Origin: Klenkia soli
GTDB taxonomy: Bacteria; Actinomycetota; Actinomycetes; Mycobacteriales; Geodermatophilaceae
Direction of reading: 5' to 3'
Assembly: GCF_900103975.1 (NCBI RefSeq)
Contig: NZ_FNIR01000021.1
Location: forward strand, 1 to 40,368
DNA: 40,368 nucleotides
Part shown: one piece after another, positions 1-40,368 of the stretch
Layout: each line of letters begins with the position of its first letter
Position numbering within the stretch: position 1 is the stretch's first letter
The notes under the pieces: generated by a model
Told to the model about the DNA's origin: nothing
Databases searched by the model: none
What the model saw: the letters and a program-made list of their open reading frames with translations, nothing else
Made by a program: the position numbers and the translations under genes

Positions 1-187
1 GTCGTGAGCTGCGGTCGGCCATGCCGGCCGGGCCCTCGGCGCGGTAGCGGTGAGCCCATTTTCGGGCCGTGGACGGATCGACCATGAACATCTCCGCGGC
101 CGCCGCCACCGGCCACTGCTCGACCACGATCAACCGAGCCAGCCGCAACCGGGCACGTGGGGTCAAGGCAGCGTTAGCGTGGGACAC
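1..187 (-). CDS. IS481-family transposase, N-terminal fragment (cut by window edge)
   Basis: This is the start of a transposase read on the minus strand from a GTG at 187. The visible 62 residues begin VSHANAALTPRARLRLARLI and continue through a helix-turn-helix (…VDPSTARKWAHRYRAEG…) to …MADRSSR. This is the characteristic N-terminal DNA-binding region of IS481/IS3-like transposases. The DDE catalytic core would lie left of the window. The start fits the family, whose members usually begin MSHANA followed by the HTH. Whether the full gene is intact cannot be seen. Confidence 0.8.
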   Translation of the reverse strand, partial: MSHANAALTPRARLRLARLIVVEQWPVAAAAEMFMVDPSTARKWAHRYRAEGPAGMADRSSR

Positions 188-306
188 GAGGGCCTCCGGT
201 CTGTGAAGCGGTTCCTAGACAGCTCCACTTCACACCCGGGGGCCCTCCCCATCTCAACGACAGTCCCCGATCACCTCAGCTCGGGACAACGTCCCTGGAC
301 ATCACA
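1..306 (-). mobile_element. IS481-type insertion sequence, right end only
   Basis: The transposase 5' end lies inside this stretch and runs off the left edge of the window. The outer end is placed at 306 because the minus strand begins there with TGTGATGTCCAGGGACGTTG, a TGT-starting end of the kind seen in IS481-family terminal inverted repeats. The other end and any target duplication are outside the window, so the boundary is inferred. The element abuts the truncated benE remnant directly, which suggests that its insertion removed the 5' part of that gene. Confidence 0.7.
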
Positions 307-310
307 CCTA

Positions 311-708
311 GCAGGCGCTGACCGGCATCGCGCTACCGCTCTACCCGGTCACGATGGCCTCCCAGAACGTCGCGGGCGTCGCCGTCCTGGCCGGCCCGGT
401 CTACCGGGTGCCACCGTCGTCGCGGTACCGGCCGGGGGCACGCGATCAACCTGGCCGCCGTCAGCGCGGCGCTGACCGCGGGCCCGGAGGCGGGGGAGGA
501 CCGGTCGCGGCGGTGGATCGCCAGCTCGACCGCGGGTGTCGTCCTCGTCGTCCTCGGGTTGGGATCCGCGGCGTTCGGGACGCTGGTCACCGCGGCGTCC
601 AGAGCCGCCTTCCTCGGCATCAGCCCGGCCTTGTGGGCGCTGGTCGCCGGCCTCGTCGTTCGCGCAGCCCTGGATCTGGGGCGGCGGCGTCCGCAGGTCG
701 GTGGTTGA
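311..708 (+). pseudogene. benE: Remnant of a BenE-family benzoate/H+ symporter
   Basis: Two reading frames together carry pieces of a BenE-type membrane transporter. From about 318 one frame reads LTGIALPLYPVTMASQNVAG, the typical mid-protein BenE segment. From 439 a different frame carries HAINLAAVSAALTAGPEAGE and then …RAAFLGISPALWALVAGLVV before a stop at 706-708. Family members run to roughly 400 residues. Here the N-terminal half is missing, a stretch near 405-438 is lost with a frameshift, and the segment before FLGIS is shortened. The copy cannot make a transporter. The IS481 end lies immediately upstream and probably caused the first truncation. The family assignment rests on motif recognition. 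Confidence 0.75.
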
Positions 709-738
709 GCCCGCTCGGACGGGGGGAGGAAGCCACCC

Positions 739-1524
739 GTGAGCGTGGACCTGCGGAACCTGAGGCGTGTGGTCGGTACGTCGGCGGCGGTGGTGACCGC
801 CCTGCAGGCGGGCACGGCTGCCCTGGCCCTGCGGAAGAGGCGCCGGGACTACGCCGACGGCGTCTGGGGCCCCGGCCTGGCCGCGGTCGCGATCACCGGT
901 GCGGCCCTGGGCACGGGCGACCCGTGGCGGCGCTGGACCCTCGCGGCGGTCACCACCGGGTGGGCGATCCGGCTGGAGTCCCTGATGCTGGGCCGGCTGC
1001 GCGGCACCGACTCGGAGGACGAGCGGTACACCGAGTTCCTCGAGGGCGACGGCACCCCGACCGTGCTGGCCAAGGTGTTCGGCACCCAGGCGGTGGCCCA
1101 GCTGCTGGTCTCCGCCCCGCTGCAGCTGGCCGCGGCCAGCACGCTGCCCCGCTCGGCCCGGCGGTGGCTGTTCCCGGTCGGTGCCGCGGTCGCGGTGGCC
1201 GGTGCGGTGGTCGAGGCGGTGGCCGACCGGCAGAAGTCCGCCTTCATGGCCCGGGACCGCGACGAGCGACCCGACGTCCTGGACACCGGCCTGTGGGGTG
1301 TCTCGCGGCACCCGAACTACCTCGGCGACTCGATCGTCTGGGACGGCGTGTGGTTGGCCGGGGCGGCCTCGGCACCGGGGGCCTGGCTGGTGGCCGCGCC
1401 GGCCGCGATGAACTGGTTCCTCATCCACGCCACCGGGGCCAAGCGCACCGAGGACCGGATGGGCGACCGGCCCGCCTACCAGGACTACCAGCGCCGGGTC
1501 TCCTTCTTCTTCCCCGGGACCTGA
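739..1524 (+). CDS. DUF1295 / steroid 5-alpha-reductase-like membrane protein
   Basis: A 261-residue integral membrane protein. Hydrophobic segments are spread across the chain. The C-terminal part has LDTGLWGVSRHPNYLGD (about residues 179-195), the NADPH-binding and catalytic signature shared by DUF1295 proteins, isoprenylcysteine methyltransferases and steroid 5-alpha reductases. It ends with the usual E-(D/R)-x-x-Y-x-x-Y-x-x-R tail (DRPAYQDYQRRV). The GTG start at 739 follows a GGGGGGAGGA ribosome-binding site. The family probably reduces or modifies a lipid substrate at the membrane, but the substrate is unknown. The next gene starts 20 nt downstream and may be co-transcribed. Confidence 0.8.
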   Translation: MSVDLRNLRRVVGTSAAVVTALQAGTAALALRKRRRDYADGVWGPGLAAVAITGAALGTGDPWRRWTLAAVTTGWAIRLESLMLGRLRGTDSEDERYTEFLEGDGTPTVLAKVFGTQAVAQLLVSAPLQLAAASTLPRSARRWLFPVGAAVAVAGAVVEAVADRQKSAFMARDRDERPDVLDTGLWGVSRHPNYLGDSIVWDGVWLAGAASAPGAWLVAAPAAMNWFLIHATGAKRTEDRMGDRPAYQDYQRRVSFFFPGT

Positions 1525-1544
1525 CCGACCGCCATCCTGGGGCG

Positions 1545-2102
1545 GTGGCGAAGCTCCTGTACTCGGCGATCTGCTCCCTCGACGGCTTCGTGGCCGACGC
1601 GGCGGGTGACTTCGGCTTCGCCTTCCCCGACCCCGAGGTGCTCGCCGCGGTCAACGAGGACACCGCGCGGATCGGCACCTTCCTGCACGGCCGGCGCATG
1701 TACGAGCTGATGCAGGGCTGGGAGACCGACCCCACCTGGGCCGACGGGGACCAGGGGTCGGCCGACTTCGCCGCGCACTGGCAGCGGGCGGACAAGGTGG
1801 TCGTCTCGACCACGCTGGAGGACGTCGTCACCCGGCGGACCCGGCTGGTGCGCAGCCTCGACCCGGCCGCGGTCACCGCCCTGGTGAGGGACGCCGAGCT
1901 CGACGTCACCGTCGACGGGCCGACGCTGGCCGCGCACGCCTTCCGGGCCGGGTTGGTGGACGAGGTGCACCTGCTGCTGGCCCCGGCCGTCGTCGGCACC
2001 GGGCTGAAGGCCCTGCCCGACGACGTCCCGCTGACCCTGGACCTGCTGTCCACCCGACGGGTCAGCGGCTTCGTGGCCGTCCGCTACGCCGTCCGCCGCT
2101 GA
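1545..2102 (+). CDS. Dihydrofolate reductase family protein (RibD C-terminal domain)
   Basis: A 185-residue protein starting at GTG 1545 with VAKLLYSAICSLDGFVAD. The N-terminal pattern (x-SLDGF-x-AD) is diagnostic of the RibD-C/DHFR-like reductases common in actinobacteria. The middle has GRRMYELMQGWE and the C-terminus has LVDEVHLLLAPAVVGTGLKAL, the conserved strand-loop for NADPH binding. It is probably a soluble NADPH-dependent reductase. Family members are rarely characterised and substrate cannot be inferred. The open frame extends upstream to 354, but that part overlaps the DUF1295 gene and has no family similarity. It converges on the lipoprotein gene, whose stop is 21 nt away. Confidence 0.8.
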   Translation: MAKLLYSAICSLDGFVADAAGDFGFAFPDPEVLAAVNEDTARIGTFLHGRRMYELMQGWETDPTWADGDQGSADFAAHWQRADKVVVSTTLEDVVTRRTRLVRSLDPAAVTALVRDAELDVTVDGPTLAAHAFRAGLVDEVHLLLAPAVVGTGLKALPDDVPLTLDLLSTRRVSGFVAVRYAVRR

Positions 2103-2123
2103 CCCGCCCCGGGCAGCTGGCAG

Positions 2124-3218
2124 TCAGCAGGTGATGTCGTCGTCGATCGAGTTGGTGTTGTGGCCGCCGATCCCGACGGTGGCGACGCGCACGGTCCCGT
2201 CGTACGCCGATGCCGACCCGTCCACGGTTTGCCGGTCGGAATAGAGGACGGCGCTCACCCGGTCCGGGTTGCTCCAGCCGGGGTTGATCCTCGTGACGAC
2301 GCTTCCAGCCGTCGTGGACTGCCACGCGACGCTCTGGCAGCTACCCGGCGGGGAGTAGGGCGGGTTCACCCCAGCAAGCGCGGTCGGTGCGGTGATGTCG
2401 GCCGGCAGGATCGAGGCGACGGCGGCCAGCGCTTCCTCCTCGGGCACGGGAGACGAGAAGACGACGTCCACATGGATGAAGTGACCGTCCCACGGCCCAC
2501 CGTCGAACATGTCCCCGCACAGCAGCTGCCCGGACGGCAGCAGGTAGGCATAGGCCCGCCCCGACGGCTGACCGGTTGCCGCGGCGCACTCGCTCGTGGC
2601 TCCCGGGCCGTAGAGCGCCGAGAGCTGTGCGTCGGTGCTCAGCAGGCCACGGGTCCCGGCGGCGTCGTCCTGAGCCGTGGTCGGAGCCGCGGCGGGCGAG
2701 GGTGACGGCTGACTGTCGACGGCGGGGCAGAAGGTCGCCGTCAGGTAGTCGTACAGGGCACGTGCATCGGCGGCGCCCGCTCCGTTCGCGACGTCGGCGG
2801 ACTCGAACTCGGTGCGCGAGCGGAAGCCGCTCGCCATGTCCCGGCAGGTGCGCACCTGCACGACGGCGAACGAACGCGCATCCGCACCGGCGAGCGGAAC
2901 CCCCCGGCTGAGTCCGTACCCGGTGCTCCCGGCGACGCGGCCCAGGTCGGTGACCAGGGCGGCGGGAACCCCGGCCTCATCGAGGAAGTCCTGGACCGAC
3001 GTGTCCTCGGTCGGAGCTTCCGTGGTGGCGGAGCTCGTGGTCGGGGCTGCCGCGGGGCGCGCGTCGTCGGAACAGGCGGTCGAGGCGAGGGCCACGACAC
3101 CCAGGACGACGGCCGCGGAGAGGGCGCGCAGGACCGGTCGCCGGCGGGCCCACTCGCCCTCAGCAGCAGCCGGTACGGGCATCGCCCCGCGGGAGGGGCA
3201 GGTGGACGACTCGCTCAT
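2124..3218 (-). CDS. Putative secreted lipoprotein, unknown function
   Basis: A 364-residue protein with a basic stretch (ARRRPVLRAL) and a hydrophobic segment ending ALASTAC, so Cys49 could be a lipidated cysteine; the -3 residue is Ser, so the lipobox is weak. A Thr/Ser/Pro/Ala-rich linker follows, as usual for actinobacterial lipoproteins. A second Ser/Pro/Ala-rich linker (near residues 170-185) separates two domains. The C-terminal domain is rich in aromatic residues and holds paired cysteines (…ECAA…, …LLCGD…, …GSCQ…, final DDDITC) that could form disulfides outside the cell. I do not recognise the family. ATG 3218 is preceded by GAGGAG. It lies downstream of phosphofructokinase on the same strand, but 179 bp away. 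Confidence 0.65.
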   Translation of the reverse strand: MSESSTCPSRGAMPVPAAAEGEWARRRPVLRALSAAVVLGVVALASTACSDDARPAAAPTTSSATTEAPTEDTSVQDFLDEAGVPAALVTDLGRVAGSTGYGLSRGVPLAGADARSFAVVQVRTCRDMASGFRSRTEFESADVANGAGAADARALYDYLTATFCPAVDSQPSPSPAAAPTTAQDDAAGTRGLLSTDAQLSALYGPGATSECAAATGQPSGRAYAYLLPSGQLLCGDMFDGGPWDGHFIHVDVVFSSPVPEEEALAAVASILPADITAPTALAGVNPPYSPPGSCQSVAWQSTTAGSVVTRINPGWSNPDRVSAVLYSDRQTVDGSASAYDGTVRVATVGIGGHNTNSIDDDITC

Positions 3219-3397
3219 GTCTCCTCGACCGGTCCGGGGTGCGCACCTGTGGCACGTGGGCGAGGAGCCTCCCCCGGATCGGCGCCCCGGCGCGGAAGGC
3301 GCGCCCGAGTGCATCCATCGGGGGTCGCGGGTGCCTGACGGGCGGAGGTCGCTGCAACGGCCCGCGACCGTGCAGAACCACCCCCGACCCCAGGAGA

Positions 3398-4744
3398 TCA
3401 GACGTGGACGGGCTGGCCCGTGGCCTCGAGGACCGACAGCCACAGGTCGCCGCGGGGGTCGACCTGGTTGCGGGAGTGCGTGACCAGCGGGATCGGCAGG
3501 TTCACGAACCGGCCGTGCCAGCGCCCCGCGACCGTCGCCGTGCGTCCGGCCATCGCGGCGTGGACGGCGGCCTGGGCCAACCGGGTGCAGTACACGGAGT
3601 CGTGGCTGTTGGCCGGCACGCTGCGGATGGCGTAGCCGGGGTCGACGTAGCGCAGCTGGAAGCGGGTGCCGGTCGCGGTGAGGTGGCTGGTCAGCTCGTC
3701 GCGCAGCTTCTTGCCGATGTCGAACAGCTTGGCGTTGCCCGACGGGTCGGCGCCGCCCTCGGTGCCGGCGAACATGTCCTGCCCGTAGCCCTCGGCGACC
3801 ACGACCAGGGCGTGGCCCTGCCGGTCGAGGGTGCGCTCGACGTGCGCCAGCACCCCGCGCTCGCCCTCCAGCGGCATCGGCACCTCGGGGATCAGCACCA
3901 GGTCGACGTCGTCGCTGGCCAACGTGGCGTAGGCGGCGATGAACCCGGAGTGCCGGCCCATCAGCTTCACCAGGCCGACCCCGCCGGGGTGCGAGCGCGC
4001 CTCGGTGGCCGCGGCGCGGATGGACTCCGCCGCCCGGCCGAACGCGGTCTGGAACCCGAAGCTGCGGTCGATCCAGGGGATGTCGTTGTCGATGGTCTTG
4101 GGGACGCCGACGACCGCGATCGGCAGCCCGCGCCGCTGCGCCTCGTCGGCGATGGTCTGCGCACCGCGCAGCGACCCGTCCCCGCCGATCACGAAGAGGA
4201 TGTCGATGTGCCGCAGCCGGAGTGTCTCGACCATCACCCTCGGGTCCTGGCCGCCGCGGGAGGTGCCCAGCACGGTGCCGCCCTGCTGGTTGATCCAGCG
4301 CACCGACTCGGGCGTCAGCTCCAGCGGCTCGGCGCCGTCGGGGGTGAGCCCCAGGTAGCCGTCGCGGAAGCCCAGCACCGAGTGCACCCCGTAGTGCTCG
4401 GCGAGCTCGCCGACCAGGCCGCGGATGACGTTGTTGAGGCCCGGGCACAGGCCGCCGCAGGTGACGATGCCGACCTTGGTCTTCTTCGGGTCGAAGAACA
4501 GCGTGCGCCGGGGCCCGCCGGGTTCGAAGGTGGGCAGCTCCTCGACCGGCACGCCGCGCTTCGTGGCGACGCCCAGGGTGCCGTCGACCAGCACCCGGTC
4601 GTGCTCGCCCACGTAGTGCATCGACTCGCCGCGCTCGAGCAGTCCGCCGTCCAGCGGCGAGGGCACGGTCAACGGCCCCAGGGTGCGGACGGCGAGGTGC
4701 TCCGGGGTGAGCTGGAGCTGCTCGTCGGTGTCCACGTCGTCCAT
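3398..4744 (-). CDS. pfkA: 6-phosphofructokinase, plant-like ATP-dependent type
   Basis: Phosphorylates fructose 6-phosphate to fructose 1,6-bisphosphate in glycolysis. The 448-residue chain has a roughly 90-residue N-terminal extension, then VGIVTCGGLCPGLNNVIRGL, IGGDGSLRGAQ (about residues 187-195), PKTIDNDIPWIDRSFGFQTA and KLMGRHSGFIA. Two positions diagnose the phosphoryl donor. Glycine in GGDGS (E. coli Gly104) points to ATP, while lysine in PKTIDND (E. coli Gly124) is the residue found in PPi-dependent enzymes. This Gly/Lys combination is the one in plant and trypanosome ATP-PFKs, so ATP is the likelier donor, although annotations often call the family PPi-dependent. It diverges from the SGNH hydrolase gene across 121 bp. 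ATG 4744 is taken as the start. Confidence 0.9.
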   Translation of the reverse strand: MDDVDTDEQLQLTPEHLAVRTLGPLTVPSPLDGGLLERGESMHYVGEHDRVLVDGTLGVATKRGVPVEELPTFEPGGPRRTLFFDPKKTKVGIVTCGGLCPGLNNVIRGLVGELAEHYGVHSVLGFRDGYLGLTPDGAEPLELTPESVRWINQQGGTVLGTSRGGQDPRVMVETLRLRHIDILFVIGGDGSLRGAQTIADEAQRRGLPIAVVGVPKTIDNDIPWIDRSFGFQTAFGRAAESIRAAATEARSHPGGVGLVKLMGRHSGFIAAYATLASDDVDLVLIPEVPMPLEGERGVLAHVERTLDRQGHALVVVAEGYGQDMFAGTEGGADPSGNAKLFDIGKKLRDELTSHLTATGTRFQLRYVDPGYAIRSVPANSHDSVYCTRLAQAAVHAAMAGRTATVAGRWHGRFVNLPIPLVTHSRNQVDPRGDLWLSVLEATGQPVHV

Positions 4745-4865
4745 AGTGCCCTGCCGGGGACCCACCGGGGGACCCCGGCTCGCCGCTGACCTGCACGAAC
4801 GAGGTAGACGTCCGAGACGTGTTGCACCCAGGAACACGACCCCGCCACCCCCCGTTCGACCAGGT

Positions 4866-5465
4866 GTGACCATCTCCCTGGCCGTCCTCGGCGACTCCAT
4901 CGCGTTCGGCACCGGGGCTGCGTCGCCGGCCGACGCCATCGGGCCGCGGCTGGTGCGGGCGCTGGCCGAGGACGGCGTCGACGCCGTCCTGCAGGTGGTC
5001 GCCGTCCCCGGGGCGGTGTCGGCGGCGCTGGCCGGCCAGGTGCGGCAGGTGACCCGCTGCGACCTGGCGCTGGTGGTCGTCGGCGCGAACGACCTGACCC
5101 GCCTGGTGCCGCCGGCCACCGCCGCCGCGCAGCTGGCCGCCGCCGTCCGCGAGCTGCGGGTGCTCGGCGCCGACGTCCTGGTCGTCCCGGCGCCGGACCT
5201 GTCCACGGTGCCCTGGGTCCCGGCGGCCTTCCAGGCGCTGGTGGCGACGGCGAGCGCGGAGCTGCAGCGCCGGCAGACCGAGGCGGTCCGGGGCGCCGGC
5301 GGGGTGGCGGTGCCGATCGGGACCGAGCTGGGGGAGCGCTTCCGCAACCAGCCCGGCCTGTTCTCGGCCGACCGGTTCCACCCGTCCTCGGCCGGCTACG
5401 CCCTCATCGCCGAGGCGCTGATCCCGGTCGTCCGCTCGATCGCCCGCGCACGCACCGCGGCCTGA
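4866..5465 (+). CDS. SGNH/GDSL-family hydrolase
   Basis: A 199-residue soluble esterase/lipase-like protein. Block I is LAVLGDSIAFGTG (Ser about residue 11), block III is VVVGANDLTRL, and block V is DRFHPSSAGYALIAEAL with the catalytic Asp and His. Block II is less clear, with a glycine in VPGAVSAALAGQ. The start is GTG 4866 because the conserved GDS lies a few residues in, as in cytoplasmic members. There is no signal peptide. Substrate unknown. It is divergent from pfkA. Confidence 0.85.
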   Translation: MTISLAVLGDSIAFGTGAASPADAIGPRLVRALAEDGVDAVLQVVAVPGAVSAALAGQVRQVTRCDLALVVVGANDLTRLVPPATAAAQLAAAVRELRVLGADVLVVPAPDLSTVPWVPAAFQALVATASAELQRRQTEAVRGAGGVAVPIGTELGERFRNQPGLFSADRFHPSSAGYALIAEALIPVVRSIARARTAA

Positions 5466-5522
5466 TCATCCCGGGCTCGGTGCTGCCTCGCCGGTACGGG
5501 GACAGCGCTGGAGCCGGGGTGA

Positions 5523-5648
5523 TTATTCGTCCTCGGCCTCGGCCTCGTGGGCCTTCAGCTCACGGGTGGCCATGCCGCCCTGACCGCCCTCGTCCCGCGG
5601 GCCGGGGTGCAGGTCGGGGTCGGACTGGTCCTTCTCGGGTTCGGTCAC
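5523..5648 (-). CDS. Possible small acidic protein (41 aa)
   Basis: A short minus-strand frame from GTG 5648 reads VTEPEKDQSDPDLHPGPRDE, continues GGQGGMATRELKAHEAEAEDE and stops at TAA 5523. It is very hydrophilic and acidic, with the third-base GC preference expected of genes here. There is no strong ribosome-binding site and I recognise no family, so it may be chance. It is listed because no other gene explains 5466-5964. Confidence 0.35.
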   Translation of the reverse strand: MTEPEKDQSDPDLHPGPRDEGGQGGMATRELKAHEAEAEDE

Positions 5649-5964
5649 CGGCCCAGCCTCGACCTGCGGCGCGGGTCCGGCCAGTCGAGGTGGAGCACCC
5701 GGGCGGGACTTGCGGCTCCCGGCAGTCGGACCGGCAGGTCGCCCCCTCGGCTTCGTTTTCGTGCGTGTTTCGCCTGCTCTGGACCGACATGGGAGAAAGC
5801 TTTCGATAGATGCTGAGTTTACGTTGTGACCGCTGGCACAGCCGCCCCGCGGACGCGGCCAGCGCGCTCGCTGGCCGTCGGTCACGCGGGTCCTCCCGCC
5901 CCTGCGCGGCTCCTCCGGCACCGGTCCGGGGTCGCCGCGCACGCTCCAGGAAGGTAGTGCTGCC
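5649..5964. other. 316-bp intergenic region upstream of the glycoside hydrolase
   Basis: No convincing gene is seen. Base composition drops around 5750-5830 relative to the surroundings, as expected for a promoter region, and the 10-bp palindrome at 5795-5804 lies in that part. An AGGAAGG ribosome-binding site just precedes the hydrolase start. Confidence 0.5.
5795..5804. promoter_or_regulatory. GAAAGCTTTC palindrome, candidate operator for the glycoside hydrolase
   Basis: A perfect 10-bp palindrome in an AT-richer patch 160 bp upstream of the hydrolase start. It resembles the GAAA…TTTC operators of LacI-family sugar regulators and the xylanase boxes of streptomycetes. No regulator gene is nearby. 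A single short palindrome can occur by chance. Confidence 0.35.
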
Positions 5965-7689
5965 GTGAAGAGAAGTCGCAGGTCGATCGCGGTGGGTCTC
6001 GTGCCCGTCGCGGCCATGCTCATGGCGCTCCTCGCACCGACCACCGCCCAGGCCGCGGGCACCACCCTCACGGTCGACGTCGGCACCGTCGTCCGGCCGG
6101 TGACCCACGTGGCCGCCGGTGGCCTCTACGGGGTGGACACCGGCGACAAGCCCCCGTCGTCCCTGGTCCTCCCGCTGCACCCGAACACGTTCACCCAGCC
6201 CCCGCCCGGCACCCAGCAGCTGGGCAACGGCGCGACCACGCCCTGCTGCGACGGCCTCCAGGTGGCGAACCGGGTCACCCAGCTCGGCGCGCAGCAGTAC
6301 CTGCGGCTGCCCGACGTCTTCAGCACGTTCCCCTACAACTGGGTGAGCTGGTCGGACTGGGAGTCCAAGATCAAGCAGATGATCACCGCGCGGGTGAACG
6401 CCACGAGCGCGACCAACATCGCCGGCTACGAGATCTGGAACGAGCCGGACTGCAACTGGGGCGAGAGCACCAAGAACGACCCGAACGCCGGCAGCTACCT
6501 GGACATGTGGACCCGCACCTACCGCGACATCCGGGCGATCGACACCACGACGCCGATCGTCGGGCCCGGGGCGTGCGTGTACGACCACGGCTTCATGCTC
6601 GGTTTCCTGACCAACGCCAAGAACACCGGCACGCTGCCGGCCGTGGCGGTCTGGCACGAGCTGCAGGACTTCAGCTACCAGAACGTGCAGGCCCACGTCG
6701 CGGACTGGCGGGCCATCGAGGACTCCCTCGGCCTGCCGCACATCCCGATCTCGATCAACGAGTACGCCTCGCCCGGGCAGGTCGACATCCCCAGCATCGG
6801 CGTGCACTACATGGCCTCGCTCGAGCGGGCCGGGATCCACGACGCCGAGCGGGCCTACTGGTACGAGTCCGGCACCTTCGACGGGCTGTTCTGGAACAAC
6901 GCGCCCACCGCCTCGTACTGGGCCTACAAGTGGTACGGCGACCAGTCGGGCAACGTCGTGCAGACGACCCCGCAGTCCTACCTGGACGGCGTGGCCTCCT
7001 ACGACGCCAGCCGCAAGCAGGTCAACGTGGTCTTCGGCGGTGACAGCGGCCAGAACACCGTGCGCATCAACGGCCTGGGTGCCCTGGGCAGCAGCGTGTC
7101 GGTGCAGCTGTCCTCGACCAACACCACCGGCCGGATGACCAACCAGACGGCGCCGAACGTGCTGTCCACGACCACCTACCAGGTGGTGAACGGGTCGATC
7201 TCGATCCCGGTCAGCGGCATGAGCGCCGAGGCGGCCTACCAGGTCCTGGTCACCCCGACCACCGGCGCGACGACCTGGCAGCAGCGCTACGAGGCCGAGA
7301 ACGCCACCGTGGTCAACGCCCAGCGGCTGTCCAGCGGGACGGCGTCCGGCGGTGGGTACGTGGGTCGGATCGACAACAACACGGACATGCGGACCGATTC
7401 GTTCGTCGACTTCGTGGTCAACGTGCCGACCGCCCGCAGCTACACGATGGCGATCCAGTACGCGAACGCCACCGGGGCCACGGCCACGCAGGGCCTGGCC
7501 TACAACGGCGGCGGGTTCAGCACGGTCAGCTACCCGGCCACGAACGGGGGCTGGGGCAACCCGAACGGCACGGTGTCCGTGTCGGTGGACCTGAAGGCCG
7601 GCTACAACGTGATCCGGCTGGCGAAGGGCTCCCCGTACTTCGCCGGGGGCACCGGGTTCGCCGAGCTGGACGCGATCACGCTGAGCTGA
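5965..7689 (+). CDS. Secreted clan-A glycoside hydrolase (GH39-like) with C-terminal CBM6/35-like module
   Basis: A 574-residue exported polysaccharide-degrading enzyme. Residues 1-31 form a Sec signal peptide (MKRSRRSIAVG, hydrophobic core, AQAA). The catalytic domain spans about 35-360. It has YEIWNEPDCNW, with Glu160 as probable acid/base, and ISINEYASPGQ, with Glu266 as probable nucleophile, the two-glutamate arrangement of GH clan A enzymes such as GH39. A small beta-rich linker domain follows (about 345-430). The C-terminal segment opens QQRYEAENATVVNAQ and ends FAELDAITLS, typical of CBM6/CBM35 modules. GTG 5965 follows AGGAAGG. The substrate is probably a plant or microbial polysaccharide, but the exact family and specificity are not resolved. 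Transcription probably ends at the hairpin just downstream. Confidence 0.8.
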   Translation: MKRSRRSIAVGLVPVAAMLMALLAPTTAQAAGTTLTVDVGTVVRPVTHVAAGGLYGVDTGDKPPSSLVLPLHPNTFTQPPPGTQQLGNGATTPCCDGLQVANRVTQLGAQQYLRLPDVFSTFPYNWVSWSDWESKIKQMITARVNATSATNIAGYEIWNEPDCNWGESTKNDPNAGSYLDMWTRTYRDIRAIDTTTPIVGPGACVYDHGFMLGFLTNAKNTGTLPAVAVWHELQDFSYQNVQAHVADWRAIEDSLGLPHIPISINEYASPGQVDIPSIGVHYMASLERAGIHDAERAYWYESGTFDGLFWNNAPTASYWAYKWYGDQSGNVVQTTPQSYLDGVASYDASRKQVNVVFGGDSGQNTVRINGLGALGSSVSVQLSSTNTTGRMTNQTAPNVLSTTTYQVVNGSISIPVSGMSAEAAYQVLVTPTTGATTWQQRYEAENATVVNAQRLSSGTASGGGYVGRIDNNTDMRTDSFVDFVVNVPTARSYTMAIQYANATGATATQGLAYNGGGFSTVSYPATNGGWGNPNGTVSVSVDLKAGYNVIRLAKGSPYFAGGTGFAELDAITLS

Positions 7690-7697
7690 CCGACGAC

Positions 7698-7735
7698 GAC
7701 GGCGCCGGCCCCCGAGTGCGGGGACCGGCGCCGTC
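7698..7735. terminator. Hairpin terminator between convergent genes
   Basis: GACGGCGCCGG and CCGGCGCCGTC form a near-perfect stem, lengthened by CCCC/GGGG with one bulge, around a 6-nt loop. It starts 8 nt after the glycoside hydrolase stop and ends 8 nt before the hyuB stop, so it could serve both strands. There is no clear T-tract, as is common in actinobacteria. Confidence 0.75.
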
Positions 7736-7743
7736 GGCGTCGG

Positions 7744-9597
7744 CTACAGGACGTCGAACTCGTTGAACGCCGCTCCGCCGGAGAGGGTCGCGTAGCCCGG
7801 GCCGCGGTCGAAGAACGGCTCCTCGCCGGTGCGGGCGGACCGCATCTCGTCGCGCAGCGCCGTGGTCGCCGCATCGTCGGCCGTGCCGTCGTCCGCGACC
7901 ACCACGCCGTAGTCGCGGCGGGCACCCTCGACGCTCACCTTGAGCCAGGCGATGTCGCGCAGCACCTCCTCGACCGGGCGGTCCAGCGGGTCGCCCCAGC
8001 CACCGCCGCCGGTCGTCCGCACCCGGACGACGGTGCCGGCCGTGAGCGGCTCGGCGTCGGCCAGCGCGTCGACCTCGTGCTCGTCGGGGCCGCCCGGGTC
8101 GACGGTGATCTGGAACGGCCGGCCGGCCTTGCCGCCCTTGACGCCCCAGCAGGCCAGGATCGAGCGGTCGGCGATGGACATGAAGTGCGCGTCGCGGAGC
8201 ACCCGGATGTGCTTCTCGTACCCGCAGCCACCGCGGTACCGACCCGGCCCGCCGGAGTCCAGCGCCAGACCCAGGGCCTCGATGCGCAGCGGGAAGCGGC
8301 CCTCGGTGAACTCCGTGGGCAGGTTCCGCGAGTCGGGGACGACGTGGATGGTGTCCTCGCCGTCGGCGTAGTACCGCCCGCCCGAGCCGCCGCCGAGCAC
8401 CTCCCGCATGAGGTAGGACTCGCCGTCGGCGTCCGTGCCGTAGACCCCGGTGTACCGGATCGTCTCCTGGTCGGCGGGCATGCGGCCGCCGGTGGCCTTG
8501 GCCAGCACCCCGGCCAGCACGCCCAGCAGCCGCAGGATCACGAACGTGCGGGCGTTGGTCGGCGCGGGGAACACCGGGGTGAGCAGCGTGCCCTTCTCGG
8601 GGAAGCGCATCTCGATCAGCGGCACGACGCCCTCGTTGACGTCGAGCTCGGCCATGCGCTCCGGGGTGGCCGCGAGGTTGCGCAGCACCGGGGCCAGCCA
8701 CTTCTTCAGGAAGTTGCCGTCGGAGTAGTCGCCGCAGTGGTTGATCGGGCCCTTGGCCTGCGGCCCGGTGCCGGTGAAGTCGATGACCAGCGGCACGTCG
8801 GCGGTGGAGTCCATGGTCAGCGTGATGCGCTGGCGGTGGAGCATCGGCTCGTCGACGCCGTCGTGCTCGGCGTAGTCCTCCCAGACGTAGGTGCCGTCGG
8901 GGATCTGGCTGAGGATCTCGGTGCGGTAGACCTCGGTCGAGTTGGCCAGGATCGCGTCGAAGCACGCCTCGACGGCCGCGACGCCGTAGCGCTCGAACAG
9001 CTCGCCCAGGCGGCGGGCGCCGGCCAGGCAGGCCGAGCACTCGGCGTCCAGGTCGGCGGCCAGCGAGTCGGGCATGCGCGAGTTGCGGGTCATGATCTTC
9101 AGCGCCGACTCGTTGGGCACGCCGCGGTCCCACAGCTTGATCGGGGGGACCATCAGGCCCTCCTCGAACATCGACGTCGCCGCCGAGGGCATGGACCCGG
9201 GGACGGCGCCGCCGATGTCGTCGTGGTGGCCGAACGCCTGGATGAACGCGACGACCGCGCCCTCGGCGAAGACCGGCACCGTGACGCAGAGGTCGGGCAG
9301 GTGGCCGATGCCGCCCTCGGACAGGTAGACGTCGTTGTGGAAGAAGACGTCGCCGACGTTCATCTGCTCGATCGGGTAGTCGCGCACCACCGGCTGCACC
9401 AGCGCCGAGTACGACCGGCCGGTGAGCTTGCGCAGCTGCCGGTCGTGGATGCCGGCCCGGAAGTCGTGCGCGTCGCGGATCATCGGGGAGCGCGAGGTGC
9501 GCCCGATCGCGGTCTCGACCTCCATCTCGATCGCGGCCAGGGTGCCGGCCACGATCTCGACGAGCACCGGGTCTGCAGCGGTCTGCGAGGTCGTCAC
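7744..9597 (-). CDS. hyuB: Hydantoinase B / oxoprolinase family, beta subunit
   Basis: A 617-residue HyuB-type subunit. It pairs with HyuA in ATP-dependent amide-bond hydrolases (N-methylhydantoinase, 5-oxoprolinase) or, in relatives, acetone/acetophenone carboxylases. Recognisable segments include MIRDAHDFRAGIHD, GDVFFHNDVYLSEGGIGHLP, PINHCGDYSDGNF, SGGPGRYRGGCGYE and TTGGGGWGDPLDRP near the C-terminus. Length fits the family. GTG 9597 overlaps the hyuA stop by 4 nt (GTGA), so the two are translationally coupled. The substrate cannot be read from sequence. A shared operator motif upstream of hyuA ties the pair to the permease/molybdenum-hydroxylase, fdrA and carbamate kinase units, so a cyclic ureide or amide is plausible. 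Confidence 0.85.
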   Translation of the reverse strand: MTTSQTAADPVLVEIVAGTLAAIEMEVETAIGRTSRSPMIRDAHDFRAGIHDRQLRKLTGRSYSALVQPVVRDYPIEQMNVGDVFFHNDVYLSEGGIGHLPDLCVTVPVFAEGAVVAFIQAFGHHDDIGGAVPGSMPSAATSMFEEGLMVPPIKLWDRGVPNESALKIMTRNSRMPDSLAADLDAECSACLAGARRLGELFERYGVAAVEACFDAILANSTEVYRTEILSQIPDGTYVWEDYAEHDGVDEPMLHRQRITLTMDSTADVPLVIDFTGTGPQAKGPINHCGDYSDGNFLKKWLAPVLRNLAATPERMAELDVNEGVVPLIEMRFPEKGTLLTPVFPAPTNARTFVILRLLGVLAGVLAKATGGRMPADQETIRYTGVYGTDADGESYLMREVLGGGSGGRYYADGEDTIHVVPDSRNLPTEFTEGRFPLRIEALGLALDSGGPGRYRGGCGYEKHIRVLRDAHFMSIADRSILACWGVKGGKAGRPFQITVDPGGPDEHEVDALADAEPLTAGTVVRVRTTGGGGWGDPLDRPVEEVLRDIAWLKVSVEGARRDYGVVVADDGTADDAATTALRDEMRSARTGEEPFFDRGPGYATLSGGAAFNEFDVL

Positions 9598-11669
9598 AGC
9601 GAGGTCTCCTTGGTGAGCAGCAGGTTGGCGTAGCTGTCGACGGTGGCGGTGAAGCCGGGGTGCACCGGGACCGTGGAGCCGAACTCCTCGACGATCGCCG
9701 GGCCGACGACGACGTCGCCGGGCTGCAGCTGCGTGCGGGCGTAGAGCGGGGTCTCGGTCCACTCGTCGAAGAACACCTGCCGGGTGCCGGTGACGGCGTC
9801 CTGCGCCGAGCCCTCGGTGCGGTCGGGCCGGGCCACCAGGTCCGGCCGGCGGATCGGGCCGATGCCGCTGACCCGCAGGTTCACCCACTCGACCGCCTGG
9901 CGCGGGTCGGCGCGGAAGTCGTAGCCGTAGAGCTGGTGGTGCGCGGCGTGGAACGCCTCGGCCACGGCGGCCAGTGCGGCGTCGTCGAGCTCGCCGTCCC
10001 CCACGGGCACCCGGACCTCGAAGGCCTGGCCGACGTAGCGCAGGTCCGCCGTCCGCTGCATGCGCTGGTCGGTCCGGGCGAAGCCCTCGCCGTCCAGGGC
10101 CGTGGCGGCACGGGCCTCGAGCTCGGCGTAGGCGGCGGCCACGGCGTCGGCGTCCAGGGCGGTGTGCTTGGCGATCATCGTCTGCACGTAGTCGTTGCGG
10201 ACGTCGACCGTGAGCAGCCCGAACGCCGAGACGTTGCCCGGGTTCGGCGGCACCAGGGTGCGGGGGAGGCCGAGGATGTCCATGAGCCGGCAGGCCAGCA
10301 GCGAGCCCGAGCCGCCGAAGGTGGTCAGCGTGAAGTCGCGGACGTCCAGGCCGCGGGCGACGGTGACCTGGCGCAGCGCGTTGGCCTGGTTCCAGGCCGA
10401 GATCTCCAGGATGCCGGTGGCCGTCTTCTCCATCGCCAGGCCGAGCTTGCCGCCGAGGGTCTCGAGCCCGCCGGTGGCCGCCTCGACCGACAGCGGGATC
10501 TCACCGCCCAGCAGGTGCGGGGGGATGCGGCCGAGGACGACGTGCGCGTCGGTGACGGTGGGCTCGGGGCCCCGGCTGGGGTAGCACATCGGGCCGGGGT
10601 CGGCGCCCGCGCTCTTCGGGCCCACCTTGAGGGTGCCCTCGGGGGCGATCCAGGCGATGGAGCCGCCGCCGGCGCCCACGGTGACGACGTCGATCATCGG
10701 GATCTTGGACGGGTAGTCGCCGACCGTGCCCTCGGTGGTGAGCGCGGGCTCGCCGCCGATGACCACGGTGACGTCGGTCGAGGTGCCCCCGCCGTCGCAG
10801 GTGAGGATCCGGTCGAACCCGGCGGTGCCGGCGATCAGCGCGGCGCCCAGGGCGCCGGCGGCCGGGCCGGAGAGCATCGTGGTGATCGGCTGGTGCACGA
10901 CCTCCTCGGCGCTCAGCACGCCGCCGTTGCTCTTCATCACGTAGAAGGGCACCGCGGGGGCGAGCTCGTCGAGCCGGGCCCGGATGTTGGTGACGTAGGC
11001 GCCGACCTTGGGCTTCACGGCGGCGTCGACCAGCGTGGTCACCGACCGCTCGTACTCCCGGTACTCGCGCAGCACGCCCGAGCTGATCGACACGACGCAG
11101 TCGGGATGTTCCACGTGGAGCACCTCGAGCATGGCCTGCTCGTGCGCGTCGTTGCTGTAGGCGTGCAGGAAGCAGACGCCGACCGTGGTGATGCCGGCGT
11201 CCTTGAAGAACCGGGCGGCGGCGACGGCCTGGTCGCGGTCGAAGGGGCGCACCTCGGCACCGGTGTGGTCCAGGCGCCCGCCGACGGTCTTCACCAGGTC
11301 GGCCGGCACGATGCGCGGCGGCTTGACCCAGAAGTAGCTGTTGCCGTAGCCGTCGGGCACCGACTGCCGGGCGATCTCCAGCACCGATGCGTAGCCCTCG
11401 GTGGTGATGAAGCCGATCCGGTCGAGCTTGCCCTCGAGCAGCTGGTTGGTGGCCACCGTCGTGCCGTGGCTGACCGCGGTGATCGCCTCGCCGGTCAGGC
11501 CCATCAGGTCCAGGACCTTCTGCACCCCGGCCAGGAACCCGTCGGCCGGGTTGCCCGGCGTGGACGGCGTCTTCGTGGTCGTCGTGGCGCCGGACTCCTC
11601 GTCGACGGCGACCACGTCGGTGAACGTGCCGCCGGTGTCGATGCCGATGCGTACCCGCCTGCTCGTCAT
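9594..11669 (-). CDS. hyuA: Hydantoinase/oxoprolinase family, alpha subunit (ATP-binding)
   Basis: A 691-residue HyuA-type subunit. The N-terminus RRVRIGIDTGGTFTDVV holds the DTGGTFTD phosphate-binding motif. SHGTTVATNQLLEGK, MLSGPAAGALGA, CDGGGTSTDVTVV and VGAGGGSIAW are the other family signatures of this actin-fold ATPase. It activates a cyclic amide/ureide with ATP for opening by the HyuA/HyuB complex. ATG 11669 has no ribosome-binding site. Instead TAAGGT ends 7 nt before it, suggesting a leaderless mRNA. The 19-bp motif shared with three other units overlaps that -10. The gene diverges from the AurF-like oxygenase across 190 bp. Confidence 0.9.
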   Translation of the reverse strand: MTSRRVRIGIDTGGTFTDVVAVDEESGATTTTKTPSTPGNPADGFLAGVQKVLDLMGLTGEAITAVSHGTTVATNQLLEGKLDRIGFITTEGYASVLEIARQSVPDGYGNSYFWVKPPRIVPADLVKTVGGRLDHTGAEVRPFDRDQAVAAARFFKDAGITTVGVCFLHAYSNDAHEQAMLEVLHVEHPDCVVSISSGVLREYREYERSVTTLVDAAVKPKVGAYVTNIRARLDELAPAVPFYVMKSNGGVLSAEEVVHQPITTMLSGPAAGALGAALIAGTAGFDRILTCDGGGTSTDVTVVIGGEPALTTEGTVGDYPSKIPMIDVVTVGAGGGSIAWIAPEGTLKVGPKSAGADPGPMCYPSRGPEPTVTDAHVVLGRIPPHLLGGEIPLSVEAATGGLETLGGKLGLAMEKTATGILEISAWNQANALRQVTVARGLDVRDFTLTTFGGSGSLLACRLMDILGLPRTLVPPNPGNVSAFGLLTVDVRNDYVQTMIAKHTALDADAVAAAYAELEARAATALDGEGFARTDQRMQRTADLRYVGQAFEVRVPVGDGELDDAALAAVAEAFHAAHHQLYGYDFRADPRQAVEWVNLRVSGIGPIRRPDLVARPDRTEGSAQDAVTGTRQVFFDEWTETPLYARTQLQPGDVVVGPAIVEEFGSTVPVHPGFTATVDSYANLLLTKETSL

Positions 11670-11676
11670 GAGAAAT

Positions 11677-11698
11677 ACCTTAGCGATGAGATACCCGG
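11677..11698. promoter_or_regulatory. Shared operator motif (copy A) and leaderless -10 of hyuA
   Basis: The forward strand has TTAGCGATGAGATACCC at 11680-11696, matching the motif at 25237-25255, 25291-25309 and 35862-35880. On the minus strand TAAGGT (11682-11677) sits 7 nt before the hyuA ATG and is the likely -10. A protein bound here would cover the promoter, as expected for a repressor. Confidence 0.6.
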
Positions 11699-11743
11699 CG
11701 GGGAAGGCGTCTGCGGGAGAACATCTGCCGCGATGAGGGTTGG

Positions 11744-11828
11744 GTCACAGTCCGCCCGGGAAGGTGTGTCCCGGGGTTGCAGACATGTGACCCATCCGGC
11801 ATCCTTGTATCTGTGACCAGGTGTCACA
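11744..11828. promoter_or_regulatory. Cluster of four TGTGAC half-sites upstream of the AurF-like gene
   Basis: TGTGAC or its complement occurs at 11744-11749 (GTCACA), 11786-11791, 11812-11817 and 11823-11828 (GTCACA). The last two form TGTGAC-N5-GTCACA, a perfect 6-bp inverted repeat 32 nt before the oxygenase ATG. The arrangement suggests cooperative binding by a regulator that I cannot identify. Confidence 0.5.
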
Positions 11829-11859
11829 TGCAACTTTCGACCCACGGAGGGACGACGCC

Positions 11860-12792
11860 ATGACCAGCACGCTCCCGAGCACCGACCAGCTGACCGCGGC
11901 CTTCGGCGCGCACGAGCGCGACGGCGAGGCGGTGTCGGCCCGGCTGCTGGACTCCGCGGCCCAGCTGTCCTACGACCCGTCCACCGAGGTCGATTGGGAC
12001 GAGCCGCTGGGCGAGGGCCTGCACGGCCTCAACCCCGAGTGGAGCACGCTGTACGGCACGCCGCTCTGGGACGAGATGACCGAGGAGCAGCGGGTCACGC
12101 TGACCCGCCACGAGGTCGCCTCGATCATGAGCACCGGGATCTGGTTCGAGATGATCCTGCAGCAGATGCTGCTGCGCGAGCACTACGCCGGCGACACCAC
12201 GCGCAAGGACTTCCAGTTCGCGCTGACCGAGATCGCCGACGAGTGCCGGCACTCGATCATGTTTGCCCGGGCCTGCGAGAAGCTCGGCGCCACCGGCTAC
12301 TCGCCCAAGCGCAGCGGCATCGAGCTCGGCCGGTTCTTCAAGACCTTCGCCGGCGCCGAGCGGGCCTTCGGGGCCGCCCTGGTCGCCGAGGAGGTGCTCG
12401 ACGTCATGCAGCGCGACTGGATGCGCGGCGAGGACGTCCTGCCGATGATCCGCACCACGAGCCGCATCCACGTGGTCGAGGAGTCCCGGCACATGACCTA
12501 CGCGCGCCAGGAGATGCGCGAGTCGCTGGTGGGGGCGTCGCGGGCCCGGGTGCGCTCCTCGGCTCTGCTGATCGCGATCGTCACCTCGGTCGTGGTGACC
12601 AACCTGGTGCACCGCGACGTCTACACCGCCGCCGGGCTGGACGCCGACCGCGCCGAGCGCGAGGCGGCCGGCAACAAGCACCACCAGGCCATGATGCGCA
12701 CCAGCAGCCGGCACCTGATGGCCTTCCTCGGCGAGTGCGGCATGCTCACCGGTCCCGCGGTGGCGATCTACCGCCGCCTGCACATGATCTGA
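11860..12792 (+). CDS. AurF-like diiron oxygenase (p-aminobenzoate N-oxygenase family)
   Basis: A 310-residue, largely helical diiron protein. Two ExxH-type ligands are clear: IADECRHSIMFAR (Glu128, His131) and VVEESRHMTYARQ (Glu208, His211). Further glutamates lie in the helices before each (e.g. WFEMILQQMLLREH and AALVAEEVLDVMQ). The spacing fits AurF, which oxidises arylamines to nitroarenes, but many actinobacterial homologues have unknown substrates. ATG 11860 is chosen because GGAGGG lies 8 nt upstream; the frame runs back to 11821 without a ribosome-binding site. The ferredoxin/reductase gene begins 9 nt later and is the obvious electron supplier. A TGTGAC inverted repeat lies just upstream. 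Confidence 0.85.
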   Translation: MTSTLPSTDQLTAAFGAHERDGEAVSARLLDSAAQLSYDPSTEVDWDEPLGEGLHGLNPEWSTLYGTPLWDEMTEEQRVTLTRHEVASIMSTGIWFEMILQQMLLREHYAGDTTRKDFQFALTEIADECRHSIMFARACEKLGATGYSPKRSGIELGRFFKTFAGAERAFGAALVAEEVLDVMQRDWMRGEDVLPMIRTTSRIHVVEESRHMTYARQEMRESLVGASRARVRSSALLIAIVTSVVVTNLVHRDVYTAAGLDADRAEREAAGNKHHQAMMRTSSRHLMAFLGECGMLTGPAVAIYRRLHMI

Positions 12793-12801
12793 GGCCGAAC
12801 C

Positions 12802-14241
12802 ATGGCGTTCGCGATCACCCAGAACTGCTGCTCGGACGCCTCCTGCGTCTCGGTGTGCCCCGTCAACTGCATCCACCCGACTCCCGACGAGCCGGAGTTC
12901 GGGCACACCGAGACGCTCTTCGTCGACCCCGACACCTGCATCGACTGCGGAGCCTGCGCCGACGCCTGCCCGGTCGACGCGATCGCGCCCACCTGGGTGC
13001 TGCGCGCCGACCAGCAGGTGTACGCCCAGGTCAACGCCGACTGGTTCACCCGCCCCGACGCCCCGGCCGCCCCGGTCTGGGACGCCCCGCGCTTCCCCAC
13101 GGTCGACCTGTCGGCCATCGGCCGGCTCGAGGTCGCGATCGTCGGCACCGGCCCGGCCGCCGTCTACGCCGCGCAGTCGATCCTGCGGGCCACCGAGGCG
13201 CGGGTGACGTTCCTCGAGCGGCTGCAGACCCCCGGCGGTCTGGCCCGCTACGGCGTCGCCCCGGACCACCCAGGCACCCGCCGGGTGCTCGAGCACACCA
13301 CCGCCGTTCTCCAGCACCCCCGCGTGACCCTGCGCACCGGGGTCGAGGTCGGCCGCGACATCACCCCGGCCGAGCTGGCCCAGCGGTACGACGCCGTCCT
13401 GTACGCCACGGGTGCCGCGGGGGACAAGGCGCTGGGCGTGCCCGGTGAGGAGCTGGCCGGCAGCGTCTCGGCCCGCGAGGTCGTGAACTGGTACACCGGC
13501 CACCCCGAGGCCGCTCCGGTCGACCTGTCCCGGGTGCGGCGCGTCGTCGTCGTCGGCACGGGCAACGTCGCGCTCGACGTCGCCCGCATGCTCGCCGGCG
13601 ACGCCGGGCGGTTGGCCGGCACCCAGACCTCGCCCGCGGCCCTGGCCGCGCTGCGCACCAGCGCGCTGCGCGAGGTCGTGGTCGTCGGTCGTCGCGGTGC
13701 GGCGGAGGCGGCCTGCAGCAGCTCCGAGCTGCGGGCGCTGACCCACCTGGCCGGCGTCCGCACCGTGCTCACCGGCAAGGCCCCGGACGACGCGGCGCCG
13801 GGCAGCAAGGCCGAGCTGTTCGCCGGGCTGGAGCGGTTCGACGACGACCTCGGCGCGGCTTCCGAGCCCGGCCGCCGCATCGTGTTCGCGTTCGGGCTGG
13901 CGGCCGAGGAGGTCGTCGGCGACGAGCGGGTCGAGGGCATCACCTTCACCGGCACCGAGGGGACGACGACCGTGCCCGCCGAGCTGGTGGTGCGCGCCAT
14001 CGGCCACCGCGGCACCGAGCTGCCCGGCCTGCCCTTCGACGACGAGGCCGGCCGGGTGCCGCACGAGGCCGGCCGCGTGGTCGGCGCGCCCACCGGCACC
14101 TACGTGGTCGGCTGGGCCAAGCGCGGCCCGTCGGGCGGCATCGGCGCCAACCGCTCGGACGCCGAGGAGACGGTGGGCTCCCTGCTCGCCGACGCCGCCG
14201 CCGGACTCATCGGTCGCACCGCCCGGGCCCGACGCCGCTGA
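12802..14241 (+). CDS. fprB: Ferredoxin-NADP+ reductase with fused N-terminal ferredoxin (FprB-like)
   Basis: A 479-residue fusion. Residues 1-65 are a bacterial ferredoxin domain with two cysteine clusters (CCSDASCVSVCPVNC and CIDCGACADACPVDA), probably a 7Fe or 8Fe ferredoxin. From about 108, VEVAIVGTGPAAVYAAQSIL-type sequence gives the FAD-binding Rossmann motif. VVVVGTGNVALDVARML binds NADPH, and GWAKRGPSGGIGANRSDA is the C-terminal signature of the adrenodoxin-reductase-like FprA/FprB group. It passes electrons from NADPH through FAD to the iron-sulfur clusters, in this context most likely to the preceding diiron oxygenase. ATG 12802 lies 9 nt after that gene, so the two form one operon. 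Confidence 0.9.
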   Translation: MAFAITQNCCSDASCVSVCPVNCIHPTPDEPEFGHTETLFVDPDTCIDCGACADACPVDAIAPTWVLRADQQVYAQVNADWFTRPDAPAAPVWDAPRFPTVDLSAIGRLEVAIVGTGPAAVYAAQSILRATEARVTFLERLQTPGGLARYGVAPDHPGTRRVLEHTTAVLQHPRVTLRTGVEVGRDITPAELAQRYDAVLYATGAAGDKALGVPGEELAGSVSAREVVNWYTGHPEAAPVDLSRVRRVVVVGTGNVALDVARMLAGDAGRLAGTQTSPAALAALRTSALREVVVVGRRGAAEAACSSSELRALTHLAGVRTVLTGKAPDDAAPGSKAELFAGLERFDDDLGAASEPGRRIVFAFGLAAEEVVGDERVEGITFTGTEGTTTVPAELVVRAIGHRGTELPGLPFDDEAGRVPHEAGRVVGAPTGTYVVGWAKRGPSGGIGANRSDAEETVGSLLADAAAGLIGRTARARRR

Positions 14242-14343
14242 CCCGCTGAGCGGCCAGGGCGTTGGCCTCTGGTCACCGGGGTGTGATCGTGGTCTCCTCC
14301 GGGCGCGGCCCGTCTGGACCGCTCGGACGAGGAGGTCTGGCGG

Positions 14344-15480
14344 ATGGACGTCACCGGGAACTGCGACGCGCGCTTCGAGGGTGTGCGCACGGCACTGGCG
14401 CAGCAGCTGGAGTCGGGCGAGGAGCTGGGCGCGGCGATCGCCGTCGACCTGGACGGCGAACGCGTCGTCGACCTGCACGGCGGCTGGCGCGACGAGGGCA
14501 GGACGACGCCGTGGACGGCGGACACGCTGGTCAACGTCTGGTCCTGCACCAAGACCGTGACCAGCCTGGCCGCCCTGCTCTGCGTCGAGCGCGGCCTGCT
14601 CGACGTCTACGCCCCGGTCGCCGAGTACTGGCCGGAGTTCGCGCAGAACGGCAAGGCCGGTGTCGAGGTGCGCCACCTGATGTCGCACACGTCCGGCGTC
14701 TCCGGGCTCGACCAGCCGGCCGTGGTCGCCGACCTCTACGACACCGCGACCGCCGCCGAACGGTTCGCCGCACAGGCGCCGTGGTGGGAGCCGGGCACCG
14801 CCTCGGGCTACCACGCGCTCAACCAGGGCCACCTGGTCGGCGAGGTGATCCGCCGGGTGACCGGGCGGACGCTCACCGAGTTCGTCGCCGAGGAGCTGGC
14901 CGGCCCGCTGGGCGCCGACCTGCAGATCGGGGCGCGCGAGGAGGACTGGCACCGGATCGCCCCCGTCGTCCCGCCGCCCCCGCTGCCCTTCGACCTCGCC
15001 GCGATGGACCCGGCGAGCCCCGTCGTCCGCACCTTCACCGGTCCGGTGGCCGACGCCGACGACGCGAACACCCCGGGCTGGCGCCGGGCCGAGATCGGCG
15101 CGGCCAACGGGCACGCCACGGCGGCCGGCCTGCTCACGGTGCTGCGCACGATCAGCCTGGGCGGTGAGGTCGACGGCCACCGCCTGCTGTCGGACAAGAC
15201 CATCGACCTCGTCTTCGACCAGCAGAGCGACGGCGTCGACCTGGTGCTGGGTGTGCCGCTGCGGTTCGGCATCGGCTACGGGCTGCCGGTGCCCGAGACC
15301 CTGCCGTGGATCCCGGAGGGCCGGGTCTGCTTCTGGGGTGGCTGGGGTGGCTCGCTGATCCTCATGGACCTCGACCGCCGGCTGACCATCAGCTACGTGA
15401 TGAACAGGATGGGCCCCGGCATCATCGGCTCGGAGCGCTCGGCCGCGTACGCCCAGGCCGTCTACGCCGCCCTGGGCTGA
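14344..15480 (+). CDS. Serine hydrolase, beta-lactamase/EstB-like family
   Basis: A 378-residue class-C beta-lactamase-fold esterase. SCTK (Ser67-Lys70) supplies the nucleophile and general base, and YHALNQGHLVGEVI contains the tyrosine motif. FWGGWGGSLILMD occupies the position of the third (KTG-like) motif, and MSHTSGV is a family hallmark. It has no signal peptide and is probably cytoplasmic. Such proteins are usually carboxylesterases or amidases rather than antibiotic-resistance enzymes. ATG 14344 follows GAGGAGG. It starts 102 bp after fprB on the same strand and may be read with it. Confidence 0.85.
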   Translation: MDVTGNCDARFEGVRTALAQQLESGEELGAAIAVDLDGERVVDLHGGWRDEGRTTPWTADTLVNVWSCTKTVTSLAALLCVERGLLDVYAPVAEYWPEFAQNGKAGVEVRHLMSHTSGVSGLDQPAVVADLYDTATAAERFAAQAPWWEPGTASGYHALNQGHLVGEVIRRVTGRTLTEFVAEELAGPLGADLQIGAREEDWHRIAPVVPPPPLPFDLAAMDPASPVVRTFTGPVADADDANTPGWRRAEIGAANGHATAAGLLTVLRTISLGGEVDGHRLLSDKTIDLVFDQQSDGVDLVLGVPLRFGIGYGLPVPETLPWIPEGRVCFWGGWGGSLILMDLDRRLTISYVMNRMGPGIIGSERSAAYAQAVYAALG

Positions 15481-15489
15481 CCCTTCCCG

Positions 15490-15581
15490 GGCGTGGATCA
15501 GCTGGGTTGATCCAACTCCGTCCTGGCTCACCGATGTCGGGGAGCCAGGACGGATCCTGGTGAACCCAGCTGATCCACGCC
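15490..15581. terminator. Nested long inverted repeat, probable bidirectional terminator or palindromic element
   Basis: Two concentric perfect inverted repeats. The outer arms (15490-15508 and 15563-15581, 19 bp, containing GTGGATCAGCTGGGTT) enclose inner arms (15517-15529 and 15542-15554, 13 bp, TCCGTCCTGGCTC). The apical loop is 12 nt. The element fills the gap between the convergent hydrolase and SDR genes. It is far larger than a usual terminator and may be a dispersed palindromic repeat. Confidence 0.7.
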
Positions 15582-15595
15582 GGGCGCAGGCCGGG

Positions 15596-16417
15596 TCAGC
15601 CCTGGGCGAGCTCGGCGAGGTGCTGGGTGTCCTGCCAGCCCTGCAGGCGGGACTCGTAGTCGGCCGACGCGATGCCCAGCGGCGCGGTGCCGAAGAAGAC
15701 GCGCAACGGCGGGGTGTCCATGTCCACCAGCTGCAGGACGGCGGCCGCGGAGGCCTCCGGGTCGCCGGGGGAGGAGACCCGGGCCTTGCGCTGCTCGGCG
15801 GCCTTCACCCGGAACTGGTCGTAGGCCGGGTTCGGGGTGGCGTGCTTGGCCGAGGCGCCCGGCCAGTCGGTGTCGAACCCGCCGGGCTCGATCAGCGTCA
15901 CGTGGATGCCGAAGTCGGCGACCTCCGCGGCGAGCGCCTGGGAGAAGCCCTCCAGCGCCCACTTCGAGGCGTTGTAGATGCCGATGTTCGGGAACGCGGA
16001 GATGCCGCCGATGCTGGACACCTGCAGCACGTGGCCCGAGCCCTGCTCGCGCAGGAAGGGCAGCGCCGCCTGGGTGACCCACAGCGCGCCGAACACGTTG
16101 GTCTCGAACTGGGCGCGGGCCTCGGCCTCCGAGATCTCCTCGATCATGCCGAACTGGCCGTAGCCGGCGTTGTTGACAACCACGTCCAGCCGGCCGAAGT
16201 GGGCGTGCGCGCGCTCGACGGCTGCGGAGGCAGCCGTCCGGTCGTCCACGTCGAGCTGGATCGGCAGGAGGCGGTCGCCGAAGCGGGCGGCCAGGTCCTC
16301 CAGCGATGCGGTGTCGCGGGCGGTCGCGGCGACGGCGTCCCCGCGCTCGAGGGCGGCGATGGTCCAGGCGCGGCCGAAGCCGCGGGACGCACCGGTGATG
16401 AACCAGGTCTTCGACAT
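15596..16417 (-). CDS. Short-chain dehydrogenase/reductase
   Basis: A 273-residue classical SDR. ITGASRGFGRAW (residues 7-18) binds the nucleotide, and VVNNAGYGQFG is the NNAG motif. The catalytic set is VSSIGG with YNASKWALEGF (Tyr and Lys present). LDVDD after the second strand suggests NAD(P) adenine contacts; the cofactor is not certain. The start is ATG 16417 because it places the glycine motif at the expected distance. An upstream ATG at 16456 would add 13 residues unlike the family. Substrate unknown. It converges on the serine hydrolase across the long inverted repeat. Confidence 0.85.
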   Translation of the reverse strand: MSKTWFITGASRGFGRAWTIAALERGDAVAATARDTASLEDLAARFGDRLLPIQLDVDDRTAASAAVERAHAHFGRLDVVVNNAGYGQFGMIEEISEAEARAQFETNVFGALWVTQAALPFLREQGSGHVLQVSSIGGISAFPNIGIYNASKWALEGFSQALAAEVADFGIHVTLIEPGGFDTDWPGASAKHATPNPAYDQFRVKAAEQRKARVSSPGDPEASAAAVLQLVDMDTPPLRVFFGTAPLGIASADYESRLQGWQDTQHLAELAQG

Positions 16418-16485
16418 GCCGGGCACAAGGCCCGGAGCGGGCGGGCTGTTCCGCACCGGCGAGGTGGGGACCAGCCCGCCCGGCC

Positions 16486-17760
16486 TCAGCGGCGGTCGTC
16501 GGGGTCGGCCGACGGGTGCTCGTCGGTGATGCGCGGCAGCTGAGCGGTGCCGGGCTCGTCGGTGCGGTAGGGCTCCTCGGTGGGGACCGGCGGCCGGTCG
16601 TAGGCCTGCTGCGGGTCGGGCGCCGCGGACGACCCGGTGGACCAGGGCTGCGGCTGGCCGTACTGGTCGCCGTACTGCTGGTCGCCGTACTGCTGCTGGT
16701 CCCCGTACTGCTGCTGGTCGCCGTACTGCTGGCCGTCGGGCTGCTCGGCGGCGTACTGCTGCTGGCCGTAGGACTGCCCGTAGCCGGGCTGCTGCGGGTC
16801 GGCGGACAGCTGCTGCGGGTCGTAGGCCTGGGTCGGGTGGTGACCCGACTGGTCGTAGGGCTGCTGGGCCGGGGCCGCCACGGCCTGCTGCTGCGCCGCG
16901 CGCTCGGCGGCGGCCCGCTCGTCGGCCATGCGCTGGGCCTCGGCCCGCTGGGCCTCCTGACGGCGCGACTCGGCCAGCTCGGCCTCCTGGCGCTCGCGCT
17001 CGGCCCGCTGGCGCTCCTCCTCGGCCCGGCGACGCTCGGCGGCGAACCGGTCGGCCTCGGCCTGCAGCACCTCACCGGCCGGGCGGGCCTGCTGGGCCTC
17101 GCGGCGCACGTTCGGGGCCTCGGCCTCGACCTTGGCCAGCGCGTTCTCCCAGCGCTGCCGCATCGGGACGATCCCGCCACCGCCCACGGCGACCACGACG
17201 ACGCCGACCACCGCCACGAGCACCGCGTAGAGGACGGCGTTGACGACGTTCTGGGCGATCTCGAGCTGGTTCAGGGCGGCGATCACGCCGAGGGCCAGCA
17301 CCACGGTCGAGGCGACGGTCGCCAGCGTGCGGGCGTAGGACAGCGACCCGAGGGCGTTCTGCACGACCAGCTTGACGGCGGCCGCGATGGCCGCGGCGAT
17401 CACCAGGATCAGGATCGCGACGAAGACCTTCGGGAGGTAGCCGATGATCGCGGCGAGGTAGTCGCTGATCGGGTTCTGCCCGAACACCCCGAACGCGGTC
17501 GAGAGCACGAAGAGCATGACCGCGTAGAAGACGATCTTCGCCAGGATCTGCGAGGCGTCGTACTGGGAGCCGGCGAGCAGCTTGCGGATGCCGCCGCGCT
17601 CGACGGCGCGGTCGAAGCCGACCTTCTCGAGGACCTTCACCAGCAGCTTCTCCAGCGCCTTGGCGATGAAGTACCCGATCACCAGGATGATGGCCGCGAG
17701 CAGCAGCTTGGGCAGGAACGTCACGATGTCGCCGAGCGCGTTCCGGAGCGAGTCGCCCAT
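16486..17760 (-). CDS. MscS/CmpX-like 'conserved TM helix' membrane protein with Q/Y/G-rich tail
   Basis: A 424-residue protein. Residues 1-200 hold about five membrane segments arranged as repeats (PKLLLAAIILVIGYFIAKAL and PKVFVAILILVIAAAIAAAV are cognate). This matches the conserved-TM-helix family related to mechanosensitive channels and cyanobacterial CmpX. Residues about 215-295 form a long, highly charged helix rich in R, E and A, probably a coiled coil. The remaining tail is disordered, with tandem QQYGD units, then proline and acidic residues. GGAGG lies 8 nt before ATG 17760. It probably acts in osmotic or envelope mechanosensing; the function of the repeat tail is unknown. Confidence 0.75.
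   Translation of the reverse strand: MGDSLRNALGDIVTFLPKLLLAAIILVIGYFIAKALEKLLVKVLEKVGFDRAVERGGIRKLLAGSQYDASQILAKIVFYAVMLFVLSTAFGVFGQNPISDYLAAIIGYLPKVFVAILILVIAAAIAAAVKLVVQNALGSLSYARTLATVASTVVLALGVIAALNQLEIAQNVVNAVLYAVLVAVVGVVVVAVGGGGIVPMRQRWENALAKVEAEAPNVRREAQQARPAGEVLQAEADRFAAERRRAEEERQRAERERQEAELAESRRQEAQRAEAQRMADERAAAERAAQQQAVAAPAQQPYDQSGHHPTQAYDPQQLSADPQQPGYGQSYGQQQYAAEQPDGQQYGDQQQYGDQQQYGDQQYGDQYGQPQPWSTGSSAAPDPQQAYDRPPVPTEEPYRTDEPGTAQLPRITDEHPSADPDDRR
16655..16731 (-). repeat. Tandem QQYGD-coding repeats
   Basis: Several near-identical 18-21-bp units (forward CTGCTGGTCGCCGTACTG and variants) encode consecutive QQYGD/QYGD motifs in the membrane protein's tail. Such in-frame repeats are prone to copy-number change by slippage. 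Confidence 0.75.
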
Positions 17761-17835
17761 GTCGGACCTCCGAGATCGGGGTGGGTGTGCTCTGGACACC
17801 CTGCCCCACGTGGAGCCGCTCCACCTGTCGAGCGC

Positions 17836-18279
17836 TCAGCGCCGTGGCCGCCCGATGCCGACCAGGTAGAGGGTCAGCAGCACCGCACCGGGGGACAGCA
17901 CGAACAGCGGCCACGGGAAGACCAGGTCGCCGGTGCCCAGGCTGACCGCGCCCCAGGTCACGACGTTCACCACGAACGCGCACACCCAGATGGTCGACAG
18001 CACCCGCATGGCGGTGCCGCCACCGGTGTCGCTGAAGACGTGTGCGCGCACGTCCTGCCGGGACGCCGCGGTCATCTCGGGAGGGGGCAGCGGCCCGAGG
18101 TCGGCGGTGACCGCCGCCAGGTCGGCGCGGGTCCTGGCGGCCCAGGTCAGCGCGGCCCGCTGGTCGAACTCGCCCAGCTCCAGCTGCCCGACCTCCACGG
18201 CGCGGCGCAGCCGGGTCTCGACCAGCGCGCGCTCGGCGTCGGACACCCGCAGCTGCGACGGCGGTACCGGATCGGTCAC
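17836..18279 (-). CDS. DUF1707 domain membrane protein
   Basis: A 147-residue protein. The N-terminal about 55 residues (PPSQLRVSDAERALVETRLR, then LGEFDQRAALTWAARTRADL) are a DUF1707 domain, a short helical domain common in actinobacterial membrane proteins. Two hydrophobic segments follow (VLSTIWVCAFVVNVVTWGAV and PWPLFVLSPGAVLLTLYLVG). GTG 18279 is preferred because family members usually begin VTDPVPPS…; an ATG at 18288 would add three residues. Function unknown. Confidence 0.75.
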   Translation of the reverse strand: MTDPVPPSQLRVSDAERALVETRLRRAVEVGQLELGEFDQRAALTWAARTRADLAAVTADLGPLPPPEMTAASRQDVRAHVFSDTGGGTAMRVLSTIWVCAFVVNVVTWGAVSLGTGDLVFPWPLFVLSPGAVLLTLYLVGIGRPRR

Positions 18280-18322
18280 GAGCAGCATCCTGGCACCCCG
18301 GCGGACCACCCCGCCGAGGACG

Positions 18323-18366
18323 GTCACCGCACCTCGTCACCGCAGTCACCGCACCTCGTCACCGCA
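18323..18366. repeat. Two perfect 22-bp tandem repeats
   Basis: The 22-bp unit (GTCACCGCACCTCGTCACCG plus CA) occurs twice head-to-tail without mismatch. It lies between the DUF1707 gene and the stop of the next membrane protein gene. Each unit itself contains GTCACCGCA twice around CCTC. It is probably a slippage product, with no evident function. Confidence 0.8.
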
Positions 18367-18378
18367 CCGGGCGACCGC

Positions 18379-19026
18379 TCAGCCCGGCCAGGGCACGCCG
18401 CCGACCAGGGCGAGGGTGACCGGGATGCCGAGGGTCACCACCGCGCTGCCGGCCACGGCCACCGCGCGGGCGGGCAGGCCGTCGAGGCGGGTGCGCACCC
18501 CCCACGCGAGCAGCGCGCAACCGCCGGCGGCCGACGAGGTCCAGTACAGCGCGCTGGGCGAGGGGTCGAGCACGGTCAGGCCGTACCAGGCCTCGCCCAC
18601 CAGCACCCCGGCCAGTCCGGCGACCCCCAGGGCGGCCAGGACGTCGCGCCGGTGCCGCAGCCACGACGCCCCGAGCCCGACCAGCGGACCGGCCACGAAG
18701 CCGATCGCGACCCAGCGGTTGTGCGGGTCGATCGGGTAGCTGAGTCCGCGGGTGGCCGACAGCAGCGCGTAGCCCACGTTCAGCGCCAGGTAGGCACCTG
18801 CCCCCAGGACGGCGGCCGGCAACGGTCGGACCCGGCTCCACCCGACCGCTGCGGCGGTGATCAGGGTCCACGCACCCGCGGAGTTGGCCAGCGGCGCCAG
18901 TTGCTGGGGCAGCCACCCCTGAGCGGCCGCGGTGACCGCCCCGAGGACGGCGGCCGCGACGAGGGCCGCGCCTGCCCGGACCCAGGGTGCGGCCGTGGTG
19001 GTCGGTGGCGTCGCCGTGCTGGTCAT
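18379..19026 (-). CDS. Multi-spanning membrane protein (DUF6518-like)
   Basis: A 215-residue protein with about six to seven hydrophobic segments spread evenly and short loops (e.g. AALVAAAVLGAVTAAAQ, VAIGFVAGPLVGLGAS, AVVTLGIPVTLALVGG). ALLSATRGLSYPIDPHNRWV resembles the DUF6518 proteins of streptomycetes, but this is from memory. ATG 19026 follows GGGAG; the open frame continues upstream in low-complexity sequence that does not look like protein. Function unknown. Confidence 0.65.
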   Translation of the reverse strand: MTSTATPPTTTAAPWVRAGAALVAAAVLGAVTAAAQGWLPQQLAPLANSAGAWTLITAAAVGWSRVRPLPAAVLGAGAYLALNVGYALLSATRGLSYPIDPHNRWVAIGFVAGPLVGLGASWLRHRRDVLAALGVAGLAGVLVGEAWYGLTVLDPSPSALYWTSSAAGGCALLAWGVRTRLDGLPARAVAVAGSAVVTLGIPVTLALVGGVPWPG

Positions 19027-19196
19027 CCGTGCTCCCGCCCCGTGGTCGCCGGGTGCATCCCGGCCGGGACCAGGGTCGCTCCGGGAGGGCCGGGTCGGCG
19101 TCGTCCGGGGGGACGATCCCGGGCCGGCCGCCGTCCACCCGGGGGACGACCCGTCGCGCTGCAGCTCCACGACGGGCCAGGTGATCGCGGGTGGGA

Positions 19197-19883
19197 CTAC
19201 GAGCGGCGACCCAGGAGGTAGCCGACCAGGACGCCGAGCAGGGTGAGCGCGGCGCCGCCGGCCGCGGCCAGCGCGAGCTCGACGGGGGCGGACCCGGTGG
19301 ACGACGGGGCAGCCGGGGCGGCGAAGCGGGTCGGGGCCGCCGACGAGGTGCTCTCGGGCGTCGACCCGCCGTGCACGGCGGTGTCGCTGACGGCGGCGGC
19401 CGAGGGCGTCACGTTCGCGTTGACCGGGGCCTGGACGGCGGGGGCCGTGCCGGTCAGCTCGGCGTCGATGGCGGAGAAGAACTGGCCGGCCAGCCGCTTG
19501 GCCACCCCGGTGATCATGCGCTGGCCGACGCCGGCCACCGCACCGCCGACGACGGCGTCGGCGTCGTAGGTCAGCTTGGTGCCGCCGTCGACCTCCTCGA
19601 GCGTGATCGGCACGGTCGCCCGCACCGAGCCGGGGCCGCCGGAGCCCGAGGCGTGCATGACGTACCGGGTGGGCTCCTGCTTGTCGGTCAGCTTGACCTC
19701 CCCGGCGTAGACGCCGCGGATGGCGCCGACGCCGACGGAGACGGTCATCGCGTACTCGTCCTCGCCGGTGCGCTCGAGGCCCTGGCAGCCGGGGATGGTG
19801 CGGGCCAGCACGGCCGGGTCGGTGATCGCGGCCCAGACCTTCGCCGGGGGCGCGGACAGGGTGGCGGTGCCGTCGAGCTTCAC
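19197..19883 (-). CDS. CoxG-like SRPBCC protein with C-terminal membrane anchor
   Basis: A 228-residue protein. Residues 1-145 (VKLDGTATLSAPPAKVWAAI … IPGCQGLER … KLTYDADAVVGGAVAGVGQR) are a CoxG/SRPBCC domain, a hydrophobic-pocket fold found with molybdenum hydroxylases. A Ser/Ala/Pro-rich linker of about 50 residues follows, then one membrane helix (ALAAAGGAALTLLGVLVGYL) and a basic end (GRRS). The start overlaps the large-subunit stop by 4 nt (GTGA), so it is the last gene of the five-gene operon. In CO dehydrogenase systems CoxG helps attach the enzyme to the membrane. By inference this one tethers the hydroxylase near the respiratory chain. Confidence 0.85.
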   Translation of the reverse strand: MKLDGTATLSAPPAKVWAAITDPAVLARTIPGCQGLERTGEDEYAMTVSVGVGAIRGVYAGEVKLTDKQEPTRYVMHASGSGGPGSVRATVPITLEEVDGGTKLTYDADAVVGGAVAGVGQRMITGVAKRLAGQFFSAIDAELTGTAPAVQAPVNANVTPSAAAVSDTAVHGGSTPESTSSAAPTRFAAPAAPSSTGSAPVELALAAAGGAALTLLGVLVGYLLGRRS

Positions 19884-22291
19884 GCGGGGACTCCAGGGGT
19901 AGCGGCGGGGACGCGCTCGGCGTCGGGGTTGCGGACCAGGTCGTAGAGCTCGGTGGGGGAGATGGGCATGGCCGCGATGCGCACGGCCACGGCGTCCTCG
20001 ATGGCCGAGGCGATGCAGGCCGTGCCCGGGATGACGCCGGCCTCGCCGGCGCCCTTCAGCCCCAGCGGGTTCAGCGGGGACGGGGTCTCCTGGTGGTCGA
20101 TGACCACGTCGGGGACCTCGCTGGCGTAGGGCATGAGGAAGTCCATGAACGAGGCGTTCTGCAGCTGGCCGTCGGCGTCGTAGGCCATGCGCTCGTACAG
20201 CGCACCGCCCACGCCCTGGGCGACCCCGCCGTGCACCTGGCCCTCGACGATCATCGGGTTCACGATGTTGCCGCAGTCGTGCACCACGGCGTAGTCGACG
20301 ACGTCGATCTCCCAGGTGGTCGGGTCGATCTCCACCACCGCGGCGTGCGCCCCGGAGGCGAAGGTGGACCGGATCGGGGAGTAGTAGTCGACGTGCTCGA
20401 GACCGGGGGCGTCGCCGACCGCGACCGGCGGCTTGCTGTCGTCGCCCGGGCCGGCGAACTGGGTGGCCTGCCGGGCGGCCTCGTCGAAGGCGTAGCGCAG
20501 CGGGTTGCTCAGCACGGCCACGGTGCGCAGCGGGATCGCCGTCCCCGGGGTGCCCTTGACCTGCACGACGCCCTCGTCGATCTCGAGGTCGTCGGGGTCG
20601 GCCTCCAGGATCTCGGCGGCGATCCGCAGCGCCTTGGCCCGCACCCCGCGGGCGGCCAGCGCGATGGCGTTGCCGCTCATCACCGCGGCGCGGGAGGCGA
20701 AGGTGCCCACCGCGTAGCCGAAGCGCCGGGTGTCGCCGGTGACCACCTCGATGTCCTCGATGGGGACGCCGAGCTCGGAGGCGACGATCTGGGCGAACGC
20801 GGTCTCGTGGCCCTGGCCCTGCGAGGTGAGGCCGGTGGAGACCAGCACCTTGCCGCTGCCGAGGACCTGCACGTGGCCGCCCTCGTAGGGGCCGGGGCCG
20901 GTGCCCTCGACGTACATGGCCATGCCGATGCCCAGCTGCTTGCCGCGCGAGGCGGCCTCGACCCGGCGCTCCTCGGCCCGGTCCCAGCCGACCAGCGCGA
21001 TGAGCTTGTCCAGCAGGCCCTCGTAGTTGCCGGAGTCGTAGATGACCGGCCGGCCGTCCTGGAACGTCAGGTGGTGGTCGTAGGGGAACTGGTCGGGCTG
21101 GATCAGGTTGCGCCGGCGCACCTCGGCACGGTCCAGCCCGAGGTCCTGGGCGATCCGGTCCATGGTGCGTTCCATCGCGTAGCAGCCCTGCGGGCGACCG
21201 GCGCCGCGGTAGGGCGTGACGATGACGGTGTTGGTGTAGACGCTGTCGATGCGCACCCGGTACACCGGGATCGCGTACGGGCCCACCAGCTGGGTGGCCG
21301 TCACGATCGGCACGATGATCCCGTAGGGGGTGTAGGCGCCGTTGTCGTGCCAGCCCCGGACGTCGAGCGCGGTGACCCGGCCCTCGTCGTCGTAGCCGAC
21401 GGTGATCTCCTGCCGCTGCTCGCGCTCGTGCGCCGAGGAGATGAAGTGCTCGCGGCGGTCCTCGGCCCAGTGCACGGGCTGGCCCAGCGCGATGGCGGCC
21501 ATCGGCACCAGCAGCTCCTCGGGCCACGGGTGCACGATCTTGACGCCGAACCCGCCGCCGACGTCGGGGGCGACGACCTCGACCTTCTCCAGCGACAGCT
21601 GCAGCTTGGCCGCGACGGCCGCGCGCACCGACGTGGAGGCCTGGGTGGAGGTGTGCACCCGCAGCGACGAGTCGTCGTGGTTCCACACCGCGTGCACGCC
21701 TTTGCCCTCCATGGGCATGCAGGCGCTGCGCTCGATGTACTGGGTGAAGCTCAGCGTGTGCGCCGACGCCGCCAGCGCGGCCTCGACGTCGCCGGTCTCC
21801 TGGTGGTGCCGGGCCGCGACGTTGTCGGGCACGTCCTCGTGGACGGCGTGGGTGGCCGCACGGGCGGCGTCGACGCCCACGACCACCGGCAGCTCCTCGT
21901 AGGAGACGGTGATCCGGTCGCAGACGTCCTCGGCGATGTACCGGTCGGTGGCCACCACCATCACCACGGCCTCGCCCACGTGCTGGACGACGTCGCGGGC
22001 CAGCGGGTAGCCGGTGCGCGGCGCGGTGAGCTGGGGGTGCGGGATGAGCACCGGCAGCGGCTCGGCCATCGGGCCGACCAGGTCCTCGTAGGTGTAGATC
22101 GCGATGACGCCCTCGACGTCCAGCGCGGCGTCGACGTCGATGCCGAGGATGCGGGCGTGCGCGTACGGGCTGCGCACGAAGGCCGCCGCCGCCGCGCCGT
22201 GCCCGATGTCGTCGGTGTACCGGCCGCGGCCGGTGATCAACCGCAGGTCCTCGCGCCGGCGGACCGGCTCGCCCATCAGCTTCGTGGTCAC
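19880..22291 (-). CDS. Molybdenum hydroxylase large subunit (CoxL-like, form II type)
   Basis: An 803-residue molybdopterin-cytosine-dinucleotide subunit of the xanthine oxidase family. VAPDVGGGFGVKI, TPYRGAGRPQGCYAMERTMD and GLKGAGEAGVIPGTA (catalytic Glu near residue 750) are diagnostic. The active-site loop reads PYRGAGR (near residue 360), not the AYRCSFR loop of true CO dehydrogenases, so CO is not the substrate. It hydroxylates a heterocycle or aldehyde using water. In this operon, with an NCS2 permease and a barbiturase elsewhere under the same motif, uracil/thymine dehydrogenase is my best guess. GTG 22291 overlaps the small-subunit stop by 4 nt. Confidence 0.9.
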   Translation of the reverse strand: MTTKLMGEPVRRREDLRLITGRGRYTDDIGHGAAAAAFVRSPYAHARILGIDVDAALDVEGVIAIYTYEDLVGPMAEPLPVLIPHPQLTAPRTGYPLARDVVQHVGEAVVMVVATDRYIAEDVCDRITVSYEELPVVVGVDAARAATHAVHEDVPDNVAARHHQETGDVEAALAASAHTLSFTQYIERSACMPMEGKGVHAVWNHDDSSLRVHTSTQASTSVRAAVAAKLQLSLEKVEVVAPDVGGGFGVKIVHPWPEELLVPMAAIALGQPVHWAEDRREHFISSAHEREQRQEITVGYDDEGRVTALDVRGWHDNGAYTPYGIIVPIVTATQLVGPYAIPVYRVRIDSVYTNTVIVTPYRGAGRPQGCYAMERTMDRIAQDLGLDRAEVRRRNLIQPDQFPYDHHLTFQDGRPVIYDSGNYEGLLDKLIALVGWDRAEERRVEAASRGKQLGIGMAMYVEGTGPGPYEGGHVQVLGSGKVLVSTGLTSQGQGHETAFAQIVASELGVPIEDIEVVTGDTRRFGYAVGTFASRAAVMSGNAIALAARGVRAKALRIAAEILEADPDDLEIDEGVVQVKGTPGTAIPLRTVAVLSNPLRYAFDEAARQATQFAGPGDDSKPPVAVGDAPGLEHVDYYSPIRSTFASGAHAAVVEIDPTTWEIDVVDYAVVHDCGNIVNPMIVEGQVHGGVAQGVGGALYERMAYDADGQLQNASFMDFLMPYASEVPDVVIDHQETPSPLNPLGLKGAGEAGVIPGTACIASAIEDAVAVRIAAMPISPTELYDLVRNPDAERVPAATPGVPA

Positions 22292-22815
22292 TCCGCGGCC
22301 TCCTTCATGAGCCCCGCGGCGTGCCGGCAGGCCTTCTTGATGTTGGCGTAGCCGGTGCACCGGCAGAGGTTGCCGCCGACGATCTCGTCGACCTCGTCCT
22401 CGGTGATGTCGGTGCTGCGGTCCCGGGCCTCGAGGCCAGCGGCCATGGTCATCAGGAAGCCCGGGGTGCAGAAGCCGCACTGCAGGGCGTGGCACTCGCG
22501 GAAGGCCTCCTGCACCGGGTGCAGGACCTCCCCGCCCCGTCCGTCGTCGCGGGCCAGGCCCTCGACGGTGGTGACGGCCTTGCCGTCGACCTGCACGGCC
22601 AGCACCAGGCACGAGCGCACCGGGGTTCCGTCGACCAGCACCGTGCAGGCGCCGCAGACGCCGTGCTCGCAGCCGACGTGGGTGCCGGTCAGCTGCAGGT
22701 CGTGCCGCAGCGCGTCGGACAGCAGCCGGCGGACCGGCACCGTGGTTTCACGTGGCACACCGTTGACGGTCACGGTGATGGCCCGTTCGGTGGAGACGGT
22801 CGTGGGTTCGGTCAT
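22288..22815 (-). CDS. Molybdenum hydroxylase [2Fe-2S] subunit (CoxS-like)
   Basis: A 175-residue electron-transfer subunit with two [2Fe-2S] clusters. The plant-ferredoxin-type domain has CEHGVCGACTVLVDG plus Cys69 (Cys49, 54, 57, 69). The helical C-terminal domain has LQCGFCTPGF and GNLCRCTGYANI, the second cluster. It carries electrons from the molybdenum site to FAD in the M subunit. It starts at ATG 22815, overlapping the FAD-subunit stop (ATGA), and ends in a GTGA overlap with the large subunit, so the three are made together. Slightly long for the family because of about 10 extra N-terminal residues. Confidence 0.95.
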   Translation of the reverse strand: MTEPTTVSTERAITVTVNGVPRETTVPVRRLLSDALRHDLQLTGTHVGCEHGVCGACTVLVDGTPVRSCLVLAVQVDGKAVTTVEGLARDDGRGGEVLHPVQEAFRECHALQCGFCTPGFLMTMAAGLEARDRSTDITEDEVDEIVGGNLCRCTGYANIKKACRHAAGLMKEAAE

Positions 22816-23675
22816 CGGACCAGGGCCTCCTGTGCTGCGCGGGCGAGCGTGCGTTCGGTGAGGACGCCGACCAGCAGCCGGCGGTAGTCCGCGCTGGCGT
22901 GCAGGTCGCCGTCCGGGTCGACGAGCGTGCGGGCCAGGGCGCCGGCGGCGGCCCAGTCGGCGGTGGCGGCGGGTTGGCCGACGAGGGCGTCGGTCAGGTC
23001 GTGCACCTCGGGGACGAGCCCCACGGAGATGTAGGTGGCCCGGGCCGAGACGACCCTCGAGTCGTCGTCGAGGGTGACGGTCACACCCGCGCCGCAGACG
23101 GCGTAGTCGCCCTTGCGGCGGGAGACCTCCTCGAAGGCGGTGCCCGAGCGCGGCGGCAGCGCGGGGAAGAAGGCCTCGGTGACGACGGCCGGGCCGTGCA
23201 CCGAGGTCTCCAGCGGCCCGACGAAGAAGTCGGCCCAGTCGACGGCGGAGGACCCGGCGGGGGTGGCGACGGTGACGGAGCCACCGGTCAGCGCCAGCAC
23301 GGAGGTCATCTCGCCGGAGGGGTCGGCGTGCGCGATGGAACCGACGGTCGTGCCGCGGTTGCGGATCGCGGGGTGGGCGACGTTCGCGGTCGCCCGGGCC
23401 AGCAGCGGTTGCACCCGCGCGGCCTCGGCGTGGTGCAGCAGCTGGACGTGCCGCACGAGGGCCCCGACCCGGACCCCGTCGTCGGTGACGACGACGGAGT
23501 CCAGGCCGGGCACCTGGTTGATGTCCACCAGCGTGGCCGGCGAGGCCAGGCGCATGGACAGCAGGGGGAGCAACGACTGCCCTCCGGCCAACACCTTGGC
23601 GCCGTCGTCGGCGAGGAGGGTCAGCGCCTCGTCGAGCGAGGTGGGGTCGGCGTAGCCGAAGGGCGCGGGCTTCAC
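22812..23675 (-). CDS. Molybdenum hydroxylase FAD subunit (CoxM-like)
   Basis: A 287-residue FAD-binding subunit. LAGGQSLLPLLSMRLASP (about residues 30-47) and NRGTTVGSIAHADPSGE (about 105-121) are the two FAD-contact motifs of the CoxM/xanthine dehydrogenase FAD domain. GDYAVCGAGVTV belongs to the C-terminal domain. It receives electrons from the iron-sulfur subunit and passes them to an external acceptor. GTG 23675 overlaps the permease stop by 4 nt (GTGA). The order permease-M-S-L-G, with every junction overlapping, suggests a single tightly coupled operon. Confidence 0.93.
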   Translation of the reverse strand: MKPAPFGYADPTSLDEALTLLADDGAKVLAGGQSLLPLLSMRLASPATLVDINQVPGLDSVVVTDDGVRVGALVRHVQLLHHAEAARVQPLLARATANVAHPAIRNRGTTVGSIAHADPSGEMTSVLALTGGSVTVATPAGSSAVDWADFFVGPLETSVHGPAVVTEAFFPALPPRSGTAFEEVSRRKGDYAVCGAGVTVTLDDDSRVVSARATYISVGLVPEVHDLTDALVGQPAATADWAAAGALARTLVDPDGDLHASADYRRLLVGVLTERTLARAAQEALVR

Positions 23676-25135
23676 GGGTTGCGGGTCTCCCTGTCGATCG
23701 TGCGGGTACCGGTCTGCTGGTCCAGCGCGGAGGGGTCGGCGGCGTCGTGCGCACCGGTCTTGCCCAGCGCCGGACCGGTGCCGTGGCGGAAGCCGTCCTC
23801 GGCCAGCAGCGCGTCCTTCATCTCCCGCGGGGCCAGGGCGCGGGCCACGTGCCACCCGACGACGGCCACGATGGTGCCCAGCGAGATGCCGCCGAGGGAG
23901 AAGTTGTCGGAGAACTGCAGGTTGACGTTCCCGATCCCGATGATGATCCCGGCCGCGAGCGGCACCAGGTTGATCGGGTTGGCGAAGTCGACCCGGTTCT
24001 CCTTCCAGATCTTGGCGCCCAGCAGCCCGATCATCCCGTAGAGGACGACGGTGATGCCGCCGAGCACGCCACCGGGGGTGGCGTTGACGATCGCGCCGAA
24101 CTTGGGCACCAGACCCAGCACGATCGCCACGATCGCGGCCACGTAGTAGGCGGCCGTGGAGTAGACGCGGGTGGCGGCCATGACGCCGATGTTCTCGGCG
24201 TAGGTGGTGGTGGGCGAGCCGCCGACCGAGCTGGCGAGCACCGTGCCGACGCCGTCGGCGAAGACCGCGCGGCCCAGCACCGGGTCGAGGTTGCGCTTGG
24301 TCATCTCGCCGACGGCCTTGACGTGGCCGGCGTTCTCGGCGATCAGGGCGATGACGGCGGGCAGCACCAGCAGCGAGAAGTTCACCGAGAAGCTCGGGGC
24401 GGTCAGGGTCGGGAAGCCGAACCAGTCGGCCGCGCCGACGCCGGAGAGGTCGACCCGGTCGTGCACGGTGGCCTCGGTGGCCCCGCCCAGGACCGACGTG
24501 ATCGGGCCGGAGACGGCGTCCAGCAGCAGCGACAGCAGGTAGCCGAAGACCAGGCCGAGCAGGATCGAGATGCGCGACCAGAACCCGCGCAGGGCCAGCG
24601 ACACGACGACGACGAAGGCCATCGTGGCCAGCGCGACCCACTGGTCCTGCGGCCAGTAGGTCTGGGCGGCGACCGGGGCCAGGTTGAACCCGATCAGCAG
24701 GACGACGGCACCGGTGACGGCGGGCGGCAGCACCTTGTTGACCACGACCGGGCCGGCCTGCTGGATGACCAGGCCGACGATCGCCAGCACGACGCCGGAC
24801 ACCAGGATGGCGCCGACGACGTCGCCGGAGTCACCGCCGCCGGCCCGCACCGCGGCGACGCCGCCGACGAAGGCGGCCGAGGTGCCCAGGTAGGAGGGCA
24901 CCTTGCCCTGGACGATGAGCAGGAAGACGATCGTCGCGATCCCGCTCATCATGATCGCCAGGTTGGCGTCCAGGCCCATGATCAGCGGGAAGACGAAGGT
25001 GGCGCCGAACATGGCGACCACGTGCTGCGCACCGATGCCGATGGTCAGCGGCCAGGACAACCGCTCGTCGGGGGCCACGGCCTCACCGGGCGGCGGGGTC
25101 TTCCCGTCGCCGTACAACTTCCACCCGAACGCCAT
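23672..25135 (-). CDS. NCS2-family uracil/xanthine permease
   Basis: A 487-residue inner-membrane nucleobase:H+ symporter with about 14 membrane segments. LTIGIGAQHVVAMFGATFVF opens the transport domain, IALIAENAGHVKAVGEMTKR holds the first conserved substrate-binding glutamate region, and SSVGGSPTTTYAENIGVMAA holds the second. The TTYAENIG form resembles uracil permeases (UraA/PyrP) more than the purine branch. The C-terminal 60 residues are polar and longer than usual. ATG 25135 follows AGGAGG. It leads the molybdenum hydroxylase operon, so it probably imports that enzyme's substrate. The upstream region carries the shared operator motif. Confidence 0.9.
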   Translation of the reverse strand: MAFGWKLYGDGKTPPPGEAVAPDERLSWPLTIGIGAQHVVAMFGATFVFPLIMGLDANLAIMMSGIATIVFLLIVQGKVPSYLGTSAAFVGGVAAVRAGGGDSGDVVGAILVSGVVLAIVGLVIQQAGPVVVNKVLPPAVTGAVVLLIGFNLAPVAAQTYWPQDQWVALATMAFVVVVSLALRGFWSRISILLGLVFGYLLSLLLDAVSGPITSVLGGATEATVHDRVDLSGVGAADWFGFPTLTAPSFSVNFSLLVLPAVIALIAENAGHVKAVGEMTKRNLDPVLGRAVFADGVGTVLASSVGGSPTTTYAENIGVMAATRVYSTAAYYVAAIVAIVLGLVPKFGAIVNATPGGVLGGITVVLYGMIGLLGAKIWKENRVDFANPINLVPLAAGIIIGIGNVNLQFSDNFSLGGISLGTIVAVVGWHVARALAPREMKDALLAEDGFRHGTGPALGKTGAHDAADPSALDQQTGTRTIDRETRNP

Positions 25136-25236
25136 GACTTCCTCCTGCTCGGTGCGGCCTCGGTCGGCCGCGGACGCTCTCCGGTGGGCACGATCCCACC
25201 GGGCGCGGCCACTGTGACACCGACCACCGGCGCTGC

Positions 25237-25255
25237 GGAAGTACCTCAGCGCTAA
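25237..25255. promoter_or_regulatory. Shared operator motif (copy B1), permease operon side
   Basis: Forward GGAAGTACCTCAGCGCTAA; its complement TTAGCGCTGAGGTACTTCC is the best match to the consensus. The core TCAGCGCTAA is nearly palindromic. It lies 102 bp upstream of the permease start and 36 bp from copy B2, so both divergent units could share one regulator. Confidence 0.7.
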
Positions 25256-25290
25256 ATCTTCGTACCCGTGATGTTGCCGCGAGATTTCTC

Positions 25291-25309
25291 TTACCGCTGA
25301 GATACTTCC
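25291..25309. promoter_or_regulatory. Shared operator motif (copy B2), fdrA side
   Basis: Forward TTACCGCTGAGATACTTCC, 17 nt before the fdrA start. Together with the preceding GATTTCTC it matches copy C at 35854-35880 over about 27 bp with few differences. It covers the -35 region of the predicted leaderless promoter (TAGCGT at 25314-25319, 7 nt before GTG 25327). Confidence 0.7.
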
Positions 25310-25326
25310 ACGGTAGCGTCGGCGGC

Positions 25327-26787
25327 GTGAGCGACCCGGTGCACGTCTCCCTGCGGAGCGGCGTCTACGCCGATTCCGTGAAGTTGATGCAGGTCAGCAA
25401 GGCGGTCGGCGCCCGCGACGGCGTCGTCGCCGTCCTGGTGGCCATGGCCACCCCGCTGAACCTCGAGCTCGCCGCCGGCATGGGCCTCGCGCCCGATCCC
25501 GGCGCGAAGCCCGACCAGCTGCTGATCGCCCTCCGGGCCGTCGACGACGCCGAGCTGGCCGCCGCGGTCACCGCCGTCGAGGCCGCGCTGACCGCCCGCG
25601 AGGAGCGCGGCTCGGCCGACGCCATCCCGCCGCGCACCGTCGGGTTCGCGCTGGGCGAGCAGCAGGAGACCCCGCTGGCGGTCGTCAGCGTGCCCGGCCC
25701 CTACGCCGTCGCCGAGGCGATGGACGCCGTCGGCGCCGGGCGCAGCGTGCTGGTGTTCTCCGACGGCGTCCCCGTCGAGCACGAGGTCGCGCTCAAGCGG
25801 GCCGCCCACGAGGCCGGCGTGCTGGTCATGGGCCCCGACTGCGGCACCGCGATCGTCTCGGGCGTCGCGCTCGGCTTCGCCAACGTCGTGCGCCCCGGGC
25901 CGGTCGGCCTGGTCGCCGCCTCGGGCACCGGCGCGCAGCAGGTCAGCTGCCTGCTCGACATGGCCGGCGTCGGGGTCAGCCACGTGCTCGGCGTCGGCGG
26001 CCGCGACCTGTCCGCCGCCGTCGGCGGGCTGGCCACGCTCGACGCCCTGCGCATGCTCGACGCGGACACCGCCACCGAGCGGGTGCTGCTGGTCAGCAAG
26101 CCGCCGGCGCCCGCGGTGGCCGAGGAGGTCGGCCGCACGGCGGCCGGCCTGGCCACCCCGTTCTCCAGCGCCGCGCTGAGCGCCGACAGCCCCGACCTGA
26201 CCGCCGGCGTCGAGGCGCTGCTGCAGGCGATGGGCGTCGACGTCCCGGCCTGGCCCACCCGCCCCGGCACCGACCGCGAGGTCCCTGCGGGAGCCGTCCT
26301 CAAGGGCTTCTACTCCGGAGGCACCCTCGCCGACGAGGCCATGCTGGTCGCCGCACCCGGGCTCGGCGACGTCCGCAGCAACACCCCGCTGCGCCCCGAG
26401 CTCGACCTGGGCAGCGACTTCGGGACCAGCGGCCACGTCGTCGTCGACTTCGGCGACGACGCGCTCACCGTGGGCCGCGCCCACCCGATGATCGACCCCA
26501 CGCTGCGGCTCGAGGCGATCGCCGGCCTGGCCGCGAGCGGGGAGCCCGCCGTCCTGCTGCTGGACGTCGTCCTCGGGCACGGCGCCGACCCCGACCCGGC
26601 CGGTGCGCTGGCCCCGGCGGTCCGCGACCTGCCGTTCCCGGTCGTCGTCGCGCTGGTGGGCACCGAGGGCGACCCGCAGGGGTGGTCCCGGCAGGCCGAC
26701 GCCTTGGCCGCCGCCGGCGCGCACGTGTTCGCCTCCAACTCCGCGGCCACCCGGTTCGCGGTCGACCTGATCGGGGCCCAGAAGTGA
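25327..26787 (+). CDS. fdrA: FdrA-like protein, probable carbamoyltransferase component
   Basis: A 486-residue FdrA-family protein (acyl-CoA-synthetase-like CoA-binding/ligase folds). Visible family blocks are VSLRSGVYADSVKLMQVSKA at the N-terminus, VLVMGPDCGTAIVSG (about 170-184), GLVAASGTGAQQVSCLLD (about 195-212), and KGFYSGGTLADEAM in the second half. E. coli FdrA (AllF), with YlbE and YlbF, forms oxamate transcarbamylase, which cleaves oxalurate with phosphate to oxamate and carbamoyl phosphate. Here the partner is the overlapping DUF1116 gene. The GTG start has no ribosome-binding site but a TANNNT box 7 nt upstream. The actual substrate is inferred, ureidomalonate being the candidate. 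Confidence 0.85.
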   Translation: MSDPVHVSLRSGVYADSVKLMQVSKAVGARDGVVAVLVAMATPLNLELAAGMGLAPDPGAKPDQLLIALRAVDDAELAAAVTAVEAALTAREERGSADAIPPRTVGFALGEQQETPLAVVSVPGPYAVAEAMDAVGAGRSVLVFSDGVPVEHEVALKRAAHEAGVLVMGPDCGTAIVSGVALGFANVVRPGPVGLVAASGTGAQQVSCLLDMAGVGVSHVLGVGGRDLSAAVGGLATLDALRMLDADTATERVLLVSKPPAPAVAEEVGRTAAGLATPFSSAALSADSPDLTAGVEALLQAMGVDVPAWPTRPGTDREVPAGAVLKGFYSGGTLADEAMLVAAPGLGDVRSNTPLRPELDLGSDFGTSGHVVVDFGDDALTVGRAHPMIDPTLRLEAIAGLAASGEPAVLLLDVVLGHGADPDPAGALAPAVRDLPFPVVVALVGTEGDPQGWSRQADALAAAGAHVFASNSAATRFAVDLIGAQK

Positions 26788-28187
26788 ACCTGCTCAGCGG
26801 ACCGCCGGCCGTCGTGGCCGCCGGTGTCGACGTCTTCTCCGACGCGCTGCGCGCGCAGGGCGCCGCGGTCACCGACGTCGAGTGGCGCCCGCCGACGATC
26901 GGCTCGGCCGACGACCTGACCCAGCTGGCCCTGGACCCGCGCCGCGCGTCGGCCAACCGGGTCGCCGTCGAGCGGGTGCTGGCCAGCCGGTCCACCCTCA
27001 CCGACGTCGCACCGGCGTCCGAGGTCATCGGCCTGACCGGCCGCACCCTGCTGCACTCGGGACCGCCGCTGAGCTGGGAGACCGCCTCGGGCCCGATGCG
27101 CGGCGCGCTCATGGGCGCCTGCCTGTTCGAGGGCTGGGCCGACACCCCCGAGGCCGCCGAGCAGCTGCTGGCCGCCGGCGGCGTCGAGCTCGACAGCTGC
27201 CACCACCACCGCACCGTGGGCCCGATGGCCGGCGTGACCAGCCCGTCGATGTGGATGTGGTGCCTGACCGACCCCACCGACGGGCGGCAGGCCTTCTCCA
27301 ACCTCAACGAGGGCCTGGGCAAGGTGCTGCGCATGGGCGCCTACGGCCCCGAGGTGATCACCCGCCTGCACTGGATGACCGACGTGATGGGCCCGATCCT
27401 GCAGGCCGCCGTCCGCTCGCGGCCCGAGCCGCTGGACGTCACCGGCGTGCTCGCGCAGATGCTGCAGATGGGCGACGAGGGGCACAACCGCAACCGGGCC
27501 GGCTCGCTGATGACCCTGCGCGAGCTGTCGCCGTCGATCGTGGCCGTCGACGCCCCCAAGGACGACGTCGCCGAGGTGCTGCGGTTCATCGGCGGCAACG
27601 AGCACTTCTTCCTCAACCTCGGCATGCCCACGGCCAAGCTGGCCATGGACGCCGTCGGCGAGGTCCCCGGCTCGACGATGGTCACCACGCTGGCCCGCAA
27701 CGGCACCGAGTTCGGCATCCGCACGGCGGGCACCGGCGACCGCTGGTTCACCGCACCGGCGAACACCCCGGTCGGCCTGTTCCTGGGCGACTACGGCCCC
27801 GAGGACGCCAACCCCGACATCGGCGACTCCGCGATCATGGAGACCTACGGCGTGGGCGGGTTCTGCATGGCCGCGGCCCCGGCGATCGTCCGGTTCGTCG
27901 GCGGCACGGTGCCCGACGCGCTGGCCACCACCGAGCGCATGTACCAGATCACCCTGCAGGAGAACCCGGCCATGCAGGTGCCGATCCTGGGCTTCCGCGG
28001 CGCCCCGACCGGCATCGACGTCGTCTCGGTGGCCCGCACCGGGTGGCTGCCGCAGATCAACACCGGCATGGCCGGTCGCGTCGCCGGCACCGGCCAGGTG
28101 GGTGCCGGTCTGGTGCAGCCCCCGGCGTCCTGCTTCGAGCAGGCCGTCGCCGCGCTGGCGGAGGAGTCCCGCGCCGCCCTGGCCTGA
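26784..28187 (+). CDS. DUF1116 protein (YlbE/AllG-like), partner of FdrA
   Basis: A 467-residue DUF1116 protein. Recognisable blocks are FEGWADTPEAAEQLLAAG, CHHHRTVGPMAGVTSPSMWM, FSNLNEGLGKVLRMGAYGPE, GDEGHNRNRAGSLM and GGNEHFFLNLGMPTAKL. YlbE (AllG) is a subunit of the E. coli oxamate transcarbamylase. GTG 26784 overlaps the fdrA stop by 4 nt (GTGA), so the two are made together, as expected for a complex. The third E. coli subunit (YlbF/AllH, DUF2877) is not in the window. Transcription probably ends at the hairpin 15 bp downstream. Confidence 0.88.
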   Translation: MNLLSGPPAVVAAGVDVFSDALRAQGAAVTDVEWRPPTIGSADDLTQLALDPRRASANRVAVERVLASRSTLTDVAPASEVIGLTGRTLLHSGPPLSWETASGPMRGALMGACLFEGWADTPEAAEQLLAAGGVELDSCHHHRTVGPMAGVTSPSMWMWCLTDPTDGRQAFSNLNEGLGKVLRMGAYGPEVITRLHWMTDVMGPILQAAVRSRPEPLDVTGVLAQMLQMGDEGHNRNRAGSLMTLRELSPSIVAVDAPKDDVAEVLRFIGGNEHFFLNLGMPTAKLAMDAVGEVPGSTMVTTLARNGTEFGIRTAGTGDRWFTAPANTPVGLFLGDYGPEDANPDIGDSAIMETYGVGGFCMAAAPAIVRFVGGTVPDALATTERMYQITLQENPAMQVPILGFRGAPTGIDVVSVARTGWLPQINTGMAGRVAGTGQVGAGLVQPPASCFEQAVAALAEESRAALA

Positions 28188-28202
28188 CCACCTCCGGACC
28201 CA

Positions 28203-28263
28203 GGCATGGGAGCCCGTGCACCCACCTACGGGGGCCGTGGGTGGGCGCATGGGCTCCCATGCC
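28203..28263. terminator. Long hairpin between convergent genes
   Basis: GGCATGGGAGCCC (28203-28215) pairs perfectly with GGGCTCCCATGCC (28251-28263), and an inner CACCCAC/GTGGGTG stem (28219-28225 and 28237-28243) extends it. It sits between the DUF1116 stop and the SDR stop, so it probably terminates both strands. The two-tier design resembles the element at 15490-15581. Confidence 0.75.
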
Positions 28264-28270
28264 GGCCGGG

Positions 28271-29089
28271 TCAGCGGATGAGCGTGCCCAGGTCGACGGG
28301 CAGCTGGATGCCGGTGATGTGCCGCGCCTCGTCCGAGGCCAGGAAGGCCACCGCGTTCGCGATGTCCTCGGGCTGCGAGACCTGGTCGGGCAGCGCCTGC
28401 ATGAAGATCGGCGCCAGGGTCTGCGCGTTCGCCGCGATCAGCGGGCCCAGGTCGTCCACCGTCATGCCGGTGGCCACGCCGTGCGGGTGCACCGTGTTGA
28501 CCCGGATGCTGTGCTGCGCCAGCTCGTTGGCCAGCGACTTCGCGTACCCGACCACCCCGTGCTTGGTGGCCGCGTAGGCCGAGAGGAACGGCAGCCCGCG
28601 CAGCCCGGCCACCGAGCTGGTGATCACGATCGACCCACCGGTGCCCTGCTCGAGCAGCGTGGGGATGGTCGCCTTCGCGGTGTGGAAGACCCCGGTCAGG
28701 TTCACCGCCACGGTCTCGTTCCACTGCTCGAGGGTGATCTCCCAGCTGTTGCCCGCCGAGCAGATGCCGGCGTTGGCGACGACGACGTCCAGCCGCCCCA
28801 GCTCGGCGACGCCCTCCGTGACCGCGGCCGACAGCGCGGCGAAGTCGGCGACGTCGGCCTGCCGGGCCACGATCCGCCGGTCCAGCGCCTCGACCAGCCG
28901 CACGGTCTCGGCCAGGTCCTCGGGGGTGGCGCCGGCGTAGTGCGTGGTGGCCGGCTGGGCGCAGACGTCGACGGCGATGACGTCGGCCCCCTCGCTGGCC
29001 AGCCGGACGGCGTGCGCCCGGCCCTGGCCGCGGGCGGCCCCGGTGATCAGGGCGACCTTGCCCTCGAGTCGGCGTGCGGTGGTGGTCAT
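28271..29089 (-). CDS. Mycofactocin-coupled-type SDR oxidoreductase
   Basis: A 272-residue SDR. GKVALITGAARGQGRAHAVR followed by EGADVIAVDVC is the signature of the mycofactocin-dependent SDR subfamily, whose bound nicotinamide cofactor is thought to be recycled by mycofactocin rather than by exchange. VVVANAGIC, the ITSS serine and the YAATKHG Tyr/Lys complete the active site. ATG 29089 follows GAGGAG, 16 nt after the paralogue at 29106-29972, forming a two-gene operon. It probably oxidises an alcohol of unknown identity. The mycofactocin biosynthesis genes are not in this window. Confidence 0.88.
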   Translation of the reverse strand: MTTTARRLEGKVALITGAARGQGRAHAVRLASEGADVIAVDVCAQPATTHYAGATPEDLAETVRLVEALDRRIVARQADVADFAALSAAVTEGVAELGRLDVVVANAGICSAGNSWEITLEQWNETVAVNLTGVFHTAKATIPTLLEQGTGGSIVITSSVAGLRGLPFLSAYAATKHGVVGYAKSLANELAQHSIRVNTVHPHGVATGMTVDDLGPLIAANAQTLAPIFMQALPDQVSQPEDIANAVAFLASDEARHITGIQLPVDLGTLIR

Positions 29090-29105
29090 GGGTGTCTCCT
29101 CGGGT

Positions 29106-29972
29106 TCAGGCGGGGGCGCCGGACGTGGTGGTGGCCAGCAGGGCGCCGGCGTCCACCTTGAGCTGCAGGCCGGTGACGTAGCGGGCCTCGTCGGAGGCCA
29201 GGAACAGCACCGCGTTGCTGATGTCGACCGGGTCGACGAACGGGATGGGCATCGGCTGCATGGCCGGGAAGGCGAGCATCGCGTCCTCCCGGGTCGGGTT
29301 CTCCAGGTCGGGCCGGAAGACCCGGTACATCGGCTCGCTCTGCAGCATCGGGGTGTCCACGTTGGTCGGGTGCACGGCGTTCACCCGGATGGACTGCGGG
29401 GCCAGCTGCTTCGCCAGCTCGTGCACGAACCGGGCCACGTTCTGCTTCGCGAAGCTGTACCCGGACCCGCCGGGGCCGTTCTGCGGGTTGTCGGTGCCCC
29501 CGGACAGCAACCCGGCGACCGAGCCGGTGCAGACGATCGAGGCACCGGCGGTCAGGTGCGGCAGGGCGACCTCGACGGCGTTGAGGACGCCGGTCAGGTT
29601 GACCGCCACCACGTCGAACCAGCCCTGGACCGGGACGTCGGCGCCCAGCGGGCAGATGCCGGCGTTGGCCACGACGACGTCCAGGTGGCCGAGCTCGGCG
29701 ACCCCGGCCGCCACGGCCGCGGCGAGCTGGGCCCGGTCGCGCACGTCGGCGACCTGCGTCACGACCCGCCGGTCGAGTGCCTCGACCAGGCGGGCGGTCT
29801 CGGCCAGGTCGGCCTCGGTGGCCAGCGGGTAGTGGTTGCTGGCGATGTCCGCGCAGACGTCGACGGCGATGACGTCCGCGCCCTCCTGGGCCAGCCGGAG
29901 TGCGTGCGATCGTCCCTGCCCGCGCGCCGCCCCCGTCACGAACGCGACCTTGCCTGCCATCCGACCTGCCAC
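29106..29972 (-). CDS. Mycofactocin-coupled-type SDR oxidoreductase (paralogue)
   Basis: A 288-residue paralogue of the neighbouring SDR. It has GKVAFVTGAARGQGRSHALR and EGADVIAVDVC, VVVANAGICP, a serine in CTGSVAG and YSFAKQNVARF (Tyr/Lys). Insertions near GGTDNPQNGPGGSG and MLQSEPMYRVFRPDL make it longer. GTG 29972 is chosen because GGAGG lies 6 nt upstream; ATG 29960 would be too far from it. It is the first gene of the operon and diverges from the TetR gene. A 17-bp palindrome between them is the likely operator. Confidence 0.85.
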   Translation of the reverse strand: MAGRMAGKVAFVTGAARGQGRSHALRLAQEGADVIAVDVCADIASNHYPLATEADLAETARLVEALDRRVVTQVADVRDRAQLAAAVAAGVAELGHLDVVVANAGICPLGADVPVQGWFDVVAVNLTGVLNAVEVALPHLTAGASIVCTGSVAGLLSGGTDNPQNGPGGSGYSFAKQNVARFVHELAKQLAPQSIRVNAVHPTNVDTPMLQSEPMYRVFRPDLENPTREDAMLAFPAMQPMPIPFVDPVDISNAVLFLASDEARYVTGLQLKVDAGALLATTTSGAPA

Positions 29973-29994
29973 GGCTGTCCTCCACGACGATGTG

Positions 29995-30011
29995 GTTGCA
30001 CTCAGTGCAAC
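29995..30011. promoter_or_regulatory. 17-bp perfect palindrome, probable TetR operator
   Basis: GTTGCACT-C-AGTGCAAC is a perfect 8+1+8 inverted repeat centred in the 82-bp gap between the divergent SDR operon and the TetR gene. Size, symmetry and position are typical of a TetR-family operator controlling both sides. Confidence 0.85.
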
Positions 30012-30054
30012 GTGACCGGGGTCACCGTAGCGCCTCTGGGCTAGCGTCGGGGCC

Positions 30055-30621
30055 GTGCCGCTCCCGGTCCGTGAACAGCAGCGTCGTGAGGGCTGGGCGG
30101 CGGTCCAGTCGGCGGCGCTCCAGCTGGTCAGCGAGCGCGGCTTCGACGCGGTCACGGTCGACGACATCGCCGCCGCGGCCGGGGTCTCGCGCCGCACCTT
30201 CTTCAACCACTTCCCGACCAAGGCCGCGGCGCTGTTCAACCCCCACCCGGACGACGCCGACCAGCTCGCCCAGCTGCTCCTGGCGGTCGATGCCGCGGCG
30301 GGCGTCTGGCCGGCACTGCGCGCCGTGTGCGTGGACTTCGTCCGCGGTCAGGACCGGGTGCTGAGGGTCCGCCGGCAGCTGGTCGAGGACGCCGAGCTGG
30401 ACGCCTACCACCGCACCGCGCACCTGCACGTGGGCCAGGCGATGGACCGCTGGCTGGCCGCGCAGCTCCCGGACGACCCGTTCACCGCCCGGCTGGTCGC
30501 CGAGTCCGCGGGCGCCGTGCTCATGACCGCGTTCCTGGCCTGGCACCCGGACGACGACCCCGCCCGGTTCGTCGAGCTGGTCGGGCGCGGGTTCGACCTG
30601 GTCGCCCACGGCTTCTCCTGA
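30055..30621 (+). CDS. TetR-family transcriptional regulator
   Basis: A 188-residue one-component repressor. Residues 1-60 (…AALQLVSERGFDAVTVDDIA, AAAGVSRRTFFNHFPTKAAA) are the TetR helix-turn-helix domain. The rest is a helical ligand-binding domain without a family I can name. GTG 30055 has no ribosome-binding site; TAGCGT ends 7 nt upstream, suggesting a leaderless transcript. It probably represses itself and the divergent mycofactocin-type SDR operon through the palindrome at 29995-30011. The inducer is unknown. Confidence 0.9.
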   Translation: MPLPVREQQRREGWAAVQSAALQLVSERGFDAVTVDDIAAAAGVSRRTFFNHFPTKAAALFNPHPDDADQLAQLLLAVDAAAGVWPALRAVCVDFVRGQDRVLRVRRQLVEDAELDAYHRTAHLHVGQAMDRWLAAQLPDDPFTARLVAESAGAVLMTAFLAWHPDDDPARFVELVGRGFDLVAHGFS

Positions 30622-30638
30622 GCGCTAGCGTGCCGTCC

Positions 30639-31865
30639 GTGACCCGCCCCGACGTCCAGCAGGCCGGCGAGCGGGCCGACCTGACCGGGCTGGGGCGGCC
30701 CGAGCTCGCCGAGCTGGCCGACCACCTGCAGCCCGGGGAGCGGGTGCTGGACGTCGGCACCCCGCTGCACGCCGGCGTCTTCGGCCTGCTGGTGCTCACC
30801 GACCGCCGGTTGCTGTTCCGCAAGGTCGGCCGGCAGGCCACCGCGGTCGCCCTCGACCTGGCCGACGTCGAGGGCGTCGAGTGGAAGCGGTCCTTCCGCG
30901 GCCGCAGCCGGCTCGCCGTCCAGACCCGGGACGACGAGCTGGTCTTCACCGAGCTGCCCAACGAGCAGGGCGCGGCCATCGAGAGCGGGTTGCGGGCCGC
31001 CCGCACCACCCCGCGTCCCGCGGCCCCGCCCGCCCGGTCGGCGGTCCCGGCCCCCGCGCCGCAGACCGGCGGCGTCCGGCTGGACCTCGCGGGCCGGACG
31101 GCGCTGGTCACCGGCTCGTCCCAGGGCATCGGCCTGGCCATCGCCACGGGGCTCGCCCGGGCCGGCGCCGCCGTCGTCCTCACCGCCCGGGGCGAGGCGC
31201 GGCTCGCCGCCGCGGCCGACCAGGTGCGCGCCGCGGCCGAGGGCGCCGAGGTCACCACCGTGGCCGCCGACGTCACCTCCGACGCCGGCACCGCCACCCT
31301 GCTGGCCGCCGTCCCCGACGTCGACGTGCTGGTCAACAACCTGGGCGTCTTCGGTGCGCAGCCCGCCCTCGAGATCCCGGACGACGAGTGGCGGCGCTAC
31401 TTCGAGGTCAACGTGCTCACCGCCGTGCGGCTGATCCGGGCCTACCTGCCCGGCATGCGCGAGCGCGGGTGGGGCCGGGCGCTGCAGATCGCCAGCGACT
31501 CGGCCGTCGTCACGCCGGCCGAGATGGTCCAGTACGGCGTCTCCACGACCGCCCTGCTCGCCGTCTCGCGCGGGTTCGCGAAGGAGGCGGCCGGCTCGGG
31601 GGTCACGGTCAACTCGGTGATCGCCGGCCCGACGCACACCGCGGGGGTGGAGGAGTTCGTGCGTTCCCTGGTCGGTGACCTGCCGTGGGACGACGCGCAG
31701 CGCGAGTTCATGCGGGTGCACCGGCCGCAGTCGCTGCTGCAGCGGCTGATCGAGCCCGAGGAGATCGCGAACATGGTGGTCTACCTGGCCTCGCCGCTGG
31801 CGTCGGCGACCACCGGCGGCGCCCTGCGGGTGGACGGCGGCTACGTGGACTCGATCCTGCCGTGA
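30639..31865 (+). CDS. PH-like domain fused to an SDR with altered catalytic motif
   Basis: A 408-residue fusion. Residues about 15-120 (LQPGERVLDVGTPLHAGVFG, LLVLTDRRLLFRKVG, VEGVEWKRSFRGRSRLAV) look like a bacterial PH/GRAM-like beta domain. A Pro/Ala linker follows. From about 147 comes an SDR (GRTALVTGSSQGIGLAIATG, VLVNNLGVFG). The active-site motif reads Y299-G-V-S-T303 where SDRs have YxxxK, so the catalytic lysine is a threonine (codon ACG rather than AAG). It may be inactive, altered in function, or a one-base error. TAGCGT lies 7 nt before GTG 30639, suggesting a leaderless start, 17 nt after tetR. Confidence 0.8.
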   Translation: MTRPDVQQAGERADLTGLGRPELAELADHLQPGERVLDVGTPLHAGVFGLLVLTDRRLLFRKVGRQATAVALDLADVEGVEWKRSFRGRSRLAVQTRDDELVFTELPNEQGAAIESGLRAARTTPRPAAPPARSAVPAPAPQTGGVRLDLAGRTALVTGSSQGIGLAIATGLARAGAAVVLTARGEARLAAAADQVRAAAEGAEVTTVAADVTSDAGTATLLAAVPDVDVLVNNLGVFGAQPALEIPDDEWRRYFEVNVLTAVRLIRAYLPGMRERGWGRALQIASDSAVVTPAEMVQYGVSTTALLAVSRGFAKEAAGSGVTVNSVIAGPTHTAGVEEFVRSLVGDLPWDDAQREFMRVHRPQSLLQRLIEPEEIANMVVYLASPLASATTGGALRVDGGYVDSILP

Positions 31866-31899
31866 CGCCCGCGCAACACCCGTGCGCCAGCCTGTCCCG

Positions 31900-32940
31900 G
31901 TGAGCCTCCAGGTACCCGTCGTCGACATCTCGGCCTACGTCGCCGGTGGCACCCCGGACGAACGGACCGCCTGCGCCCGGGCGATGGACGCCGCCTGCCG
32001 GACCGTCGGCTTCGTGCAGGTCACCGGGCACGGCGTCCCGCAGGCCGTGACCGAGGGCCTGGCCGGGGCCATGGACGACCTCTTCGGCCTGGACCTCGAG
32101 ACGAAGAAGTCCTGGCGCACCCCGCCGGAGGTCAACCGCGGCTACTCGCCGCCGAAGTCGGAGTCGTTGTCGCTGTCCCTGGGCGTGGAGTCGGCCTCGC
32201 GGATGAAGGACTTCTTCGAGGCGTTCAACGTCGGTGCCTCGCAGGCCACGTACCCGCACGCCCCGGGCCTGCCGCAGCCGGACTACGCCGAGAACACCTG
32301 GCCCGCCGTCCCCGGGTTCCGGGCCGCCGTCGAGGCCTACTACGCCGAGGCGGCCCGGGTCGCCCGCACGCTGACCGGCGTCTTCGCCGACGCCCTGGAC
32401 CTGCCGACGACCTTCTTCGCCGACATCACCGGGCACTCCCTGGACGTGCTGCGGATGAACAACTACGCGCTGCCGCCCGGCGAGGTCGAGCTGGACGGCG
32501 ACCTCACCGGCATGGGCGAGCACACCGACTACGGCATCGTCACCGTGCTCTGGGCCGACCAGGTGGCCGGCCTGCAGATCCTGGGCACCGACGGCGGCTG
32601 GCACGACGTCGTCCCCGCCGACGGCGCCCTGCTGGTCAACCTCGGCGACGTCACCACCCGGCTGACCAACGAGCACTGGCTCTCGACGCTGCACCGGGTG
32701 AAGCCCCCGGTCGTCGACGGCCGGATCCAGCGCCGCCGGTCGTGCGCGTTCTTCCACGACGGGGACGTCGACGCCGTGGTCGGGGTGCTGCCGACCTGCC
32801 TCGCCCCGGGCGAGGAGCCGAAGTACCTGCCGGTGACCGTGGGGGAGCACGTGGCGGCCAAGCTCCGCGGCTCCCGCGCCGGGCTGGTGAACACCGCGGC
32901 CGACCGCGAGGCCGCCCGGGTGCTGGCCGCCCGGGGCTGA
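31900..32940 (+). CDS. Isopenicillin-N-synthase-like Fe(II) dioxygenase
   Basis: A 346-residue member of the 2-oxoglutarate/Fe(II) oxygenase superfamily, isopenicillin-N-synthase-like branch. The N-terminal domain has VPVVDISAYV and GFVQVTGHGV. The iron ligands are His208 and Asp210 (GEHTDYG) and His265 (STLHRV). Arg279-x-Ser281 (RRS) binds 2-oxoglutarate. All key residues are present. The family includes gibberellin/ethylene enzymes and fungal thymine 7-hydroxylase, so a thymine-related role is conceivable here but not shown. GTG 31900 is chosen to place VPVVDIS near the N-terminus; GTG 31882 in frame is an alternative. Confidence 0.85.
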   Translation: MSLQVPVVDISAYVAGGTPDERTACARAMDAACRTVGFVQVTGHGVPQAVTEGLAGAMDDLFGLDLETKKSWRTPPEVNRGYSPPKSESLSLSLGVESASRMKDFFEAFNVGASQATYPHAPGLPQPDYAENTWPAVPGFRAAVEAYYAEAARVARTLTGVFADALDLPTTFFADITGHSLDVLRMNNYALPPGEVELDGDLTGMGEHTDYGIVTVLWADQVAGLQILGTDGGWHDVVPADGALLVNLGDVTTRLTNEHWLSTLHRVKPPVVDGRIQRRRSCAFFHDGDVDAVVGVLPTCLAPGEEPKYLPVTVGEHVAAKLRGSRAGLVNTAADREAARVLAARG

Positions 32941-33006
32941 CCTCCGGGAATCCGGCGGCGCCGGGACGGCTTGGGCCCGGTGACATCCCGAACCCCTGGA
33001 GGACCC

Positions 33007-33432
33007 GTGCCTGCCGTCTACACCGCCATCGCCACCGCCACCGGGGAGGGCCGCAACGGCCACACCCGCTCCTCGGACGGCCTGGTCGACCACGACCTCG
33101 CCACCCCGGTCGAGATGGGCGGCGCGGGCGGCGCGACCAACCCCGAGCAGCTGTTCGCCGCGGGCTACGCGGCCTGCTTCCACTCCGCGCTGAAGGTCGT
33201 CGCCAAGCGGCAGGGCGTGACGCTGGCCGACTCCGCGGTGACCGCCGAGGTCGGCATCGGCCCGAACGACGCCGGCGGCTTCGGCCTCGAGGTGGCCCTG
33301 CACGTGGAGCTGGGCGGCGGGCTGGACCAGGCCGCCGCCGAGGCGGTCGTCGAGGCCGCCCACCAGGTCTGCCCCTACTCCAACGCCACCCGCGGCAACA
33401 TCCCGGTCACCCTGGAGACGACGGTCGCGTGA
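33007..33432 (+). CDS. ohr: Organic hydroperoxide resistance protein (Ohr/OsmC family)
   Basis: A 141-residue Ohr-type thiol peroxidase that reduces organic hydroperoxides. RNGHTRSSDG, NPEQLFAAGYAACFHSAL (peroxidatic Cys) and HQVCPYSNATRGNI (second active-site Cys) match Ohr rather than the general OsmC group. GTG 33007 follows GGAGG. An upstream in-frame ATG at 32971 would add 12 residues absent from the family. No MarR-type OhrR gene is adjacent. It overlaps the next gene by 4 nt. Confidence 0.93.
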   Translation: MPAVYTAIATATGEGRNGHTRSSDGLVDHDLATPVEMGGAGGATNPEQLFAAGYAACFHSALKVVAKRQGVTLADSAVTAEVGIGPNDAGGFGLEVALHVELGGGLDQAAAEAVVEAAHQVCPYSNATRGNIPVTLETTVA

Positions 33433-33716
33433 TCCGCAACGTCGTCGTCGGCCGGCTGCACCCGGACGCCGACCCCGCCGCCGTGCAGGCCGCGCTGGAC
33501 GCGATCGTCGCGCTGCCGGTCGAGGGCTGCCTGGACGTGCGGGTCGGCCGGGACGCCGGCCTGCGGGACGGCGCCTGGGGCTTCGCGATCACCAGCGACT
33601 GGGTCGACGCCGAGGCCTACCGGGTCTACGACGCCGACGCCGAGCACAACCGCATCCGGGCGGAGCTCTTCGGCCCGCTGTGCGCGGAGATCGCCCGCGT
33701 CCAGTTCGACGCCTGA
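33429..33716 (+). CDS. Dabb (stress-response A/B barrel) domain protein
   Basis: A 95-residue ferredoxin-like A/B barrel protein. VIRNVVVGRLHPDADPAAVQ is a typical Dabb start, and WGFAITSDWVDAEAYRVYDA followed by DAEHNRIRAEL corresponds to the family's F-(A/V)-(D/S)-x-(A)-Y-x-x-H-x-x-H region. GTG 33429 overlaps the ohr stop by 4 nt (GTGA). Function unknown; members often dimerise and some act as small enzymes. Confidence 0.8.
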   Translation: MIRNVVVGRLHPDADPAAVQAALDAIVALPVEGCLDVRVGRDAGLRDGAWGFAITSDWVDAEAYRVYDADAEHNRIRAELFGPLCAEIARVQFDA

Positions 33717-33719
33717 ACA

Positions 33720-33761
33720 CGCGAGCGGCCCGCACCCCGACCGGGGTACGGGCCGCTCGCG
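33720..33761. terminator. Hairpin terminator between convergent genes
   Basis: CGCGAGCGGCCCG pairs perfectly with CGGGCCGCTCGCG, with an inner CCCC/GGGG. It starts 4 nt after the Dabb stop and ends 7 nt before the barbiturase stop, so it can serve both strands. Confidence 0.85.
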
Positions 33762-33767
33762 GCGGGG

Positions 33768-34871
33768 TCAGGCCTTGACGATGGCGGCGACGGGGCCGCC
33801 GCCCGAGGGGCCCTGGTGCACGGCGGCGACGGAGACGAAGACCGCCGGGTCGCCGGTCACCGAGGCGGCGACGCCGCCGACGGTGGCCTTGATCTGGCGG
33901 TGCCAGAAGACGTCGGAGTCGTCGAGCATCGCGTTGCGGCGGCCGCGGACGTAGCCGGTCGGGTCGGCCTCGCACTTGAGGAAGACGTTGACCAGCTTGT
34001 CCCCGAGGTCCGAGGTGTGCGGGCGCTCGGGCAGCTCGAGGCCGGCCTCGCGGATGGCCTGCCAGATGCCGTCCTGGTCCAGGGCGTCCTTCATGACCGA
34101 GTGGCCGATGCGGTAGTTGCCGCCGTGGCCGCGGGCGTTGCCGACCACGACGATCTGCGCCTGGTCCAGCTCGACGCCCGAGGAGCACGAGGCGACGGCC
34201 GAGAACAGCGAGAAGTCGCGCATGACCTGCTTCTGCTCGGGCAGCTCGATCTCGCCCAGGGCCAGGGCGATGCCCAGCGCGGTGGTGCCGTTGGAGAGGT
34301 CCATCGAGCCGTGCGGCTCGTCGTAGTAGGTCTCCTGGCCGCGCGACTTGGCCTCGCGGATCGTCTCGATCGTGAGCAGCGGGGTCTTGGTCTGCACGTA
34401 GTGGACGTCGGCGGGGTCGGTGATGCCGGCCTCGGCCATCGCGCGCTTCACGCCCTCGGCGACCTTCTCGACCATGGTGATGCGGCCGATGTCCTCGGGC
34501 AGCAGGACCTCGCTCATCGCGAAGCCGACGGTCAGCCGGGGCTCGTCGGTCTTCTCGACGGCGTCCTCGGGCAGCGTGGCGAAGATGGTGGCGTGCGGGC
34601 TGATGACGCCGTCGGTGCCGCCGGACCAGACGATCGGGATCTGCTTGACCTCGGCCTCGCTGCGGGTGCCCTTGGCCATCAGCACCTCGCGGAAGGCGCG
34701 GTCGGCGATGATCCGGGTGTAGTCGTTCACCCCGCCGTTGCCCTCGGTCTTGCCGATGACGGCCACGACGCGGTCGGCGTCCATGACGCCCTCGTCGATG
34801 AGCTTGGCGAGCTCGGAGGCGTCGCTCACGTTGTGCAGCGGGACCTTGCGGACCTCGATCGGTGCGGGCAC
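33768..34871 (-). CDS. Ring-opening amidohydrolase: barbiturase (or cyanuric acid hydrolase)
   Basis: A 367-residue member of the small cyanuric acid hydrolase/barbiturase family. Three similar domains each bring a Lys and a Ser: Lys41 ([10 protein letters not shown]) with Ser83 (WSGGTDG); Lys162 (VQTKTPLL) with Ser230/231 (ASCSSGVEL); and the Lys of RQIKA with the Ser of GPSGGGP. Barbiturase opens barbiturate to ureidomalonate; cyanuric acid hydrolase acts on an s-triazine. I favour barbiturase because carbamate kinase precedes it and the shared operator links it to a uracil-type permease and a molybdenum hydroxylase. GTG 34871 has AAGGAG 6 nt upstream, 12 nt after the kinase stop. Confidence 0.88.
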
Positions 34872-34883
34872 GGCGGGCTCCTT

Positions 34884-35837
34884 CTACTGGATGACGGTGC
34901 CGACGGCGTCGTCGGCGACGGCTTCTGCGATGTGCTCGAGAGAGGTGATGACGGCGCGACGTCCGGGCCCGCCGTCGACGAACCGCAGCGCGGCGTCGAC
35001 CTTGGGGCCCATGCTGCCGCGCGCGAACTGGCCGGCCGCCGCGTGCTCGCGCAGCTCGGCGACGGTGACCCGGCCCAGCGGCCGGGCGTCGGGGGTGCCG
35101 AAGTCGACCATCACGTGGTCGACGTCGGTGGCGATCACCAGCGTGTCGGCGCCGAGCTCGGCGGCCATCAGCGCGGCGGTCAGGTCCTTGTCGATGACCG
35201 CCTCGACACCGCGCAGGGCGGCGCCGTCCCGGCCGTCGTCCACGACCGGGATGCCCCCGCCGCCGGCGCAGACGACGACGAACCCGGCAGCGGCCAGGGC
35301 GCGGATCGCGGGGGAGTCGAGCACCGAGCGGGGCTCGGGCGAGGCCACGACGCGGCGCCAGCCCTTCTCGCCGCGGTCCTCCCACAGCTGGCCGAGGTCG
35401 ACGAACCGCTGCGCCTGCCCGCGCGGCAGGAACCGGCCGACGGGCTTGGTGGGCTCGGCGAACCCGGGGTCGGCGGCGTCGACCAGCGTGCGGGTGACCA
35501 GGGCGGCGGTGCGCTGGGCCAGCCCGCGGGCGGCGAGGGCGGCGTCCAGCTCGTCGACGACGGTGAACCCGATCGTCCCCTGGGTCTGCGCGACGTTCCA
35601 GTCCAGCGGGACCGGGGGGACCTCGTGCGCGGCCAGCTCGTTCTTGACCAGCAGGTTGCCGACCTGCGGGCCGTTGCCGTGGGTGACCACGACCTCGACC
35701 CCGGTGGCGACGACGTCGGCCACGTGGCCGGCGGCGACGGCGATGGCCGCCCGCTGGGCACCCGGGGTCGCGGAGCCGTCGGGGCCGGTCATCGCGTTGC
35801 CGCCCAGGGCGATCACGACGCGGCGCTGCGAGGTCAT
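34884..35837 (-). CDS. arcC: Carbamate kinase
   Basis: A 317-residue amino-acid-kinase-fold enzyme that makes ATP from carbamoyl phosphate and ADP, releasing carbamate (NH3 plus CO2). RRVVIALGGNAM, VVTHGNGPQVGNLL, CAGGGGIPVV, VIDKDLTAALMA, ATDVDHVMV and FARGSMGPKVDAAL are the full set of family motifs. No arginine deiminase genes are nearby; the next gene is the barbiturase, so the carbamoyl phosphate probably comes from ureide breakdown rather than citrulline. ATG 35837 has a TAGGGT box 6 nt upstream and the shared operator motif beyond it. Confidence 0.95.
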   Translation of the reverse strand: MTSQRRVVIALGGNAMTGPDGSATPGAQRAAIAVAAGHVADVVATGVEVVVTHGNGPQVGNLLVKNELAAHEVPPVPLDWNVAQTQGTIGFTVVDELDAALAARGLAQRTAALVTRTLVDAADPGFAEPTKPVGRFLPRGQAQRFVDLGQLWEDRGEKGWRRVVASPEPRSVLDSPAIRALAAAGFVVVCAGGGGIPVVDDGRDGAALRGVEAVIDKDLTAALMAAELGADTLVIATDVDHVMVDFGTPDARPLGRVTVAELREHAAAGQFARGSMGPKVDAALRFVDGGPGRRAVITSLEHIAEAVADDAVGTVIQ

Positions 35838-35843
35838 GCCGGA

Positions 35844-35880
35844 ACCCTAGCCCGATTTCTCTTAGCGGTGAAGTACTTGG
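35844..35880. promoter_or_regulatory. Shared operator motif (copy C) and leaderless -10 of carbamate kinase
   Basis: TTAGCGGTGAAGTACTTGG at 35862-35880, preceded by GATTTCTC (35854-35861) as in copy B2. On the minus strand TAGGGT (35849-35844) lies 6 nt before the carbamate kinase ATG. The whole 44-bp gap between the PHP gene and carbamate kinase is taken up by these elements. Confidence 0.7.
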
Positions 35881-35881
35881 T

Positions 35882-36703
35882 TCAGCGTCTCCAGAAGTCG
35901 AACCGGTCGCGCCCGGGCCCGAAACCGGCGGCCTCGACCACGTCCACCGCCAGGTCGAAGCGCTGGCCGACCGCGGTGGGGGTGTGCGCGTCGCTGCCGA
36001 AGCTGACCGCCTCGCCGCCCTCGTCGCGGAACCACCGCACCAGCTCGACCGAGGCCAACGGGCTGGTGGTGTTGACCTCCAGGGCCCGGCCGGTCTCGGC
36101 CAGGGCCCGGAACACCTCGCGGTACTCGGCCTCGAACGGCTGCTCGGCGTACCGGTCGCGCCCGCCGGGCCAGTACCGGCGGGGGAAGTCGACGTGCGCG
36201 AGCACCTGGAACACGTCGCTGTCCCGCACCATCTGCGCCATCTCGGTCAGGTAGCGGCGCATCGTGGCGTCGGCGCCCGACCGGGTGAGCATGCGGTTGA
36301 CCCCGATCAGCCGGTCGCCGTCGGTGAGCGAGTGCAACGACCCCAGGACGCGGTCGACCGGTGCGGCGGCGAGGTGGCGGGCGACGCTCTCGGCGAACAG
36401 GTGGGGCTCGCCGGCCTCGACCCCGGAGACCACGCGCAGCTCCGGGAAGCGGTCGCGGCACTCGGCGATCGACGCGGCGTAGCCCTCGACGTCGATGGGG
36501 CGCTGGTTGGCGGGGTGCCGGTCGACCAGCCCGTCGCGGCTGGCCCGGTCCTCGGCGGCCCAGACGGTGAAGTCCAGGTGCTCGGTGAAGGCCACGGCGG
36601 GCAGGCCGATCCGCACCGCGCGCTCGCAGGCCTCCACCATCGAGGCCCAGGGCCCGGTGTCCCACGAGAACTCGCTGTGCACGTGGTCGTCGGGAGGCAG
36701 CAT
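35882..36703 (-). CDS. PHP-domain phosphoesterase (histidinol-phosphatase-like)
   Basis: A 273-residue PHP metal-dependent phosphatase. DHVHSEFSWD (His7, His9) supplies the first metal ligands, AFTEHLD the next, SGVEAGEP and GSLHSL follow, then VLAHVDFPRR and FGSDAHTP at the C-terminal end. This set matches HisK-type histidinol-phosphate phosphatases, though related actinobacterial PHP proteins have other substrates. No his genes are near. ATG 36703 is chosen because it places the DHVHS motif at the N-terminus. It ends 44 bp before carbamate kinase, but the promoter elements in that gap suggest separate transcription. Confidence 0.85.
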   Translation of the reverse strand: MLPPDDHVHSEFSWDTGPWASMVEACERAVRIGLPAVAFTEHLDFTVWAAEDRASRDGLVDRHPANQRPIDVEGYAASIAECRDRFPELRVVSGVEAGEPHLFAESVARHLAAAPVDRVLGSLHSLTDGDRLIGVNRMLTRSGADATMRRYLTEMAQMVRDSDVFQVLAHVDFPRRYWPGGRDRYAEQPFEAEYREVFRALAETGRALEVNTTSPLASVELVRWFRDEGGEAVSFGSDAHTPTAVGQRFDLAVDVVEAAGFGPGRDRFDFWRR

Positions 36704-36783
36704 CGACGGTCATCCTGCCCCGTCGTCCACAGGTCGCACCCGGCGGGCCGCGGCTGTCGGACCCGGTGCCTACTGTCGGTCCC

Positions 36784-39024
36784 ATGAGCAGCGCTGTGGC
36801 CTCCACCGAGATCGCCGACGAGGCGCTCGCGGTCCTCCGCGAGCTCACCGGCCGCCCCGACGCGGTCTTCCGCGAGGGCCAGGACGACGCGGTCGCAGCC
36901 CTCGTCGAGCGGCACCAGCGGGCGCTGGTCGTGCAGCGCACCGGGTGGGGCAAGTCGGCGGTCTACTTCGTCTCCACCGCGCTGCTCCGCCGCCGCGGGG
37001 GCGGACCCACCCTGCTGGTCAGCCCGCTGCTGGCCCTCATGCGCGACCAGGTCGCCGCGGCCGCCCGGGCCGGCATCAAGGCCGTCGAGATCTCCAGCGC
37101 CAACGCGACCGAGTGGGACGACGTCGCGGCCCGGCTGGCCGCCGACGACGTCGACGTCCTGCTGGTCTCCCCGGAGCGGCTGACCAACCCCCGCTTCCGC
37201 GACGAGCAGCTGCCCGGCCTCGTCGAGCGCTGCGGCCTGCTGGTGGTGGACGAGGCGCACTGCGTGTCCGACTGGGGGCACGACTTCCGGCCCGACTACC
37301 GCCGCATCCGCGAGCTGCTCGGTCGGCTCCCGGCCGGCACCCCGGTGCTGGCCACCACGGCCACCGCGAACGAGCGCGTGGTCGAGGACGTCGCCGAGCA
37401 GCTGGGCTCCGGGGGCGTCGCGGTCACCACCGTCCGCGGCCCGCTCGCCCGCGACTCCCTGCGGTTGGGTGTGCTGCGGCTGCCCACCGACCGGGCCCGG
37501 TTGGGCTGGCTGGCCGCCCACCTCGAGGAGCTCCCGGGCAGCGGCATCGTCTACACGCTCACCGTGGCCTCTGCCGAGGAGACCGCGGCGCTGCTGCGCG
37601 ACGCCGGTCACGAGGTGCGCGCCTACACCGGCCGTCTGGACGACGCCGACCGCAAGGACGCCGAGGAGGCGCTGCGCGAGAACCGGGTCAAGGCGTTGGT
37701 CGCCACCTCGGCCCTGGGCATGGGCTTCGACAAGCCCGACCTGGGTTTCGTCGTCCACCTGGGGGCGCCGTCGTCCCCGGTCAGCTACTACCAGCAGGTG
37801 GGTCGTGCCGGCCGTGCCGTCGAGCACGCCGACGTGCTGCTGCTCCCGGGGCCCGAGGACCTCGCCATCTGGCAGTGGTTCGCCACCTCCTCCATGCCGC
37901 GGGAGGACCACGCCGCGGCCGTCCTCACCGCGATGGCCGACGGCAAGGCCTGGTCGGTGGCCCGCCTCGAGACCGTCGCCGACGTGCGCCGCTCACGGCT
38001 GGAGTTGCTGCTCAAGGTTCTGTCGGTCGACGGCGCCGTCGAGCGGGTGCAGGGCGGTTGGCGCTCCACCGGGGTGCCCTGGGTCTACGACGCCGACCGG
38101 TACGCCCGGGTCACCCGCACCCGCGAGGCCGAGCAGCGCTCGATGATCGCCTACGCGCGGCCGGTCGACGAGGCGCAGTGCCGCATGGCGTTCCTGCAGG
38201 AGGCCCTCGACGACCCCACCGCCGCACCGTGCGGCCGGTGCGACGTGTGCGCCGGTCCCTGGTACCCCACCGACATCCCCGCGGGTGCGGCCGAGGCGGC
38301 GAACGCGCGGCTCGACCGGCCCGGCGTCGAGCTGCCGCCGCGCGCGCAGTGGCCCACCGGCGCCGACCGGCTCGGCGTCGACGTCAAGGGCAAGATCGGA
38401 CCCGGCGATCTGGTCCTCCCCGGCCGGGCCGTCGCCCGGTTGACCGACCTGGGCTGGGGTCAGCGGCTGCGCACCCTGCTCGGGGACGACGGCGTCGGCG
38501 GAGTGGCCACGTTGGCCGAGGACCTCGAGGCCCCCTCGATCGAGGAGGACCCGGACGCCGCCTACGACACGGCGCCGCACGTGATCCGGCCCGGTGCGGC
38601 GTCGGACTCCCCGCCGACCGACGAGCTGATGGCCGCCTGCGCCCGGGTGCTCGGTGCGTGGGACTGGGCCGACCGGCCGGTGGCCGTCGTCGCCGTGCCG
38701 TCCCGCCGTCGGCCCGCGCTGGTCACCGGGGTGGCCCAGGGGCTGGCCCGGCTCGGCCGGCTGCCGTACCTGGGGCAGCTGGACCTCCAGCACGGCGGGC
38801 CGACCGGTGGACCCGGTGGCAACTCGGCGTTCCGCCTGGCCGGGGTCTGGCAGCGGATCACCGTGGGGGACGCACTGCGCGAGCAGCTCGCCGGGCTGTC
38901 CGGCCCCGTGCTGCTGGTCGACGACCTCGCCGACTCGCGGTGGACCATCACCGTGGCCGGGCGGGAGCTGCGTCGGGCGGGGGCCAGCGGTGTGCTGCCG
39001 TTCGTCCTCGCGCTGTCCGCCTGA
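36784..39024 (+). CDS. recQ: RecQ-family DNA helicase fused to a phosphoribosyltransferase-like domain
   Basis: A 746-residue 3'-5' helicase-like protein. QRTGWGKSAVYFVST is Walker A, VSPLLALMRDQV motif Ia, VVDEAHCVSDWGHDFRPDYR the DEAH box with RecQ-specific continuation, TTATANE motif III, and YYQQVGRAGR motif VI. A zinc-binding CGRCDVC lies near residue 485. The last about 150 residues lose helicase similarity and end VLLVDDLADSRWTITVAGRE, a ComF-like phosphoribosyltransferase PRPP loop. This fusion occurs in actinobacteria; the role of the second domain is unknown. TACTGT ends 7 nt before ATG 36784, so a leaderless start is preferred to an upstream codon at 36766. Confidence 0.88.
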   Translation: MSSAVASTEIADEALAVLRELTGRPDAVFREGQDDAVAALVERHQRALVVQRTGWGKSAVYFVSTALLRRRGGGPTLLVSPLLALMRDQVAAAARAGIKAVEISSANATEWDDVAARLAADDVDVLLVSPERLTNPRFRDEQLPGLVERCGLLVVDEAHCVSDWGHDFRPDYRRIRELLGRLPAGTPVLATTATANERVVEDVAEQLGSGGVAVTTVRGPLARDSLRLGVLRLPTDRARLGWLAAHLEELPGSGIVYTLTVASAEETAALLRDAGHEVRAYTGRLDDADRKDAEEALRENRVKALVATSALGMGFDKPDLGFVVHLGAPSSPVSYYQQVGRAGRAVEHADVLLLPGPEDLAIWQWFATSSMPREDHAAAVLTAMADGKAWSVARLETVADVRRSRLELLLKVLSVDGAVERVQGGWRSTGVPWVYDADRYARVTRTREAEQRSMIAYARPVDEAQCRMAFLQEALDDPTAAPCGRCDVCAGPWYPTDIPAGAAEAANARLDRPGVELPPRAQWPTGADRLGVDVKGKIGPGDLVLPGRAVARLTDLGWGQRLRTLLGDDGVGGVATLAEDLEAPSIEEDPDAAYDTAPHVIRPGAASDSPPTDELMAACARVLGAWDWADRPVAVVAVPSRRRPALVTGVAQGLARLGRLPYLGQLDLQHGGPTGGPGGNSAFRLAGVWQRITVGDALREQLAGLSGPVLLVDDLADSRWTITVAGRELRRAGASGVLPFVLALSA

Positions 39025-39029
39025 ACGCT

Positions 39030-39124
39030 GTCCACAGGTTTCCGCACACCTGTTCGAAACTCCGTCGTGGCAGGTGGGTGAAGTGAACGCCCGGTCGTCC
39101 ACAGTCCTTCGCACAGGTGTTCGA
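39030..39124. promoter_or_regulatory. Two LexA-box-like sites in a 28-bp imperfect direct repeat upstream of alkB
   Basis: The pieces 39030-39057 and 39097-39124 share GTCCACAG, GCACA and TGTTCGA in the same positions. Each ends in a sequence close to the actinobacterial SOS box TCGAAC-N4-GTTCGA: CCGCACACCTGTTCGA (39042-39057) and TCGCACAGGTGTTCGA (39109-39124). The second overlaps the -35 region of the alkB promoter (-10 TAGCCT at 39134-39139). Confidence 0.55.
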
Positions 39125-39145
39125 CAGCGGGGCTAGCCTGGAGTC

Positions 39146-39775
39146 GTGCCCGTGGCCCATCAGCCCTCGATGTGGGACGTCGCCGAGCAGGCGTCCCTGA
39201 GCCCTCTGGGCGCCGGCGTCGTCCGGCACCCCCTGGCGCACGGCGCGTGGGTGGACCACCTGCCCGGCTGGGTGCAGGGGTCCGACGAGGTGCTCGACGT
39301 GCTGCTCGGCGACATCGGTTGGCGCGCCGACCGCCGCCAGATGTACGACCGCGAGGTCGAGGTCCCCCGGTTGCTGCGCTGGTACGCAGGGGGCGAGGCG
39401 TTGCCGCACCCCCTGCTCGGCCAGGCCCGCGCCGACCTCGACGCCCACTACCGGTCCGAGCTCGGCGAACCGTTCGTCTCGGCCGGCATGTGCCTGTACC
39501 GCGACGGCCGCGACTCGGTGGCCTGGCACGGCGACCGGATCGGCCGGGGTCGCACCGCCGACACGATGGTCGCCATCGTGTCCTTCGGGTCGCCGCGGGC
39601 GCTGATGCTGCGCCCCGTGGGCGGGGGCGCGTCGATCCGCTTCACGCTGGGGCACGGTGACCTCGTCGTCATGGGTGGCAGCTGCCAGCGCACGTGGGAG
39701 CACTGCATCCCGAAGACGACCAAGCCCGTCGGTCCCCGGGTGAGCGTGCAGTTCCGGCCCCGCGGCGTCGCCTGA
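39146..39775 (+). CDS. alkB: AlkB-like DNA/RNA dealkylase
   Basis: A 209-residue 2-oxoglutarate/Fe(II) dioxygenase that removes methyl groups from N1-methyladenine and N3-methylcytosine in damaged DNA. RQMYDREVEVPRLLRWY is an AlkB-family nucleotide-recognition segment. The iron ligands are WHGDRIG (His128, Asp130) and WEHCIPK. PRVSVQFRPRG ends with the two arginines that bind 2-oxoglutarate. TAGCCT ends 6 nt before GTG 39146, suggesting a leaderless transcript. Two LexA-like boxes upstream imply induction by DNA damage. Confidence 0.9.
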   Translation: MPVAHQPSMWDVAEQASLSPLGAGVVRHPLAHGAWVDHLPGWVQGSDEVLDVLLGDIGWRADRRQMYDREVEVPRLLRWYAGGEALPHPLLGQARADLDAHYRSELGEPFVSAGMCLYRDGRDSVAWHGDRIGRGRTADTMVAIVSFGSPRALMLRPVGGGASIRFTLGHGDLVVMGGSCQRTWEHCIPKTTKPVGPRVSVQFRPRGVA

Positions 39776-39812
39776 ACCGCGCATACGCCCTGCTCGACGG
39801 GCTGTGCCGGCC

Positions 39813-39845
39813 TCCGGCAGGGGGGTCTGGACCCTCCTGCCGGGA
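39813..39845. terminator. Hairpin after alkB, ahead of the rRNA promoter
   Basis: CCGGCAGG pairs with CCTGCCGG, extended inside by GGG/CCC. It lies 38 bp past the alkB stop and would isolate that gene from the rRNA operon. No T-tract. Confidence 0.65.
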
Positions 39846-39850
39846 CCCCC

Positions 39851-39880
39851 CTGCACGGGCCCCAGAACCCCGTGTATTGT
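39851..39880 (+). promoter_or_regulatory. Possible upstream rRNA promoter
   Basis: TATTGT at 39875-39880, preceded by GTG, is a fair -10 element. CTGCAC 18 nt upstream is a weak -35. It would give a leader of about 270 nt before 16S. Confidence 0.35.
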
Positions 39881-39945
39881 TCTCCATGCACCGCGAAACA
39901 CCGGCAAGGCCGAGAGGCCGAACCGCGAACACCAGCCCCCCGGGG

Positions 39946-39973
39946 TTGACGAGTTCGAATCGTGGAGTAACGT
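39946..39973 (+). promoter_or_regulatory. rRNA operon promoter
   Basis: TTGACG (39946-39951) and TAACGT (39968-39973), separated by 16 bp, form the best sigma-70/HrdB-type promoter in the region, about 187 nt before mature 16S. A strong promoter is expected here. Confidence 0.65.
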
Positions 39974-40160
39974 GCAGCAGCCGCCTCAGACCGAAGGCCG
40001 AAAGGCCAGAGTCTCCGCGCGTCCGCTCTTTGAGAACTCAACAGCGTGCCGAAAGTCAGTGCCATATGTTTGATCCCCTCCCTGCTTTGGTGGGGTGGGT
40101 GTTGGGTTGATTGATATCGAGAGTGCCAACTCTTGGTTCTCGGCCTTGGATCTGAATTCA
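39974..40160 (+). other. 16S rRNA leader with boxA-like antitermination sequence
   Basis: The leader holds GCTCTTTGAGAACTCAACAG near 40025-40044, closely resembling the conserved boxA region before actinobacterial 16S genes, where Nus factors bind. Further down, AT-richer sequence with GTTGGGTTGATTGATATC probably pairs with sequence past 16S for RNase III processing, which cannot be checked here. No protein gene is seen in 39776-40160. Confidence 0.65.
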
Positions 40161-40368
40161 TCTACGGAGAGTTTGATCCTGGCTCAGGACGAACGCTGGC
40201 GGCGTGCTTAACACATGCAAGTCGAACGATGAAGCCAGCTTGCTGGTGGATTAGTGGCGAACGGGTGAGTAACACGTGGGCAACCTGCCCTCAGCTCTGG
40301 GATAACTCCAAGAAATTGGTGCTAATACCGGATATTCTTCTTTCACCGCCTGGTGGTTGGAGGAAAGT
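40161..40368 (+). rRNA. rrs: 16S ribosomal RNA, 5' part (cut by window edge)
   Basis: AGAGTTTGATCCTGGCTCAG at 40168-40187 is the universal 16S 5' segment (E. coli position 8 onward), followed by GACGAACGCTGGCGGCGTGC, AACACATGCAAGTCGAACGA and GGCGAACGGGTGAGTAACAC. The mature 5' end is set at about 40161 by alignment with E. coli numbering. Only about the first 208 nt are present. The variable region (GATGAAGCCAGCTTGCTGGT) is of a high-GC Gram-positive type. Confidence 0.97.

Follow-up and report, generated by a model that had tools for sequence, protein, structure and literature searches.

A co-regulated gene set of the soil actinobacterium Klenkia soli probably serves to turn uracil into barbiturate by oxidation, to open the ring and to cleave the resulting compound with phosphate, with recovery of part of the energy as ATP. 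Unless another contig is named, the genes lie in the window, i.e., the whole stretch of 40,368 nucleotides that was analysed. Judged from sequence, we consider it fairly likely that they form a one-regulon oxidative pyrimidine pathway with phosphorolysis of ureidomalonate to malonamate and carbamoyl phosphate. In this pathway an NCS2 permease would import uracil, a molybdenum hydroxylase (CoxMSLG) would oxidise it to barbiturate, and a barbiturase would open the barbiturate ring to yield ureidomalonate. FdrA and AllG, perhaps together with an AllH encoded on contig C14, would convert ureidomalonate and phosphate to malonamate and carbamoyl phosphate, from which carbamate kinase (CK), by homology, would form ATP, NH3 and CO2. 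An amidase that is encoded on contig C18 behind the same promoter motif may finally cut the malonyl-N bond of malonamate, releasing malonate and NH3.

Gene content of the locus

Searches with Pfam and NCBIfam models found the named genes where the preliminary description had placed them, namely the permease, the CoxMSL-like hydroxylase, the barbiturase-family enzyme, FdrA plus DUF1116 (AllG), and CK. The minus strand encodes, with estimated starts, CoxG (19197-19886; Pfam COXG, 4.9e-26), the CoxL-like molybdenum large subunit of the candidate uracil dehydrogenase (19880-22288; MoCoBD domains, NCBIfam NF040766), a CoxS-like [2Fe-2S] subunit (22288-22818; Fer2, Fer2_2) and a CoxM-like FAD subunit (22812-23675; FAD_binding_5, CO_deh_flav_C). 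On the same strand lies the NCS2 nucleobase permease (23672-25135; PF00860, 5.9e-73), for which the top NCBIfam model, RutG TIGR03616, gave 376 bits and stayed below its cut-off of 758.65. The plus strand encodes the FdrA/AllF subunit (25327-26787; Ligase_CoA, PDB 3dmy), which scored 375.9 bits with the PRK06091 FdrA model (cut-off 433), and AllG (26784-28187; PF06545, 7.7e-92; PDB 3clq, 394 bits), which overlaps the FdrA stop. The barbiturase (33768-34871) and CK (34884-35837) are again on the minus strand. CK is full length and scored below the cut-off of the arcC model (336.4 versus 358.25 bits) and above that of PRK12352 (299 versus 266); it is the only full-length carbamate kinase found in the genome, the two other matches having 23.8 and 32.5 bits. 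Conservation does not extend to the SDRs and the 2OG-Fe(II) oxygenase at 28.3-33 kb: among 80 related loci, SDR1 and SDR2 were matched in 10, SDR3 in 12 and the oxygenase in eight.

A common promoter motif

The notion that the genes stand under one motif was confirmed. The consensus RGTAYYTCANCGSTAAGRKA, which was composed from the window's own sites, occurs without mismatch at three places on the minus strand, i.e., 5' of the HyuA ORF start (11676-11695), in the gap between NCS2 and FdrA (25287-25306) and upstream of CK-barbiturase (35858-35877). The same gap contains the 15-bp core of the motif on the plus strand (25241-25255), without mismatch to the core only. Four sites with at most three mismatches to the full motif were observed in the window versus 0.01 in shuffles, and five core sites with at most two mismatches versus 0.14; one site in both observed counts (17656) lies within a coding region. 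In related Geodermatophilaceae the motif, at up to three mismatches, precedes CK in 57 of 59 loci and is present in the FdrA/NCS2 gap in 25 of 30, compared to a background of 25 in 1260 random 260-bp stretches. None of 12 loci from other families contains it, so the evidence for the regulon is family-specific. A genome scan revealed further sites before the amidase gene (C18:19902, one mismatch) and before an NmrA-like gene (C19:20026, two mismatches), as well as weaker sites with three mismatches on other contigs.

Because of the site at 11676, HyuA and HyuB (7744-11669, minus strand) would belong to the same regulon. HyuA (9594-11669) was assigned with Pfam and has an N-methylhydantoinase as its nearest solved relative (PDB 7hk5, 462 bits), and HyuB (7744-9888; Pfam Hydantoinase_B, 5.6e-136), a member of the hydantoinase B/oxoprolinase family, probably has its true start at about 9.6 kb. 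This operon (7.7-11.7 kb) is a regulon member that the preliminary description did not contain. Taken together, the sites support a single predicted regulon, which comprises the intergenic regions serving HyuAB, NCS2-Cox/FdrA-AllG and CK-barbiturase.

Association of barbiturase with AllG and carbamate kinase

Among 394 Actinomycetia genomes, PF09663 was found in 82 and AllG in 88, with 75 genomes having both (Fisher 3e-58). When the five PF09663 genomes that are cyanuric-acid-hydrolase-like are set aside, AllG is present in 75 of 77 barbiturase genomes; these 75 include at least one genome (G051) with AllG only outside the barbiturase clade and one (G023) in which the barbiturase is a 25-residue fragment at a contig end. 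In 48 of the 75 both genes are on one contig, and in all 48 they are on opposite strands. The distance between CK and barbiturase is below 3 kb in 73 of the 80 named loci, leaving seven exceptions, and in 64 of the 76 loci of the class sample; where the class contigs extend far enough (73 loci), nine do not have CK this close. This close co-occurrence of barbiturase with AllG and CK speaks for the preliminary description. Complete actinomycetal loci have the order AllG-FdrA-AllH / PucR-NCS2-CoxMSLG-(amidase)-HyuAB-CK-barbiturase. In the window, CK shares the regulon of FdrA-AllG, not the operon.

The barbiturase-linked AllG proteins form one clade (SH-aLRT 100), which consists of 27 sequences and a further one whose genome is 80% complete; apart from this one sequence, AllG proteins of barbiturase-less genomes fall into other clades. 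Certain residues, e.g., W156, R237 and R417, are fixed in 28 of 28 clade members, and the fixed positions differ from AllG of E. coli and from cyanuric-acid-linked AllG. Therefore, the substrate analogy to the E. coli enzyme is indirect.

Comparison with known systems

In Rhodococcus erythropolis the oxidative route leads from uracil via barbiturate and ureidomalonate to malonate and urea, with barbiturase and ureidomalonase as ring-opening and urea-releasing enzymes. Comparison with four Rhodococcus genomes, R. erythropolis itself not being among them, revealed the same CoxL family above cut-off in three and NCS2 less than 10 kb from barbiturase in all four. In contrast to the Klenkia window, which contains FdrA-AllG, CK and HyuAB and has the amidase on another contig, all four lack AllFGH and carry an amidase gene next to barbiturase; one has CK elsewhere.

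Ureidomalonate and oxalurate are both N-acylureas bearing a carboxylate. The E. coli AllFGH-AllK system, an oxamic transcarbamylase with a catabolic carbamate kinase, contains homologs of FdrA (37.8% identity), AllG (49.1% over 409 residues) and CK (42%), and its AllFGH acts on oxalurate (PMC11326118). The window differs in that it has no allantoin genes nearby, that AllH is outside the cluster, that other AllG residues are fixed and that the predicted substrate is one CH2 longer. Matches to AllB, AllC, AllD or AllE (E <= 1e-10, half the query) were found in none of 194 barbiturase-type loci. A GlxK match was seen in one of these loci (L083).

The same ring-opener family is joined to an AllFGH-CK block on plasmids of Klebsiella, Citrobacter, Aminobacter and others. 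The order cyanuric acid hydrolase-NCS2-AllH-FdrA-AllG-CK was found in 47 plasmid records and FdrA-AllG-ring-opening hydrolase-CK in two; HyuAB was absent from the stretches seen, and the allophanate hydrolase AtzF is encoded near the operon in both Klebsiella plasmids viewed. These operons differ from the window in that their ring opener has the arginine of cyanuric acid hydrolases, and their phosphorolytic step is expected to start from carboxybiuret or biuret and to yield carbamoyl phosphate along with allophanate or urea. A further parallel is the ureidoglycine carbamoyltransferase of Rubrobacter, which is accompanied by a carbamate kinase (PMC4016543); there, too, a transcarbamylase and CK stand in for a hydrolase in nucleobase breakdown, but the enzyme is of the ATCase type and the pathway is that of purines.

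Phosphorolysis of ureidomalonate is favoured because of the presence of AllG in nearly all barbiturase genomes, the contrast to Rhodococcus and the pairing of AllFGH-CK with ring openers on plasmids, and the proposed FdrA-AllG step draws additionally on E. coli AllFGH and on the barbiturase-linked AllG clade. The FdrA-DUF1116 reaction put forward in the preliminary description is in part upheld, as co-occurrence, the AllG clade, the lack of allantoin genes and the plasmid operons speak for it; against it stands that AllH, required in E. coli, is encoded outside the cluster.

The amidase, HyuAB and a hydrolytic alternative

An amidase related to the barbiturase-adjacent one of Rhodococcus was matched in 23 of 23 genomes, one match being a fragment, with 41-43% identity in Rhodococcus. 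The 23 include two Modestobacter genomes without AllFG and CK, and both have the amidase gene and barbiturase on one contig. Clusters of other families include relatives of the amidase, with 54-58% identity in most and 34-35% in two, and of the NmrA-like protein (34-44%). Malonamidase E2 was rejected as a model, with at most 85 bits compared to about 200 for GatA and aryl acylamidase, and therefore homology cannot decide the substrate of the amidase. Since the amidase persists where AllFG and CK are missing, AllFG-CK appears to have been inserted before the amidase step, and the earlier claim that phosphorolysis replaces ureidomalonase could not be maintained. In the four Rhodococcus and two Modestobacter genomes such an amidase could cut the malonyl-N bond of ureidomalonate itself and release urea.

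The retention of the amidase in these genomes also allows a purely hydrolytic route, in which the regulon amidase would be the ureidomalonase, and FdrA-AllG-CK would serve another ureide, e.g., oxalurate or a hydantoin or parabanate opened by HyuAB. The membership of HyuAB in the regulon and the oxalurate activity of E. coli AllFGH would fit this route. We regard it as rather unlikely, because CK directly adjoins barbiturase in most loci, AllG of barbiturase-less genomes belongs, save for the one sequence, to other clades, the 194 loci lack allantoin and ureidoglycolate genes, and the plasmid operons combine AllFGH-CK with cyanuric acid hydrolase in stretches devoid of HyuAB. The distribution of urease seemed to offer a discriminator between the two routes, as it was present in six of six AllG-less barbiturase genomes, all from only two genera, versus 10 of 17 AllG-bearing ones (one of the 10 a partial match). 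It was dropped, since the class sample showed no association: 29 of the 75 genomes that have both barbiturase and AllG possess urease, which is no lower a share than among the remaining genomes (Fisher p 0.52).

Enzymes of the N-methylhydantoinase family use ATP. HyuAB adjoins CK-barbiturase or CoxG in many relatives and, judging from its homology, would probably consume ATP, so a net ATP gain is uncertain.

The position of AllH raises the question whether AllFG might be functionless relics after the loss of AllH from the cluster. AllH was found beside FdrA in none of 46 named Geodermatophilaceae loci and not in the window, and the E. coli enzyme is reported to require three subunits, AllFG without AllH having restored 7% (PMC11326118). 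However, neither ORF is disrupted, the two genes have a conserved regulon promoter to themselves, 104 AllG positions are common to the barbiturase clade and the canonical set, and the single AllH copy of the genome has been retained on contig C14, where it adjoins a PucR homolog in the same divergent arrangement as in complete clusters. A loss of function is therefore very improbable. The genome scan showed no motif site for the C14 AllH, and AllH was also found in two genomes lacking AllG.

The ring opener

The assignment to the barbiturase family, as opposed to cyanuric acid hydrolase, proved well founded. The window protein scored 630.7 bits with the solved barbiturase (PDB 5hwe) and 324.8 bits with the best cyanuric acid hydrolase, and it is 78-80% identical to the four Rhodococcus copies. 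According to PMC4051656, the barbiturase subgroup has Gln in place of the substrate arginine that cyanuric acid hydrolases carry in domain B. At this column, which was placed by counting from a conserved Lys, the window protein and the solved barbiturase have Asn, not Gln. A residue pattern was scanned over 157 loci (80 named, 76 class and the window) and caught 103 sequences, of which 102 have Asn and one Ile; none of the six class loci with a cyanuric-acid-hydrolase-like protein was caught. Both plasmid cyanuric acid hydrolases have Arg. The data support a barbiturase that would open the ring to ureidomalonate.

An s-triazine route, with cyanuric acid as substrate of the ring opener and cleavage of carboxybiuret or biuret by AllFG-CK, could be based on the NCBIfam equivalog model for cyanuric acid hydrolase, which the window protein also passes (475, cut-off 360), and on the proteobacterial relatives with AllFGH-CK that resemble cyanuric acid hydrolases. 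It is nonetheless disfavoured to the point of being scarcely credible by the nearly twofold higher score with the solved barbiturase and by Asn at the arginine position; the molybdenum hydroxylase and NCS2 also suit uracil.

The molybdenum hydroxylase

CoxMSLG is a candidate uracil dehydrogenase making barbiturate, a role that we infer from its tight link to barbiturase. CoxL exceeds the cut-off of NF040766 (CODH_aero_grp5) with 1439.6 versus 950 bits, and 21 of 22 barbiturase genomes have a CoxL of this family above cut-off. AYXCSFR is the active-site motif of form I CO dehydrogenase, and both this string and PYRGAGR occur in papers on form I/II enzymes. The NCBIfam label, "aerobic carbon-monoxide dehydrogenase large subunit", would make CoxMSLG a true CO dehydrogenase in an incidental neighbourhood, which is extremely improbable given the presence of this CoxL family in nearly all barbiturase genomes and the translated motif PYRGAGR in place of AYXCSFR, on account of which this function was rejected.

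Implications

In a literature search that had most subscription journals outside its reach, no paper linking barbiturase with FdrA or carbamoyl phosphate was found. The known version of the pathway merely releases urea, and the proposed version would recover ATP via phosphate cleavage. The chances are about even that AllF-AllG(-AllH) and CK are a general phosphorolytic module that processes azines after ring opening, with ureidomalonate as substrate in Actinomycetia and carboxybiuret or biuret on proteobacterial plasmids. If so, the breakdown of pyrimidines and of s-triazines would each exist in a variant that conserves energy and avoids the hydrolysis of urea or biuret, and the same logic suggests a function for those operons of enteric plasmids that combine FdrA-AllG-CK with cyanuric acid hydrolase. 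The proposed pathway, if true, would give a function to a widespread actinobacterial gene cluster and a second natural substrate to the DUF1116/FdrA family, and it would trace the uracil dehydrogenase step to a family whose annotation reads CO dehydrogenase "group 5". Bacteria without urease could then recover all of the nitrogen of uracil.

Gene content and regulon

The window spans a complete contig (C16, 40,368 bp), and all genes named in the preliminary description were confirmed by Pfam and NCBIfam. The FdrA and AllG (DUF1116) genes overlap at GTGA, and the neighbors within NCS2-CoxM-CoxS-CoxL-CoxG overlap or abut, the Cox starts being estimated. The single motif that had been proposed to unite the gene set is real: RGTAYYTCANCGSTAAGRKA is matched exactly at three sites and a fourth site carries the core only, at a chance expectation of about 0.01-0.14. 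Conservation was counted in 63 Geodermatophilaceae loci, and the motif was present upstream of the carbamate kinase (CK) gene in 57/59 and between FdrA and NCS2 in 25/30, compared to 25/1260 random stretches; the remaining loci lacked the genes or enough flank.

A site at 11676, which had been missed previously, lies just upstream of the hydantoinase genes HyuA-HyuB, and this operon is therefore a member of the regulon. Divergent from HyuA, genes for an AurF-type diiron N-oxygenase and then a ferredoxin/pyridine nucleotide-disulphide oxidoreductase lie at 11821-14241 on the forward strand. A scan of the 4.76 Mb genome that allowed up to three mismatches yielded 15 matches, versus 3 for the reversed pattern, among them one before an amidase gene on contig C18 (one mismatch) and one before an NmrA-like gene on contig C19 (two mismatches). 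Relatives of both genes are found inside Nocardioides-like clusters, the amidase between CoxG and HyuA (54-58% identity in most, 34-35% in two) and the NmrA-like gene between HyuB and CK (34-44% to the C19 protein). This independent agreement of motif sites and cluster content is strong evidence that the regulon has been read correctly. The system contains the genes named before, but it is larger and includes HyuAB, the amidase, AllH/PucR, and the NmrA-like gene.

Between AllG and barbiturase, the interval 28271-32940 holds a 2OG-Fe(II) oxygenase gene and SDR genes, but only 8-12 of the 80 related loci had a match to each of them. The right end of the window, like the contig end in many Geodermatophilaceae assemblies, falls some 5-8 kb upstream of barbiturase, and it looks as if a long repeat, e.g., an rRNA operon, sat there.

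Barbiturase and AllG co-occur in the class

Alongside the observed gene content, motif, conservation, and co-occurrence, the putative functions of barbiturase, CK, and the transcarbamylase subunits are assigned by homology. The window barbiturase shares 98% identity with its counterparts in Klenkia terrae and Modestobacter sp. Leaf380, which probably places the genome in the Geodermatophilaceae. Against the solved barbiturase 5hwe the window protein reaches 630.7 bits, compared with 324.8 for the best cyanuric acid hydrolase. It also exceeds the cut-off of the NCBIfam cyanuric acid hydrolase model, which we attribute to the closeness of the two families. At the substrate-arginine position one source gives Gln for the barbiturase subgroup (PMC4051656); instead, we found Asn in the window protein and in the solved barbiturase.

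Among 394 genomes of the class, the barbiturase/cyanuric acid hydrolase family PF09663 was present in 82, AllG in 88, and both in 75. Cyanuric-acid-hydrolase-like proteins (35-39% identity) account for five of the 82, and AllG was found in 75 of the remaining 77, the exceptions being G014 (72% complete) and G206. Two of the 75 are weak members, G051, with an AllG solely from outside the barbiturase-linked clade, and G023, with only a barbiturase fragment. Several families are represented, and the Fisher value of 3e-58 overstates independence because the genomes are related. Both genes lie on one contig in 48 cases, invariably on opposite strands, and in 40 of these the distance between them is 6-47 kb. 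Barbiturase loci covered all 82 PF09663 genomes, including that of the window, and AllG loci came from the 13 AllG-only genomes and from 24 of the 77 positions at which AllG lies in a genome with both families. In those of the loci that cover this stretch, AllG-FdrA-AllH runs divergently from PucR-NCS2-CoxM-CoxS-CoxL-CoxG-(amidase)-HyuA-HyuB-CK-barbiturase. A divergent AllG subfamily (36-38% identity; L234, L235, L238-L240) had no FdrA or CK match within the 17-20 kb fetched. Near barbiturase, three loci contain a family III CoA-transferase gene by Pfam (L081, 11496-12662; L174, 13631-14812; L225, 14297-15505), possibly for malonate activation. A literature search, with most subscription journals outside it, revealed no paper joining barbiturase with FdrA or with carbamoyl phosphate.

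Plasmid operons and AllG residues

On plasmids, AllG also adjoins ring-opening amidohydrolase genes, as seen with tblastn. An operon cyanuric acid hydrolase-NCS2-AllH-FdrA-AllG-CK was covered to at least 80% in 47 of the 49 plasmid records that matched, with Citrobacter, Klebsiella, Enterobacter, Leclercia, Raoultella, and others as hosts; a search of the E. coli genome collection did not recover it. The 47 records count as one event, because they are near-copies (at least 95% identical). A second operon, FdrA-AllG-ring opener-CK, is present in Aminobacter sp. SR38 and on one Klebsiella plasmid, and its ring opener is identical to PDB 5t13 (TrzD) over the part compared. AtzF lies nearby in the two Klebsiella plasmids examined. 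Neither biuret hydrolase nor AtzE was annotated in the gene rows viewed, an incomplete table with about 12 kb of pHS08204 outside the view and 25 kb of the K. quasipneumoniae plasmid within it. These operons, on enteric and Aminobacter plasmids (L315, 4686-12327; L314, 10382-15475), possibly encode an ATP-yielding s-triazine route. In contrast to the window, they join cyanuric acid hydrolase, not barbiturase, to FdrA-AllG-CK, and represent an independent parallel. In chemical terms, carboxybiuret is the NH isostere of ureidomalonate. An E. coli plasmid (L316, 5762-12972) carries cysteine hydrolase-AllH-FdrA-AllG-CK-hypothetical-cytosine permease.

A tree of 43 of the 124 extracted AllG sequences plus that of the window contained one clade (SH-aLRT 100) of 27 rows from barbiturase genomes plus a single row from a genome that is 80% complete and gave no barbiturase match. 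This clade shares 104 columns with six canonical rows and differs from them consistently at twelve. All 28 clade rows carry W156, R237, and R417 (numbered on the window protein, start codon not counted), and none of the 19 other rows does, the cyanuric-acid-linked ones included; at the R417 position, 18 of these 19 have an acidic residue. These residues fit a changed substrate, without naming which, and they weaken a simple analogy with carboxybiuret.

A proposed optional step ahead of a retained amidase

In E. coli, AllF, AllG, and AllH are required, and with AllFG alone 7% of oxamate was restored (PMC11326118). An AllH model built from sequences of this analysis matched 28/34 FdrA-bearing loci of the class; the misses comprised two short contigs, a duplicate of the window stretch, a member of the window's family, and two non-barbiturase loci. 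None of 46 named Geodermatophilaceae loci was matched. The window genome has one AllH, on contig C14, divergent from a PucR homolog (Pfam PucR, 34% to the PucR of the cluster), which is the pair seen in complete clusters. In the tree it falls, weakly resolved, among barbiturase-linked AllH rows.

Twenty-two of the 80 named barbiturase loci were chosen non-randomly, including six of the seven without CK beside barbiturase. AllG was present in 16 of the 22 genomes; the six without it are four Rhodococcus and two Modestobacter, and AllH is present in the Modestobacter pair. With the window genome added, full-length CK occurred in 17/17 AllG-bearing versus 1/6 AllG-less genomes. The CoxL family of the window (NCBIfam NF040766) was over the cut-off in 21/22 barbiturase genomes (among the four Rhodococcus, in three), and by this distribution it is the best candidate for the uracil dehydrogenase; its label, aerobic CO dehydrogenase group 5, is probably a misnomer. 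The strain that PMC3961730 cites for the use of pyrimidines is R. erythropolis JCM 3132. The oxidative pathway ends with ureidomalonase, which yields malonate and urea (PMC3758960).

It had been suggested that AllFG-CK replaces ureidomalonase. This was not borne out: the amidase was matched in all 23 genomes (a fragment in one, 41-43% identity in Rhodococcus), including the AllG-less Modestobacter, where it is on the barbiturase contig in both. An amidase gene immediately follows barbiturase in all four Rhodococcus (one checked by Pfam). Because the amidase is kept and the malonyl-N bond that ureidomalonase cleaves is, chemically, the one broken in malonamate hydrolysis, we read AllFG-CK as an optional step placed ahead of the amidase, not as its replacement.

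Proposed pathway

Uracil would be the substrate of the pathway, ureidomalonate would undergo phosphorolysis, and the amidase would act on malonamate. Carbamoyltransferases are said to favor the carbamoylation direction strongly (PMC4016543), and therefore a pull by CK would be needed. One ATP would come from CK, and this gain could be lost again should HyuAB act on the main route. The central idea of the preliminary description probably holds in substance and has more support than could be known then, with phosphorolysis inserted before the hydrolytic step instead of replacing it.
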